From Bacilli bacterium (GTDB lineage Bacteria; Bacillota_I; Bacilli_A; RF39; UBA660), in assembly GCA_017450205.1 (NCBI GenBank), contig JAFSVF010000021.1, positions 1 through 52,292 of the forward strand: 52,292 nucleotides of DNA, read 5' to 3'. Below the pieces are notes generated by a model. It was given only the letters and a program-made list of their open reading frames with translations, had not been told where the DNA came from and searched no databases. Below, in pieces: positions 1 to 52,292 of this stretch. A program made the translations under genes and the position numbers. Positions within the stretch are counted from its first letter, which is position 1, and each line of letters begins with the position of its first letter.

Positions 1-9
1 AAGGAGTAT

Positions 10-369
10 ATGTCAAGGTTCGAAGATGATTATTATAGGTATGTTAGTGTGCTTCCACCAAGCATTACATCACATCTAAGTGAAATAAAAGTTCAGACAA
101 GCTTTAATAATACATCTCCTATAGAATCATATGTTATTAAGAAAACTGAGAAAGAAGAAAAATTTTTGCAAACTTTGGATACTATATTAAGAGTCCTGGC
201 TTCATTTAATGAAGAAGAACAAAGATACTTTAAAGGAGTGTTCTTCTTAGGAAATTCAGAATCAGTAATTTCTGAGGAACTTCAATGTGCTGATAAAAGA
301 ATCAGGCATATAAAGAAGAGTAGTATTATAAAATTTGCATTAGCTATGGACTTAGCTATTTTGAAATAA
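10..369 (+). CDS. ArpU/sigma-like phage-type transcriptional regulator
   Basis: A 119-residue soluble protein whose second half (about residues 55-119) is all-helical. Its pattern of Asn-Glu-Glu-Glu-Gln-Arg-Tyr followed by a helix-turn-helix-like stretch resembles the sigma-70 region-4-like ArpU/RinA regulators of phages and integrative elements. The start is fixed by AAGGAG at 1-6, directly upstream. It is followed by a terminator and by small genes leading to a serine recombinase, so it is probably the late regulator of the integrated element whose end lies here. Family assignment rests on overall pattern only and is tentative; a generic HTH protein is the alternative. Confidence 0.5.
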   Translation: MSRFEDDYYRYVSVLPPSITSHLSEIKVQTSFNNTSPIESYVIKKTEKEEKFLQTLDTILRVLASFNEEEQRYFKGVFFLGNSESVISEELQCADKRIRHIKKSSIIKFALAMDLAILK

Positions 370-401
370 AAATTAAAACTGTATTTAATAACTTTAATTA
401 T

Positions 402-426
402 GCACATCAATAGATGTGCTTTTTTG
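402..426 (+). terminator. Rho-independent terminator
   Basis: GCACATC and GATGTGC form a 7-bp stem around a 4-nt AATA loop, followed by seven T. It separates the regulator at 10-369 from the small gene starting at 439. Confidence 0.8.
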
Positions 427-438
427 TTGGAGGAAATT

Positions 439-582
439 ATGTTTGGAAAAATATTAGGAATAATCTTTTTAATACTTTTAGGTTTATTTTCAATTTGCTC
501 ATGTAAAGTGGCTTCATGGGCAGATCAAGAAATGGAAGATGATTTAAGAAAGAAGGAACAAAATGAAAAGAAAGACATATAG
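439..582 (+). CDS. Small membrane or lipoprotein-like protein
   Basis: A 47-residue protein beginning MFGKILG with one hydrophobic segment (about residues 3-18), then a Cys-rich junction (ICSC, a poor lipobox) and a charged tail. The start at 439 is chosen because GGAGG lies 4-8 nt upstream; an in-frame ATG at 400 sits inside the terminator hairpin and is unlikely. It overlaps the next gene by 20 nt, so the two are probably translationally coupled. It belongs to the accessory genes of the integrated element. Function unknown; a single-pass membrane peptide is as likely as a lipoprotein. Confidence 0.5.
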   Translation: MFGKILGIIFLILLGLFSICSCKVASWADQEMEDDLRKKEQNEKKDI

Positions 583-766
583 AGCAACTATTATAAATAG
601 TGGACATACAAGTGTAATGCTTGTAGGAGGATATAACAAACCATCAGTTAAAAAGCATTTAACTGATTTTTTTATTAAAACGAATCAAATAAAAGATTTT
701 ACAAAGTTTGAAATTTATTTAAAACAAGTTGTTTATATTGATGGTAATTATATAGAGGTGGAATAG
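563..766 (+). CDS. Small hypothetical protein of integrated element
   Basis: A 67-residue soluble protein, Lys-rich, with no motif I recognise. GAAGGA lies just upstream of its ATG, within the preceding gene. It lies in a run of short genes (439, 563, 768) with almost no spacing ahead of the serine recombinase, an arrangement typical of element maintenance or excision genes. No function can be assigned; an excisionase-like helper is conceivable only from position. Confidence 0.5.
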   Translation: MKRKTYRATIINSGHTSVMLVGGYNKPSVKKHLTDFFIKTNQIKDFTKFEIYLKQVVYIDGNYIEVE

Positions 767-767
767 T

Positions 768-929
768 ATGGATAATAAAATATTTGAAATTAATGAAGAA
801 GATAAAGAAAAAATTTATGCAAAATTGGTTATTGCATTATTTAAATCACTTTTTAAAGAATCACAAATTACAAATACAGAATATGAGTTATTAGTAAGAG
901 AAGTAAATCGCACATTTAACTTAAGTTAA
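768..929 (+). CDS. Small hypothetical protein (53 aa)
   Basis: A 53-residue acidic, helical protein starting MDNKIFEINEED, one base after the stop of the preceding gene, with GAGGTGG upstream of the ATG. It ends 43 nt before the serine recombinase start. Small acidic helical proteins in this position occur next to large serine recombinases in integrative elements, but no motif identifies it. A role as a recombination directionality factor is possible and unproven. Confidence 0.5.
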   Translation: MDNKIFEINEEDKEKIYAKLVIALFKSLFKESQITNTEYELLVREVNRTFNLS

Positions 930-972
930 TCTTTATTATAAAATTCAGATAAAGATGAAAGGAAATGATATT

Positions 973-2655
973 ATGGGTAGGAAAGTAGCTATCTATGCAA
1001 GAGTATCAACTGAACATGAAGCACAGTTGTCAGCTCTTGAAAATCAAGTTCAATATTATGATGATATTTTAAGCAGACATCCAGAATGGAAATTATATGA
1101 AAGATATATAGATGAAGGTATTACAGGAACATCTATAAAAAAGAGAAAGAATTTTTTAAGAATGCTTAAAGACGCAGAAGATGGATGTTTTGATTTAATA
1201 ATAACTCGTGAAGTATCAAGGTTTGCTAGAAATACATTAGACACTTTGCAAGAAACAAGAAAATTGAAGAAAATTGGTGTTGAAGTATATTTTATAGAAG
1301 ATAATATATGGACTATGAATGATGATGACGGAGAATTAAAACTTACTATCATGGCAACACTTGCTCAAAATGAAAGTAAAAAAATATCACAAAGAGTTAA
1401 AGCAGGGCAATACATAACATTCCAAAATGGAGTCTTTTACGGTACTGGAAATATCTTAGGATATGACAGAGTTGGTAAAGATATGGTTATAAATGAAAAA
1501 CAAGCAGAAATAGTCAGGTTTATTTATCAAGAATGTATAAATGGTAAAGGAACTACAGACATAAAATTTGAATTAGAACGAAGAGGATATAAAACTTCTA
1601 CTGGCAAAACTAAATGGGATCCTTCTTATATAGTTAGGATATTACACAATCCATTCTATTGTGGAACTATAGTATATAGAAAATCTTATGTACCAGATTA
1701 TCTAGATCACAAAGTAGTAGCTAATCATGGAGAAGTTGAACAAGTTGTAGTAGAAGGAAGACATACCCCTTTAGTATCTAAAGAAGATTTTAATAAAGTT
1801 CAAAAGATTTTAGAATCACATTCCGTTCATATTAATAATAGTAGAAAGAAAGGTAATGTTGGTGTTGGAATCCCTAAAACAGTATGGGGTAAAAAACTAA
1901 AATGCCAATGTGGTGCTTCTTTTAATAAGAGAAGATATCACAAAGCTACAGAAACAAAACCGGAGTCTTATGGATTCCAATGCTATAATCAAAAAAATCA
2001 TGGTAGCTATAAACAAAGAATTAAAAGAGGATTAGATATAACCGATGCATGTGATGTACCAATGATTCCAGAATGGAAGTTAAAAGTAATGGCTAATAAA
2101 ATCTTTGATGATTTATTGGATAATAAAGAAGAAATATTAAAATATGCAAATGAGATTATAGAAGAAACAATTAAAGATGAAACAGTTAAAACTGATATAC
2201 ACGAAGAAATTACAGAATGTGAAAACAGAATTAGTAAATTATTAGAAAAAGATAAAATTGTATTTGAAGCTTTTACAGATAAATTGATTAGTAAAGAAGA
2301 ATTTGCAGAAAAAAGAAAAGAATATAAAGAAGAAGTAGAAAGCTTAAAATTGAAAACGGAAGAATTAAGGAATAAATTGGGTGTATCAAAAGATGAAATA
2401 ATAGAAAGGATGGAGGATTTAAAAAAGACTTTAAAAGACATTACATCAAAACAAGAAGAATTAGTAGATGATAATACAATTGATAGATTTGTAGAAACAA
2501 TTGAAGTACATAAAGATCACTTTGTATGGAAATTTAACTTTATTGATAATATAATTAGTTTAGATGTTGCGAAGAAGAAGTCATCAGATGGTGATTTATT
2601 TGTAAAAGAAGACAAAATGACTGCCGAAGTAGGAAATTGCACAAGCTGTAATTAA
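973..2655 (+). CDS. Large serine recombinase (site-specific integrase)
   Basis: A 560-residue member of the large serine recombinase family, which integrates and excises mobile elements by double-strand exchange at att sites. The resolvase domain (residues 1-150) has the YARVST motif with catalytic Ser12, the EGITGTS segment and the EVSRFARN arginine motif. The recombinase domain follows (about 165-290, YDRVGKDMVINEKQAEIVR region). A zinc ribbon has two Cys in KCQCG and further Cys near FQCYN and DACD (about 310-365). A long coiled coil (about 400-500) is the usual C-terminal synapsis element. The start at 973 is preferred over 955 because MGRKVAIYARVST matches the family N terminus and AAAGGAAA precedes it. 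Length is normal. Confidence 0.93.
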   Translation: MGRKVAIYARVSTEHEAQLSALENQVQYYDDILSRHPEWKLYERYIDEGITGTSIKKRKNFLRMLKDAEDGCFDLIITREVSRFARNTLDTLQETRKLKKIGVEVYFIEDNIWTMNDDDGELKLTIMATLAQNESKKISQRVKAGQYITFQNGVFYGTGNILGYDRVGKDMVINEKQAEIVRFIYQECINGKGTTDIKFELERRGYKTSTGKTKWDPSYIVRILHNPFYCGTIVYRKSYVPDYLDHKVVANHGEVEQVVVEGRHTPLVSKEDFNKVQKILESHSVHINNSRKKGNVGVGIPKTVWGKKLKCQCGASFNKRRYHKATETKPESYGFQCYNQKNHGSYKQRIKRGLDITDACDVPMIPEWKLKVMANKIFDDLLDNKEEILKYANEIIEETIKDETVKTDIHEEITECENRISKLLEKDKIVFEAFTDKLISKEEFAEKRKEYKEEVESLKLKTEELRNKLGVSKDEIIERMEDLKKTLKDITSKQEELVDDNTIDRFVETIEVHKDHFVWKFNFIDNIISLDVAKKKSSDGDLFVKEDKMTAEVGNCTSCN

Positions 2656-2682
2656 AGCCAAAAAGAATTAATATAAACTATT

Positions 2683-2711
2683 AAAAGACTAGAGAAATCT
2701 AGTCTTTTTTT
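2683..2711 (+). terminator. Terminator of the recombinase gene
   Basis: AAAAGACTAGA pairs perfectly with TCTAGTCTTTT across a GAAA loop, then continues into T. The T-tract overlaps the left arm of the candidate attachment site at 2709. Confidence 0.88.
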
Positions 2712-2740
2712 GTTCGTAAAATAGTAATATTCCGAACAAA
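2709..2740. other. Candidate attachment site (att) of the integrated element
   Basis: TTTGTTCG (2709-2716) and CGAACAAA (2733-2740) are perfect inverted arms with a 16-nt spacer whose exact centre is the dinucleotide GT (2724-2725). Large serine recombinases cut at a central, non-palindromic dinucleotide inside an imperfect inverted repeat, and att sites normally lie beside the recombinase gene. Seen: the repeat and its place 54 nt after the recombinase stop. Inferred: that it is the att junction. Confidence 0.4.
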
Positions 2741-2765
2741 CAAGTAAAGAAATACAAAAAAATCA

Positions 2766-2774
2766 TGATATAAT
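2766..2774 (+). promoter_or_regulatory. Extended -10 promoter of the GNAT gene
   Basis: TGATATAAT is a perfect extended -10 element 19 nt upstream of the ATG at 2793, with an AGAGGTG ribosome binding site between. No clear -35 is visible. Confidence 0.6.
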
Positions 2775-2792
2775 GAAAATAGAGGTGTGAGT

Positions 2793-3536
2793 ATGAATGA
2801 ATATATTAATTTAGATGAAAAGAATATTGATGAAGAGCATATTTGTTGTGCAATAGGAGATCCTAAACATCAAGATGGTGTAGATAAAAAGAAAGAATGG
2901 ATTAAAAGCAAATTAAAAGATGGACACGTTTTTAGAAAGCTAAATGCATGAGGTAAAATTTTTATTGAATATGAACCAATAGAAACGGCTTGGGTTCCTA
3001 TTAATGGAAAGAATTATATGCATATTTATTGCTTATGGGTAGCGGGTAGTTTTAAAGGAAAAGGTATTGGTAAAGAATTATTAGAATATGCTATTGAAGA
3101 TGCTAAAAATAAAAAAATGAGTGGTGTTTGTACATTAGTATCCCAAAAGAAGAAACCATTTATTGGAGATAAGAAATTCTTTGAACACTTTGGATTTAAA
3201 GTAGTAGATACAATTAATGATTATGAATTAATGGCACTTTCTTTTGATGATAAAGAAACACCTAAGTTTAGTGATAGTGCTAGAAAAATGAAAATAGATA
3301 GTCAAGATTTCACCATTTACTATTCTAACGAATGCCCATATGTTGAATATGAAGTAAAAGAATTATCTGATTATGCAAAAGATAAAGGAATTAAGTTAAA
3401 CTTTATAAAAATAGATTCATTAGAAAAAGCTAAAAATGCACCATGTGTGTTTAATAATTGGGCTAATTTCTATAAAGGAAAATTTGTTTCAAATACAATT
3501 TTAAATGCAAATGCATTTGAAAAAATAATTAAATAA
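2793..3536 (+). pseudogene. GNAT acetyltransferase with YoaP domain, broken by in-frame TGA
   Basis: Reading from ATG 2793 (AGAGGTG upstream) gives 52 residues, then TGA at 2949-2951, then continues in the same frame to TAA at 3536 for a total of 247 codons. The first part (CCAIGDPKHQDGV...GHVFRKLNA) and the part after the stop (GKIFIEYEP...) join into one family: a GNAT N-acetyltransferase domain with the acetyl-CoA loop GSFKGKGIGKELLEYA, then a YoaP-type thioredoxin-like C-terminal domain (about residues 165-247, YYSNECPYVEYEV). The family usually has Lys or Arg at the TGA position, so AGA to TGA is the simplest change. Reinitiation at 3018 would lack the N-terminal strands. Either a recent nonsense mutation or a base error. 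Confidence 0.8.
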
Positions 3537-3560
3537 AGTAATTGTAATAATAAGATATAT

Positions 3561-3585
3561 AGAACGGATGAGAATTCGTTCTTTT
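3561..3585 (+). terminator. Terminator after the broken GNAT gene
   Basis: AGAACG pairs with CGTTCT, extended inward by weaker pairs, followed by a short T stretch. Moderate-strength hairpin 25 nt after the stop. Confidence 0.6.
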
Positions 3586-3740
3586 ATGTTATGGAATATT
3601 ATTTGGTGGCATATATGATGATAGATTACTTGTTAAAATGGTTGATGGTAATAAAAAGTATAATATGTGTTTATTTTTTGTGTTTTTAGTTTAGAAATAT
3701 TAATAAATATTTGCATGCGAAAAAATAAAATGTTTGGTGT
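3586..3740. other. Gene-poor spacer before the surface locus
   Basis: The 3537-3850 interval has no convincing gene. Between the terminator and the promoter the only coding potential is a 24-codon hydrophobic ORF (3615-3689, MMIDYLLKW...) with a weak GGTGG upstream, which I do not trust. A near-palindrome TTTGCATGCGAAA lies near 3711-3723, just upstream of the -35 box, and could be an operator. Confidence 0.35.
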
Positions 3741-3769
3741 TGACATGAAAAAAAATTATGAATATAATT
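3741..3769 (+). promoter_or_regulatory. Consensus sigma-A promoter of the surface locus
   Basis: TTGACA (3741-3746), a 17-nt spacer and TATAAT (3764-3769) match the vegetative consensus at every base. Such a perfect promoter is rare in this window, where most promoters are extended -10 only, and implies strong transcription of the surface-protein genes from 3851 onward. Confidence 0.88.
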
Positions 3770-3850
3770 TAAGTATATTATAGAGGATATCAAAATTAAG
3801 TGTATAATAATCTCTGATATGCTTAAAAGACATGAAGGGCGAAGCAGACT
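3770..3850 (+). promoter_or_regulatory. Possibly structured 5' leader, class unknown
   Basis: About 75 nt separate the likely transcription start from the ATG at 3851. ATATCA can pair with TGATAT, and GCTT with AAGC, giving two helices, the second containing the GAAGGG Shine-Dalgarno-like sequence in its loop. I compared it mentally with S-box, preQ1, c-di-GMP-I/II and purine consensus cores and recognised none. It may only be a folded untranslated region. Confidence 0.3.
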
Positions 3851-4549
3851 ATGGATGATAAGAGAATAACTTCAACTATTAAAAGATATAAACATCAAAA
3901 GAAAACCAACAAAATAGTTAAAGTACTTTTATTATCTATTTTTTTTATGCTTATACTTTTATATTTTGTATTTGGTATTATTTATAATAATGAAAGTTTT
4001 TGTATATCTTTAGACAGTAACCTTTATTATGAACAAGGAGTAATCATTTATGATGATCCTAATTATAAAGTTTATAGGTCTGAGTTATATGCAAAGTCAC
4101 CTGAGTCTTTTGACAATATCTCATACAAATGGCTTCCCGAAGATATTGACGAAAGTAATGGAGGTTCGCATAACGGCAAAAACTATTTAGCTTATACTTT
4201 CTTTGTTGAAAACACAGGAAGTCAAGTAGTTGATTACTATAGTGAGCTATTAGTTGATGACGTTATCAAAAACGTCGATGAGGCAGTAAGAATTCGCGTC
4301 TATAAAAACTCTGAATTTGTAACTTATGCTAAACTGTCTGCAAAAAACACACCTGAGAAAGAAACTACTCCGTTTGCTAAGGATGGTGTAATTACGGTTG
4401 ATCATAAAACTGATTTTAAACCCGGAGACATTGACAAGTATACAATAGTTTTATGGATTGAGGGTTCTGATCCAGAATGTAATGATAATATTCTGGGCGG
4501 TGAAATCAAAATTTCGATGAATTTTGTTTCAGAACATACAGAGATTTAG
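3851..4549 (+). CDS. Membrane-anchored surface protein, first gene of the fibre-like operon
   Basis: A 232-residue protein with a basic cytoplasmic N terminus, one membrane helix (about 23-45) and an extracellular beta-rich domain. The C-terminal segment TIVLWIEGSDPE...GGEIKISMNF matches the ending (VRVYIWIEGQD...KKISV.F) of the proteins at 4564, 5915 and 7375, so it shares their fold. It lacks the TYAWF cleavage motif, so it probably stays membrane-anchored as a base or assembly subunit. It lies 14 nt before the next gene, behind a consensus promoter. Codon use is less AT-biased than its neighbours (CCC, GGC, CGC appear), suggesting separate origin or expression constraints. Precise function unknown. 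Confidence 0.7.
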   Translation: MDDKRITSTIKRYKHQKKTNKIVKVLLLSIFFMLILLYFVFGIIYNNESFCISLDSNLYYEQGVIIYDDPNYKVYRSELYAKSPESFDNISYKWLPEDIDESNGGSHNGKNYLAYTFFVENTGSQVVDYYSELLVDDVIKNVDEAVRIRVYKNSEFVTYAKLSAKNTPEKETTPFAKDGVITVDHKTDFKPGDIDKYTIVLWIEGSDPECNDNILGGEIKISMNFVSEHTEI

Positions 4550-4563
4550 AAAGAGGAGAAAAC

Positions 4564-5844
4564 ATGAAAAAGAAACACAGCATGCATATTAGAAAAACAA
4601 GACGTCTATTTTTTATATGCGCTATTATGGCATTAATTTTAACTACTGGAACATACGCATGGTTCGTTGGTATGAAAACAGTTAATGTCTCAAGCTTCGA
4701 TGTTGAAATTGCAGCAATCGATGGCTTATCGTTATCATTAGATGGTGTTGCTTGGTCAGATACAGTTTCTATTAACCAAGAAAACTTCAAAGAAGTAAAT
4801 ACATCTAATAATACAAACAGCTGGGGTGGAAGTGGATTAGTTCCAGTATCATCTGTAGGTATAATTGATACAGATGCATCTAGAATGATCATGTATGAAA
4901 AGGGAAGTTTTGCTACTACACCAGGCGGCTTTAGAATTATGGCTAGTCAAGTTGAAAATACAGCTGAAGGTCAACTTGAACAAGATGGATACGTTGCTTT
5001 TGATTTATTTGTTAAAAACCTTTCAGGTAAAGAATATTATAAAGATCTAAACGTATTAAATGAGGAACCAATTTATTTAACTCCTGATTCAGCAGTAACA
5101 GTTTCAACTAACGGTGGAGTTGCTGGAACTGGTATTGAAAACTCAGTTAGAGTTGGTTTTGCTCAAATCGGTAGAGTAGAAGCTACTGAAACAACTCAAT
5201 CAGTAATTACTGGTATCACTTGTAGTTCTGATACAAAAGTTACTGGAATATGTGCTGATCGTTCTGCACAAATTTGGGAACCAAATGATAAATATCACGT
5301 ACAAAATGCAATCAATTGGTACGCAACTTCTTGTAAGAAAAGAAGTGGTGCTGATTTAACACAAGCATCATCTTATGATGGTTCTTGTAATACATTAACT
5401 GATGGACTATATGTACAAACTAACGCTATCAGTGGTGTTATTGATTACAGAGACCAAGTAGATGTATACGATGGAGCTGACTACAATGGCTATACAGCTA
5501 GTATCTCTGATACAGCTCAAGCAGGTAAATTATTTGCTTATGATTATTTCACAGACTCTGAAAAATCATTAACTGGCGTTAATCGTCCAACTTTCATTAC
5601 TTTAGCTCCAAACAGTATTACTAAAGTAAGAGTATATATTTGGATTGAAGGACAAGATGTTGATAACTATGACTTTGCTTCATTAGGAAAGAAAATATCT
5701 GTTGCATTTGGTCTATCTAAGGAAAGATTCTATGACGAAGACTTTAACTATGAAAATCCAGAAGGTGCTGATCTTCCATCAGACGTAGTTAAAGAAAATC
5801 ATCCAGCTTACCAATATACAAAAGAAGAAAACGCTGGAAACTAA
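4564..5844 (+). CDS. SipW-type secreted surface/fibre subunit A
   Basis: A 426-residue protein with basic N terminus, hydrophobic helix (about 15-30) and TYAWF (30-34). This matches the SipW-dependent signal peptide class used by TasA and camelysin, which is cut after T-x-A. The mature part is beta-rich with blocks shared with the next gene: YVAFDLFVKNLSG, GTGIENSVRVGFAQIGR, AQIWEPND and KVRVYIWIEGQD. Cys in ITCSS, TGIC, TSC and GSC could form disulfides. AGAGGAG ribosome binding site 5 nt upstream. Signal peptidases of the matching SipW type lie downstream in the same locus. Likely a structural subunit of a surface fibre or matrix; polymerisation is inferred. Confidence 0.72.
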   Translation: MKKKHSMHIRKTRRLFFICAIMALILTTGTYAWFVGMKTVNVSSFDVEIAAIDGLSLSLDGVAWSDTVSINQENFKEVNTSNNTNSWGGSGLVPVSSVGIIDTDASRMIMYEKGSFATTPGGFRIMASQVENTAEGQLEQDGYVAFDLFVKNLSGKEYYKDLNVLNEEPIYLTPDSAVTVSTNGGVAGTGIENSVRVGFAQIGRVEATETTQSVITGITCSSDTKVTGICADRSAQIWEPNDKYHVQNAINWYATSCKKRSGADLTQASSYDGSCNTLTDGLYVQTNAISGVIDYRDQVDVYDGADYNGYTASISDTAQAGKLFAYDYFTDSEKSLTGVNRPTFITLAPNSITKVRVYIWIEGQDVDNYDFASLGKKISVAFGLSKERFYDEDFNYENPEGADLPSDVVKENHPAYQYTKEENAGN

Positions 5845-5855
5845 TAAATAATAAT

Positions 5856-5898
5856 GTTTAATATGCAAGAGTATGTGTGTACTCTTGCATGATTAAAC
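5856..5898 (+). other. Long intergenic stem-loop without T-tract
   Basis: GTTTAAT pairs with ATTAAAC and the adjacent ATGCAAGAGTA with TACTCTTGCAT: 18 bp with one bulged G and a 6-nt loop. It is followed by GATTAAACTAAG rather than T, so it should not be an intrinsic terminator. It lies between two paralogous subunit genes and may act as an mRNA stability or processing element setting their ratio. Confidence 0.7.
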
Positions 5899-5914
5899 TA
5901 AGAAAGGAACAATT

Positions 5915-7291
5915 ATGAAAAATAACAGAAAAAGTAGAAAAATAAGAAATCTTGTTGTTATTTGCTTTCTTTGTGCTATTTTAATTGGTGTTGGAACATA
6001 TGCATGGTTCGTAGGTATGAAAACAGTTAATGTTTCTTCATTCGATGTTGAAATTGCTACAACTGAAGGTTTATTCTTATCTATGGATGGTGAGAATTGG
6101 TCTTATGAATTAGATGCAAAGAATGCAACTTCATACACAGGAAATACAAATACATGGGCTGAAAATGGTCTTATTCCTGTTTCATCTGTTGGTGATGTTG
6201 ATGCTTTAGCTTCAAGATTACAACTTTATGAAAAGGGTAGTTTAGCTACTACTAAAGGTGGATATAGATTACTTGCTAGTCGTGTACACAATTATGATAA
6301 AACTGAAGATGGTAAAAATGGATTCATTGAAGGTGACGGATATGTTGCATTCGATTTATTTATTAAAAACCTTTCAGGAAATGAATACTATACAGATAAT
6401 AATGTATTAAATGAAGAAGATATCTTCTTAACAACTAACTCAGAAGTTAAAGTTGCAACTAGTGGTGGTGTTGCTGGAACTGGTATTGAAAACTCAGTAA
6501 GAGTTGGTTTTGCTCAAATTGGTAGAGTTGAAGCTACTCCTGGTGTAGCATCAACAAATAATATTACTGATATTACTTGTACAAATGTAGCTGCTGGTGA
6601 AGGTCAAGCTCAAGTTACTGGTATTTGCCGTCAAGCTCAAATTTGGGAACCAAATGATACTAAACACGTACAAAATGCTATTAACTGGTATGAAACAAGT
6701 TGTAATACAAGAAAAGAAGATGGAGAAGACTTAACTTTAGCATCATCTTATAATGCTGATAAATGTAGTGGTGTTGTTGATGGAACAAGCAACAAAACTT
6801 ATGCTATTAGTAGAGTAATTGGTATTGATGATAATGTTGATATTTATGATGGTGAACAATATAATACTTACTTAGCTAACAGTGTTGTATATAATGCTTA
6901 CAATAATGCAGTTAACTTAAATGCTGCATCATTAAAACAAACTTTAGATGCTGAATCTGCAGCTGCTGCTGAAGAAGCTAAACTTGCAGCTCGTGCAGAT
7001 TATAAGTTAGTAGATTTCCCATACTTCACTGATACAATGAAGAATTTAACTGGTACTTCTAGACCAACATTTATGACTTTAGCTCCAAACAGTATTACTA
7101 AAGTTAGAGTATATATTTGGATTGAAGGACAAGATATTGATAACTATGATTTCGCATCATTAGGAAAGAAAATCTCAGTTAACTTTGGATTTACTAAGGA
7201 AAGATATACTGAAGGGGATATTAATTATCAAGGACCATCTACAGATATCACTCCAAAAAATGAATCTTCATCAGAAACTAATGAAGGATAA
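5915..7291 (+). CDS. SipW-type secreted surface/fibre subunit B (paralogue of A)
   Basis: A 458-residue close paralogue of the protein at 4564, clearly a tandem duplicate: TYAWFVGMKTVNVSSFDVEI is identical in both, as are GGVAGTGIENSVRVGFAQIG and LAPNSITKVRVYIWIEGQD. TYA is at residues 28-30. It differs mainly by a ~40-residue Ala-rich, probably helical insertion (NAASLKQTLDAESAAAAEEA region) before the conserved C-terminal block. Cys residues are kept at equivalent places. AAGGAAC upstream of the ATG. It is flanked by strong stem-loops on both sides. Probably the second major subunit of the same surface structure. Confidence 0.72.
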   Translation: MKNNRKSRKIRNLVVICFLCAILIGVGTYAWFVGMKTVNVSSFDVEIATTEGLFLSMDGENWSYELDAKNATSYTGNTNTWAENGLIPVSSVGDVDALASRLQLYEKGSLATTKGGYRLLASRVHNYDKTEDGKNGFIEGDGYVAFDLFIKNLSGNEYYTDNNVLNEEDIFLTTNSEVKVATSGGVAGTGIENSVRVGFAQIGRVEATPGVASTNNITDITCTNVAAGEGQAQVTGICRQAQIWEPNDTKHVQNAINWYETSCNTRKEDGEDLTLASSYNADKCSGVVDGTSNKTYAISRVIGIDDNVDIYDGEQYNTYLANSVVYNAYNNAVNLNAASLKQTLDAESAAAAEEAKLAARADYKLVDFPYFTDTMKNLTGTSRPTFMTLAPNSITKVRVYIWIEGQDIDNYDFASLGKKISVNFGFTKERYTEGDINYQGPSTDITPKNESSSETNEG

Positions 7292-7317
7292 TAATTAACT
7301 AGTTTATCTAGAAAAAA

Positions 7318-7353
7318 GTATGAATGAAGAGTAAATTTTTACTCTTCATTTAT
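7318..7353 (+). other. Intergenic stem-loop after subunit B
   Basis: AATGAAGAGTAAA pairs perfectly with TTTACTCTTCATT (13 bp, TT loop). It is followed by TATCTTATTT, a broken T-tract, so it could be a weak terminator attenuating the next gene or a 3' stabiliser of the subunit mRNA. Confidence 0.65.
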
Positions 7354-7374
7354 CTTATTTAAAGGTGTGGTCAT

Positions 7375-8511
7375 ATGGCTAATAAAAAGGTAGTTAAGAG
7401 TGTATCAAGAAAAAATAAAAAAATAAAAACTAGAAAGAAAACAAATAATATAATGAATTCAAATAAGAATCAAGATTCATTATTAACGAGATTAATTACT
7501 AAAAGAAATGTAAGTATATTTGTTATTTTTATGGTAGGTGTTTTATTGATATTTTCTTCGTATGCATGGTTTTCTACATCATTAAATGTTAAAATTAAAG
7601 AATTTAATATGATAGTATCAAGGAATAGTGGACTTTCTATTTCTTTTGATGGAATTAATTTTGATAAGGCTATTGAAATATCTCGTGATACATTGATAAA
7701 TGGATTAACAAAAACTTATCCAAATCATGTTAATCAATGGGCTGCAACTGGTCTTACGCCTGTTTCATCAAATGGAATAAGTAATAATGATTCTTACTTT
7801 TTTGATATATTTGCATCATCGGGTGTTAGATATAAGAATAAACAAAAGACTCATGGTTTTATTAATACTACAAAAGTTATTGATACAAAACCTAGATCAT
7901 TTAATAATTATATAGCTTTTGATATATTCTTTAAAAATGAAACTGGATCACCAATAGCAGATAACCTTTATTTTGATGAAGGAACAACAGCTTATATGAC
8001 GTCTGATTCTGGTGATGAGATGCAAGGACTTGTAAATTCTTTAAGAATTGGAATTGTTAAGGTTGGTACTGCTCCGATAGATGCAGATCCAAAAACAATT
8101 CAAAATCTTCAATGTAATCATGATTGTAAATCAGTTATATTTGAACCAAATAGTACCGTTCATACAATGCTTTCTAGAGAAAGAGCAGCAAAGTATAATC
8201 TTGACTTAAAAGATAATGAAGAGTTTCCTACGTTTGCTATGACTAATGCAGGAGGACCTATTTATGTTGAAGATAATATATCTGGTTCTAGTAAAATTGA
8301 TTATAATTATTTTTCACTTCAAAATACTATAAAAGAAAGAGATTTTGATAAACCTTTGTTTACAGTACCTGATGGTATTACAAAAGCTCGTGTTTATTTA
8401 TGGATTGAAGGACAAGACATTGATAGTTTAGAAACTGATTCTACTGGTGCTGAAATTTATGTTGATATTAATTTCATTAAAGATACTAGCGGATATCAAT
8501 CATTCAATTAA
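7375..8511 (+). CDS. SipW-type surface protein C, divergent paralogue
   Basis: A 378-residue protein with a long Lys/Arg-rich cytoplasmic leader (residues 1-45), a hydrophobic helix and SYAWF (62-66). It keeps the family blocks in diverged form: YIAFDIFFKN, LVNSLRIGIVKVG, VIFEPNS and KARVYLWIEGQDID. The 60-residue N-terminal extension is much longer than in its two paralogues and would delay or regulate membrane insertion. AAAGGTG ribosome binding site. It is probably a minor subunit or adaptor of the same structure. Cleavage by SipW is inferred from the motif; Ser replaces Thr at -3. Confidence 0.68.
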   Translation: MANKKVVKSVSRKNKKIKTRKKTNNIMNSNKNQDSLLTRLITKRNVSIFVIFMVGVLLIFSSYAWFSTSLNVKIKEFNMIVSRNSGLSISFDGINFDKAIEISRDTLINGLTKTYPNHVNQWAATGLTPVSSNGISNNDSYFFDIFASSGVRYKNKQKTHGFINTTKVIDTKPRSFNNYIAFDIFFKNETGSPIADNLYFDEGTTAYMTSDSGDEMQGLVNSLRIGIVKVGTAPIDADPKTIQNLQCNHDCKSVIFEPNSTVHTMLSRERAAKYNLDLKDNEEFPTFAMTNAGGPIYVEDNISGSSKIDYNYFSLQNTIKERDFDKPLFTVPDGITKARVYLWIEGQDIDSLETDSTGAEIYVDINFIKDTSGYQSFN

Positions 8512-8528
8512 TGAAGGGAGTGTTATTT

Positions 8529-8669
8529 ATGTTAAATGAAAAAGTTGATTTTGATTTATCTCTTCTTTCATTAGAAGAATTAATAGAAGTTTTTAATGAT
8601 ATTGATTCATTTATTCAATATCTTATTGATAGTAAAATAGAAGTAGAAAAGGAAGATGGAAATGCATAA
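8529..8669 (+). CDS. Small acidic protein (46 aa), coupled to the next gene
   Basis: A 46-residue acidic protein (MLNEKVDFDLSLLSLEELIE...) with a strong GAAGGGAG site upstream. It has no membrane segment. Its last 14 nt overlap the start of the 530-residue gene at 8656, so the two are translationally coupled and probably act together, for example as a small cytoplasmic partner or chaperone. No family recognised. Confidence 0.62.
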   Translation: MLNEKVDFDLSLLSLEELIEVFNDIDSFIQYLIDSKIEVEKEDGNA

Positions 8670-10248
8670 CTTTTTTGATTTTATTAGTAATGATATCGAA
8701 GTCAAAAAGACATTTTTGTCTTCGCTTCCTACTAAAACTAAAACAAATATAAAAAAATATAATTCTTCGATAGATGAATTTGTTAAGAAATATACGTCTT
8801 ATAGAGAAAGTGTATTTAATTATATTAAAGCTAAAAAGAAAGCTTTAAATGTACCTGAAGTTAAAAAAGATTTTAATAAAGTTAATAAGAAAATAGAAAT
8901 ATTAGAAAAAGGTAGAAATTTACTTAATCCTCTTAATACAAGTTATGAGAAAATGGGATTTGATGATTTACTTTATAGAATGAGTAATTATTATGTTTTT
9001 AACTTTGAATCAATTGATAATCTTATTAATGAATTTATTGATAAATTTGCATTAGCTGGAATTAATCTTGAAGCTAAAGATTTTAAATATAATTATTATG
9101 TTCATAGATATATGGATGTATTCTTAAGTGTAAGAGCAGAATTAAAAACACAAGATGATTTAAATGTTACATTTGAAGAAATCTATTGGGTTAATCCAGA
9201 TATAATTAGTCATATTGAAATAAACTTCCGTAAACTTATTAAAAAGAATATGAGAAAGTTTGATTCTTATATTGCTAAGATAAGAAAAGAATACATTAAA
9301 GAATATTATATTTCTTCTTATAATAGTTGTATTGAAAAGTTAAAGTCTGCATATTTAGAAAAAGAAAAACTTAATGATGAAGATATATCTGATATTGTAG
9401 AAAAAGCAATTAATAAAGAATTTGATATTTCTCAATATTTAGAATCTTCTAAATTTAGAAAGTCGGCATATTCTTCTTTCTTATCTGAAAATGTAGATAT
9501 AAATGATAAAGAAAATATGAAGGTTATATGTAGTTTATTAAGTAAGTTATCTTTTAACTTAGAAGAATATGAAGGATATTTAAGTATTCTTCCAATAATA
9601 GATTCTTTTAAAAAAGAATATGAGGATATAAAAGATAAGAAGAATAATAATTCATCTGAATTAAAAAGTATTCAATCTTCTATAAAAAAAGAAGAAGCAT
9701 CTCTTGCTAAAATTAATACTAAAATTTTAAGAGGTAATAAAGATAAGAATTTAAAGATGGAATCTATTAATATTACTAAGAAATTAAAAGAACTTTATAG
9801 AAAATATGATGATGAATTCTTTAAATCAAGAGTATTATCTATACTTAATCCTAATATGACAGTATCAGATGTACTTGAATTATTTTTAAGTTTTGATTAC
9901 TTTAAAAAATTAACTATTCAAAAAGTATATGAAATAAATGATTATAATGAAGTGATAAAACAAAGTAATATTTATGATGAATTTGCTAAAAATCCTACTA
10001 ATTTAATTGTTAAAGGATTGCCAGTTTTCGAAAAGAATAATATTCCAAGAATTATAGCTAATAAGTATAAATTAAATAATTTGCTTATTACTGAGGAGGA
10101 TATTACTCCTGATAATTTAGATGCTTTAAAAAATAAGATAGCATTAATTACTCGTGTTAATAAAATTAATAATAGTAATACAACAGTTGAGAAAATTTGG
10201 TTTATAGTAAATGCTAATAAAATTATTGAAAAAATGAAGGCAGAATAA
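8656..10248 (+). CDS. Large cytoplasmic helical protein of unknown family
   Basis: A 530-residue Lys-rich protein without signal peptide or membrane segment. It is predicted almost entirely helical, with a coiled-coil-like stretch around residues 325-395 (KSIQSSIKKEEASLAKIN region). I recognise no domain or catalytic motif. It is the only large cytoplasmic protein between secreted subunit genes, translationally coupled to the 46-residue gene before it, and its stop codon lies inside a terminator that ends this transcription unit. Context suggests a cytoplasmic assembly or scaffold factor for the surface locus; this is inference only. Confidence 0.6.
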   Translation: MEMHNFFDFISNDIEVKKTFLSSLPTKTKTNIKKYNSSIDEFVKKYTSYRESVFNYIKAKKKALNVPEVKKDFNKVNKKIEILEKGRNLLNPLNTSYEKMGFDDLLYRMSNYYVFNFESIDNLINEFIDKFALAGINLEAKDFKYNYYVHRYMDVFLSVRAELKTQDDLNVTFEEIYWVNPDIISHIEINFRKLIKKNMRKFDSYIAKIRKEYIKEYYISSYNSCIEKLKSAYLEKEKLNDEDISDIVEKAINKEFDISQYLESSKFRKSAYSSFLSENVDINDKENMKVICSLLSKLSFNLEEYEGYLSILPIIDSFKKEYEDIKDKKNNNSSELKSIQSSIKKEEASLAKINTKILRGNKDKNLKMESINITKKLKELYRKYDDEFFKSRVLSILNPNMTVSDVLELFLSFDYFKKLTIQKVYEINDYNEVIKQSNIYDEFAKNPTNLIVKGLPVFEKNNIPRIIANKYKLNNLLITEEDITPDNLDALKNKIALITRVNKINNSNTTVEKIWFIVNANKIIEKMKAE

Positions 10249-10260
10249 TGCCTTTTTTTT
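10237..10260 (+). terminator. Terminator ending the first surface transcription unit
   Basis: AAGGCA pairs with TGCCTT around GAATAA, followed by eight T. The stem contains the stop codon of the preceding gene. Confidence 0.8.
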
Positions 10261-10267
10261 ATGCATA

Positions 10268-10276
10268 TGATATAAT
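10268..10276 (+). promoter_or_regulatory. Extended -10 promoter of the beta-helix gene
   Basis: TGATATAAT, eight bases after the preceding T-tract and about 38 nt upstream of the ATG at 10314. It would start a second transcription unit within the surface locus. Confidence 0.65.
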
Positions 10277-10313
10277 AAATTTAATAATAGTGACCAGCTA
10301 AGTGGGTGAGTGC

Positions 10314-13300
10314 ATGATGAAAAATAAAAAGTTTATTTTATTCATTATATTAGTTTGCAGTTTTCTTTTTATTAGTGTTTTAATCCCTTCGTTAGCTAAG
10401 CTAGTAACTTCTAAAACTTCTATTAATAATGAATGGAATGGTAGCATTGCGTCTTCTTTTAATAGTGGATCAGGTACTATTGATTCTCCATATATTATTT
10501 CTAATGCAAGTGAATTTGCTTATTTTAAAGAAACTTTAAAAAAAGATGATTATAAAAATAAATATATTAAGATTACTAATGATATTATTCTTAATTCAGG
10601 ATTATTTAAAGATGATGAAAAATTAGAATATATTAAAGATGATGTTACTTATTATTTAGATAGTAATAGTGATAAATATTATGAAGATAATTCTTTTGAT
10701 AACTATGTTGGTACTATTAATGAATTTGAAACTTTAAAAACGTTTAATGGTACTTTAGATGGTGATAATCATACTATTTATGGCTTATATATTAAAGAAG
10801 ATAATAGTTCTTTATTTGAAAATATCGGTGGAAATATTAGTAATTTAATAATTGAAAATGCTTATATTTATGGTGAATATAGTTCAGCAGGATTAACGCT
10901 TAATAGTAATGAATCAATTATTAAAAATGTTATAGTTGATGGTAATATTTTAAGTAATGGTAATGAAACTCAATATATGATTAGTAATAATATTGATGAT
11001 TTAGTTATTGATGACGAAGCTACTCTTAATATTAATGTTAACTTACCTGATACTAGTGATTATAAATTTCTTTTAAGTGGTACATGTACTGGAGATACTT
11101 CATTTACTGTTGATGGAAAAGTTATTCCATGTAAAGATTTTGAAGTGAATGTTAATCCTTTTAATTTTAATATTCAAACAAATTCTAGAATTTATCTTAC
11201 TAATTTAAAATATAATTATTCATATGATACAAGTATAAGTGCTGGAGTAATTTTAAAAGCAAATGATTCAAGTGTTGAAAATGTTGTTAATAGAGCAAAT
11301 GTTAAAAACAAGTTAGCTTCTGGTATTGTAGGAATACTTAAAAATACTAATATATCTAAATCTTATAATTTAGGTAATATTAATGGTAATAAATCTTCTG
11401 GTTTAGTTGATACAATTATTTCATCAAATTCTTCTTTAAATTATATTTATAATGAAGGAAATTTAACTAATAATTCAGCCGGTTTAGTAAGTAATATAAT
11501 TGATTCTAATATTGATATTAGTAATAGTTATAATACATATAATACAAGTGCTTTAGGAAATATTGATAACTCTTATTTATCTATAAATAATTCATATAAT
11601 AAAGTACCTGATGATGATTTCTTAACTTATAATAATAATTCAATAAGAGTATTATTTGATAATGATGACTTTATTTATGATGAAGCTCCTTTAATAAAAC
11701 TTGATTATGATAATTTAAAATATGTAAATATTGTTTTAAATGATAAAGTTTGGAATTCTTATAAAGAAGATGTTGATTTTCTTAGTTATGATGAAAATTT
11801 ATCTTTAATATTAGTAAGTACTAAAGAGTATAAAGCAATTAAAGGTGTATATTATTATTTATCAGAAGATGAGTTATCTAAAGAGAATTTAGATAATATT
11901 AATTGGAATGATTATAATACTCCGATTAGTCTTAAAAAACGTGGAACATATATTTTATATGTTAAAGTAATTAACTATAATGATGAAGCTACTTACTTAA
12001 ATACAGATAGAATTTATTTATATGTAGATGATATATATGCTTCAATAAAAGTGGATGATAAAACTTATGATGATTTACATAATCCGGATTATTGTTTTAT
12101 AAATAATAAAAAAATTGAAATAAATGCTTACAGTAAAAATGATATTAAGAGTATTAAATATTTAGTAAGCGATATTGCTTTTGAACAAAGTGATTTAGAA
12201 GTAAATATTTCTTGGATAACATATCAAGAATCTATAAGTATAAAGAATGATTCAATTATTTATGTAAAAGTAGAAGATAATAACTCTAATATCATATATC
12301 TTAATAGTGATCATTTTATTGATACTAAATATAATATTACAAATTTAAAATCAGGTAATGACTTAAAGTTTAATAGCAATATGACATATAATTCATCAAT
12401 TAGTTTTAATGTTCTACTTGATAATAGTGATGTTACATTAAATGGATTTGAAAGAAGTATTATAAGTAATGAAGTTCTTCCAATTAATACTCATATTGTT
12501 ATTAATGATTTAACAAATAATAAAATATATGAATATTTTGTTAAAGAAAATGAAGAAAAAGAAATATTATTAAGTAAGTTTAATGAAGCTGGAGTAACAA
12601 GTGAAATTAATTATTCTAATGAATATACTAATAAAGATAAATTTCATATAATAATTGATTTTAAAAATATTGAAGAAACTGAAAAGGAATATAATATTTT
12701 CTTTAAAGCTAAAAGAGTGAGTGAAGAATTAACTAGTGATACTATTAGTTTTAAACTTAATAGTTCATTAGATGATATTAATAGTAAATTGAATATTATT
12801 AATGTAGGAAATAATATTTCTATAAATTATAATTATTTATCAACAACTATTATTAAATTTAATACTTCGTTTAATAGTACATATTTAAATACTAATTTAG
12901 AAGATTTAGACAAAACACTTATTATTGAAGTAATTGATAAAGATAACAATATAGTTAATAAAGATAAATATAAAAGTCTTAAATTTATTTATAATGGAGT
13001 AAGTTATTCTCCGAATAATACTAATAAAACACTTATTAAATTAGATAATTTAAATAATATAGGAGAAACACTTACTATTAAAACAAGTGAAGACATAAGC
13101 GGTTTACTTGATGGTGATAATACTTTAAAAATAACTCTTGGATTAACATTTAATAACTTAATTAAATATAGAAGTAATAATTCTATAAATATACCAATTG
13201 TTATTAATAAAAGAGCTAATAATTATGGTTTTGGTATAAGTACAAATAAAAGAATAATAAGTGCAAATGATTTATTTAAATTTAATATTAATGCTAGTAT

Positions 13301-13541
13301 TGATAATCCGACTATTGAAGTTTCTTTATATAAGAAGAAAGAAAGAAATGGAACTAATCAAGAATATACAAAAGTAAATATTAGTGACTATATTAATGAA
13401 TCTATTAATACCATTTCAAATGGTGAAACACAAGTATCATTTAAAGATGATGTAGAAAAGAATTCTTATATGTTTGAATTTACTTTATATGATGGAGATA
13501 CTTTAGTTGGTAAAAATAGTATAAAGGTAGTAGTAAGGTAA
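10314..13541 (+). CDS. Large secreted beta-helix/adhesin-like protein
   Basis: About 1075 residues. A signal peptide or anchor (residues 1-25) precedes a GSGTIDSPYIISNASEF segment and FNGTLDGDNHTIYGLYI, the pattern of GLUG-type right-handed beta-helix adhesins (about residues 45-420). The rest is beta-rich and may hold Ig-like domains (VDDIYASIKVDD near 580). Composition is extreme in Asn, Asp, Ile and Ser. The ATG at 10314 (or 10317) is chosen because GGGTGAG lies just upstream; a GTG at 10302 is inside that site. No sortase motif or C-terminal membrane helix is visible, so attachment may be through other subunits of the locus. Probably a surface adhesin or fibre tip. Confidence 0.65.
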   Translation: MMKNKKFILFIILVCSFLFISVLIPSLAKLVTSKTSINNEWNGSIASSFNSGSGTIDSPYIISNASEFAYFKETLKKDDYKNKYIKITNDIILNSGLFKDDEKLEYIKDDVTYYLDSNSDKYYEDNSFDNYVGTINEFETLKTFNGTLDGDNHTIYGLYIKEDNSSLFENIGGNISNLIIENAYIYGEYSSAGLTLNSNESIIKNVIVDGNILSNGNETQYMISNNIDDLVIDDEATLNINVNLPDTSDYKFLLSGTCTGDTSFTVDGKVIPCKDFEVNVNPFNFNIQTNSRIYLTNLKYNYSYDTSISAGVILKANDSSVENVVNRANVKNKLASGIVGILKNTNISKSYNLGNINGNKSSGLVDTIISSNSSLNYIYNEGNLTNNSAGLVSNIIDSNIDISNSYNTYNTSALGNIDNSYLSINNSYNKVPDDDFLTYNNNSIRVLFDNDDFIYDEAPLIKLDYDNLKYVNIVLNDKVWNSYKEDVDFLSYDENLSLILVSTKEYKAIKGVYYYLSEDELSKENLDNINWNDYNTPISLKKRGTYILYVKVINYNDEATYLNTDRIYLYVDDIYASIKVDDKTYDDLHNPDYCFINNKKIEINAYSKNDIKSIKYLVSDIAFEQSDLEVNISWITYQESISIKNDSIIYVKVEDNNSNIIYLNSDHFIDTKYNITNLKSGNDLKFNSNMTYNSSISFNVLLDNSDVTLNGFERSIISNEVLPINTHIVINDLTNNKIYEYFVKENEEKEILLSKFNEAGVTSEINYSNEYTNKDKFHIIIDFKNIEETEKEYNIFFKAKRVSEELTSDTISFKLNSSLDDINSKLNIINVGNNISINYNYLSTTIIKFNTSFNSTYLNTNLEDLDKTLIIEVIDKDNNIVNKDKYKSLKFIYNGVSYSPNNTNKTLIKLDNLNNIGETLTIKTSEDISGLLDGDNTLKITLGLTFNNLIKYRSNNSINIPIVINKRANNYGFGISTNKRIISANDLFKFNINASIDNPTIEVSLYKKKERNGTNQEYTKVNISDYINESINTISNGETQVSFKDDVEKNSYMFEFTLYDGDTLVGKNSIKVVVR

Positions 13542-13546
13542 GTAAT

Positions 13547-14068
13547 ATGAAAAAGAAAATATTGATAATAATAGTTATGTTTATGTTAATCAGTATAACG
13601 GGTATTACTTATTCCCTTTATACTAATATGATAAAAAAAGATATTCCTATTTCACTTGCTTCTTTTAGTGTTGGTGTAGAAAAAAAAACTACACTTGATA
13701 TTGATTTAAGTGATTTAGAACCAGGTAGTGTTAATCATTATGATTTTTCTATTCTTAATAATATAAATGAGAATATGAGTGATGTATCTATTGTTTATAA
13801 TATAATACTTAAAACAGGAAACTATATGCCTTTAGATATTAAGTTATATGATAGTAGTGAAAATTTACTTTTTGATTCATCTAATGGAGCAAAAACTGAA
13901 GATGGGCTTTTATTAAAAACAGATGATATTATAATGCCTTATTCAGAAAGTGTTAAAAATGATTATAGTCTAGAAGTAGTATTTCCTGAAGAATATAGTG
14001 GAGAAGAATATTCTGGATTAGTTGATTATATTAATTTAACAATAGAAGCAAGTCAAAAAATAAAATAA
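13547..14068 (+). CDS. TasA/camelysin-like secreted protein
   Basis: A 173-residue protein whose N terminus (MKKKILIIIVMFMLISITGI then TYSLY at 21-25) is a short SipW-type signal peptide. The mature part has the camelysin/TasA layout: LDIDLSDLEPGSVNHYDFSI and repeated beta strands, close to the LSDLYPGM...ITIKN block of the protein at 20768. The length is that of camelysin-type proteins. It starts 5 nt after the adhesin gene and ends 9 nt before the next gene. Probably a minor structural or anchoring subunit of the surface structure. Confidence 0.65.
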   Translation: MKKKILIIIVMFMLISITGITYSLYTNMIKKDIPISLASFSVGVEKKTTLDIDLSDLEPGSVNHYDFSILNNINENMSDVSIVYNIILKTGNYMPLDIKLYDSSENLLFDSSNGAKTEDGLLLKTDDIIMPYSESVKNDYSLEVVFPEEYSGEEYSGLVDYINLTIEASQKIK

Positions 14069-14077
14069 GGGGGATCT

Positions 14078-14821
14078 ATGAAAAAAAGAATAATAGTTTT
14101 AATTGTTTTACTAGTAATAGTATCTCTGTTTTCTATTGGTAGAACATTTTCAAAATATATAAATACAACAAAATGGGATTATTCTTATAATTCTAAAGAT
14201 TTCTATTTTACTAGTGATTATTTAAGTGAAGAAGAAAAAAATCTTTATTTTAATTCTTGGGATGGATCTGATATTAAATTTAATATTAGTAATGCTCTTA
14301 ATAAAGATACATATACAAAAGAAAACATTACTTATGAGGTAAGTTGTTTATCAAATGAGACAACTTGTTTAATAAATGGTAAAAGTATTATTACTTTAAC
14401 TTTAAAAGGTAATGTTTATTCGAATGAAGAATTAAAGTTATCTCTTGGTGAATTTCAAGATAATGCAAATGTAACAGTTATTGCTAAGAGTATAAAACCA
14501 TATAAAAAGACATTACAAGCTACATTTGATGTAATTAGAGAGACTAAAGTAAATGATATTGATTATAAATTAAAAACTTATGATTATGTATCTAAACTTC
14601 TTATAAATAATAATAGTGATACTAATAAATGTATTAATGTTAAAATTCTAAAGGATAATATAAGAGTATCTAAAAGTGATGATATGAAGAATATTAAAAC
14701 TAATAGTAATGATGTAATTAATTCTTTTGAAATAGTCTTAAATTCTAGTGAAGATAAAATAATTGAATTATATGGAAATGGTATTAGTGATGAGGATGTA
14801 ATAGTTCAATTATGTGATTAA
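14078..14821 (+). CDS. Secreted surface protein, TFSKY signal
   Basis: A 247-residue protein with a short hydrophobic signal (residues 3-20) ending in GRTFSKYIN, a variant of the SipW-cognate TxSxY motif seen also at 13547 and 22044. The extracellular part is beta-rich and contains Cys pairs in SCLSNETTC and near residues 188 and 246 that could be disulfides. AAGGGGG site 6 nt upstream of the ATG. It is the third gene of the 10314-14821 unit. Specific role unknown; likely another component of the surface assembly. Confidence 0.6.
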   Translation: MKKRIIVLIVLLVIVSLFSIGRTFSKYINTTKWDYSYNSKDFYFTSDYLSEEEKNLYFNSWDGSDIKFNISNALNKDTYTKENITYEVSCLSNETTCLINGKSIITLTLKGNVYSNEELKLSLGEFQDNANVTVIAKSIKPYKKTLQATFDVIRETKVNDIDYKLKTYDYVSKLLINNNSDTNKCINVKILKDNIRVSKSDDMKNIKTNSNDVINSFEIVLNSSEDKIIELYGNGISDEDVIVQLCD

Positions 14822-14890
14822 CTATTGCATGTTTAAAATAACTATGATAATATTATTTTCGTAATAATAAGTATAGACAAGGTGGTAATT

Positions 14891-15436
14891 ATGAAGACTT
14901 TAAAGACAATAAAAAATATACTTATGGGAATACTTGGAACTGCTTTTTATGCATTTGCATTAATAATGACAATTCTTTTATTAAACTTTAATAAGTTTGG
15001 TGTAACAGAATTTGGGGATAAATCACTTATAATTCTTACACAAGAAGTATCTAATGAGAATTATAAAAAAGGAGATTTAATCATTGCTCAAAAAACTAGA
15101 TATGACATGATTAATGTTGGTGATGAAATATTTACTTATTCAGTTAATTCTAAAGGTGTTGCAACAGTAGAAATTGGCAAAGTAGGAGAAAAGTATGATA
15201 AAGAAAAAGCTATTTCATTTGAAAATGGTGCTTCGTTCTCTGAAGAGTTTATAATTGGTAAAGCTACTAAAACTTATAATAATTATGGAACAGTGCTTTC
15301 TATTATTGAATCTAAATGGGGATTCTTATTTATAGTATTAGTTCCTGGATTTATAATTTTCTTATATGAAATTTATGCTTTAATTGTTGAAATTAAATAT
15401 GGTGATGAAGATGAAAAAGAGGATTCTAAAAAATAG
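14891..15436 (+). CDS. SipW-like signal peptidase homologue lacking catalytic residues
   Basis: A 181-residue protein with membrane helices at about 10-33 and 144-168, like SipW-type (ER-type) signal peptidase I. Strand order matches the active homologue at 15535: LIILTQEVSNENYKKGDLII aligns with the SVFEVQTGSMKPTISPSDVI segment, NVGDEIFTYS with NVNDIITYK, and FIIGKATKTYNNYG with IIGKVIHVLPKFG. The SGSM nucleophile motif and the THRV histidine are both absent. Start 14891 follows AAGGTGG. I infer a pseudo-peptidase that binds substrates or regulates the two active enzymes. Alignment was made by eye. Confidence 0.6.
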   Translation: MKTLKTIKNILMGILGTAFYAFALIMTILLLNFNKFGVTEFGDKSLIILTQEVSNENYKKGDLIIAQKTRYDMINVGDEIFTYSVNSKGVATVEIGKVGEKYDKEKAISFENGASFSEEFIIGKATKTYNNYGTVLSIIESKWGFLFIVLVPGFIIFLYEIYALIVEIKYGDEDEKEDSKK

Positions 15437-15447
15437 AATTCTTTTTT
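15418..15447 (+). terminator. Terminator after the pseudo-peptidase gene
   Basis: AGGATTCTA pairs with TAGAATTCT (one G-T pair) across an AAAAA loop, followed by T6. The stem overlaps the stop codon. Confidence 0.75.
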
Positions 15448-15485
15448 ATTATGCAATTTAATTATATTGTAAAAGAGGTGCTCTT

Positions 15486-15503
15486 ATGCTATATTTATTA
15501 TAG
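15486..15503 (+). other. Five-codon open frame before the SipW fusion gene
   Basis: AGAGGTG is followed by ATG and the short frame MLYLL then TAG. The real gene at 15535 has only a weak GGAT-like site, so this mini-ORF may drive reinitiation or be the stump of a lost gene. Sequence fact only; function unproven. Confidence 0.25.
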
Positions 15504-15534
15504 AACAACATAGGATAAGATTGGATGTTTTTAT

Positions 15535-17475
15535 ATGAGTACAGCTATAAGAAAAACTTGCAATATTTTTTTAGATTTTTTAATAATTTTATTAGGAATA
15601 ATAATACTTATTAATGTGTATTCTTATATACAAATTAAGGCATTAAATAAAAGTTATTCCTCTTTTTTTGGCTATTCAGTTTTTGAAGTACAAACTGGAA
15701 GTATGAAACCTACTATTAGCCCTAGTGATGTAATAATCATTAAAAGTGATAAGAATCCAAATGTAAATGATATTATTACTTATAAGAATAATAATGATTT
15801 TATTACTCATAGAGTAGTAGAAAAATCAGGTAATACTTATATTACTAAGGGAGATGCTAATAATACTCGTGATAATGCTATTACAAATGATGAAATAATT
15901 GGTAAAGTAATACATGTATTACCTAAATTTGGAATAATTAGAAAAACAATCTTAAATCCTTTTGTTATATTAACTTTAATAATTACTACATTTATTGTTT
16001 CTAGTTTATTTAATAGGAAAAAGAAGAAAAAGTTTACTGTTGATAAAAAAGATTTAGTTGAATCTACTCCAATGAAAATAGATACATCTAATATTAAAGA
16101 AGATTCTGATGATATTGAAAAAACAGTAAAAAATGTACTTAATAATAATCTTGTAGAAGAATCTAATGAATTAGATGCTGAGTCATTAAGTGAAGATGAT
16201 TTAGATAAAACTATTGTATTTAGAAAAGTTTCAGTAGATGCTGAAGACTTAAATCCTCCGGCTCCAATTATTGAGGAAGAGGAAACTGAATCTACTGAGG
16301 AAGTAATTGAAGAAATTGAAAACGAAGATGAAGAAAAGAATACAGAATTAAAATTAAAATATTTAAATAAACGTAAAAAGAAATTTAATAATATTTTAGA
16401 AAAAATTATGTATTTTAAAGAAGAAGAGATATCTGAACTTACAAATATTATTTATACTTCTAAATTTAAAAAAGTAAATGAAGCATCTATAAAGAATGAA
16501 CTATTAAAGATCTATATAGATGGTAAGTATTATAATCAAGTTGGTAATGTTGATGCTGATTATGATAATAAGAATATGAATTATAGACTTGGAAAAGTAA
16601 TTACAAGTGAAAGTGAAAAACTAATAAAATCTTATAATGGTAATGATAAATTATATTCTGCTAAAGTAGAATTTATTACTAATATATTTATAACTATTCT
16701 TTATATTGAAAATATATTTACAAGCGATATAGAACTTGATGAAAAGATTGTTAAATATAAAGAAAAAATAAATAAATATTTAAAAGGTTATTATGAGAAT
16801 GATTCTGATTTAACTGATGTTGTTAAAAAATTAATAGTTTGTGAAAAAACTTATAGAAGTGCTGTTAATAAATTACTAGATTCACTTAAAACAAATACTT
16901 TTGAACTAGAGTTTAATGAACTAACTACTAAGAAAAATATATATGCTTTAAAACTTAATCATAATATTAATTTTAGCAAGCTTTATAGCGATTATATAAT
17001 TGATAAAACTTATGATGAGGGTATAGTAGCTGAAGATAAAATACTTGTTACAATTAATATTTTACTTGGTAGAATTGCTCAAGATATATTATCTTGTAAT
17101 ACTGATAATACATATCTTTTATATATGCCTGAAAGTTTATATGAAAAGAGTAATAAGCTAAGTAAAGTTGAAAGTATGTTTAGTGATGAAATGGTTAGAA
17201 ATAGAGTAATACTTGTTAATAGGAGTGATTCTATTACTAATAATAAAAAGACTATTAAACAAATGAAGAAGAATGGTTTTAGATTTGGTTTATTAATAAA
17301 TGATAGTGATAAAAAAGTAACTGATAAAACTAGTATTTCTTTAATAGATTGTATATTTGTAGATAAAAATCTTGATAAAGAGTTAAAAATATCAAGTACA
17401 TTAAAAAGTAATTCAGAGATTAATGTTGTTAAAGAAAATATTAATGACTTAATTGATGTTTCAGGGGGTGCTTAA
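15535..17475 (+). CDS. SipW-type signal peptidase fused to large cytoplasmic domain
   Basis: A 646-residue protein. Residues 1-160 are a complete SipW/ER-type signal peptidase I: N-terminal helix (about 9-32), TGSMKP with nucleophile Ser56, ITHRV with His92, KGDAN with Asp107, and a C-terminal membrane helix (about 142-160). A Lys-rich stop-transfer then leads to an acidic linker (about 180-275) and about 370 further residues with no known domain. The tail (YLLYMPESLYE, VILVNRSD, GFRFGLLIND, DCIFVDKNL) faintly recalls EAL phosphodiesterase strand order without its catalytic residues. Ordinary SipW proteins are about 190 residues. It starts an operon with 3-14 nt gaps to the ATPase genes, so cleavage and the ATPase may be physically linked. 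Confidence 0.75.
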   Translation: MSTAIRKTCNIFLDFLIILLGIIILINVYSYIQIKALNKSYSSFFGYSVFEVQTGSMKPTISPSDVIIIKSDKNPNVNDIITYKNNNDFITHRVVEKSGNTYITKGDANNTRDNAITNDEIIGKVIHVLPKFGIIRKTILNPFVILTLIITTFIVSSLFNRKKKKKFTVDKKDLVESTPMKIDTSNIKEDSDDIEKTVKNVLNNNLVEESNELDAESLSEDDLDKTIVFRKVSVDAEDLNPPAPIIEEEETESTEEVIEEIENEDEEKNTELKLKYLNKRKKKFNNILEKIMYFKEEEISELTNIIYTSKFKKVNEASIKNELLKIYIDGKYYNQVGNVDADYDNKNMNYRLGKVITSESEKLIKSYNGNDKLYSAKVEFITNIFITILYIENIFTSDIELDEKIVKYKEKINKYLKGYYENDSDLTDVVKKLIVCEKTYRSAVNKLLDSLKTNTFELEFNELTTKKNIYALKLNHNINFSKLYSDYIIDKTYDEGIVAEDKILVTINILLGRIAQDILSCNTDNTYLLYMPESLYEKSNKLSKVESMFSDEMVRNRVILVNRSDSITNNKKTIKQMKKNGFRFGLLINDSDKKVTDKTSISLIDCIFVDKNLDKELKISSTLKSNSEINVVKENINDLIDVSGGA

Positions 17476-17478
17476 TTA

Positions 17479-19005
17479 ATGAATACATTTTTTAGATTTT
17501 TTTACGAATTTATTTCTATATTCTTTGATGGTATCGGAGATATTCTTAAAGGATTTAAAGATGGAATAGTTCGTATTGCAAATTTTAATGATTATTCTAA
17601 AGTAATTAATTCTTATAAAGGTAGTTTTAATACTGGTGAATGGGTTTTTGTGTGGATTTCTGTAATTATTCTTTTAGTTCTTGTTGGATTAGTTATATTC
17701 TTAATTGTTCGTAAAATTAAGAATAAAGTTACTAGAAATTATAATTCAATGAATAAAGAAGAATTAGTTGAAGAAATATCTAATTTAAATGATAAAGTAG
17801 CTAAACTTATGAAAGAAAAAGAAGAACTAATGGCTATGAAAGTTAGTCAATTAGGAATTAATCCTGATGATAAAGGTAAAAAGAGTAAGGATGAGAATGA
17901 AGAAGATAGCGAAGACGGACCTAGTGATATTCGTTTCCCAAAACTTACTATGATTGATAAAAAGTATGCTAACTTTGTTCCTAAAAAATATGATAATAAT
18001 TATACTTTAGATGGACTTATTGAAGACTTTAGATGCTTTGCTGCATCTCAATTAAAACTCTATTATGATCCAGTTATTTTAAGACCATTCTTTGCAGGTC
18101 TTGCTTGTGGTAAGTTAATAATTTTACAAGGTATATCTGGTACTGGTAAAACATCTCTTGCATATGCTTGGGGTAAGTTTGTTAAACAAGATTCATGTGT
18201 TTCTTCAGTAGAACCTTCATGGAGAGATAAATCTGATTTTCTTGGATATGTTAATGAATTTACTAAGAAGTTTAATGAAACAAAAGCTTTAGGCGAAATA
18301 TATGTATCAGGTTTTGATGATGATATACATACAATTATTCTTGATGAGATGAACCTTGCTCGTGTTGAATATTATTTTGCTGATCTTTTATCAATACTTG
18401 AAATGCCTGATAGAGATGAATGGCTTGTTGATATAGTTCCATCTGCTTGGCCAAATGATCCTAAAAAATTAGTTAATGGAAAACTTAGATTACCAGGAAA
18501 TCTTTGGTATATAGGTACAATCAATAACGATGAATCAACATTCATGGTTACTGATAAGGTATATGACCGTGCTATGCCAATTGATATTAATATTAAAGTT
18601 GATCCATTTAAATGTAGAGAACAAGAAGCAATTGATATTAATGCGAGTTACCTAGAATCTTTATTTGATGAAGCAAAAGAAAAATATCCTTTATCAGATA
18701 AAGGATTAAAACAAGTTAAAGAACTTGATGATTATATTATTAAACATTTTAGAATTGCTTTTGGTAATCGTATTATGAAACAATTAAATGTCTTTACATC
18801 AGTATATGTTGCTACTGGAGGAAAAGAAGTAGAAGCAATTGATTATTTCGTTGCTAAGAAGATATTAAGAAAGTTTGATCAATTAAGTGTTTCTTTCTTA
18901 AGAGATGAAATTGATCCATTTATATCGTATTTAAATAAAACTTATGGTAAAGGTACAATGAAAGAGTGTATTGAATACCTAGAAAATACAAAGAAGAATT
19001 TATAG
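17479..19005 (+). CDS. Membrane-anchored McrB/MoxR-like AAA+ ATPase
   Basis: A 508-residue protein with one membrane helix (55-78), a coiled coil (about 90-120), an acidic linker and an AAA+ module: Walker A GISGTGKT (218-225), Walker B IILDEMN (Asp289, Glu290), sensor 1 IGTINND (345-351) and arginine-finger candidate Arg364 in DKVYDRA. LDEMNLARVEYYFADLLSILE is typical of the helix-2-insert (McrB/MoxR) clade. The MNxxDR signature of true McrB GTPases is missing, so ATP is the likelier nucleotide. It lies 3 nt after the signal peptidase fusion and 14 nt before the DUF2357-like gene. Probably a membrane-localised remodelling engine of the surface locus. Confidence 0.8.
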   Translation: MNTFFRFFYEFISIFFDGIGDILKGFKDGIVRIANFNDYSKVINSYKGSFNTGEWVFVWISVIILLVLVGLVIFLIVRKIKNKVTRNYNSMNKEELVEEISNLNDKVAKLMKEKEELMAMKVSQLGINPDDKGKKSKDENEEDSEDGPSDIRFPKLTMIDKKYANFVPKKYDNNYTLDGLIEDFRCFAASQLKLYYDPVILRPFFAGLACGKLIILQGISGTGKTSLAYAWGKFVKQDSCVSSVEPSWRDKSDFLGYVNEFTKKFNETKALGEIYVSGFDDDIHTIILDEMNLARVEYYFADLLSILEMPDRDEWLVDIVPSAWPNDPKKLVNGKLRLPGNLWYIGTINNDESTFMVTDKVYDRAMPIDINIKVDPFKCREQEAIDINASYLESLFDEAKEKYPLSDKGLKQVKELDDYIIKHFRIAFGNRIMKQLNVFTSVYVATGGKEVEAIDYFVAKKILRKFDQLSVSFLRDEIDPFISYLNKTYGKGTMKECIEYLENTKKNL

Positions 19006-19019
19006 AAAGGTGATTAGTA

Positions 19020-20153
19020 ATGGGTAAGAAAAAGACAATTACAATAGAATCTTCTCTTTTTAAAAGAAAAGAGTCATTTGTTAAGAATACAACATCTGAA
19101 ATGTATTATACAATGAATAATTCTTGTGATGCTCTTAACTTTGAATGGCTTGATAAAATTGAAGATACTTGCCCATTTATTGATCAAATTGTTAGACATC
19201 CTAAATTAACACTTGTTAAAGAAGAAGTAGTTTCAACTATTGAAAGAGCTAAGAAGATTACTTCTGAAAGTGTTAAAGATTTAGCTAAACATTCAAATTA
19301 TATAAATGATATTGAAGAAGAAACCGGAGATATAAGACCTTCTAAAATATTAGAAATAAGAAATGAAGAAACCTTTAATATTTATGAAAATAGATTTCTA
19401 TATACTTTTATTCATGATTTACAAAGATTTATATTTGAAAGAGAAGATGAACTTAATAGTATTATTTTAGGTAATAATAAGTCATTAGAATATAAAGCTG
19501 AATCTTTAGAAGATGGAGAAAAAATTAATATTGAACTTAAGATTACTTCTGAACAAAAAGAAAATAGTAATAAAGATAATAATATTGAAAATCTTATAAA
19601 TAAACAATTAGAACGTATTAAAGAGGTAAAAGAATTCATTAATAGTTGGTATAAAAGTGATGTATTTAAAGAATTAGATAAATTACATGTTCCTTTTATT
19701 AAACCTCCTGTTAAACCTACTAATATTATTCTTAAGAATCCTAATTTCCAATTATCTGTACAAATGTGGGAATATATTAGAAATTATGGTAATAATCTAG
19801 ATGAAAAAGATAATGAAGCACTTGTTAGTGCAGGAAATGAAGCATTAAAATCTCTTTTAGATAATTCATTTCTAATTGATTATTTTGTTATGGATTCTGT
19901 ATCAAAAAGAAAAAGAGAAGAAAAAGAAAAGATTAATAATTATTCAATTATTCTTCTTGCAGATATGATAAGAAGAGTATTAGATTTACTAAGAATAAAT
20001 GGTAAAGATATAAGTGAAGAAGAATTATTAAATATTCTTTTAAACCAAGTACGAATAGAACAAGAATCTAGACTTGCTGGTATAGAAGATATTAAGAAAA
20101 AATTTAAGTCTGAAATAAATGAATATTTAGAAAGGACTTTAAAAAATTTATAG
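19020..20153 (+). CDS. DUF2357/McrC N-domain-like partner of the AAA+ ATPase
   Basis: A 377-residue soluble protein. IYENRFLYTFIHDLQRFI (about 120-140) matches the ENRF helix of DUF2357, the N-terminal domain of McrC that docks on McrB rings, and KPTNIILKNPNFQLSVQMW (about 240-260) resembles its second conserved block. McrC proteins usually end in a PD-(D/E)XK nuclease; here the C terminus is helical (LLADMIRRVLDLLRI...) with no such motif. It follows the ATPase by 14 nt and precedes a signal peptidase by 9 nt. I infer an adaptor stimulating or targeting the ATPase, without DNA cleavage. Family assignment is by eye. Confidence 0.6.
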   Translation: MGKKKTITIESSLFKRKESFVKNTTSEMYYTMNNSCDALNFEWLDKIEDTCPFIDQIVRHPKLTLVKEEVVSTIERAKKITSESVKDLAKHSNYINDIEEETGDIRPSKILEIRNEETFNIYENRFLYTFIHDLQRFIFEREDELNSIILGNNKSLEYKAESLEDGEKINIELKITSEQKENSNKDNNIENLINKQLERIKEVKEFINSWYKSDVFKELDKLHVPFIKPPVKPTNIILKNPNFQLSVQMWEYIRNYGNNLDEKDNEALVSAGNEALKSLLDNSFLIDYFVMDSVSKRKREEKEKINNYSIILLADMIRRVLDLLRINGKDISEEELLNILLNQVRIEQESRLAGIEDIKKKFKSEINEYLERTLKNL

Positions 20154-20162
20154 GAGGGTTTA

Positions 20163-20732
20163 ATGAAAAAAATATTAAATAACAAAGTAGTAAAAATAAT
20201 AGCAGGTTTTCTTAAAGGAATATTTATGCTTATGCTTATACTATTTATATTAATGGTATGTTTACAAAGATTTAGTAATAATGAAATATCATTATTTAAT
20301 TTTAGAATGTTTACTGTTATATCTGGTAGTATGGAACCTAAATATAAAATAGGTGATGTACTTATTTCAGTTGAAACTGATCCTAAAGATATAAAAGTTG
20401 GAGATGTAGTTAGTTATCATGGTGAAAAAAGAGATGTTAAAGGTAAAGTAGTAACTCACCAAGTAATTAATATAGAAAAAGATGATCAAGGTAAATATTA
20501 CTTCCATACTAAAGGTATTTGTGAAAACTGTTTGGTTGAAGATCCAGTTGTTGAAGAAAGCCAAGTGTATGGAGTAGTTAAATATAAAGTAAAAACTTTA
20601 TCAGCTATATATAAAGTAGTTGGTACTAAAGTAGGATTATTCTTCTTTATCATACTTCCTTTATTCTATATAATTGGTTCTGAAATTATTTATTCATTAT
20701 TAGAAAAAGAAGAAGAAAGAAGAAAGAAATAA
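20163..20732 (+). CDS. sipW: SipW-type signal peptidase I
   Basis: A 189-residue ER/SipW-type signal peptidase (family S26B) with Ser/His rather than Ser/Lys chemistry: SGSMEP (nucleophile Ser56), KIGDVL, VVTHQV (His99) and KVGLFF... leading into the C-terminal membrane helix. N-terminal helix at about 14-34. Length is normal for the family. In Bacillus subtilis SipW processes TasA and TapA, whose signal peptides share the TxA motif seen in this locus. AGGAGGG site 4 nt before the ATG; 9 nt after the DUF2357-like gene. Likely the processing enzyme for the TYAWF proteins. Confidence 0.85.
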   Translation: MKKILNNKVVKIIAGFLKGIFMLMLILFILMVCLQRFSNNEISLFNFRMFTVISGSMEPKYKIGDVLISVETDPKDIKVGDVVSYHGEKRDVKGKVVTHQVINIEKDDQGKYYFHTKGICENCLVEDPVVEESQVYGVVKYKVKTLSAIYKVVGTKVGLFFFIILPLFYIIGSEIIYSLLEKEEERRKK

Positions 20733-20767
20733 GTTAAGAGATTTATATAAACGAAAGGGATGATTTT

Positions 20768-22000
20768 ATGTTTAAGAAAAGACATAAAGTTTATCTAAAA
20801 TTAAATTTAGTCTCGATAGTATTTGCAGTTGTTTCGTTTATATCAGTAAGTTTTGCGTGGTTTGCTTACAGTGGGCTTGTTGATGTTAAAACAGAGGTTG
20901 GTGTAAAAGCTTGGTATATTGAATTTGAAAAGAATAATGAAGTTGTTTCTAATGATATAGTTATTTCTTTATCAGATCTTTATCCAGGTATGGAACCATT
21001 AAGTGAAGTTATAACTATTAAGAATTTAGGAGACTCTGATGCTAAATTAAAATATAGCATTGATTATGCACGTATATTGGATGACGATAAAGATTATTAT
21101 ACATTAAGTGATGATTATACGAGTGAGAGAATTGAAGATGCTTTATCTCATAATTATCCTTTTTCTATAAATGCAGCTCTTAGTAAAACAAGAATTAATG
21201 CTAAGGATTCAGATGCTGAATTTATTGTAACAGTTTCTTGGCCTTTAGATTCTGGTAATGATATGCTAGATAGTACATGGGGTTCTAAAGCATATCAATT
21301 TGAAAAGAAACAAGATGAGAAGAAAAAGAAAGACTCAAGTTATAATAAAGAACCTTCAATTAAGATAGGTATTGATGTATCAGCACAACAAATAACTGAT
21401 GATGTTGATGATTTAGATTATGATTTCGAATTTGGTAAAGTTGTTTTATTTGATGTAAAAAATAATATGATTTGTTCATCTTTAAGTGAAAATTGTTTAA
21501 AGACATATGTAATAGATGATGCTAATTTAATAGGAGATAAAAATGTATCTTTACTACCTGATATAAGTAGTTTAAATGTAGAAGGTAACTTTAATAATTA
21601 TAAGAGTATATTTGATGAAAGGGTAAGCTCTTGGAATGTAAAAACAAGAGAACTTGAAGCAAAAGATATACTTAAAGTTGTATCAAAAGATATTAATTCA
21701 TCTTTAATAGTAACTCCTAATATATCAGATGCTATTTTAGGAACTGTGAAGTATGGTACTAGAGCAGAAACAATGCTTACTAAAGTAGGAAGTACTAATG
21801 GTTATATAAGTTATGATAATAAATTTAAATTATTTAATACTATTCAATGTGTATGGACTAGTACTAAATATAATAATGAAAAAGGTTATGCTTATAGTTT
21901 AGATGATAATAAATCTAAATTATATGGTGAGAGTAATAATACAACTTGTAATATAATACCTGTTATAGTTGCTCCAAAATCAAATATAATATCAGACTAA
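20768..22000 (+). CDS. SipW-type secreted protein, camelysin-like domain plus C-terminal domain
   Basis: A 410-residue protein with SipW-type signal (FAWF at 29-32). Residues 40-180 follow the TasA/camelysin pattern (LSDLYPGMEPLSEVITIKNL). A charged linker (KKQDEKKKKDSS) leads to a second domain ending CVWTSTKYNNEKGYAYSL...IIPVIVAP, which recalls the short W-S-T repeats of bacterial surface carbohydrate-binding or Fibrobacter-type paralogous domains. Cys residues occur in that domain. AAAGGGATGA site upstream; last gene of the rightward locus, followed by a terminator. Probably a surface component; the C-terminal domain may be a binding module. Confidence 0.62.
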   Translation: MFKKRHKVYLKLNLVSIVFAVVSFISVSFAWFAYSGLVDVKTEVGVKAWYIEFEKNNEVVSNDIVISLSDLYPGMEPLSEVITIKNLGDSDAKLKYSIDYARILDDDKDYYTLSDDYTSERIEDALSHNYPFSINAALSKTRINAKDSDAEFIVTVSWPLDSGNDMLDSTWGSKAYQFEKKQDEKKKKDSSYNKEPSIKIGIDVSAQQITDDVDDLDYDFEFGKVVLFDVKNNMICSSLSENCLKTYVIDDANLIGDKNVSLLPDISSLNVEGNFNNYKSIFDERVSSWNVKTRELEAKDILKVVSKDINSSLIVTPNISDAILGTVKYGTRAETMLTKVGSTNGYISYDNKFKLFNTIQCVWTSTKYNNEKGYAYSLDDNKSKLYGESNNTTCNIIPVIVAPKSNIISD

Positions 22001-22018
22001 TAGTCTGGTATTTTTTTA
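21988..22018 (+). terminator. Terminator ending the rightward surface locus
   Basis: AATATCAGACT pairs with AGTCTGGTATT (one G-T pair), followed by T7. It overlaps the stop codon of the gene at 20768. Confidence 0.82.
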
Positions 22019-22025
22019 TAAAAAA

Positions 22026-22049
22026 AATAAGTGATTTAATCACTTATTC
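22026..22049 (-). terminator. Terminator of the leftward camelysin-like gene
   Basis: AATAAGTGAT and ATCACTTATT form a 10-bp stem with a TTA loop; the plus-strand A run before it is the U-tract on the minus strand. The hairpin overlaps the stop codon at 22044-22046. Confidence 0.75.
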
Positions 22050-22646
22050 TATTTTTTGTGTAAATTTAATAGTAGCATCAATTGTTAATGAATCATTATT
22101 ATTAACAATTTCTGTATCGTTTTCATCATTTGATTCTTCTGAATCTCCATCGAACCATTCAAAGAATACTCTTATTTTAAATGGTTTAATAGTATTTTCT
22201 TCTGTGTAATCAATTGTACCATTAATTTCATTATTAATTACATCAATATATTCTGTTTCATCAGAATTAGCATCTTCTTCAATTATTTGATATTTAGTAA
22301 TTAGTAAATCATCTAATATTTCATTTTTATTAATCTTTATATCATAGTTGAATGATAGTTCAACTGAACTTGCATCAATGTTTATATCGAAGTATCCTTT
22401 TGAAGATGGAGCAAGCTTATTGTTTGCAACATTTTCATTTTCTAATATAATTGGATTTATTTGTCCAACTGATGAAGAAGAATTTGTAATATCTTCGTTA
22501 TTAAGAAGTATTTGCCAATTAGCAAGTGCTAGATCAATATTTCCTTCAGCTGCAGCAACATATCTAGAGTAGGTATTACTTACTATTGAAAGCGCAAAAG
22601 CAAAAATTACAAATACGATTAATATTTTTAATTTTGTCTTAATCAC
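22044..22646 (-). CDS. TasA/camelysin-like secreted protein, leftward
   Basis: A 200-residue protein with SipW-type signal ending SNTYSRYVAAAEG (about 23-35), followed by ALANWQILLNNEDI and beta-rich repeats, the layout of TasA/camelysin family proteins. GTG at 22646 is chosen as start because AGAGGTGA lies 5-12 nt upstream; the GTG at 22655 overlaps that site. It faces the rest of the locus tail to tail and has its own promoter with a palindrome, so it is regulated separately. Probably a matrix fibre subunit or an independent camelysin-like surface protein. Confidence 0.68.
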   Translation of the reverse strand: MIKTKLKILIVFVIFAFALSIVSNTYSRYVAAAEGNIDLALANWQILLNNEDITNSSSSVGQINPIILENENVANNKLAPSSKGYFDINIDASSVELSFNYDIKINKNEILDDLLITKYQIIEEDANSDETEYIDVINNEINGTIDYTEENTIKPFKIRVFFEWFDGDSEESNDENDTEIVNNNDSLTIDATIKFTQKIE

Positions 22647-22671
22647 AGTTGTCACCTCTTTTTATATTTTA

Positions 22672-22700
22672 ATTATACATTCTATATGTAAAATTTACAT
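22672..22700 (-). promoter_or_regulatory. Promoter and palindromic operator of the camelysin-like gene
   Basis: On the minus strand TATAAT is at 22672-22677. The 15-bp palindrome ATGTAAA-A-TTTACAT (22686-22700, plus-strand reading) covers the region where the -35 box would lie. Further TTTACAT- and ATGTA-like half-sites follow to about 22760. A repressor binding here is inferred. Confidence 0.5.
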
Positions 22701-22842
22701 TTTATCTAGTGTAAAAAAGGTAAACTATACATTATATTTTACATATATAAAGATGTATAATTTAAATGAACTATACGTACATGTTTTTTTAATATTTTTA
22801 ATATATAAATATATAAAAATTAAACAAAGTAGGTTTTATTTT

Positions 22843-22851
22843 TGTTATAAT
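22843..22851 (+). promoter_or_regulatory. Extended -10 promoter of the PfkB gene
   Basis: TGTTATAAT lies 16 nt before the chosen ATG at 22868, so the mRNA leader would be only about 10 nt and the upstream in-frame TTG at 22856 would fall at or before the transcription start. Confidence 0.55.
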
Positions 22852-22867
22852 TTTTTTGGATGTGGTT

Positions 22868-23692
22868 ATGATGACGAAATTAAATTTTGTTGTTATTGGT
22901 AATATTTCATATGATTATAATTATTTTCCTAATAGAGATAATGAAGAATTAAAAGAAGTTATGAATTATGGGGGAGCAACTATTTATTCTGGAATTCCAG
23001 CAAGTATATTTACAACAGTGGGTGTTGCTGCCAAAGTCGGAGAAGATTATGATATTAATGTTTTAAAAGAATATAATTTAGATTTATCTGGTGTAAAAGT
23101 AATTGAAGGCAAAACAACTGTATTTAAACAAGTATTTACTAGTGAAGATGGGCAACTTAGAGATTTTAGTGAATTTGTTAATCCTAATACAGTTTTAAAA
23201 CCCAATGATATTCCTGATGATTATCTTGATGCTAAATATATTCATATATGTACTAATTATCCTGAAGCTCAATATGAATTAGTAAAATATTTAAAGGAAA
23301 AATCTAAGGCAGTGTTAAGTATTGATACATTAGAAGACTATTATTATGATGATAAACAATTTGAGTTTATAAAGAAATCTTTTGATTTAGTTGATATAGC
23401 ATTCATAGATAAAGAGTTTAAAAGATTATTTGATTGTAATGCTAAGATAAAAATTATTAAACTAGGAAAAAGAGGATGTAAGTATATATCTTCTAATAAG
23501 ACTTTTAGTGTTAATGCACCAATTTGTGATTATGTAGTTGATAAAACTGGTGCAGGGGATTGTGTTACAGGTGTATTTTGTGCTCTTAAATCAATTGGTG
23601 TTGAAGATGAAGAAGCATTACAAACAGCTGTTAATATAGCTACTAAGTCTATTAAAGATTATGGTATGTTACATTTAGTAAAAGATTATTAG
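22868..23692 (+). CDS. PfkB-family carbohydrate kinase
   Basis: A 274-residue sugar/nucleoside kinase of the ribokinase (PfkB) family, which phosphorylates a hydroxymethyl group using ATP. NYGGATIYSGIPAS is the N-terminal Gly-rich substrate loop, VGVAAKVGEDYD the second, and DKTGAGDCVTGVF the PfkB signature with catalytic Asp near residue 230. Length is slightly short of the usual 300, with a reduced lid. The start is 22868 or 22871 given the promoter at 22843. It is monocistronic, with no transporter or pathway gene nearby, so the substrate cannot be named. Confidence 0.85.
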   Translation: MMTKLNFVVIGNISYDYNYFPNRDNEELKEVMNYGGATIYSGIPASIFTTVGVAAKVGEDYDINVLKEYNLDLSGVKVIEGKTTVFKQVFTSEDGQLRDFSEFVNPNTVLKPNDIPDDYLDAKYIHICTNYPEAQYELVKYLKEKSKAVLSIDTLEDYYYDDKQFEFIKKSFDLVDIAFIDKEFKRLFDCNAKIKIIKLGKRGCKYISSNKTFSVNAPICDYVVDKTGAGDCVTGVFCALKSIGVEDEEALQTAVNIATKSIKDYGMLHLVKDY

Positions 23693-23738
23693 ATATTGAA
23701 ATAATTATATTTTTTAGTATTAGTATGTTTATAATAAA

Positions 23739-23747
23739 TGATATAAT
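23739..23747 (+). promoter_or_regulatory. Extended -10 promoter of the S51 peptidase gene
   Basis: TGATATAAT, 43 nt before the ATG at 23791. It argues that the transcript begins downstream of the longer open frame's first ATG at 23725. Confidence 0.55.
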
Positions 23748-23790
23748 ATTTGGTATTAAGAATTTTAAGTTGAGTGTAAGGAGGTTTAAA

Positions 23791-24420
23791 ATGATAAACT
23801 ATTTATTTAGTCAAATTGATAAAGAAAAAGGTTTTAGTGATATTCAAAAAGAATATATATTGAAAAATATTAAGAGTGATATGAATATTGTTTTTATATC
23901 ATCTGTACCAGATAATCATGAAAGAACAGATAGTCAAGTTGTTAGATATACAAAACCATTTAATGATATAGGAATAATTTTTAAAAATACCAATTTTATC
24001 GATAGTAGAATATCTAAAGCTGAAGCTAAAAATATTATTAAAAAAAGTGATATTGTATTTTTAATGGGTGGAAGTCCTGAATTACAAATGAAGTTTATTA
24101 ATGAATACGAATTAAGTGATTCAATTAAACTTGCTAGTATTGTAATTGGTGTTAGTGCTGGTTCAATGAATCAAGGTAGTAGAGTAATTTATAAAGATGA
24201 TTTTGATAATTTTAAGATTAAAGATTATGAAGGTTTAAAATTAACTAATATAAATATATTTCCTCATTATGATCCTAATAATAGCGATTGTGTAAAAGAA
24301 GTAGAAGAAATTAGTAAAATTCATTCAATTGTATGCTTGCCTAATGAATCATTTATTTATATCGAGAATGGAAATGAAGAATTAATTGGTGAACATTACC
24401 TTTTTGATAAAGCGGAATAA
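23791..24420 (+). CDS. Peptidase S51-like protein (dipeptidase E/cyanophycinase fold)
   Basis: A 209-residue protein with the S51 hallmarks: FLMGGSPELQ (strand before the active site), GVSAGSMN with the nucleophile Ser in G-x-S-A-G, and INIFPHYDPN carrying the His. These enzymes cleave Asp- or beta-linked dipeptides. The ATG at 23791 is chosen because AGGAGG lies 7 nt upstream and the promoter at 23739 would exclude the upstream frame. Length is typical. Cytoplasmic. Substrate unknown. Confidence 0.82.
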   Translation: MINYLFSQIDKEKGFSDIQKEYILKNIKSDMNIVFISSVPDNHERTDSQVVRYTKPFNDIGIIFKNTNFIDSRISKAEAKNIIKKSDIVFLMGGSPELQMKFINEYELSDSIKLASIVIGVSAGSMNQGSRVIYKDDFDNFKIKDYEGLKLTNINIFPHYDPNNSDCVKEVEEISKIHSIVCLPNESFIYIENGNEELIGEHYLFDKAE

Positions 24421-24433
24421 AAAATAACTAAAA

Positions 24434-24470
24434 GAGTAGTTGTGTAAATTTGCATAATTACTTTTTTTTT
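24434..24470 (+). terminator. Terminator of the S51 peptidase gene
   Basis: GTAGTTGTGTAA pairs with TTTGCATAATTAC with three wobble pairs, followed by nine T. An extended -10 (TGCTATTAT) for the next gene begins at the end of the T-tract. Confidence 0.65.
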
Positions 24471-24503
24471 GCTATTATATTCAAATAAAAAAGAGGGGTT
24501 ATT

Positions 24504-25385
24504 ATGATAGTTAGTAGTTTGTATTTAGAGATTACAAGATCATGTACTTTACAATGTGAACACTGTTTTAGGGGAGCATGCAGAAATGAAGTTATGTCTC
24601 CTGAAACTATTGTAAATATTTTTAAAGACATTAAGGAAATAGATTTTTTACTTATTAGTGGTGGGGAACCTTTAACTGCAATTAGACAAATTAGAACAAT
24701 CATTGAAGTAATTAAAATGAATAAGATTAAAGTAGGTAAAATTAATCTTGTTACTAATGCAACTGTCTTAAATAAAAATGTAGCAAGTGCATTAAAGGAT
24801 TTATCAACTGTAGGTGATTTGAATTTATATTTATCATATGATGCATTTCATCATATTGAATTAGAAAGACTTGGATTATTAAGAAAGAGAAACGAAAATG
24901 TTTTAACACTAAAAGAAAAATTTGATGCTAAAGATTATTTTTCATATGAATCATCTCCATCTTATAATCTATATCCAATAGGTAATGCTTCTACATTATC
25001 TGATGAAAGACTTGCTGAAATTAATGAAAAATATAATACTCAATATTTTGTAGATAGAGATCCAAAATTTGTTCATAATTATGATTGTATTAATAAAGTT
25101 AATGCTGATTATGATAAAGATTTTAATACTTTATATGGAGTAATTAATGTTGATGTTAATGGTAATGTATGTGCTAGTGGTCAATCTTTTGATATTGAAG
25201 ATGAGGAAGCTGTTGAGTACAACTCAAACGTTAATGACTTAGGTTTATTAAATGCTTCAATTAATCATATTAATCATTATAGAAGAATTAATAATGAAAA
25301 GAATAAAGGAACATCACTTGAAAAAATTGAGTATAAACCATTAATTAGAATTAAAAAGAAAAATAAAAAGAATAAATTGAACTAG
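24504..25385 (+). CDS. Radical SAM protein
   Basis: A 293-residue radical SAM enzyme with CTLQCEHC (Cys14, Cys18, Cys21) binding the 4Fe-4S cluster and ISGGEPL as the SAM-binding GGE motif. There is no clear SPASM domain; NVDVNGNVCASGQS near residue 215 carries one Cys in the position where SPASM proteins report the cofactor site. GAGGGG site upstream and a promoter overlapping the previous terminator. It stands alone with no evident precursor peptide, so the reaction cannot be named. Confidence 0.85.
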   Translation: MIVSSLYLEITRSCTLQCEHCFRGACRNEVMSPETIVNIFKDIKEIDFLLISGGEPLTAIRQIRTIIEVIKMNKIKVGKINLVTNATVLNKNVASALKDLSTVGDLNLYLSYDAFHHIELERLGLLRKRNENVLTLKEKFDAKDYFSYESSPSYNLYPIGNASTLSDERLAEINEKYNTQYFVDRDPKFVHNYDCINKVNADYDKDFNTLYGVINVDVNGNVCASGQSFDIEDEEAVEYNSNVNDLGLLNASINHINHYRRINNEKNKGTSLEKIEYKPLIRIKKKNKKNKLN

Positions 25386-25409
25386 GTATTGAATATACCT
25401 AGTTTTTTT
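25380..25409 (+). terminator. Terminator of the radical SAM gene
   Basis: AACTAGGTAT pairs perfectly with ATACCTAGTT across TGAAT, followed by T7. Overlaps the TAG stop. Confidence 0.9.
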
Positions 25410-25466
25410 GTAAAAAAGTGAGTTATATAATTAATATTTATGATAGAATTATATTTGGAGAATAAT

Positions 25467-25988
25467 ATGAATGATAGTATAAATAACAATATAAATAATA
25501 ATGAACCTACTGAAGTGGAACTAGGTTACAATAAATTTTTTTATTTATTTCCTTTATTAGGGTTAATACTGATTTCAAGCGGAATTATTGCTTCAGTTTG
25601 GAATTTAATTACAACTTTTAAAACTGATAGTTTCCTTGATAATATGGTTGTTTTATTGGTACTATGCCAATCTTAGGTATTATGTTTTATGTTTGTTTGA
25701 AATTATTTATAACAGGAGTAAAGTCTAAGATTGAATATAAAAAAATATAAAATCCGAAAAATTTAAAAGCCTAGACCTACTATTATTTCAATTACTTTTG
25801 CTTTATTTGTAATTGTTTTTTTATCTTTCATGATGTTTGGAGTTATAGGAATTATATTACAAGAAAATGGACATCCTATGAAACCAGAATTTGTTGAAAT
25901 GGGTATTAAGATAATTTTTGGTTTAACTTTAGGATTAGGTTTACTTTGTGATTTAGCATACATTGTTGGTATGCTTATATTTTTTTAA
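25467..25988 (+). pseudogene. Frameshifted multi-pass membrane protein
   Basis: From ATG 25467 (GGAG upstream) the frame reads a soluble Asn-rich start and one membrane helix (FFYLFPLLGLILISSGIIAS), then shifts near 25640: the continuation GTMPILGIMFYVCLKLFITG lies in another frame. A second shift or stop cluster occurs at 25750-25775, after which a third frame gives TIISITFALFVIVFLSFMMF and GLGLLCDLAYIVGMLIFF to TAA at 25988. Joined, these make about 170 residues with four membrane helices. No family recognised. Either decayed, or affected by indel errors in the assembly. Confidence 0.65.
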
Positions 25989-26024
25989 AAAAAACATATA
26001 TTAAAATAAATATGGAGGATTATT

Positions 26025-26516
26025 ATGAAATTAAATGAATTAAAAGAAGTAAGTAGTAATGTTAATTTAGATGAGTATCTTGAACTTTATAATTATGTTA
26101 GAGATAACATGGAACATCCCGAATGGTTAGGCACTTTTACAAAGGATGAAATTATAGAAATATTAGGAATTGGTGGGAAAATATGGATGTATTATGATGG
26201 AGATATTCCTGTATGTTCTGTATTTTATATTCCAACTTCTAATAAGTCATTAAGAAAACATAATGTAGAATATGATGAAAAGGATACTGGTAGTTTAGGA
26301 CCAATTATGGTTAGTAAAGAATATGTTGGTAATGGATTACAAAGTTCTATGTTAGAAGTACTTGATAAATATGTTGAAAGCATTGGTAAAACTCATATGT
26401 TTACTAAAGCTCATTCAGATAACATTTATTCTATTAGAAATATATTAAAGAATGGATATAAGGTAGTTGATAAATATGAAAATGAAAGAGGTAGGATGAC
26501 TGCTTTTGCTAAATAA
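26025..26516 (+). CDS. GNAT-family N-acetyltransferase
   Basis: A 163-residue GNAT protein. GSLGPIMVSKEYVGNGLQSSM carries the beta4 strand and acetyl-CoA pyrophosphate loop (V-x-x-x-x-x-G-x-G/L), and HSDNIYSIRNILKNGYKVV the C-terminal helix-strand usual for small-molecule or protein acetylases. TGGAGG site upstream of the ATG. No neighbouring pathway hints at the substrate. Confidence 0.82.
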   Translation: MKLNELKEVSSNVNLDEYLELYNYVRDNMEHPEWLGTFTKDEIIEILGIGGKIWMYYDGDIPVCSVFYIPTSNKSLRKHNVEYDEKDTGSLGPIMVSKEYVGNGLQSSMLEVLDKYVESIGKTHMFTKAHSDNIYSIRNILKNGYKVVDKYENERGRMTAFAK

Positions 26517-26552
26517 TCCTATAAAATTTTAAGTTTACAGCTTTTTCTTATA

Positions 26553-26561
26553 TGATAAAAT
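26553..26561 (+). promoter_or_regulatory. Extended -10 promoter
   Basis: TGATAAAAT, 16 nt upstream of the gene at 26578, with AGGAGGG between. Confidence 0.5.
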
Positions 26562-26577
26562 TATTTTAGGAGGGTGT

Positions 26578-27165
26578 ATGGAGAAGAAAGAAAGATGGCT
26601 TAAAAAATTTGAAGAATTAGAACTTGAAGAACAATTAGAGGTAGCAGATTTTATTCGAGAAGAATTAGACTTAAATGTCGAAATAGCTGAAGACGAAGGC
26701 GAAGAATATAATATATTATATTCAAGAAAAGTAGAAGATTTTTTTGAAAAAATTATATACTCTTTAAAAGCAGATAATATAGCTAAAAAGAATCTTGATA
26801 CATTGAAAAAATTTGATAGTTTAAATGAGAAAAATAAGAAAAAAGTAATTCTTGAATTATCAAAAATAATTTCTAAATATTTATATTTAGAAGAAATAGA
26901 TAATAAGAAAAAAATATGTAACAATGAAGGACATGATTTTACTAAATGGACTACTAATAAGTGGACTACTAGTGAATATTTTATGGAAGATCATTGCAAG
27001 CATGATGTTGAACATATTGCTTGGATAAGATCATGTAAAAGATGTGGTTATATTGAAAGTGTAGAAGAAGAACCTCAAGAATTAATTGATGCTAGAAATG
27101 AAAAAGAAAAACAAATTAAGATAAAAAAATTAAAACAAAAATTAAAAAAACTTGAAGGTAAATAA
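26578..27165 (+). CDS. Hypothetical protein with zinc-ribbon-like C-terminal part
   Basis: A 195-residue, highly charged protein. Residues 1-110 are helical (KFEELELEEQLEVADFIREE). Residues 115-165 hold a likely metal site: CNNEGHDF, HCKHDVEH and CKRCGY give Cys and His ligands. The end is a Lys-rich coiled coil. Its layout (helical part plus Cys/His cluster) resembles the unrelated-looking genes at 40521 and 44714. AGGAGGG site 4 nt upstream. Function unknown; metal binding is inferred from Cys/His spacing. Confidence 0.6.
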   Translation: MEKKERWLKKFEELELEEQLEVADFIREELDLNVEIAEDEGEEYNILYSRKVEDFFEKIIYSLKADNIAKKNLDTLKKFDSLNEKNKKKVILELSKIISKYLYLEEIDNKKKICNNEGHDFTKWTTNKWTTSEYFMEDHCKHDVEHIAWIRSCKRCGYIESVEEEPQELIDARNEKEKQIKIKKLKQKLKKLEGK

Positions 27166-27180
27166 TAAATTTAATAAATA

Positions 27181-27207
27181 GTAAGCATAATACTTGCTTG
27201 CTTTTTA
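27181..27207 (+). terminator. Terminator
   Basis: GTAAGCA pairs with TGCTTGC (one wobble), followed by T5. Confidence 0.65.
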
Positions 27208-27259
27208 TTTGCTATTCTTTTTTATTGTGATAGGATATGTGTTAATTGAAGGGGAAGTT

Positions 27260-28237
27260 ATGAATCAATTAGATTTATGTTAAAGTATAAAACAATGTGG
27301 AGTTTGCAAGATGATTAATGAAGTAGAAAAAGAATTTTCTTTTAAAACGAAAGGAAAATATTCAGTTAGTAATAAAATTTTTTTAGATTTAATATTCACC
27401 AATAAATGTAATTGTGATTGTAGATTCTGTATTGCTAAAACAAAATCTTATGCAGATGAAGATTTAGAAAGATGGAAAAGTTCGTTTAAGAAAACGATTG
27501 AAATATTTAAAGATGAAATAGATTCATTAATTATTTTAGGTGGAGAAGCAACTATAGATCTTCACTTTTTTATTAAATTAGATTACATTGATGAAGTAAC
27601 TAAAGATAATCATATATTTACTATATTAACTACTAATGGATGTTTACTTAGAAGTGATTCATTTTTGAAGAGGGTAGCTGAATCATCAATTGATAGTGTT
27701 AATATATCTGTTATGAATCATGAAGAAGAACATAATAAATATTTAATGAGAGGTAAAACATTAAATAGAGATGAATTAAAAAAAGTATATGATGTTTTAC
27801 ATAATCAAGGAAAGACTGTAAGATTTAATACTAATGTTGCAAAAAATAATTTATGTACTTTAGATAGACTTGAAAAATATATCAATTATTTTAATGGTTG
27901 TTGTGATACTATTAAACTTACTCCTTTAATGAAAACAGATATGTTTAATACTGAAGATGAAGTTTTAGAATATACTCATGAACAAACTATGGATAAAAGT
28001 GATATAAAGAAATTATTTGATAGTTTAATTAGTAAGCATGGAACAAAAACTACTAATGGTAATGTATTTGGTCTTATTAATTATGCTGAAGCTTATGTTA
28101 ATTCTCAACATGTTATTTTAAAGTATGAACAAGTAGAGGACATGTATGATTTAGATAAAGTTATTCCTACTTTGAAATTGTATCCTAATGGTAATTTATC
28201 AAATGAATGAAATATATTAGATGATTTTAATGACTAA
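27260..28237 (+). pseudogene. Radical SAM protein with two in-frame stop codons
   Basis: A strong GAAGGGGA site precedes ATG 27260, which reads MNQLDLC, then TAA (27281-27283), then in frame SIKQCGVCK and the long open frame from ATG 27311. That frame encodes a radical SAM core with CNCDCRFC (Cys33, Cys37, Cys40 from 27311) and ILGGEATI. It stops at TGA 28208-28210 after YPNGNLSNE; in the same frame NILDDFND follows to TAA at 28237. The start signal and both stops suggest an originally longer gene (about 325 codons). Translation from 27311 using GTGGAG would still give an intact core, so a functional shortened protein (27311-28210) is possible. Confidence 0.6.
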
Positions 28238-28238
28238 T

Positions 28239-28262
28239 AGACTAGTGTTAACTAGTCTTTTT
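28239..28262 (+). terminator. Terminator of the radical SAM gene
   Basis: AGACTAGT pairs with ACTAGTCT around GTTA, followed by T. An extended -10 element begins 4 nt later. Confidence 0.8.
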
Positions 28263-28265
28263 AAG

Positions 28266-28274
28266 TGATATAAT
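28266..28274 (+). promoter_or_regulatory. Extended -10 promoter
   Basis: TGATATAAT, 18 nt upstream of ATG 28293, with GAGGTG in between. Confidence 0.6.
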
Positions 28275-28292
28275 TAAATTGAGGTGTAATGT

Positions 28293-28985
28293 ATGGGACG
28301 GATGAAATCTAAAAGTAAAATAGATGAAAAAAGAATGAGAATTTCTTTTGTTATTAATTTATTTATATCTGTTTTGACTGTTAATATCATTATCATGACT
28401 TTAACGGGATTTAGATTTTTACATGGTTATGTACCTCTTGAAGAGTTAGGTGATGTGTCTACTTTTTGTTACTTTACTACACAATCTAATGTATTTATGG
28501 GTATAGTTTCATTTGTGTTTGCCAATAGAGAATATCTAGTTTTAAAAGGTAAGAAGAAAAGTGTACCACGTTATTTTTATATTTTAAAAATGGTTGCAAC
28601 TGTAGCTGTTAGTTTAACCTTTATTGTAGTTTTTGGTTATTTAGGATTTGTTATTGATGGTGGACATCTTGCATTACTTAAATATAATAATTTATTTTTT
28701 CATCTTGTAATACCAGTTATTAGTATATTTAATTTTTTAGTTTTTGAAAAAAATGATCTTATTAAATTTAAACATACTTTTTATTCTTTAATACCTGTTT
28801 TTCTTTATGAAATATATTATGTAGGTAATTTAGTTGTTAATTTTAAAGATGGTGTAGTTACTACTCAAAGTGATTGGTATTATTTTTTACAAGCTGATAT
28901 ATGGAGACCAATTATAGTTGCACCTGCGATGTTATTAACTACTTGGATTTTATCATTAGCTATATGGAAGATAAATAAAAAATAG
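28293..28985 (+). CDS. Pr6Pr-like multi-pass membrane protein
   Basis: A 230-residue protein with about six membrane helices. CYFTTQSNVFMGIVSF after the first helix and the HLVIPVISIFNFLVFEKN stretch are characteristic of the Pr6Pr (FAR-17a/AIG1-like) family, whose biochemical role is unsettled. It is followed 16 nt later by the AlkD-like gene and shares its promoter at 28266 and terminator at 29681, so the two form an operon, although no functional link is obvious. Confidence 0.75.
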   Translation: MGRMKSKSKIDEKRMRISFVINLFISVLTVNIIIMTLTGFRFLHGYVPLEELGDVSTFCYFTTQSNVFMGIVSFVFANREYLVLKGKKKSVPRYFYILKMVATVAVSLTFIVVFGYLGFVIDGGHLALLKYNNLFFHLVIPVISIFNFLVFEKNDLIKFKHTFYSLIPVFLYEIYYVGNLVVNFKDGVVTTQSDWYYFLQADIWRPIIVAPAMLLTTWILSLAIWKINKK

Positions 28986-29001
28986 ATTAATGGAGATAAT
29001 T

Positions 29002-29673
29002 ATGGATTTAAAACAAAAATTATTTGAATTAAAAGATGATAAATATAAAGAATTTCAGGAAAAATTAGTTCCTAATATACCTAAGGAAAGTATTATTGGA
29101 GTAAGGACTCCTGATTTAAGAAATATAGCAAAAGAAATTTTTAAAAGTAAAGTTTATGAGTCTTTTTTTAATGATCTTCCTCATAAATATTATGAAGAAA
29201 ATCTAGTTCATATTTTTATTATTTCTATGATAAAAGATTTTGATAAATGTGTTATTGAACTAGAAAAATTCTTACCATATATGGATTGTTGGCCTGTATC
29301 AGATCAAGCAACACTCAAAGTTTTTAAAAAGAATCATGAAAAGTTATTACCTTATGTTAAGAAATGGATAAAATCAAAACATGTTTATACATCAAGATTT
29401 GGTATAAGAATGTTAATGAATGAATACTTAGATAAGGATTTTAAGGATGAATATTTAGGGTTAGTTGCATCAATAAAAAGTGATGACTATTATTTGAAAA
29501 TGATGATTGCTTGGTATTTTGCAACTGCACTTGCAAAAAGGTATGATGAATCAATTCCATTTTTTGAAAACAGAAAGTTAGATCCATGGATTCATAAAAA
29601 AGCTATTCAAAAAGCAACTGAAAGTTTTAGGGTATCTGATAGTCATAAAGAATATTTAAAAAAAATAAAATAG
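29002..29673 (+). CDS. AlkD-like DNA alkylation repair protein
   Basis: A 223-residue all-helical HEAT-like protein of the AlkC/AlkD superfamily, DNA glycosylases that remove alkylated purines. KESIIGVRTPDLRNIAKEI near the N terminus and MDCWPVSDQATLKVFKKN, SRFGIRMLMNEYL and MMIAWYFATALAKRY follow the family repeats, with the conserved Asp in the CWPVSD segment. ATG 29002 is chosen over 28990 because GGAG lies 6 nt upstream of it. Length is typical. Cytoplasmic. Confidence 0.85.
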   Translation: MDLKQKLFELKDDKYKEFQEKLVPNIPKESIIGVRTPDLRNIAKEIFKSKVYESFFNDLPHKYYEENLVHIFIISMIKDFDKCVIELEKFLPYMDCWPVSDQATLKVFKKNHEKLLPYVKKWIKSKHVYTSRFGIRMLMNEYLDKDFKDEYLGLVASIKSDDYYLKMMIAWYFATALAKRYDESIPFFENRKLDPWIHKKAIQKATESFRVSDSHKEYLKKIK

Positions 29674-29680
29674 TATAATT

Positions 29681-29706
29681 AAGATTAGAGTAATCTAATC
29701 TTTTTT
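29681..29706 (+). terminator. Terminator
   Basis: AGATTAGA pairs with TCTAATCT around GTAA, followed by T6. The extended -10 TGTTATTAT for the next operon begins at 29708. Confidence 0.85.
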
Positions 29707-29738
29707 GTGTTATTATATTTATAGTAAAGGTGAGTAGG

Positions 29739-30440
29739 ATGGCGTATATTGAGTTTAATGATGTAGAAAAAATCTATAAAATGGGTGAGTTTGATTTAAA
29801 AGCTTTAAACAAAGCTAGTTTTTCTGTGGAAAAAGGAGAATTAGTTATTATTTTAGGTCAATCTGGATCTGGTAAATCTACTTGTTTAAATATATTAGGT
29901 GGAATGGATGGAGTTACATCTGGTAGTGTTATCGTAGATGGTGTGGATATTACTAAACTAAAAGAAAAAGAACTTATTAATTATAGAAGAAATGATATTG
30001 GATTTGTTTTTCAATTTTATAATCTAGTTCAAAATTTAACAGCTTATGAAAATATTGAATTAGGTACTCAAATGTGTAAGAAACCAATGAATCCTAAACT
30101 TGCTTTAAGACATGTTGGATTAGAAGATAGAATGGATAATTTTCCATCTCAATTATCTGGTGGCCAACAACAAAGGGTATCTATTGCAAGAGCAATCGCA
30201 AGAAAACCAAAAATTCTTTTATGTGATGAACCAACTGGTGCATTAGATTATAAAACTGGTAAACAAGTTTTAGAGTTACTTGAAGATACATGTAGAAAAG
30301 ATGGAATAACTACATTTATAATTACACATAATATTTCACTTGCACCAATGGCTGATAAGGTTATTAAGATTAAAAATGGTAAAGTAGAAGATATTGTTAT
30401 TAATAAAAAACCAGTTAAAGTTAAAAATATAGAATGGTAA
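29739..30440 (+). CDS. ABC transporter ATP-binding protein (MacB/LolD type)
   Basis: A 233-residue ATPase with Walker A GQSGSGKST (40-48), Q-loop VFQFYNL, signature LSGGQQQR, Walker B ILLCDEPTGALD and the switch His in IITHN. It belongs to the LolD/MacB/YknY group that works with FtsX-like permeases. ATG 29739 is chosen since AAAGGTGAG lies just upstream and MAYIEF matches the family start; a GTG at 29730 is within that site. Its permease follows 19 nt later. Confidence 0.92.
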   Translation: MAYIEFNDVEKIYKMGEFDLKALNKASFSVEKGELVIILGQSGSGKSTCLNILGGMDGVTSGSVIVDGVDITKLKEKELINYRRNDIGFVFQFYNLVQNLTAYENIELGTQMCKKPMNPKLALRHVGLEDRMDNFPSQLSGGQQQRVSIARAIARKPKILLCDEPTGALDYKTGKQVLELLEDTCRKDGITTFIITHNISLAPMADKVIKIKNGKVEDIVINKKPVKVKNIEW

Positions 30441-30459
30441 TATAAGTTAGGGTCGTTAA

Positions 30460-33400
30460 ATGAGAAAAAATAGAATTATTACAATGAGTTTAAGGGAAAT
30501 AAAAAAATCTCAAAAGAGATTCTTTTCATTGTGTATTCTAAGTATCTTAGGTGTTTCATTCTTTGTTGGAATGAAAATGAGTGGACCTACAATGTTAAAA
30601 TCATTAGATAAGTATTATGATGATAATAAAATATATGATTTAAAGGTAAGTTCATCTCTTGGACTTGATGATGAAGATATTAATGAAATAAGTAAACTAA
30701 GTAATTCATTTGAAGTAGTAGGATCTCATACTAAAGATGCATTATTCTTTGATGGTAGTTTTGAAACTGTTTTAAGAATACATGAAATAAATAATAATCT
30801 AAATAATATTATTATAACTGAAGGTAGATTACCTGAAAAATATAATGAAGTAGTTGTAGAAGATGGATTTGCTTATAAAACCAAATATAAAGTTGGAGAT
30901 AAGATTAAACTTGATTTAGAAGAAGATGATACTTCTATAAAAACAAATGAACTTGAAATAGTAGGTATAGTTTTAAGTCCAGAGTATGTTAATAAAGCAG
31001 AAGTTACACAAAGTAGAGGTAATACTACTTTAGGTACTGGTCAAGTAGGTTATTTTTGTTATGCTTTAAGTGATTTATTTGATATGGACTATTATAGTGA
31101 AATATTCATATTAGAAAATGATGCTACTAAATTTAGAACACATACAAAAGAATATCAAGATTTTATTAAAAAAGATGAAGACAAGTTAGCATATATTAAA
31201 GAAAATAGACAAAATGAACGATATATAAAAATAATTGAAGATTCTACAAATAAAGTTAATGAACAAGAAGCACAAGCAAAGGAAGAATTTGAGAGAGTTC
31301 AAAATGAATTAAATGATGCTAAAGCAAAACTTGATGAAGGTAAAAAAGATTTAGATAATGCTTCATCTAAGTTAGATGAAGGTAAAAAAGAATTAGATAA
31401 GAATAAAAGAAAACTTGATAGTGCTAATAGAGATATACAAAATGGATATAAACAAATTGAAAAATCTAAAAAAGATTTAGCTAATGGATTAAATGATTTA
31501 AATAATGGTAAAAGTGAAATTGAAAAAACTTTAAGTAATTATAATATTAGCTATGATAAGATATCTACATTTGTTAAGAAGTATGATAGTTCATCTTTTT
31601 CTGTAAATGATATTATTAAAATATTTAATGATAATAATATTGATATTAGTTCATCAATATCTAGTGCTTCAGTTAATATTAAAGCACTAGCTGTTTCTTT
31701 AGGTATTAACTTAGATTCCTTATTTTCTAAATATGGTATAAATAAAGATCTTTTAAATAAAGATAATTTAAAACTAGATGAAGTAATTGATAGTGCTACT
31801 ATTAATCAATTAAAGAGAATGATATTTGATGATAATTTTATACGTTTAGTTAAAGAGTCAATTCCTTCAACTGTACCATATTATAATGATATACAACATT
31901 ATTTAGATGAATTTATTAAGAATAATGATAATATTTTAAAGTTATTTGATGCAGTAAGAAAAATAGATAATGGATATTCTGAGTATTATAAAAACTTAAA
32001 TTTAGTTATTTCTAAAGAAGGAGAATTGAATAATGCTAAAATCAAATATGAAAGTGGATTAAGTGAATATAATAAAGGACTTGAATTATATAATTCTAGT
32101 TTAGAAACCTATAATAGTGGTTTAGAAGAATATAATTCTAATTTAGAATTATATAATAATAATTTAAAAGAGTTTGAAGAAAAAAAGATAGAAACTGAAG
32201 AAAAGATAGAACTTGCTAGAGAAAAAATTAAAAAGATAGAAAAAGCTACTTGGTTTATTCAAACAAGAGAAAATAATAATGAATATATTACATATATTAG
32301 TAGTTATGATAGTATTAATAATTTATCTAATTTGTTTCCAGTTATATTCTTTCTTGTTTCTATAATGATTAGTTTACTTTCAATGGCAAGAATGGCAATT
32401 GAAAATAGAAGTGAAATAGGTACTTTAAAAGCATTAGGTTTTAGTAATTTTGAAGTAAGATTAAAGTTTGTTATATATGCATCACTTGCTACTTTATTAG
32501 GTGGTATAATCGGAGCATTCTTAGGATATAAATTTATACCTAAGATAGTTATTGGTGTATTTAATATAATGCATAATGTTCCATATTTTATATATGATAC
32601 AAATCATATGCCTATTATAATTGGTATATTCTTAAGTATGTTATGTATTGTTGGTTCTACTGTTATTACTATAAATAATTTAGTTAAAGAAAAAACTACT
32701 GAATTATTAAGACCAATTGCTCCACCAATAGGTAAAAAGATTTGGTTAGAAAATGTTTCATTTATTTGGAATAGATTAAGTTATTCTAATAAATTAACTA
32801 TTAGAAATATATTTAGATTTAAAAGAAGAATATTCATGTCTATATTTGGAATAGCTTCTTGTACAATGATTCTTTTATCTGGATATGGTATTAAAGATTC
32901 AATTTCATTTGTAGTAGATAAACAATATAATGATATTAATCATAATGATGTTTTAATATCACTAGATGGAAAAGTTAGTAAAGAAGAGTTAGACGAATAT
33001 ATTAAAGATGAAGATTTAAACTTTAATGTTTATGCAAAGATAGATCAAGTTGATATTCAAAATAAGAGAGTATCTTTAGTAGTTCCTGATGATTATGAAG
33101 AGTTTAGAAAGACTTTAACTATTAAAGATGTTAAAACTAAAAAAGAAGTAGTTTTAACTGATAATACAGTCGTTATTACTTCAAAACTCGCTAAATATTT
33201 AAAGAAGAAAGTAGGAGATACAGTTACTATATATGAAAGTGATAATCTTCCTTATGACTTTAAAATAACTAACATAAGTGAAAACTATATTGGTGATTAT
33301 ATTTTCTTTAATAAGCATATGTATACTAAATATGTTGATGAATATAAGATAACTACTCAATATATAAGATTTAATGATTTATCCAAGGAAAATGAAATAA

Positions 33401-33891
33401 TGACATCTATTAAGGATAAGAATAGTCATATATTAAGTTCTGTTTCTATTGCTGCTGTTAAAGAACAATGTGTTACTTTATTTGAATCCCTTGGAGTTAT
33501 AGTGTATGTTTTAGTATTATTCTCTGGAATACTTTCATTTGTAGTATTTTATAGTTTAGCTTATATTAATATAAGTGAAAGACAAAGAGAAATAGCTACC
33601 CTTAAAGTATTAGGTTTCTATAATAATGAAGTAGATAACTATGTATTAAAAGAAGAGTTTATTATAACAGTCTTAGGTATACTTATAGGTCTATTCGTTG
33701 GAACATATTATGCTTATGCTATGATTGATTCAATTGAAATAAATACTATGCAATATATTAAAGATATTCAATTTAGTAGTTATCTTCAAACATTTGGATT
33801 TATAATTCTATTTGGTTTTATTGTTAGTATTGGAGTACACTTTAAATTAAAGAAAATAGATTTAATAGAATCTTTAAAGAGTGTTGAATAA
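30460..33891 (+). CDS. FtsX-like ABC permease with large extracellular coiled coil
   Basis: An 1143-residue permease. One membrane helix near residue 25, a MacB-type periplasmic-like domain (about 45-265), a long coiled coil with repeated LDEGKKDLDNA/KLDEGKKELDK segments (about 270-350), a second coiled coil built of YNSGLEEYNSNLELYN repeats (about 530-610), then FtsX domain 1 (about 625-755) and FtsX domain 2 at the C terminus (about 1010-1143). This is the layout of Gram-positive FtsX-type permeases whose coiled coils reach into the cell envelope, used in lipoprotein or peptide handling, defence peptide resistance or wall hydrolase control. Operon with the ATPase at 29739. Substrate unknown. 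Confidence 0.88.
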   Translation: MRKNRIITMSLREIKKSQKRFFSLCILSILGVSFFVGMKMSGPTMLKSLDKYYDDNKIYDLKVSSSLGLDDEDINEISKLSNSFEVVGSHTKDALFFDGSFETVLRIHEINNNLNNIIITEGRLPEKYNEVVVEDGFAYKTKYKVGDKIKLDLEEDDTSIKTNELEIVGIVLSPEYVNKAEVTQSRGNTTLGTGQVGYFCYALSDLFDMDYYSEIFILENDATKFRTHTKEYQDFIKKDEDKLAYIKENRQNERYIKIIEDSTNKVNEQEAQAKEEFERVQNELNDAKAKLDEGKKDLDNASSKLDEGKKELDKNKRKLDSANRDIQNGYKQIEKSKKDLANGLNDLNNGKSEIEKTLSNYNISYDKISTFVKKYDSSSFSVNDIIKIFNDNNIDISSSISSASVNIKALAVSLGINLDSLFSKYGINKDLLNKDNLKLDEVIDSATINQLKRMIFDDNFIRLVKESIPSTVPYYNDIQHYLDEFIKNNDNILKLFDAVRKIDNGYSEYYKNLNLVISKEGELNNAKIKYESGLSEYNKGLELYNSSLETYNSGLEEYNSNLELYNNNLKEFEEKKIETEEKIELAREKIKKIEKATWFIQTRENNNEYITYISSYDSINNLSNLFPVIFFLVSIMISLLSMARMAIENRSEIGTLKALGFSNFEVRLKFVIYASLATLLGGIIGAFLGYKFIPKIVIGVFNIMHNVPYFIYDTNHMPIIIGIFLSMLCIVGSTVITINNLVKEKTTELLRPIAPPIGKKIWLENVSFIWNRLSYSNKLTIRNIFRFKRRIFMSIFGIASCTMILLSGYGIKDSISFVVDKQYNDINHNDVLISLDGKVSKEELDEYIKDEDLNFNVYAKIDQVDIQNKRVSLVVPDDYEEFRKTLTIKDVKTKKEVVLTDNTVVITSKLAKYLKKKVGDTVTIYESDNLPYDFKITNISENYIGDYIFFNKHMYTKYVDEYKITTQYIRFNDLSKENEIMTSIKDKNSHILSSVSIAAVKEQCVTLFESLGVIVYVLVLFSGILSFVVFYSLAYINISERQREIATLKVLGFYNNEVDNYVLKEEFIITVLGILIGLFVGTYYAYAMIDSIEINTMQYIKDIQFSSYLQTFGFIILFGFIVSIGVHFKLKKIDLIESLKSVE

Positions 33892-34139
33892 AAGAATTAG
33901 AATATATTGATAATAAAATTTATATTATTATAGGTGCTTAAGTTGCAAAAGCATTTTTTCTTAATGAAGACTTTAATGATTTGATATTTAAGAATAATTA
34001 TTTAAATGGTAAGTTAACTATTGTTTTACCACATCCATCTTCTTTAAATATAAAATGGTTTAAAGATCATCCTTTATTTATGGAGAAAAGAATAGTTGAA
34101 ATAAGAAATATTATTTTTGATACATTAGAAAAGAGTTAG
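33891..34139 (+). pseudogene. C-terminal remnant of a uracil-DNA glycosylase-like gene
   Basis: An open frame without start begins at the ABC permease stop and reads KELEYIDNKIYIIIGA, TAA (33939-33941), then VAKAFFLNEDFNDL, LTIVLPHPSSLNIKWFKDHP and a C-terminal helix to TAG at 34139. The IIxxGxxAxKAF segment and the LPHPSxLNxxW segment with its His resemble the last third of family-4-type uracil-DNA glycosylases. The N-terminal two thirds, including the water-activating motif, are absent. I read it as a deleted gene whose 5' part was lost at the permease junction. Family assignment is moderate. Confidence 0.55.
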
Positions 34140-34160
34140 AAATTTTATCTAACTCTTTTT
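34129..34160. terminator. Bidirectional terminator
   Basis: AAAAGAGTTAGA pairs perfectly with TCTAACTCTTTT. A flanks one side and T the other, so it can stop transcription from both the ABC operon and the convergent gene at 34145. Confidence 0.85.
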
Positions 34161-34711
34161 ATATTATTTAATTCTTCAATTAATTTATCTATTGGTTCCA
34201 TTGTAGGTATACTTGTACTTTGATATTTTAATGGTAGGATTTCTCTTCCTGATAGAAATGAATAATTTGAATTAATTATTTCTTTAATTATATTTTCTTG
34301 TATTTCGTTTACTTTACATAATTCATCTGGTATAAAGAATTGTCCACAACCTGCTGTATTTCCTTGATTAGCATACATATCTCTAATATGTTCTTCTTTA
34401 ACACCATAATAAATTATATGATTATATTCATTTAATAATAAACAAAGAGATTCATATAATTCATAATTATATGGTATTTCGTTTTCTAAGAATTTATTTA
34501 AATAATCTCTTAATATAGTTGTATGTTCTTCATCAGAAAATACTTTTATTACATTTCCATCTGGTGTAATTAAATATCCTGCTGATAATGAACTTAATCC
34601 GTTCTTTTCTACATGGAAACTAAAGTTATTGTTATTAATTGTTTTTATATTATAGCTTAATGCTTCTTCATGTAATTCTTGTAAATTATCATATGTTGTT
34701 ATTTCTTTCAT
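34145..34711 (-). CDS. Hypothetical protein, leftward
   Basis: A 188-residue soluble protein (MKEITTYDNLQELHEEAL...) with no domain I recognise. It contains GYLITPDGNVIKVF and GNTAGCGQFFIPDELC. On the minus strand AGAGGAAG precedes the ATG, and a promoter with TTGACT, 16 nt, TATAAT lies at 34765-34738. It has its own promoter and shares a bidirectional terminator with the convergent ABC operon. Function unknown. Confidence 0.7.
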   Translation of the reverse strand: MKEITTYDNLQELHEEALSYNIKTINNNNFSFHVEKNGLSSLSAGYLITPDGNVIKVFSDEEHTTILRDYLNKFLENEIPYNYELYESLCLLLNEYNHIIYYGVKEEHIRDMYANQGNTAGCGQFFIPDELCKVNEIQENIIKEIINSNYSFLSGREILPLKYQSTSIPTMEPIDKLIEELNNIKRVR

Positions 34712-34737
34712 TTTCTTCCTCTTCCTTAATGTTTATT

Positions 34738-34765
34738 ATTATATAAAATTTATTTATCAAGTCAA
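34738..34765 (-). promoter_or_regulatory. Sigma-A promoter of the leftward hypothetical gene
   Basis: Minus-strand TTGACT (34765-34760), 16-nt spacer and TATAAT (34743-34738), 27 nt upstream of the ATG. Confidence 0.7.
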
Positions 34766-34806
34766 GAAAATTTTATAAAGGTTTGTAAACAATGTTTAGA
34801 ATTTAA

Positions 34807-34832
34807 TTTGTATACAAAAACTATGATATAAT
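34807..34832 (+). promoter_or_regulatory. Promoter with TTTGTATACAAA operator
   Basis: TTTGTATACAAA (34807-34818) is a perfect 12-bp palindrome just upstream of the extended -10 TGATATAAT (34824-34832). A looser copy, TTTGTAAACAA, lies at 34782-34792. The palindrome differs by one base from the one at 35371. The nearby OhrR-type regulator is the natural candidate to bind both. Confidence 0.6.
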
Positions 34833-34848
34833 CAAATTAGGAGATTAT

Positions 34849-35337
34849 ATGAAGATAGTAGAATATGAAGAAATATACTTAGAGGATGTTAAGGATTTAT
34901 TAGTTGAATTAGAAGAATATATTATATCTATTGATCAAGATAATTTAGATAGACTGCATCCTGATTATAGAGATAAGATGGCTTTAAAAGATTTAGAAGA
35001 GGTTAAGAATAACAATGGTAAGTGTTACCTAGCTATTGATGATAATAAAGTATATGGACTTATTATGGGAATAGTAGGTACTTATGATGAATATGATTAC
35101 TTAGATTATAAATGTCCTAAAAGAGGTATAGTTACTGAACTTGTTGTTAGTAAAAAATATCGGAGTGGTGGCGTAGGACAACAACTAATGAAAAGATTAG
35201 AAGAATACTTTAAGAGTATAGATTGTGAATATATATTAATTGATGTATTTGGTTATAATGATGATGCTTTAAAGTTCTATTTTAAACAAGGTTATCATGC
35301 TAGAATGTTAACAACTATAAAAAAGATTAGTGACTAA
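34849..35337 (+). CDS. GNAT-family N-acetyltransferase
   Basis: A 162-residue GNAT enzyme with RGIVTELVVSKKYRSGGVGQQLMKRLE (strand 4 and the acetyl-CoA loop Q/R-x-x-G-x-G/A, here R-S-G-G-V-G) and DVFGYNDDALKFYFKQGY at the C-terminal part. AGGAGA site before the ATG. Its promoter carries the same palindrome as the peroxidase operon 500 nt downstream, so it may belong to the same stress regulon. Substrate unknown. Confidence 0.85.
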   Translation: MKIVEYEEIYLEDVKDLLVELEEYIISIDQDNLDRLHPDYRDKMALKDLEEVKNNNGKCYLAIDDNKVYGLIMGIVGTYDEYDYLDYKCPKRGIVTELVVSKKYRSGGVGQQLMKRLEEYFKSIDCEYILIDVFGYNDDALKFYFKQGYHARMLTTIKKISD

Positions 35338-35338
35338 T

Positions 35339-35382
35339 TTGACAACTATTAGTGAGTTTGCTAAAATTAGTTTGTATGCAAA
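35339..35382 (+). promoter_or_regulatory. Promoter and operator of the peroxide-response operon
   Basis: TTGACA (35339-35344), 17 nt, TAAAAT (35362-35367), then the near-perfect palindrome TTTGTATGCAAA (35371-35382) over the expected transcription start, a typical repressor position. The -35 begins two bases after the preceding stop codon. Confidence 0.75.
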
Positions 35383-35407
35383 TCAATTTTGAAGGAGGAG
35401 AATTTAT

Positions 35408-35947
35408 ATGAGTATTTATGAATTAAAAGTAAAACAAAGAAATGGAGAAGAATTTGACTTAAGTACTTTAAAAGGTAAAGTATCATTAGTAGTTAATACT
35501 GCTACTGGATGTGGATTTACACCACAATATGAAGCAATAGAGAAACTATATGAAAAATACCATGATAAAGGATTTGAAGTTTTAGACTTCCCATGTGACC
35601 AATTTGGCCATCAAGCACCTGGTGATAACGATGAAATTCATGAGTTCTGTACTGCTAAGTATAAAACTCAATTTGATCAATTTGCAAAAATTGAAGTTAA
35701 TGGAGAAAATGAAGATAAAGTATTTACAGTTTTAAAATCACAACAACCTGATGAAAAACCAGTTGGATTTAAAAATAAAGTAGCTATGAAAGGAATTATG
35801 AAGATAAGCAAGACTTGTACTAAAAAAGGAGATATTGCTTGGAACTTCACTAAATTCTTAGTTGATAAAGATGGTAATGCTGTAAAAAGATATGATCCTA
35901 CATTTGATCCTATTAAAATTGAAGAAGATTTATTAAAATTGTTATAA
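35408..35947 (+). CDS. Thioredoxin-dependent glutathione peroxidase
   Basis: A 179-residue GPx-family peroxidase (BsaA type) reducing hydroperoxides. Peroxidatic Cys35 lies in ATGCGFTPQY, the tetrad Gln65 in FPCDQFGHQ, and the Trp-Asn pair in IAWNFTKFLVD. Cys81 (EFCTAKY) is where thioredoxin-using GPx proteins carry the resolving Cys. First gene of an operon also encoding thioredoxin and thioredoxin reductase, which would recycle it. GAAGGAGGAG site. Regulation by the downstream OhrR-like protein is likely from the operator at 35371. Confidence 0.92.
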   Translation: MSIYELKVKQRNGEEFDLSTLKGKVSLVVNTATGCGFTPQYEAIEKLYEKYHDKGFEVLDFPCDQFGHQAPGDNDEIHEFCTAKYKTQFDQFAKIEVNGENEDKVFTVLKSQQPDEKPVGFKNKVAMKGIMKISKTCTKKGDIAWNFTKFLVDKDGNAVKRYDPTFDPIKIEEDLLKLL

Positions 35948-35960
35948 GGAGTGTGATGAA

Positions 35961-36407
35961 ATGGAAAATAAATATGAGTCACTAGCATTAAAGAATCAAT
36001 TATGTTTTCCAATATATTTATGTTCAAAAGAAATAATACGTAAATATACACCAATTCTAGAAGAACTAGATTTGACTTATACACAATATATTGTAATGAT
36101 GTATTTTTGGGAAACTGGTAAAAGTAACTTAAAAGATATAGGTAAGACACTTTTACTTGACCCAAGTACATTAACACCACTTGTAAAGAAACTTGAAAAG
36201 AAAGGTTATCTTACAAGAGTAAGATCTACAGTTGATGAAAGAAATCTAGAAATAGAGTTAACAACAAAAGGAAAAGAGTTAGAAGATAAAGCTTTAACTG
36301 TTCCTAAGAGAGTAGAAAAATGTATTGATATAACAGAAGAAGAAGCAAAAATTTTATATAAACTTATGTATAAGATTATAGTAAATACACAAAAGGAGGA
36401 AAAATAA
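35961..36407 (+). CDS. ohrR: OhrR-type MarR-family peroxide sensor
   Basis: A 148-residue MarR-family winged-helix repressor. NQLCFPIY with Cys15 is the redox-sensing site of one-Cys OhrR proteins; the Tyr pair needed to hold it (LDLTYTQYIVM) is present. LLLDPSTLTPLVKKLEKKGYLTRVRS...DERN is the recognition helix and wing. Oxidation of Cys15 by organic peroxide releases DNA in this family. It lies 13 nt after the peroxidase gene and 1 nt before thioredoxin, so it probably autoregulates the operon through the palindrome at 35371 and perhaps that at 34807. Confidence 0.88.
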   Translation: MENKYESLALKNQLCFPIYLCSKEIIRKYTPILEELDLTYTQYIVMMYFWETGKSNLKDIGKTLLLDPSTLTPLVKKLEKKGYLTRVRSTVDERNLEIELTTKGKELEDKALTVPKRVEKCIDITEEEAKILYKLMYKIIVNTQKEEK

Positions 36408-36408
36408 A

Positions 36409-36720
36409 ATGTCAGTAATTGAAGTAACAAAAGATAATTTTGAAACAGAAGTTTTAAAAAGTGATAAGAAAGTATTAGCTGATTTCAATGCTGATTGGTG
36501 TGGACCATGTAAAATGTTAAGACCAATCATTGATGAATTAGCTGAAGAAAAAGATAATGTAAAAATAGTATCTATTAATATCGATAACGAAGATGAATTA
36601 GCGGAAAAATATAATGTTTCATCAATACCTTGTCTAGTATTATTTGAAAATGGAGAAGAATCTAGAAGAAGTATTGGACTAATTCCTAAAGAAGAAATTG
36701 AAAATATTATAGGTGAATAA
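36409..36720 (+). CDS. trxA: Thioredoxin
   Basis: A 103-residue thioredoxin with the WCGPC active site (Cys31, Cys34), the cis-Pro in SSIPCLVLF and the usual fold order. It reduces disulfides in proteins such as the operon's peroxidase. AAGGAGGA lies at the end of the ohrR gene; its stop codon overlaps the start of the reductase gene by one base (TAATG), a sign of tight coupling. Confidence 0.95.
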   Translation: MSVIEVTKDNFETEVLKSDKKVLADFNADWCGPCKMLRPIIDELAEEKDNVKIVSINIDNEDELAEKYNVSSIPCLVLFENGEESRRSIGLIPKEEIENIIGE

Positions 36721-37625
36721 TGTACGATATTATTATAGTTGGAGCGGGTCCTGCAGGATTAACTGCAGCAATTTATGCTCGTAGAGCTCAAAAAAGTGTT
36801 TTAGTTCTTGAAGCTAAAAGTTATGGTGGTCAAATCATCAATACTTTAGATATTGAAAACTATCCAGTTGAAGAACATATTTCTGGATTTGATTTTGCTA
36901 CTAAGTTATATAAACAAACTAAAGCTTTAGGTGCTGAGATTGTTTTTGAAAAAGTTGTTGATATTAATGATTTAGGAAATACTAAAGAAGTAGTTACAAC
37001 TAAGAATAAATATAGTTGTAAAGCTGTAATTATTGCAACTGGTTCTGAAGATAGAAAATTAGGTTTATCTAATGAAGATGAATTAGTTGGTAAAGGTATT
37101 TCTTATTGTGCAACATGTGATGGTGCCTTTTATAAAGGTAAAACAGTTGCAGTAGTGGGTGGTGGAAATACTGCTTTAGAAGATGCTTTATATTTATCTG
37201 ATATTGCATCTAAAGTTTATTTAATTCATAGAAGAGATGAATTTAGAGCAGAAGAAACTACTGTTGAACAATTAAAGAAAAAAGAAAATGTAGAATTTAT
37301 ATATAATAGTACTGTAACTAAACTTAATGCGAGTGAAAGACTTGAAAGTATTGAGGTTACTAATAAAGATGGTTCAGTTAGAACAATTGAAGTAAATGGA
37401 TTATTTGTTGCAGTTGGAAGAATTCCAGAAAATCAAAACTTTGCTAAATTAATTGAACTTGATAATGCAGGTTATGTTAAAGCAGGTGAAGATTGTAAAA
37501 CAACTTGTAAGGGAATTTTTACAGCTGGAGATAATCGTATTAAAGAAGTTAGACAATTAGTAACAGCAACTGGTGATGGTGCTGTTGCAGCAACTAATGC
37601 TGTTAAATATATAAATAATTTATAA
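36720..37625 (+). CDS. trxB: Thioredoxin reductase
   Basis: A 301-residue NADPH-dependent flavoprotein. FAD-binding GAGPAGLTAAIYA at the N terminus, redox pair CATC (about 133-136), NADPH site GGGNTALEDA with HRRDEFRAEE, and the second FAD motif GIFTAGDNR. It passes electrons from NADPH to thioredoxin. Full length. Overlaps trxA by one base; stop followed 15 nt later by the SDR gene. Confidence 0.95.
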   Translation: MYDIIIVGAGPAGLTAAIYARRAQKSVLVLEAKSYGGQIINTLDIENYPVEEHISGFDFATKLYKQTKALGAEIVFEKVVDINDLGNTKEVVTTKNKYSCKAVIIATGSEDRKLGLSNEDELVGKGISYCATCDGAFYKGKTVAVVGGGNTALEDALYLSDIASKVYLIHRRDEFRAEETTVEQLKKKENVEFIYNSTVTKLNASERLESIEVTNKDGSVRTIEVNGLFVAVGRIPENQNFAKLIELDNAGYVKAGEDCKTTCKGIFTAGDNRIKEVRQLVTATGDGAVAATNAVKYINNL

Positions 37626-37640
37626 AAAGGGAGGATTATT

Positions 37641-38399
37641 ATGTTTAATTTAAAAAATAGAGTAGCAGTTATTACAGGAGCATCCAGTGGTTTAGGAAAA
37701 CAAATGTCTTATGCCTTTGCTGAAAGTGGAGCTGATCTTGTATTACTTGCTAGAAGAGTAGAAAGATTAGAAGAAATAAAACAAGAATTAGAAGCTAAAG
37801 GTGTTAGAGTACTTCCAATTAAATGTGATGTTACTAGTAGTGAAGATATTAATAATGCTGCTAGACTTGCTGAAGAAACATTTGGTAAAGTTGATATATT
37901 AGTTAACTGCGCTGGTTCTTCAAAAGATAAAGGTGTACTTGAGATGCAAGATGATGAATGGGATTTCACTATTGCAACCGATCTTACATCTGTATTTAAA
38001 GTAACTCGTGCTTTTGGTAATATAATGAAAAAGAATAATTATGGTAGAGTAATTAATATTGCTTCTATGTATGGACTTGTTGGTAATGATGAAATACCTA
38101 CAATTGCATATCATTCATCTAAAGGTGGAGTAGTTAACTTTACAAGAGCAGCAGCAGCTGAACTTGCTAAATATAATATTACAGTTAATTGTATTTGTCC
38201 TGGATACTTCTATACTGAATTAACTACTCAAGTACTTGATACTGATAGATTCCAAGAATTTGCTAAAACTCATGTACCAATGAAAAGGTATGGTAGTGAA
38301 GGAGAATTAAACGCAGGAGCTATATTCCTTGCTAGTGATGAAGCAAGTTATGTAACTGGTATTACGTTACCAATTGATGGTGGATATACTTGCGTATAG
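37641..38399 (+). CDS. Short-chain dehydrogenase/reductase
   Basis: A 252-residue classical SDR with cofactor loop TGASSGLGKQ (Arg residues RRVER after strand 2 favour NADP), NCAGSS, catalytic Ser in NIASMYG, and YHSSKGG with Tyr and Lys. PIDGGYTCV closes the substrate pocket. Similar to gluconate 5-dehydrogenase/FabG-type enzymes; the substrate is not determined by sequence. Last gene of the peroxide-response operon, which suggests a role in detoxifying carbonyls made by oxidation. Followed by a strong terminator. Confidence 0.88.
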   Translation: MFNLKNRVAVITGASSGLGKQMSYAFAESGADLVLLARRVERLEEIKQELEAKGVRVLPIKCDVTSSEDINNAARLAEETFGKVDILVNCAGSSKDKGVLEMQDDEWDFTIATDLTSVFKVTRAFGNIMKKNNYGRVINIASMYGLVGNDEIPTIAYHSSKGGVVNFTRAAAAELAKYNITVNCICPGYFYTELTTQVLDTDRFQEFAKTHVPMKRYGSEGELNAGAIFLASDEASYVTGITLPIDGGYTCV

Positions 38400-38416
38400 A
38401 AAAATAAAGAAAAAAG

Positions 38417-38447
38417 TCTCAAGAGAAAATAATCTTGAGATTTTTTT
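38417..38447 (+). terminator. Terminator of the peroxide-response operon
   Basis: TCTCAAGA pairs with TCTTGAGA, with A run before and T7 after. Confidence 0.9.
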
Positions 38448-38492
38448 AGTTAACTAAATTTAGTTGACACAAATAATTAATAATGATATATT
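38445..38492 (+). promoter_or_regulatory. Promoter and palindromic operator of the ABC exporter
   Basis: TTGACA (38464-38469), 17-nt spacer, TATATT (38487-38492). Immediately upstream TTTAGTTAACTAAA (38445-38458) is a perfect 14-bp palindrome, and its half-site TTTAGTT repeats at 38459-38465 overlapping the -35. A MarR- or TetR-type repressor site is inferred; the motif differs from the TTTGTATRCAAA operators, so a different regulator is expected. Confidence 0.7.
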
Positions 38493-38526
38493 GAAGGTGA
38501 ATTTGAAGTGAAAGGAGTGAAAAGAA

Positions 38527-38583
38527 TGAAGAAGTTTGAATTCAAAGTTTTAGATTTAAGTGTGGTAGATAAAAATATTTTAA
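38527..38583 (+). CDS. 18-codon leader peptide of the ABC exporter
   Basis: AAGGAGTG (38511-38518) followed 8 nt later by ATG gives MKKFEFKVLDLSVVDKNI and TAA. The ribosome binding site is among the best in the window, although the product is tiny and no longer protein follows. Codons 12-15 contain the segment able to pair with the downstream terminator. It is best explained as an attenuation leader peptide like BmrB or antibiotic-resistance leaders. Expression is inferred. Confidence 0.6.
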
Positions 38584-38670
38584 CTAGAGTTAATAGAACT
38601 TCTTGGTTCTTTTAGCTCACAACTTAAATAACTTTTAGGCTACCATAATTTTATGGTAGTTTTTATTTTT
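38562..38670 (+). promoter_or_regulatory. Ribosome-mediated attenuator
   Basis: The terminator (CTACCATAA 38640-38648 with TTATGGTAG 38651-38659, then a T-tract) ends 6 nt before the exporter's GGAGG. TGTGGTAG at 38562-38569 in the leader ORF is complementary to CTACCATA of the terminator's left arm (8 pairs, one G-T). A ribosome that completes the leader would cover this segment and let the terminator form; one stalled earlier would free it to pair and allow readthrough. Confidence 0.6.
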
Positions 38671-38686
38671 AAAAATGGAGGTATAT

Positions 38687-40420
38687 ATGAAGAAATTAAA
38701 AGAATTTATACCTCTAATAAACTTTGTTAAAGAGAAAAAGTTTAAAATTATATTTGCTAGTATATGTATATTTTTAATTGAACTAGCTGGACTTTCAACT
38801 GGATATTTAAACGGTATGGCTGTTGAAGAAATTACAAAGAATAATTTAAAACTTGCTTTAATTTATTTGGCAGTTTACTTAGTAATTTCTTTAATATTTG
38901 ATGTATTCATGCGTCAATGTGCGAATGCATCCTTACAAAAAGTAGAAAGTGAAATAACAAGAAAGTTAGGTTATAACACATATGTTAAAGCTTTAGATTT
39001 ACCAGCTTATGCATATGAACAAACTAGTAGTGGAGAAGTAATTAACAGAATTAATAGTGATGCAAATAGTTTAAGTTTTGCATTCCTGCATATACTTGAA
39101 CTTATTTCTTCTATTATTGGTTCTATTATTATACTTGTATATATTGTATTTAATTCTTATATTATTGCAATTGAAATTATTTTATTCTTAATTGCTTTAT
39201 ATTTTGTAATTAAACATTATAATCCATTACTAATAAAGGTACATAAAGAAAGGAAAAAGCATCAAGATAAACATACAACTTTAATAAATGAATCTATTAG
39301 GGGTATAAGAGAAGTAAAAACATTAGGAATTAAGAAAGAATTAAAAGGGGAATCTTTAAATATTAATGAGAGAATATTAGATAAATCATTTGAAGAAATT
39401 AAACTATATAAAGAATCTAGAATAATTATTTCTACTTTAAGATCATTCTTAGAAGTAGTAGTATTTATTACTTGTGTAATTCTATTATATTTTAATATGA
39501 TTAGTTTAGCATTCTTTATAGCGATGACATATTATGTATATCGTTATATGAGATTAATAGATAATATTAATACTTTTATGGAAACATTCCAAAAGACTTA
39601 TGTTTCTTTAACTAGAGTTAATGAAATATTATTAAATAAAATATATAGTGATGAAAATTTTGGAAGAAAAGAAATAAAGAAAGTAAATGGTATTATTAGA
39701 TTTAATGATGTTACATTTAATTATCCAAATGAAGATACAATCTTAAATGATTTTAATTTGGAAATAAAACCAAATAAAAAGATTGCTATAGTTGGTAGAA
39801 GTGGACAAGGAAAATCTACTATATTTAATCTATTAACAAGAGTATTTGATCCAGTTAAAGGTACAATTACTTTAGATGATGTAGATATTAAAAAATTAAG
39901 TGAAGATAATTTAAGAAAACATATTTCAATTATTAGACAAGAACCATTTATTTTTAATAGAACAATTCTAGATAATTTTAAAATGATTGATAAAAATATT
40001 ACTTTAGATGAAGTAAGAAAGTATTGTAAGAAAGCTTATATTGATGATTATATTATGAGTCTTCCAAATGGATATGATACTTTACTTGGAGAAGGTGGAG
40101 TAAATTTATCTGGTGGTCAAAAACAAAGATTATCTATTGCAAGAAGTTTATCTAAGAAATCTAAAGTATTATTGTTTGATGAAGCTACAAGTGCTTTAGA
40201 TAATAACTCTCAAGAATATATTAAGATGACTATTGATGAATTAGTAAAAACACATACTATTATTATAGTAGCACATAGATTATCTACTATTATTGATGCA
40301 GATATTATATATGTTATTGATAAGGGTAAAATAAGTGCAAAAGGAAAACACAAAGGATTACTTAAAAATTCTGAAACTTATAGAAAACTTTATGAAAACG
40401 AAAACACTTTAAATTCATAA
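38687..40420 (+). CDS. ABC exporter, multidrug/peptide type (membrane plus ATPase)
   Basis: A 577-residue half-transporter: six membrane helices in the first 300 residues, then the ATPase with Walker A GRSGQGKST (370-378), Q-loop IRQEPF, signature LSGGQKQR, Walker B VLLFDEATSALD and switch His in VAHRLST. It acts as a dimer exporting drugs, lipids or peptides. ATG 38687 is chosen (GGAGG 5 nt upstream) rather than 38675. Expression appears controlled by an operator, a leader peptide and an attenuator, the pattern of antibiotic-inducible exporters. Confidence 0.9.
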   Translation: MKKLKEFIPLINFVKEKKFKIIFASICIFLIELAGLSTGYLNGMAVEEITKNNLKLALIYLAVYLVISLIFDVFMRQCANASLQKVESEITRKLGYNTYVKALDLPAYAYEQTSSGEVINRINSDANSLSFAFLHILELISSIIGSIIILVYIVFNSYIIAIEIILFLIALYFVIKHYNPLLIKVHKERKKHQDKHTTLINESIRGIREVKTLGIKKELKGESLNINERILDKSFEEIKLYKESRIIISTLRSFLEVVVFITCVILLYFNMISLAFFIAMTYYVYRYMRLIDNINTFMETFQKTYVSLTRVNEILLNKIYSDENFGRKEIKKVNGIIRFNDVTFNYPNEDTILNDFNLEIKPNKKIAIVGRSGQGKSTIFNLLTRVFDPVKGTITLDDVDIKKLSEDNLRKHISIIRQEPFIFNRTILDNFKMIDKNITLDEVRKYCKKAYIDDYIMSLPNGYDTLLGEGGVNLSGGQKQRLSIARSLSKKSKVLLFDEATSALDNNSQEYIKMTIDELVKTHTIIIVAHRLSTIIDADIIYVIDKGKISAKGKHKGLLKNSETYRKLYENENTLNS

Positions 40421-40443
40421 GAGGCTAAATTTAGCCTCTTTTT
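40419..40443 (+). terminator. Terminator of the ABC exporter
   Basis: AAGAGGCTAAA and TTTAGCCTCTT form a perfect 22-bp palindrome followed by T. Confidence 0.9.
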
Positions 40444-40520
40444 AAGTTCTACCAAAAGTAGAGTGAAGTTTGTAACAGGTAGACTTATTTACACTTATAA
40501 TTAAGATGTAAGGAGGAGTT

Positions 40521-41054
40521 ATGAAAAATATTGAGTATGAAGAAAATCTTAAAAAGATTCAAATAGGAAGGAGTACTATTCAAGAAAAAATAAAAAAGTT
40601 AGAAAGTGATTCTAAAGTTAAAAAGTATTTAGAATTAAAAAATGATTTTGCTGAAATTGAAAGAGAATACAAAAAAGAATATATCAATTATATAGAATGC
40701 AAATGTAATAGTTGTAAGCACTTATTTGCTGTTTCAAAAACTGATGAAGATCGTTTTGAAGGAAGAATGTATTATGAATATGGATGCTTAAAGTGTGGTT
40801 TAGATACAGGTGCTTATGATAGAAATTATTCATTAGATGATGAAGCTTATGTTTATTATTTAAGAAATCATTCAGTAGTTCCGTATAATAATTCTGGTCT
40901 TTATTTTGGTTCTTATGATCAATTCTTAAATGCTAAAAAGATATACGAAGAATTAAAGAGTAAGTATGATGATTTAGATGATAAATATATTGTTCAATTA
41001 ATGAAAGAAAACTTAGAAAAATCTAAGGTAAAAATATTAGTAAAAAAAGATTAG
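40521..41054 (+). CDS. Hypothetical zinc-ribbon protein with coiled coil
   Basis: A 177-residue protein. Residues 1-60 form a coiled coil; CKCNSCKHLF and YGCLKCG give two Cys-x-x-Cys pairs spaced about 30 residues apart, a likely zinc ribbon; the rest is helical (YDQFLNAKKIYEELKSKYD). AAGGAGGAG site. Layout similar to the genes at 26578 and 44714. No known function; a nucleic-acid or protein-binding adaptor is possible. Confidence 0.62.
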   Translation: MKNIEYEENLKKIQIGRSTIQEKIKKLESDSKVKKYLELKNDFAEIEREYKKEYINYIECKCNSCKHLFAVSKTDEDRFEGRMYYEYGCLKCGLDTGAYDRNYSLDDEAYVYYLRNHSVVPYNNSGLYFGSYDQFLNAKKIYEELKSKYDDLDDKYIVQLMKENLEKSKVKILVKKD

Positions 41055-41087
41055 TTATAGTGTATAATAGTCGTGTGTGGAGGATAT

Positions 41088-42428
41088 ATGGATAGTATTA
41101 AATTTGGAAATTATTTAACTGAGTTAAGAAGAAATAATGATTTTACTCAAAGATATGTTGCTTATGAATTAGATGTAAGTGATAAAGCAATTAGTAAATG
41201 GGAAAATGGAAAGTCAAAACCTAATTTAGATGAACTTAAGAAATTAGCAAATCTCTATGATGTTTCTCTAACTGATTTAATTGAGAAGTTAGATAGTAAT
41301 GAAAAACAAGTGAATATTTCAAAAATAGTGTTAACTGGTGGACCTTGTGCAGGTAAAACAACTGCGTTAACTTGGATTAATAATTATTTTAGAGATAGAG
41401 GTTATAAAGTATTATTTGTTCCTGAAACTGCTACTGAATTGATTCCTAATGGATTAACTCCTTGGGAAGCTAAATCAAATTATGATTATCAAGTTGCACA
41501 AGCAACTCTTCAAAAGACTAAAGAAATGATATTTGAAAGAGTAGCTAAAGGAATGAATGCTGAAAAGATCTTAATTGTTTGTGATAGAGGTATGCTTGAT
41601 AATAAAGCATATATGAAGAATAATGAATTTAAAAGATTAATGAAAGAGTTTAATACAACTGAAGTAGAAGAAAGAGATTCTTATGATGCTGTATTTCATT
41701 TAGTTAGTGCTGCAAAAGGAAAAGAAAAGTTTTATACTCTTGAAAATAATAATGCAAGAACAGAAACTATTGAAGAAGCAAGAATATTAGATGATAAGAT
41801 TATTTCTGCTTGGACAGGACATCCTCATTTTAGAATAATTGATAACAGTACTGAGTTTGAAGAAAAACTTGAAAGATTATTAAAAGAAATTGCAAGCTTC
41901 CTTGGAGAACCTGAACCTATGGAAATCGAAAGAAAGTATTTAATATATTATCCAGATATAAAAGCATTAGAGTCTATGCCTAATTGTACTAAAGTAGAAA
42001 TAGCTCAAACTTATTTAAAAAGTAATGATGATGTTGAAAGAAGAGTTAGAGCAAGAGGAATAGATGGAAACTATATGTATTATTTAACTGAGAAAAAGAA
42101 TATTAATAATTTAAAAAGAATTGAAGTAGAAAAAAGACTTACTCAAAATGAATATCTTAAACTATTAATGGAACAAGATAATTCTCTTCATACTATTCAT
42201 AAAACAAGATATTGTTTATCAAGTGATAATGAATACTTTGAAATTGATATCTATCCTGAATGGGATAATCAAGCCATTATGGAAATTGAATTAAGTGATG
42301 AAAATCAAGAAATAAAAATTCCAGATTTTATAAATATTTATAAAGAAGTTACTGATAATAAAATTTATAAAAATTATGAAATGGCTAAAAATATGCCTAA
42401 ACAATTAATTAGAAACAAGAATAAATAG
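41088..42428 (+). CDS. XRE HTH - AAA_28-type NTPase - CYTH domain fusion
   Basis: A 446-residue three-domain protein. Residues 1-68 are an XRE helix-turn-helix (LRRNNDFTQRYVAYELDVSD, then KAISKWENGKSKP). Residues 78-275 are a P-loop NTPase with GGPCAGKTT (from residue 84) and CDRG as Walker B-like, of the AAA_28 group. From residue 278, MEIERKYLI carries the ExExK signature (Glu279, Glu281, Lys283) of CYTH/triphosphate tunnel enzymes, followed by RRVRARG and the alternating Lys/Glu strands. CYTH enzymes act on triphosphates such as ATP, thiamine triphosphate or polyphosphate. ATG 41088 follows GTGGAGG; TATAAT lies at 41063. The combination suggests a nucleotide-sensing transcription regulator. 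Confidence 0.82.
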   Translation: MDSIKFGNYLTELRRNNDFTQRYVAYELDVSDKAISKWENGKSKPNLDELKKLANLYDVSLTDLIEKLDSNEKQVNISKIVLTGGPCAGKTTALTWINNYFRDRGYKVLFVPETATELIPNGLTPWEAKSNYDYQVAQATLQKTKEMIFERVAKGMNAEKILIVCDRGMLDNKAYMKNNEFKRLMKEFNTTEVEERDSYDAVFHLVSAAKGKEKFYTLENNNARTETIEEARILDDKIISAWTGHPHFRIIDNSTEFEEKLERLLKEIASFLGEPEPMEIERKYLIYYPDIKALESMPNCTKVEIAQTYLKSNDDVERRVRARGIDGNYMYYLTEKKNINNLKRIEVEKRLTQNEYLKLLMEQDNSLHTIHKTRYCLSSDNEYFEIDIYPEWDNQAIMEIELSDENQEIKIPDFINIYKEVTDNKIYKNYEMAKNMPKQLIRNKNK

Positions 42429-42459
42429 ACTTTAGAGAATTCTAAAGTCTATTTTATTT
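42424..42459 (+). terminator. Terminator of the XRE-CYTH gene
   Basis: AATAGACTTTAGA pairs perfectly with TCTAAAGTCTATT around GAAT, then T-rich. Confidence 0.9.
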
Positions 42460-42551
42460 TGTAAAATAAAAAAAATTATTGAAATAAAAAATATAAGTTG
42501 ATATATTTATTTTAGGATAGTGAATATAGTTGTATAGGAAGGTGATAAAAA

Positions 42552-44666
42552 GTGTATTTTAAAAATTTAAAAAGAATTATATTTATATTCGTATTGTTTT
42601 TGTTTGCACCAATATTAGCAAGCGCAGCAGCACCAGGAGCAAGAAGTTATACTAAAAACGGTAATCTACTTCTTGGTGGAAATTTTATTGAAATTGGTAT
42701 AAATAAAGACGGTGCATTTGCTTCTTCATCTGATTTTAAAGATGCTAGTGGAGATGAATTTACATCATTTCATAGAACACAAGGAAGATTAGGTTTTAGA
42801 ATCAATAGATATGGTTGGGGACTAGGTGAAGAACCAACTACTGGAGAATTCTTATTAGTTAATGATATGGATTCATTTAGTATTTCTTATAAGAAAAATG
42901 GAACATATTATATTCATGGTGGTCGTGGAGATGGTGATTTTTTTGATTGGGGTAATGATGCGATAACAGCAATATCTGTTACTGATCAATCAGATAAAAC
43001 TAATGGTAAATTGAAAGCAAAAATAAGTGGTGTAACAAAAGAAAATGTAGAATTAGAAATGATTGTTTCATTTGGCGAAAATGATAAATATTTCTTAACT
43101 GAAGTTAAGGTAAAAAATCTAGACACAGATAATGAAATCAGTGATGTTCAATTCACTAAAATTACAAATGTAACACCAGATGCAAATATTAATGCATCAT
43201 CATCTAATAAAAATAAAACATATAATAAAGAGATTAGTAATCCAAATCTTAATAAAGCTGGAGGAAATAATAACTTTGCTATGATTGTATCAAGAGGGCC
43301 AGTTACATTAGATGGATTCTTTTATCTATCATTTGATAATAGATCAAAAGTTAAGCTTCTAGAAGATTATTTTGACTGGGAAGAAGATTTTGCAGATCCT
43401 GTTTATGTTAATACGCATTGGTCAAGCACTACAGCTGGTCTTCCAACTGCTGCTACTAATGATAGTGTATCTATTTTCTATGAAGGAAATGAAGAAAATG
43501 GTTATGAACTATGTGAACATCCAATAGCATTGTCAACAAAACTTGGAACAATAGCAGCATTTGGTACTGCTACCACTGAATTCTATACTTCGCTTGATAA
43601 TGACGTTAATGGTAGTTTAAGTGATGTACTAGAAGCTAGAATGAGTTCGGTAAAAGTAAGAACTGATTCAAAAATTGAAATTGAGCCAGTTTCAGGATAT
43701 GAATATTCAATTGATAATTGGATAACTAAAAATACTACTGGTGTATTCACTGGTTTAAATGCATCAACTGAATATACTATTAAATCAAGAGTAGCCGCAG
43801 ATGGTTCTAATGAAGAAGAATTAGTTGTTAGTACAAAAGGTGCTAAAGTAGCTGCTAAAGAGGTTAAAGCAGTAGTTATAACTGAAGATTCAATAACAGT
43901 TAAAGCAGAACATGGTTATCTTTATTCAATTGATAATGGTGCACATTGGCAATCAGATGAAACATTTACTGGATTATATTCAGATAAAGAATATACAATA
44001 ATTGGTAAACTAGAAGAAACTTATTCAGACATGGGTAGTGAAGTATCAGAACCAATTGTAATTAAAACATCTAAACATGTAGCATCTGCTTTAGATGATG
44101 CAACAAATGTAATTGTAGATACTAAAATAGTAGATGCTGTTCCAGCAATATATTTTAATAAAGGTGAATTATATGAAGCTGTCAAAGATATAGAAGAAGT
44201 TAAAGCAGCAGTAGATGCTGGTAAAGATGTAAAAATAGTTTTTGACGTAGTTAAAATAGAAAATAGCGAAGAAGCTGAAAAACATTTTGATGGTAAAAAG
44301 TTTGAACATGCATTTGATGTTCAAATCAAGTTATATATAGATTCAGAATATATTGGTGAAATAACAGACTTAACTAAAAAGATTTCAATATCTGTTGAAA
44401 TTAATAAAGATTTTGTTAAATCAGGAAGAAAATTCTATATTGTAAGAAAACATGATACAGTTTCACCAACTACATGGGAAATAATCGCAGATGAAGATGA
44501 TATTGATGATTTAATTACAATCTATAATGATAAATTTTCTGAATTCTATGTAGTATATGAAGATGAAATAAAGAATCCAAAAACAGGTGATAAGATATAT
44601 GCGTATATCTTAATACTAGTATTAAGTATTTCAGGATTATATCCTTATAAGAGATTAGAAAGTTAG
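42552..44666 (+). CDS. Cell-wall-anchored surface protein (NPKTG motif)
   Basis: A 704-residue secreted protein. GTG start at 42552 with AAGGTGAT upstream; no ATG fits. Signal peptide to about residue 25 (ILASAAA). Residues 30-370 are a large beta-rich domain (HRTQGRLGFRINRYGWGLGE). Two tandem ~60-residue repeats follow (YEYSIDNW...FTGLNASTEYTI and YLYSIDNG...FTGLYSDKEYTI), of the small Fn3-like type found in Gram-positive surface proteins. The end is NPKTGD, a hydrophobic helix and KRLES, a sortase sorting signal of the NPxTG class. No sortase lies in the window. Probably displayed on the envelope for binding or degradation. Confidence 0.8.
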   Translation: MYFKNLKRIIFIFVLFLFAPILASAAAPGARSYTKNGNLLLGGNFIEIGINKDGAFASSSDFKDASGDEFTSFHRTQGRLGFRINRYGWGLGEEPTTGEFLLVNDMDSFSISYKKNGTYYIHGGRGDGDFFDWGNDAITAISVTDQSDKTNGKLKAKISGVTKENVELEMIVSFGENDKYFLTEVKVKNLDTDNEISDVQFTKITNVTPDANINASSSNKNKTYNKEISNPNLNKAGGNNNFAMIVSRGPVTLDGFFYLSFDNRSKVKLLEDYFDWEEDFADPVYVNTHWSSTTAGLPTAATNDSVSIFYEGNEENGYELCEHPIALSTKLGTIAAFGTATTEFYTSLDNDVNGSLSDVLEARMSSVKVRTDSKIEIEPVSGYEYSIDNWITKNTTGVFTGLNASTEYTIKSRVAADGSNEEELVVSTKGAKVAAKEVKAVVITEDSITVKAEHGYLYSIDNGAHWQSDETFTGLYSDKEYTIIGKLEETYSDMGSEVSEPIVIKTSKHVASALDDATNVIVDTKIVDAVPAIYFNKGELYEAVKDIEEVKAAVDAGKDVKIVFDVVKIENSEEAEKHFDGKKFEHAFDVQIKLYIDSEYIGEITDLTKKISISVEINKDFVKSGRKFYIVRKHDTVSPTTWEIIADEDDIDDLITIYNDKFSEFYVVYEDEIKNPKTGDKIYAYILILVLSISGLYPYKRLES

Positions 44667-44687
44667 GATAATTCCTAACTTTTTTTA
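44661..44687 (+). terminator. Terminator of the surface protein gene
   Basis: AGTTAGGA pairs with TCCTAACT around TAAT, followed by T6. The extended -10 TGCTATAAT of the next gene starts at 44688. Confidence 0.9.
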
Positions 44688-44696
44688 TGCTATAAT
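44688..44696 (+). promoter_or_regulatory. Extended -10 promoter
   Basis: TGCTATAAT directly after the terminator T-tract, 17 nt before ATG 44714. Confidence 0.6.
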
Positions 44697-44713
44697 TAAA
44701 CTAGGTGGTGTAT

Positions 44714-45178
44714 ATGGAAACGAAAGAAGTATTTGAAAAATCAAGTGAATATGGTAATAAAATAAAACAATTAAGAAAAGAAATGGAAAATTATGCTAAA
44801 AAGTGTACTGAACTTTGGAATGAATGTAATCATGAGATTGTCTTTAAATATAATAATGATCATCCAAGAATGATGATTATAGATGGTGATTATTTTTGTC
44901 CTGCTTGTGGACAAACAATTGAGTGCATTCATAGTGTTGATATAATGAATTCTCCATTTAAGTCATCAAGAATAATTCCACTTCCTGATTTATCTCTTTA
45001 TACAAGTAAAGAATTATATAGTGATATTAGAAATGAAGTATATTTTAATTATGATTTTTATTATAATCCTGAAACTGATGTTGATGATATGCAAATTAAA
45101 ATGGAAAATGTTTTGATGAAATATGATTCTCCATATGATGTAAAAAGATTATATAAGAAATTCAATAAGGATAAATAA
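44714..45178 (+). CDS. Hypothetical zinc-ribbon protein
   Basis: A 154-residue protein with an N-terminal coiled coil (about 1-40), a Cys in LWNECNHEIVF and the pair FCPACGQTIEC, together a likely zinc site, then a helical acidic tail. ATG 44714 follows AGGTGG. It lies 4 nt before a metallophosphatase gene, so they are co-transcribed. Similar in plan to the proteins at 26578 and 40521. Function unknown. Confidence 0.6.
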   Translation: METKEVFEKSSEYGNKIKQLRKEMENYAKKCTELWNECNHEIVFKYNNDHPRMMIIDGDYFCPACGQTIECIHSVDIMNSPFKSSRIIPLPDLSLYTSKELYSDIRNEVYFNYDFYYNPETDVDDMQIKMENVLMKYDSPYDVKRLYKKFNKDK

Positions 45179-45182
45179 TAAA

Positions 45183-46196
45183 ATGAGAAACTTTATAATA
45201 AGTGATTTACATGGAAATGGTTATATTTATGATTCAGTATTAAACTATTTACAAAATGAATTAGAATATGGAAATGATGATATAACTCTTTATATTAATG
45301 GTGATTTAATAGATAGAGGATTAGATTCTGGAAGTATGTTAGTAGATCTTTACGAGAGAGTTACTAATAATATTGGAATTAAAATATGTTTACTTGGAGG
45401 TAATCATGAACATTTAATGTATCATGCTTATTTAAAAAGTAGAGATAAGAATCTTTTTGATGTAAATAATAGTAGTATGTCTAATGATTGGATTAATTAT
45501 AATGCTGGATTTACTACTTCTAGATATTTGTTAAAGTATTTATCTATTGATGATATTGATAAACTAATGGATTATATTAGCAATTTAGATGTATATCATA
45601 TATTTGATGAAAAGATTAATGATAAAAATATATTACTTACTCATGCATGTTTTGTTATGGATATGTTAAAAAGAAAACCAATTAAAATAAATGAAGACTT
45701 ACCTCGAATAGTAGTAGCTCTTTATACTAGAAAAGAAGGATTTAATACTAGAACTAAGCTTGGTAATGATAATTTCTTTACTATCGTAGGACATACTCCG
45801 ATATATGATGAATGTGGTTATTCTTATGATAGAGATGATAATATATTAAATATTGATGGAGCATCAGCATTATTTGGATTTTATAATACGAATTATTTAT
45901 ATAAAAGAAAGTATACTGATGAAGATATTATTAATGTTAATATTCCTTTTAGTGAATATGATGAAGATGTTTTAAAAGACTTAAATGATTCAAGTCATAG
46001 TCCGTTAGTAGAAATACTAGATAATAAACTTAGAATACTTACTTTTAATTATAAAAATGAGATTATACAAGGTAATTATTTTGAAGATGGTATATCTATT
46101 CCAATAGATAATAATGAATTAAATAGTTATAGAAAATACTTAAATGAATCTAAAAATACAAAAAAAAGAGTAAGACTTTATGATAAAGTGATATAA
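45183..46196 (+). CDS. Calcineurin-like metallophosphoesterase
   Basis: A 337-residue phosphoesterase of the PPP/ApaH-like group: SDLHGN (Asp8, His10), GDLIDRG, GGNHEH, and later LLTHAC and VGHTP supply the metal ligands. It could be a serine/threonine phosphatase or a dinucleoside tetraphosphatase; GDLIDRG and GNHE are shared by both. The C-terminal 80 residues are an extra beta-rich part. Operon with the zinc-ribbon gene before it and the DUF1003 gene 16 nt after it. Confidence 0.88.
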   Translation: MRNFIISDLHGNGYIYDSVLNYLQNELEYGNDDITLYINGDLIDRGLDSGSMLVDLYERVTNNIGIKICLLGGNHEHLMYHAYLKSRDKNLFDVNNSSMSNDWINYNAGFTTSRYLLKYLSIDDIDKLMDYISNLDVYHIFDEKINDKNILLTHACFVMDMLKRKPIKINEDLPRIVVALYTRKEGFNTRTKLGNDNFFTIVGHTPIYDECGYSYDRDDNILNIDGASALFGFYNTNYLYKRKYTDEDIINVNIPFSEYDEDVLKDLNDSSHSPLVEILDNKLRILTFNYKNEIIQGNYFEDGISIPIDNNELNSYRKYLNESKNTKKRVRLYDKVI

Positions 46197-46212
46197 TTAT
46201 AATGGTGATGAT

Positions 46213-46743
46213 ATGGAAACTAGGAAAACAAAAAAAGAAATTGTTAAAATGCTACTTAAGAATAATGAACTAGATGAACAAAGTGAAGAAGAACTTATTG
46301 ATTTATTAATTAATCAACCAATTGGTATTGATATTGATAAACAAGAAGAAGCAAAAATGACTAAGGGAGATAAAATAGCCGATAAAGTATCTGAAATAGC
46401 AGGTTCTTGGGGATTTATTTTAGGATTTACTCTTTTCTTAATTGGATGGATGGTACTTAATACATTCATTTTAAAAGATAATAAGAGTATTGATCCACAT
46501 CCATTTATTTTATTAAATCTTTTACTTTCTTGTTTAGCAGCACTTCAAGCACCAGTTATTATGATGAGCCAAAATAGACAAGCAGCAAAAGACTCATTAA
46601 GAAATCAAAATGATTATAGAACAGATTTAAAGAGTGAACTTATACTTGAAGACTTACATAATAAGATGGAAGAAATATTAAAAAATCAAAGAAAGATTCT
46701 TAAAATTATTGATGAAGAAAATGAAGAAGAAACTAAAAAATAG
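46213..46743 (+). CDS. DUF1003 membrane protein
   Basis: A 176-residue protein with a charged N-terminal helical part, then KIADKVSEIAGSWGFILGFTLFLIGWMVLN and DPHPFILLNLLLSCLAALQAPVIMMSQNR, the two-helix core of the DUF1003 family, and a coiled coil at the end. Members are small inner-membrane proteins of unknown role, sometimes next to metal or stress genes. GGTGATGAT before the ATG. Confidence 0.88.
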   Translation: METRKTKKEIVKMLLKNNELDEQSEEELIDLLINQPIGIDIDKQEEAKMTKGDKIADKVSEIAGSWGFILGFTLFLIGWMVLNTFILKDNKSIDPHPFILLNLLLSCLAALQAPVIMMSQNRQAAKDSLRNQNDYRTDLKSELILEDLHNKMEEILKNQRKILKIIDEENEEETKK

Positions 46744-46753
46744 TTTCTTTTTT
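46727..46753 (+). terminator. Terminator of the phosphatase-DUF1003 operon
   Basis: AAGAAACTA pairs with TAGTTTCTT around AAAAA, followed by T. Overlaps the stop codon; an extended -10 (TGATAAAAT) starts at 46762. Confidence 0.85.
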
Positions 46754-46795
46754 AATTAGTGTGATAAAATAACTTAAGATTAATCAGGTGATGTT

Positions 46796-47338
46796 ATGTA
46801 TAATAATTTAGATTTAAATGAATTCTTTAAAGATGAATATTCTAAAGTAAACTATTCAGAAGGAATAGGTGGAGTGGGAATAGTTACCGAAAACCAAATA
46901 GTTAATGTATATAATGATTATAAATTATGTAAGCAAGATAATAAGTACTATTTAGGGTTAGGAGATCATCTTGATAAATTTGAAGAATTACTTAGAGATA
47001 TGTATGGTAATAATATTTCATATTATGATTCTTATTTAAGCAAACTTATACAACTTAAGTATTGGAACTGTCCATATTTTAAAATAATAGGAATGTTCTT
47101 TCCAACTGAAATAACTGAGAAGGAGTTTTCTAATCTTTTATTACTTAAAGACTATTATAAAGAGATATTTGATAAATATAGAGTTACAATTGGTGCTTAT
47201 ACATTTGGTTGTAATGTAAGAGAAAATGGACCTGAAGTTGAGTGTTATTCAAAATTAGAACCAATATATGAACATATATCTAAAAGAGTTAATAAAAGTT
47301 TAACTAGAAAAATAAAAGATAAAAAAATTGTTATTTAA
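46796..47338 (+). CDS. Hypothetical protein
   Basis: A 180-residue soluble protein with mixed helix and strand, including NYSEGIGGVGIVTENQIVNV near the start and YKEIFDKYRVTIGAYTFGCN near the middle. No domain recognised. AGGTGATG precedes the ATG and TGATAAAAT lies at 46762. It ends just upstream of the SAM riboswitch and is a separate transcript. Function unknown. Confidence 0.65.
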   Translation: MYNNLDLNEFFKDEYSKVNYSEGIGGVGIVTENQIVNVYNDYKLCKQDNKYYLGLGDHLDKFEELLRDMYGNNISYYDSYLSKLIQLKYWNCPYFKIIGMFFPTEITEKEFSNLLLLKDYYKEIFDKYRVTIGAYTFGCNVRENGPEVECYSKLEPIYEHISKRVNKSLTRKIKDKKIVI

Positions 47339-47341
47339 TAC

Positions 47342-47370
47342 TTTAAAAAAGAAAGTTTTAGTGTTATATT
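47342..47370 (+). promoter_or_regulatory. Promoter of the riboswitch-metK transcript
   Basis: TTTAAA (47342-47347), 17-nt spacer, TATATT (47365-47370). The transcription start would fall just before the aptamer at 47381. Confidence 0.5.
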
Positions 47371-47380
47371 TAATACACAT

Positions 47381-47498
47381 CTTATAAAGAGTGATGGAGG
47401 GACTAGCCCTATGAAGTCACACCAACCTATTTAGTTAGGTGGTAATGCTAGATCGATAAGATAACTTAAATACTCAAGGTTATCTTGAGTATTTTTTT
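47381..47498 (+). promoter_or_regulatory. SAM-I (S-box) riboswitch with terminator switch
   Basis: The aptamer runs 47381-47460: CTTATAAAGAG (P1 5' side and J1/2), GGAGGGACTAGCCCTATGAA (P2 with the kink-turn region), CAACCTATTTAGTTAGGTGGTAATGC (P3 and J3/4) and GATAAG closing P1; order and spacing follow the S-box consensus. The terminator is AATACTCAAG/CTTGAGTATT with T7 (47469-47498). AAGATAAC (47458-47465) is exactly complementary to GTTATCTT (47479-47486), the antiterminator, and shares bases with P1. With SAM bound, P1 forms and transcription stops before metK. Confidence 0.93.
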
Positions 47499-47546
47499 AC
47501 CTTTATAAGATGTAATATTAACTTTTTTATAAAGGAGGAAAATAAA

Positions 47547-48329
47547 ATGATAGAAAAAGTTAATCCAGGTCATCCTGACAAAGTTGCTGATAGAATTGCG
47601 GGTGCAATTGTAGACTTAGCCTATGAAAAAAGTGAAAATCCTAAAGTAGCAGTTGAAGTACTTTTAGGTCATGGTAATTGTCATATTATCATTGAAACTA
47701 GTGAAGAGTTTAGTGGTAAGGAAGTTGATTTAATTGTTAAGAGAATCGGAGGAAATCTAAAACTTGATTTACAAGTGGTCAAACAAGATGAGCATTTAAG
47801 TGATAATCAAGTTGGATTAATTAGATGCGGTGATAATGGAATATTTAAAGGTGTACCATTAAGAAGAGTAGATGTTAAATTATCTAAGATAGCAAGAGAA
47901 ATATATTCTAAATATCCAACTGATGGCAAATATGTTTTAGATAATAAGAAATTAATTATTTGTCAAAGTAATGCATCTAGCGAAGAATTAAGAAAAACTT
48001 ATAAGAGTGCAATTATAAATCCACTTGGTGAATGGACTGGAGGTTCATCTGTTGATAGTGGTGCAACAAATAGAAAGTTAGGAAGTGATATGGCCTTATC
48101 TGTTACTGGAGGAGGATTACATGGAAAAGATCTTTCTAAAGCTGATGTATCAGTTAATATTTATGCGTTCTTAAAAGCACAAAAAGAAAGAAAAGTTATT
48201 GAATTAAGTTGTGCGATTGGAGATGAAACTATTGATGGTAAAGCATATTCAGAGATAGTTGAAATTGCAAGAAAGTATATTAAAAAAATAGGTGGTTTTG
48301 AAAAATTAGCTGAATGGGGATTATATTAA
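47547..48329 (+). CDS. Short, divergent methionine adenosyltransferase-like protein
   Basis: A 260-residue MetK homologue; ordinary bacterial MetK has about 390 residues. Recognisable are VNPGHPDKVADRIAGAIVD (residues 5-23; His9 and Asp11 bind ATP and Mg), GDNGIF (the GDQG loop, about residue 92), GGSSVDSGATNRKLGSD (the GGPxxDxGLTGRK loop, about 165) and TGGGLHGKDLSKADVSVNIY (the GGAFSGKDPTKVDRSAAY segment). The missing part is mostly in the middle and C-terminal domains. AAGGAGGAAA site. Control by a SAM-I riboswitch supports a role in SAM synthesis. It may be a complete minimal enzyme or a specialised variant. Confidence 0.82.
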   Translation: MIEKVNPGHPDKVADRIAGAIVDLAYEKSENPKVAVEVLLGHGNCHIIIETSEEFSGKEVDLIVKRIGGNLKLDLQVVKQDEHLSDNQVGLIRCGDNGIFKGVPLRRVDVKLSKIAREIYSKYPTDGKYVLDNKKLIICQSNASSEELRKTYKSAIINPLGEWTGGSSVDSGATNRKLGSDMALSVTGGGLHGKDLSKADVSVNIYAFLKAQKERKVIELSCAIGDETIDGKAYSEIVEIARKYIKKIGGFEKLAEWGLY

Positions 48330-48349
48330 AACTTTTACTTAATTATTTA

Positions 48350-48358
48350 TGCTATAAT
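48350..48358 (+). promoter_or_regulatory. Extended -10 promoter
   Basis: TGCTATAAT, 21 nt upstream of ATG 48380, with AAGGTGAT between. Confidence 0.55.
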
Positions 48359-48379
48359 TTGAATAGTGAAGGTGATAAT

Positions 48380-48925
48380 ATGTCGATTGATGAGGAAATA
48401 ATAAGATTACAAAAGATTAAAAGACTTTATAGTCTAATTAATGACATTACTGATGATATTATAAGGAAATATGAAGTAGATATACCGCTTAAAGATATTG
48501 ATTATTTAGTATCATTATTTGGTGGTACTATAGTTAATGGTAATTTATTTGATAAACCCGAAAAAACAGGTAGAGATACTTTTAACATTTATGTTTCTCA
48601 ATGGGATAAACCGCGTGTAAGAAAAATTTATGCTTTAGCTAGATTAGGTGATGTTATATTACATACTAATTATTTGTCCGACCATTATGCGTATTTAGAT
48701 AATGATAAAATGATTTATAAACCTAATACTGGGATAGTATCTCAAGTAGATATGTCTAATGAATTTGCTTTTGGGTTATTAATGCCTAAAGATAATTTTA
48801 AAAATACAGTAAATAATTTTAGCGAAAATGGTATGGTATCTTTAAATAAAATAGCAGATTATTTTGATGTTCCTGTATCAGCTGCTGTTACTAGGGGAAA
48901 GCATTTAGGCTATAAATGGGATTAG
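48380..48925 (+). CDS. ImmA/IrrE-like protein with lost HExxH site
   Basis: A 181-residue relative of the ImmA/IrrE (DUF955) metallopeptidases, which cleave XRE-type repressors in element immunity or stress response. The family core is present: YALARLGDVILHT (84-96) aligns with the usual AHELGHxILHT, and SNEFAFGLLMPKDNF with the conserved ANxFAAxLLMP. His, Glu and His of HExxH are replaced by Ala87, Arg88 and Asp91, so zinc binding and proteolysis should be lost. ATG 48380 follows AAGGTGAT. No XRE partner is adjacent. Likely a non-catalytic binding or sensor protein. Confidence 0.7.
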   Translation: MSIDEEIIRLQKIKRLYSLINDITDDIIRKYEVDIPLKDIDYLVSLFGGTIVNGNLFDKPEKTGRDTFNIYVSQWDKPRVRKIYALARLGDVILHTNYLSDHYAYLDNDKMIYKPNTGIVSQVDMSNEFAFGLLMPKDNFKNTVNNFSENGMVSLNKIADYFDVPVSAAVTRGKHLGYKWD

Positions 48926-49103
48926 TTAATACTAGTCCTTTTTGACTTTTTAGATTTATTGCTAAAGTAGCAAACAATTTATTAATTAAAGAGGATATTA
49001 GTAGTTACTAAAAGTATTTAAATTACTACTGGAAATAGAGTAAGAAAGCAAATATCTAATTTTAGACGTTTTTTTTATTTTTTTAAAATTTGAAAAATGT
49101 AGA

Positions 49104-49128
49104 GACTAAGTTTATCTTAGTCCTTTTT
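49104..49128 (+). terminator. Terminator
   Basis: GACTAAG pairs with CTTAGTC around TTTAT, then CTTTTT. The extended -10 TGTTATAAT (49130-49138) follows at once. The 178 bp between 48926 and 49103 hold one weak hairpin (AGTAGT/ACTACT near 49000-49040) and nothing else I can name. Confidence 0.78.
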
Positions 49129-49156
49129 GTGTTATAATCTAGTAAAGAGGATAGTT

Positions 49157-49429
49157 ATGAAGAAATTTTTAAGAGTTTTGTGGAATATAATTAAGATTCT
49201 GGTATTTATTATTGTTTTTCCTATAATGATATTTTATGCAATAGTTAGAGGATTCACTGAAGATGATTTAAAGAAGAAAGGTTTTTATAGAACATCACCA
49301 GAAAAACTATTTGGTTTAACTAAGTATGAAAAAGAAGAAGTTAGAAAAGGAAGATATAAGCCATCACAATTCAGTGAAAGAGATGAAGGCGACTATTTAG
49401 ATAGTGATGACTATTATTATGATGAATAG
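49157..49429 (+). CDS. Small membrane protein
   Basis: A 90-residue protein with one membrane helix (about 8-30, IIKILVFIIVFPIMIFYAIV) and an acidic, Tyr-rich C-terminal tail (YLDSDDYYYDE). AAGAGGAT precedes the ATG. It lies 11 nt before an ABC-2 transporter operon and is co-transcribed, so it may be an accessory subunit. No family recognised. Confidence 0.65.
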   Translation: MKKFLRVLWNIIKILVFIIVFPIMIFYAIVRGFTEDDLKKKGFYRTSPEKLFGLTKYEKEEVRKGRYKPSQFSERDEGDYLDSDDYYYDE

Positions 49430-49440
49430 AGGTAATTAGC

Positions 49441-50313
49441 GTGAGTAATATATTAGAAGTAAAACATTTAAAAAAGTATTATGGTGAGTCTATGGGTGTT
49501 GAAGATGTTACTCTAACACTTAAGAGTGGTGAAATATATGGTTTTATTGGACCTAATGGTGCTGGTAAATCTACTACTATAAGAACTATAATGGGACTTA
49601 TAAATAAGACTGAAGGTAAAATATTTTTTAATGGATTAGAACTTAATAGTAATGCTCCTAAAGTTAAAGAACTTATTGGATATCTTCCTAGTGAAGTAAA
49701 TCTTTATGGGGATATGAAAGTTAAAGAAATGCTTGATTATCATGAAACATTCTATAAAAAAGATATACATAAAAAAAGAAGTAAATTAGTTAAGTTATTA
49801 AAGATAGATGAAAATAAATTAATAGAAGATTTATCTTTTGGAAATCTAAAAAAGGTAGGTATTGTTCTTGCTTTAATGCATAGTCCTAAATTATTAATTC
49901 TAGATGAACCTACAAGTGGATTAGATCCGATTATGCAAAAAGTATTCCATGATATTTTAAAAGCTGAAAAAGAACTTGGAACTACAATTCTTTATTCATC
50001 ACATATATTAAGTGAAGTATCTAATCTATGTGATAGAATTGGATTTATTAAAGATGGTGTAATAATTAAAGAAGATGAACTTGCTAATATTAAGAATAAT
50101 AATTATACATATTTAAAAATATCATCTGAATATATTAATGATATTAAGAAAGAATTAGGATTAAAAGTTAAAGAAGAAAATGATAAAGAAGTAGTATTCT
50201 TTAATGATTTAGATACTAATACGTTATTAAAAAAATTATCTAAATATGATATAGATAAATTATTAATCGAAGAATTATCTTTAGAAGATTTATTCGATAA
50301 GTATTATAGATAG
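49441..50313 (+). CDS. ABC-2 type transporter ATP-binding protein
   Basis: A 290-residue ATPase with GTG start (AGAGGT upstream). Walker A GPNGAGKST (about 37-45), LSFGNLKK in place of the usual LSGGQ signature, Walker B LLILDEPTSGLDP and switch His in SSHIL. The C-terminal 70 residues are the regulatory part of drug- or antibiotic-exporting ABC-2 ATPases. Its permease follows 8 nt later. The F-for-G change in the signature (LSFG) is seen in related BcrA-like ATPases. Confidence 0.92.
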   Translation: MSNILEVKHLKKYYGESMGVEDVTLTLKSGEIYGFIGPNGAGKSTTIRTIMGLINKTEGKIFFNGLELNSNAPKVKELIGYLPSEVNLYGDMKVKEMLDYHETFYKKDIHKKRSKLVKLLKIDENKLIEDLSFGNLKKVGIVLALMHSPKLLILDEPTSGLDPIMQKVFHDILKAEKELGTTILYSSHILSEVSNLCDRIGFIKDGVIIKEDELANIKNNNYTYLKISSEYINDIKKELGLKVKEENDKEVVFFNDLDTNTLLKKLSKYDIDKLLIEELSLEDLFDKYYR

Positions 50314-50321
50314 GTGATATT

Positions 50322-51113
50322 ATGATAAAAAGAGAATTAAAAGTTAATTTTAAAAGTTTCTTAATATGGATGTTAGTACTTATAATTATGTTTGGATTTG
50401 TTTATATTATTTATCCATTTATTATTTCAGATGAAACTATGAAAAGTATTGATGAATTTGTAAAAGTACTTCCTCCTGAAGTTACTAAAGCGTTTAATAT
50501 GGATATGTCATCAATTGCTACTGCATATGGATGGTTAAAATCTGAAGGATTTATGTTTTTACTTTTAATAACTGGATTCTATTCAGCTTATTTAGGTTCT
50601 ACAATTCTTTTAAAAGAAGAGAAAGATAAAACAATAGAATACTTATATTCACTTCCTATTAAAAGATCTAAGATAGTTTTAAATAAAATAATAGTAGCTT
50701 TATTGTATATTATTGCTATGGTACTAATAATTGGAATTTTTAATTATATAGCACTTCTTTTACTTGGTAAATTTGATCAAAAGCAATACTTATTATTAAG
50801 TATGACACCATTATTTTCTGCAATACCATTATTTAGTATTAATTTATTTATTTCTACATTACTTAAAAGAAATAAGAAGACTATTGGTTTTTCTATTGGA
50901 TTAGTATTTATATTTTATATACTTAATGTATTAAGTGAAATATCAGAAAGGTCAGAAGGCTTAAAGTATTTAAGTATGTATACACTTTCTGATATAAGAA
51001 ATGTAATTACTAATGTGAAGATTAATCCAGTACTTATACTAGTTAGCTTTGTTATTTCAATAGTATTTATAATAGCATCATTTATTAAATATCAAAGAAA
51101 AGAGTTAGTTTAA
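50322..51113 (+). CDS. ABC-2 type transporter permease
   Basis: A 263-residue membrane protein with six helices and the ABC-2 layout: N-terminal amphipathic segment, FGFVYIIYPFII, the EEKDKTIEYLYSLPIKRSKIV coupling segment before helix 3, and a final helix at 238-255. It forms an exporter with the ATPase at 49441, probably for a peptide, drug or lipid-linked molecule. AGGTGAT before the ATG; terminator just after. Confidence 0.88.
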   Translation: MIKRELKVNFKSFLIWMLVLIIMFGFVYIIYPFIISDETMKSIDEFVKVLPPEVTKAFNMDMSSIATAYGWLKSEGFMFLLLITGFYSAYLGSTILLKEEKDKTIEYLYSLPIKRSKIVLNKIIVALLYIIAMVLIIGIFNYIALLLLGKFDQKQYLLLSMTPLFSAIPLFSINLFISTLLKRNKKTIGFSIGLVFIFYILNVLSEISERSEGLKYLSMYTLSDIRNVITNVKINPVLILVSFVISIVFIIASFIKYQRKELV

Positions 51114-51122
51114 CTCTTTTTT
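51098..51122 (+). terminator. Terminator of the ABC-2 operon
   Basis: AAAAGAGTTA pairs with TAACTCTTTT, followed by T. Overlaps the stop codon. Confidence 0.85.
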
Positions 51123-51191
51123 GTGTGTAAATGTCGATTTTTTGTATTCTTTTTGCATAAATAAAAACTGTAATCAATTATAGGGGAAAGG

Positions 51192-51287
51192 ATGGTTGTA
51201 GATAAAAAAAAATCATTAGAGACCCTGTTTAGTAGACATCAATATTTCCTAGTTTTTTTCTTGAATAAAATTTCTTTTGTGATATAG
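51192..51287 (+). CDS. Possible 31-residue small protein
   Basis: AGGGGAAAG directly precedes ATG 51192, which reads MVVDKKKSLETLFSRHQYFL and a hydrophobic end. The frame overlaps the extended -10 (TGATATAGT) of the next gene. The strong ribosome binding site is the only support; the 200 bp around it otherwise hold no feature. Confidence 0.25.
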   Translation: MVVDKKKSLETLFSRHQYFLVFFLNKISFVI

Positions 51288-51313
51288 TATTAAAAGTTTA
51301 TTGGAGAATTATT

Positions 51314-52255
51314 ATGTATAGTTATGATCTAGAAAAAGCTAAAAAATTAGTTGATGGAATGGTGGCAAATTCAAGTTTTGAGAGAATTTATCCTTTTACT
51401 ACAGAAAATATAAGTGGTTATATAGATTTTTTTGATTTAAAAGAATCATCTCTTTTAACTGTTGGTTCTTCTTGTGATCAAGCTATTAATGCATTTCTTA
51501 GTGGATGTAGAGATGTTTCTATATTAGATACAAATGATTTTTTTAAATACTATTATTTTTTAAAACTTGCTTGTATTAATTGCTTTACTCGTGAAGAATT
51601 CTTTAATTATTTAAAATATTGTGACCATCCCAAAGTATTTAAAACTAATTATAATTCTTTTAATGTTGATATGTTTAATAGAATAAAAGGTGAATTAAGA
51701 ATATTAGATTTTAAATCATATATGTTTTGGGATAAACTATATTCTAATTATGAATCCCATGAAATAAGAATAAATTTATTTCAAAGTGATGAACCAAGAA
51801 CTGATGAACTTGAATACTATAATTTATATTTAAGTAATGATGAGAATTATATGAGAGTAAGAGAAATTTTAGAAAATAATATTCCTACATTTATTAATGA
51901 TAATGTTTTATCTCCACATACTACTAAAACATTTGATAACATTTGGCTTTCAAATATTACATCATGGTTAAATTCATATGAAGATATTAAGTTATCAATT
52001 AAGAATATGTATAACTTATTAAATGATAATGGATTGTTACAAGCTGCTTATCTTTATAGATTTAATTTGAATCAAGAATATCATTCAGATTGGCAACTTG
52101 TTTATAATACTAAAAAGATTCTAGAAGAGTTAAAAGAATATAATCCTGAAATTAAATATTTTTTAGGTGAAAGAGGTATTGTAAATAAGATAGCTGGATT
52201 TAACTATAATTATAGTGATTCTAATGATGCCATTATATTATGTAAAAAGAGGTAA
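51314..52255 (+). CDS. Class I methyltransferase-like protein
   Basis: A 313-residue protein. SSLLTVGSSCDQAINAFLSGCRDVSILDTN (about 47-77) is a Rossmann motif I with the acidic end of strand 2, as in SAM-dependent methyltransferases and DUF3419-type proteins; FDNIWLSNITSWLNS (about 213) would be the motif IV strand and NLLNDNGLLQAAYLYRF the later strand. TGGAGAA before the ATG and TGATATAGT upstream. The closest group may be DUF3419/BtaA-like; substrate unknown. Confidence 0.6.
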   Translation: MYSYDLEKAKKLVDGMVANSSFERIYPFTTENISGYIDFFDLKESSLLTVGSSCDQAINAFLSGCRDVSILDTNDFFKYYYFLKLACINCFTREEFFNYLKYCDHPKVFKTNYNSFNVDMFNRIKGELRILDFKSYMFWDKLYSNYESHEIRINLFQSDEPRTDELEYYNLYLSNDENYMRVREILENNIPTFINDNVLSPHTTKTFDNIWLSNITSWLNSYEDIKLSIKNMYNLLNDNGLLQAAYLYRFNLNQEYHSDWQLVYNTKKILEELKEYNPEIKYFLGERGIVNKIAGFNYNYSDSNDAIILCKKR

Positions 52256-52260
52256 TGAAT

Positions 52261-52292
52261 ATGGATATACACGAAATTATAAATAATAATAA
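52261..52292 (+). CDS. Partial gene start at window end
   Basis: ATG at 52261 with AAGAGG 8 nt upstream (inside the end of the previous gene) starts MDIHEIINN and runs out of the window. It would be co-transcribed with the methyltransferase-like gene. Too short to identify. Confidence 0.4.
   Translation, partial: MDIHEIINNN

What the first reader, a model, noticed from the sequence alone, without database searches (positions are those of the whole stretch)
3741..22018. Surface-fibre locus combining SipW-type secretion with an McrB/DUF2357-like AAA+ pair
Seen: at least seven secreted or anchored proteins, six with SipW-type motifs (TYAWF, SYAWF, TYSLY, TFSKY, FAWF, TYSRY), three SipW-like peptidase homologues and a McrB/MoxR-like ATPase plus DUF2357-like protein. 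Gaps of 3, 14 and 9 nt join peptidase fusion, ATPase, DUF2357-like protein and second peptidase. Known: SipW exports TasA-type matrix fibres in Bacillus; McrB and McrC are known from restriction. Inference: here the AAA+ pair powers or gates assembly of a surface structure.
Basis: partly seen in the sequence, partly recalled or inferred. Interest (0 to 1): 0.93.

Follow-up and report, generated by a model that had tools for sequence, protein, structure and literature searches.

The report
McrB-type motor in fibre-export locus
In an uncultured bacterium, one gene cluster encodes proteins predicted to be exported as surface fibres, the signal peptidases that would cut them, and an ATPase pair related to the DNA-restriction system McrBC that likely drives or gates the fibres' assembly.

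Summary
In detail: seven proteins with SipW-type signals, three SipW-like peptidase homologues (one without the catalytic Ser/His), an McrB-family AAA+ protein and a DUF2357 (McrC N-domain) protein without a detected nuclease lie in tight gene order. It is not a chance neighbourhood: in the 80 closest loci of other genomes the EAL-like part precedes the ATPase in 78 and DUF2357 follows it in 78 (the rest are contig ends), and a SipW peptidase comes next in 74 of 76. ATPase/DUF2357 + signal peptidase is already in print as "CoCoPALM" (Bell et al. 2024, a few sentences), so that association is not new. New here: (1) the gene before the ATPase ends in a predicted degenerate EAL fold (best match FimX, a c-di-GMP receptor acting on a pilus ATPase); (2) in other families of the class, real EAL proteins lie in 32 of 53 such loci (about 2 expected); (3) the main exported subunits share a C-terminal WIEGxD signature; (4) some ATPase-pair loci lack SipW but sit beside large, apparently exported proteins. 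Best reading: a membrane-anchored McrB-like ring with a DUF2357 activator powers or gates assembly of SipW-processed fibres under an EAL-fold regulator. Motor and gating are inferred.

The parts
3740..3768 (+). perfect sigma-70 consensus promoter (TTGACA-17-TATAAT) before the first gene
   Evidence: 12 of 12 bases; promoter-like sites as a whole are fewer than in shuffles, 125 against 167.9
3851..4549 (+). predicted exported protein 'a' (232 aa), N-terminal helix, C-terminal WIEGSD signature, no SipW motif by the rule
   Evidence: relatives in 32 of 80 loci by profile
4564..5844 (+). SipW-type exported subunit (TYAWF), WIEGQD signature
5915..7291 (+). SipW-type exported subunit (TYAWF), WIEGQD signature
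7375..8511 (+). SipW-type exported subunit (SYAWF), WIEGQD signature; predicted beta-rich fold, weak best match TasA fibre
8656..10248 (+). 530-aa protein without membrane helix, relatives in 29 of 80 loci; function unknown
10236..10255 (+). terminator-like hairpin after the 530-aa gene; may split the locus into two transcription units
   Evidence: 9 such sites found, 2.5 expected
10302..13541 (+). 1079-aa predicted exported protein
   Evidence: relatives in 35 of 80 loci
13547..14068 (+). SipW-type exported protein (TYSLY)
14078..14821 (+). SipW-type exported protein (TFSKY)
14882..15436 (+). SipW-like pseudo-peptidase: two membrane helices kept, catalytic Ser and His lost
15535..17475 (+). 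fusion: SipW peptidase with Ser and His kept + ~500-aa part behind its second membrane helix
16888..17451 (+). predicted degenerate EAL fold in the fusion (residues ~452-639); a separate gene in other genomes, some of the same genus
   Evidence: separate gene
17479..19005 (+). McrB-family AAA+ NTPase with N-terminal membrane helix and NxD motif
19020..20153 (+). DUF2357 protein (McrC N-domain) without detected nuclease domain
20163..20732 (+). SipW-type signal peptidase, Ser and His kept
20768..22000 (+). SipW-type exported protein (SFAWF)
21988..22012 (+). terminator-like hairpin at the end of the plus-strand genes
22044..22655 (-). SipW-type exported protein (TYSRY), convergent; a reverse-strand relative follows within 8 genes in 55 of 80 loci

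Best explanation
This locus encodes a CoCoPALM-type system in which a membrane-anchored McrB-family AAA+ protein and its DUF2357 partner, which has no detected nuclease, likely drive or gate the assembly of surface fibres whose predicted subunits would be cut by the locus's own SipW-type peptidases. Shown: gene content and order, conservation, the McrB family with NxD motif, a hydrophobic helix with positive charge behind it, DUF2357 without a detected nuclease, Ser/His kept in two peptidases and lost in the third. Predicted: the EAL fold fused to one peptidase. Inferred: (1) cargo leaves through Sec and waits in the membrane by its SipW-type signal; (2) the AAA+ domain faces the cytoplasm and forms a ring, as McrB does; (3) DUF2357 activates it, as in McrC; (4) the dead peptidase, the helix of the ring and the fused peptidase hold ring and cleavage together; (5) the EAL-like domain relays a signal to the ring, as FimX does to PilB; (6) NTP hydrolysis extracts, orders or polymerises subunits during or after cleavage.
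Confidence: 0.5

Rival explanations
1. Quality control: the AAA+ pair does not build fibres but extracts stalled or uncut SipW-type preproteins from the membrane, or unfolds them; the surface structure assembles by itself, as TasA does.
For: TasA fibres form by donor-strand exchange, and the paper's main text does not mention an ATPase ('atpase' 0 times); AAA+ rings commonly act as unfoldases (general knowledge); the ring's anchor next to the peptidase fits either role.
Against: Strict gene order with cargo and, in other families, EAL proteins argues for a dedicated partner; three other SipW-family loci of this genome manage without it.
Confidence: 0.22
2. Signalling: the pair plus EAL-fold part is a regulator that senses secretion or cell-surface state and controls the operon or c-di-GMP, without touching the fibre.
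For: EAL protein pairs lie upstream in other families; degenerate EAL fold in this family; FimX is a c-di-GMP receptor (abstract).
Against: No DNA-binding or output domain found in the window's pair; the fusion of the EAL part to a peptidase places it at the cleavage site.
Confidence: 0.13
3. Defence: the pair is a type IV restriction-like or abortive system that happens to use surface genes as sensors or neighbours.
For: ATPase matches PADLOC candidate PDC-M26A at 1.1e-36; the McrB/DUF2357 family is known from restriction.
Against: No PD-(D/E)xK family such as PDDEXK_7 among the 25 of 38 families shown for 29 DUF2357 proteins, though one member hit SwaI-like endonuclease at E 0.013; a membrane helix and no reader family at the ATPase's N-terminus; the same surface genes stay with it across families.
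Confidence: 0.1
4. Chance or hitch-hiking neighbourhood without functional link.
For: A serine recombinase gene lies 1.2 kb before the locus (955-2655).
Against: Recurrence of the order in the 80 closest loci and across families.
Confidence: 0.02

Closest known systems
CoCoPALM systems (Bell et al. 2024, PMC11090510; passages read)
   Same: McrB-like GTPase with NxD motif fused to a membrane helix, DUF2357 partner, signal peptidase genes beside it
   Different: The paper names them in a few sentences and defers the rest. No SipW cargo, EAL link, dead peptidase or peptidase-EAL fusion appeared in the passages read. The window's DUF2357 protein is short (377 aa), against 477-932 aa in the 13 other-family loci first fetched
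tapA-sipW-tasA of Bacillus subtilis (PMC9674648; passages read)
   Same: SipW-type peptidase and SipW-type signals; fibre subunits as cargo by inference
   Different: the operon as described there has no AAA+ pair and no EAL part; our cargo is not recognisable as TasA by sequence
McrBC type IV restriction (structures 6hz4, 6ut6, 7vsr)
   Same: AAA+ domain and McrC N-domain
   Different: no nuclease detected, no reader domain detected, membrane helix instead
PilB-PilZ-FimX of type IV pili (PMC8389850; abstract and outline read)
   Same: an EAL-fold protein next to an ATPase of surface filaments; a works-like comparison only
   Different: other ATPase family, other filament; PilZ was not looked for here
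PcdA of Staphylococcus aureus (PMC10602043; passages read)
   Same: McrB-family protein used outside restriction
   Different: cell division; EVE domains; no McrC partner

Membership tests
CoCoPALM | McrB-family NTPase with NxD motif | tested here: met
   N349/D351 invariant in A1; 77 of 77 and 51 of 53; McrB the only PDB family at E <= 0.1
CoCoPALM | membrane helix fused to the GTPase | tested here: met
   77 of 77 and 53 of 53 by hydropathy
CoCoPALM | FtsB homology / coiled coil on the GTPase | not tested
   a charged, E/K/L-rich stretch near residues 90-122 is seen by eye; no coiled-coil predictor was run
CoCoPALM | McrC N-domain (DUF2357) partner | tested here: met
   Pfam 46.1 bits, 29 of 29 members
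CoCoPALM | signal peptidase family gene beside it | tested here: met
CoCoPALM | place in the CoCoPALM clade of the McrB tree | not tested
   their sequences were not on hand
McrBC type IV restriction | PD-(D/E)xK nuclease on the McrC homologue | tested here: not met
   window protein: DUF2357 only; 29 relatives: no PDDEXK_7 among the 25 of 38 families shown, one member hit SwaI-like at E 0.013
McrBC type IV restriction | N-terminal modified-base reader | tested here: not met
   window ATPase: membrane helix instead, no reader family in Pfam at E <= 0.1
SipW signal peptidase | ER-type peptidase with Ser and His | tested here: met
   TIGR02228 over cut-off for two of three; S and H aligned; the third homologue fails both
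TasA family fibre subunit | recognisable sequence family | tested here: not met
   no PDB hit to TasA at E <= 1
TasA family fibre subunit | jelly-roll fibre fold | tested here: inconclusive
EAL domain | EAL fold | tested here: met
EAL domain | EAL sequence family | tested here: not met
   no Pfam EAL for the window part, nor among the 25 of 34 families shown for 37 members; none in the own genome
EAL domain | catalytic residues | tested here: inconclusive
   not matched in a weak profile alignment
c-di-GMP receptor | ligand binding | not testable with these tools
   needs a binding assay

The most novel reading that the evidence does not exclude
A c-di-GMP-gated surface-fibre machine built from restriction-system parts: an EAL-fold receptor (an EAL protein with complete active site plus a degenerate one in many families, a far more degenerate one fused to the signal peptidase here) switches an McrB/DUF2357 ring that pulls SipW-type subunits out of the membrane and threads them into donor-strand fibres, a FimX-PilB-like logic evolved independently in Gram-positive relatives.
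Probability: 0.27. Interest if true: 0.88.

Novelty: new variant of a known kind. Interest (0 to 1): 0.68.

Why it matters
If right, SipW-processed fibres, which in Bacillus subtilis assemble by donor-strand exchange without a known ATPase, would have a dedicated NTP-driven machine in many Bacilli; second-messenger control could act at the assembly step; and McrB/McrC parts would be, beside PcdA, another case of restriction machinery turned to the cell's own architecture.

Tried and rejected
Nuclease on the DUF2357 protein: not found; the own-genome search for PF04411 found nothing, but its 14 controls were silent too, so it proves nothing. TasA by sequence: none. The PDB search with the DUF2357 profile gave only a 109-residue protein named H12 at E 0.075, so no McrC structure was reached by sequence. 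The profile of the 410-aa exported protein matched nothing. NCBIfam gave nothing for ten exported proteins, three of the window and seven of relatives, and TIGR04088 (SipW-type signal) for only 3 of 27 relatives of the b/c/d family. The EAL-like part as c-di-GMP receptor in every genome: 2 of 17 genomes with the ATPase lack any GGDEF hit, so it cannot hold everywhere if those genomes are complete. Profile comparison of the EAL-like part with EAL domains: score 19.8 over 156 colinear columns against 12.7-16.1 for five unrelated profiles, but 15.3 against the EAL proteins with complete active sites and 21.0 over only 19 columns against the degenerate ones. EAL-like part in the 30 loci: only L165 (E 3e-7) matched convincingly among the rows seen. 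My first active-site count by regular expression was wrong for many peptidases and was replaced by alignment columns. In the Foldseek list for the cargo model the rows after TasA are unrelated proteins such as a glycosidase and leukocidins.

The EAL enrichment was noticed after 13 other-family loci had been fetched (7 of these 13 hold an EAL protein over 40 bits). The further 40 loci were picked from the ATPase list after I had seen EAL neighbours in some of their genomes, and several genomes gave two loci, so 32 of 53 is not an unbiased sample. EAL density was taken from the 80 of 149 genomes that have any EAL, which overstates the expectation.

Full report
WHAT IS THERE. The window is contig C15 of a 1.41-Mb, 28-contig genome. 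Its nearest named relatives by the ATPase (93% identity) are an uncultured Bacillales MAG and a Bacilli MAG. From a perfect consensus promoter at 3740-3768 the plus strand carries: four predicted exported proteins (a, b, c, d; 3851-8511), a 530-aa protein without membrane helix, a terminator-like hairpin (10236-10255), a 1079-aa predicted exported protein, two small SipW-type proteins, a SipW-like protein, a SipW peptidase fused to a long further part, the ATPase, the DUF2357 protein, a second SipW peptidase, a 410-aa SipW-type protein and a terminator-like hairpin; a convergent SipW-type gene follows. Another hairpin lies between c and d (7320-7353). All gaps named in the finding are exact.

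THE ATPASE PAIR. Pfam gives no AAA+ family for the 508-aa protein, but a profile of 11 sequences matches McrB structures and nothing else at E <= 0.1 (best 1.1e-5). Walker A, Walker B and the NxD form of the McrB motif are conserved. One hydrophobic helix (median start near residue 60) is followed by more positive charge than precedes it in 77 of 77 and 53 of 53 relatives, so the AAA+ domain should face the cytoplasm (inference, positive-inside rule). The partner carries DUF2357, the McrC N-domain that activates McrB (Bell et al., passages), as do 29 of 29 members; no nuclease family recurs.

CONSERVATION. EAL-like part directly before the ATPase: 78 of 80; DUF2357 directly behind: 78 of 80 with split ATPase calls allowed; all four exceptions are contig ends. 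SipW next: 74 of the 76 that go on (missing in L072 and L089). The EAL-like part is fused to a SipW peptidase in 50 loci and a separate gene in 25 (three more are cut by a contig end). The separate form also occurs in genomes of the same genus (G002, G004, G010), so fusion and fission lie close together. Of 60 genomes searched, own included, 13 have the ATPase; all 13 have a TIGR02228 hit over the cut-off, and so do 28 of the 47 without the ATPase. SipW thus does not need the ATPase.

PEPTIDASES. Aligned columns show Ser and His kept in every downstream, fused or separate peptidase counted, and lost in the 184-aa class (no His in 56 of 56; the Ser column is Ser in 5 of 56). That class occurs in 55 of 80 loci: a conserved dead SipW paralogue, perhaps a scaffold (inference).

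CARGO. The SipW rule hits 159 of 310 members of five cargo families (b/c/d, g, h, n, o) against 20 of 407 unassigned ORFs of the same loci; families a, e and f, left out of that count, gave 0 of 24, 0 of 29 and 3 of 34. A C-terminal WIEGxD signature marks families a and b/c/d only. The model of the 378-aa subunit (pLDDT 78) has the TasA fibre first in both comparisons; archaeal fibre proteins and FimA come next in the second one only, at values that may mean only a common arrangement.

EXCEPTIONS. Ten fetched loci have ATPase-DUF2357-ATPase' beside large proteins with predicted membrane helices, without SipW or EAL. L163-L166 (own family) have ATPase and DUF2357 but no SipW-like gene in the stretch; in L163 an ordinary-looking signal peptidase follows (my reading of the sequence). 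L158, L159 and L168 carry longer ATPase relatives with a SipW-like gene; in L159 an ABC-type ATPase follows (my reading). Five other-family loci have an ATPase without DUF2357 next to it. So the general partner of the pair may be surface-protein assembly, and SipW the commonest form of it.

PRIOR ART. Bell et al. 2024 (PMC11090510, passages) named CoCoPALM for this GTPase-DUF2357-signal peptidase link and announced a later paper. A full-text search for the term gave ten papers: two versions of that work and eight that look unrelated by title (listing). Searches for McrB/DUF2357, SipW, TasA, McrB and DUF2357 together, McrB + signal peptidase + EAL domain (none) and SipW, TasA, c-di-GMP and EAL together (listing) showed no report of the EAL link by title or abstract start; the held library lacks most subscription papers.

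VERDICT. Real, conserved, and a new variant of a named but uncharacterised kind. The motor-and-gate mechanism is the best reading at about even odds; the fibre nature of the cargo and the EAL gating are the weakest steps.

Noticed in passing
L239 (G000:C18:50000-69500), 9596-10708 minus: The same genome has a SipW peptidase next to a SipW-cognate exported protein (TIGR04088 33.4 bits, cut-off 19) without the ATPase pair: an internal comparator.
   Followed up: partly
L241 (G000:C1:20500-40000), 8197-14858: Another SipW locus in the same genome: a 382-aa protein with the peptidase at its C-terminal end, and a 1214-aa apparently exported protein.
   Followed up: no
L152-L157, L160-L162, L167: ATPase-DUF2357-ATPase' gene triplets beside large proteins with predicted membrane helices, no SipW, no EAL.
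   Followed up: partly
L158, L159, L168: Longer ATPase relatives (604-663 aa, 4-5 predicted helices) with a SipW-like gene; in L159 an ABC-type ATPase follows by my reading.
   Followed up: no
L163-L166: Own-family relatives of the ATPase pair without SipW; in L163 and L166 the next gene (419 or 433 aa) ends in a stretch resembling the cargo C-terminus by eye.
   Followed up: partly
L242 (G000:C13:8000-26000), 8073-8825 plus: GGDEF protein with intact GGDEF motif in a genome without a Pfam-detectable EAL domain.
   Followed up: no
window 955-2655: Large serine recombinase gene 1.2 kb before the locus.
   Followed up: no
window 24504-25385 and 27311-28210: Two radical SAM proteins close to each other.
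   Followed up: no
window 29730-33891: ABC ATPase followed by a 1143-aa FtsX/MacB-type permease.
   Followed up: no
L029 (G056:C24), 1081-6196 minus: An EAL protein (578 aa) directly precedes a truncated ATPase (202 aa), followed by a 705-aa DUF2357-type protein and a SipW-like gene.
   Followed up: no
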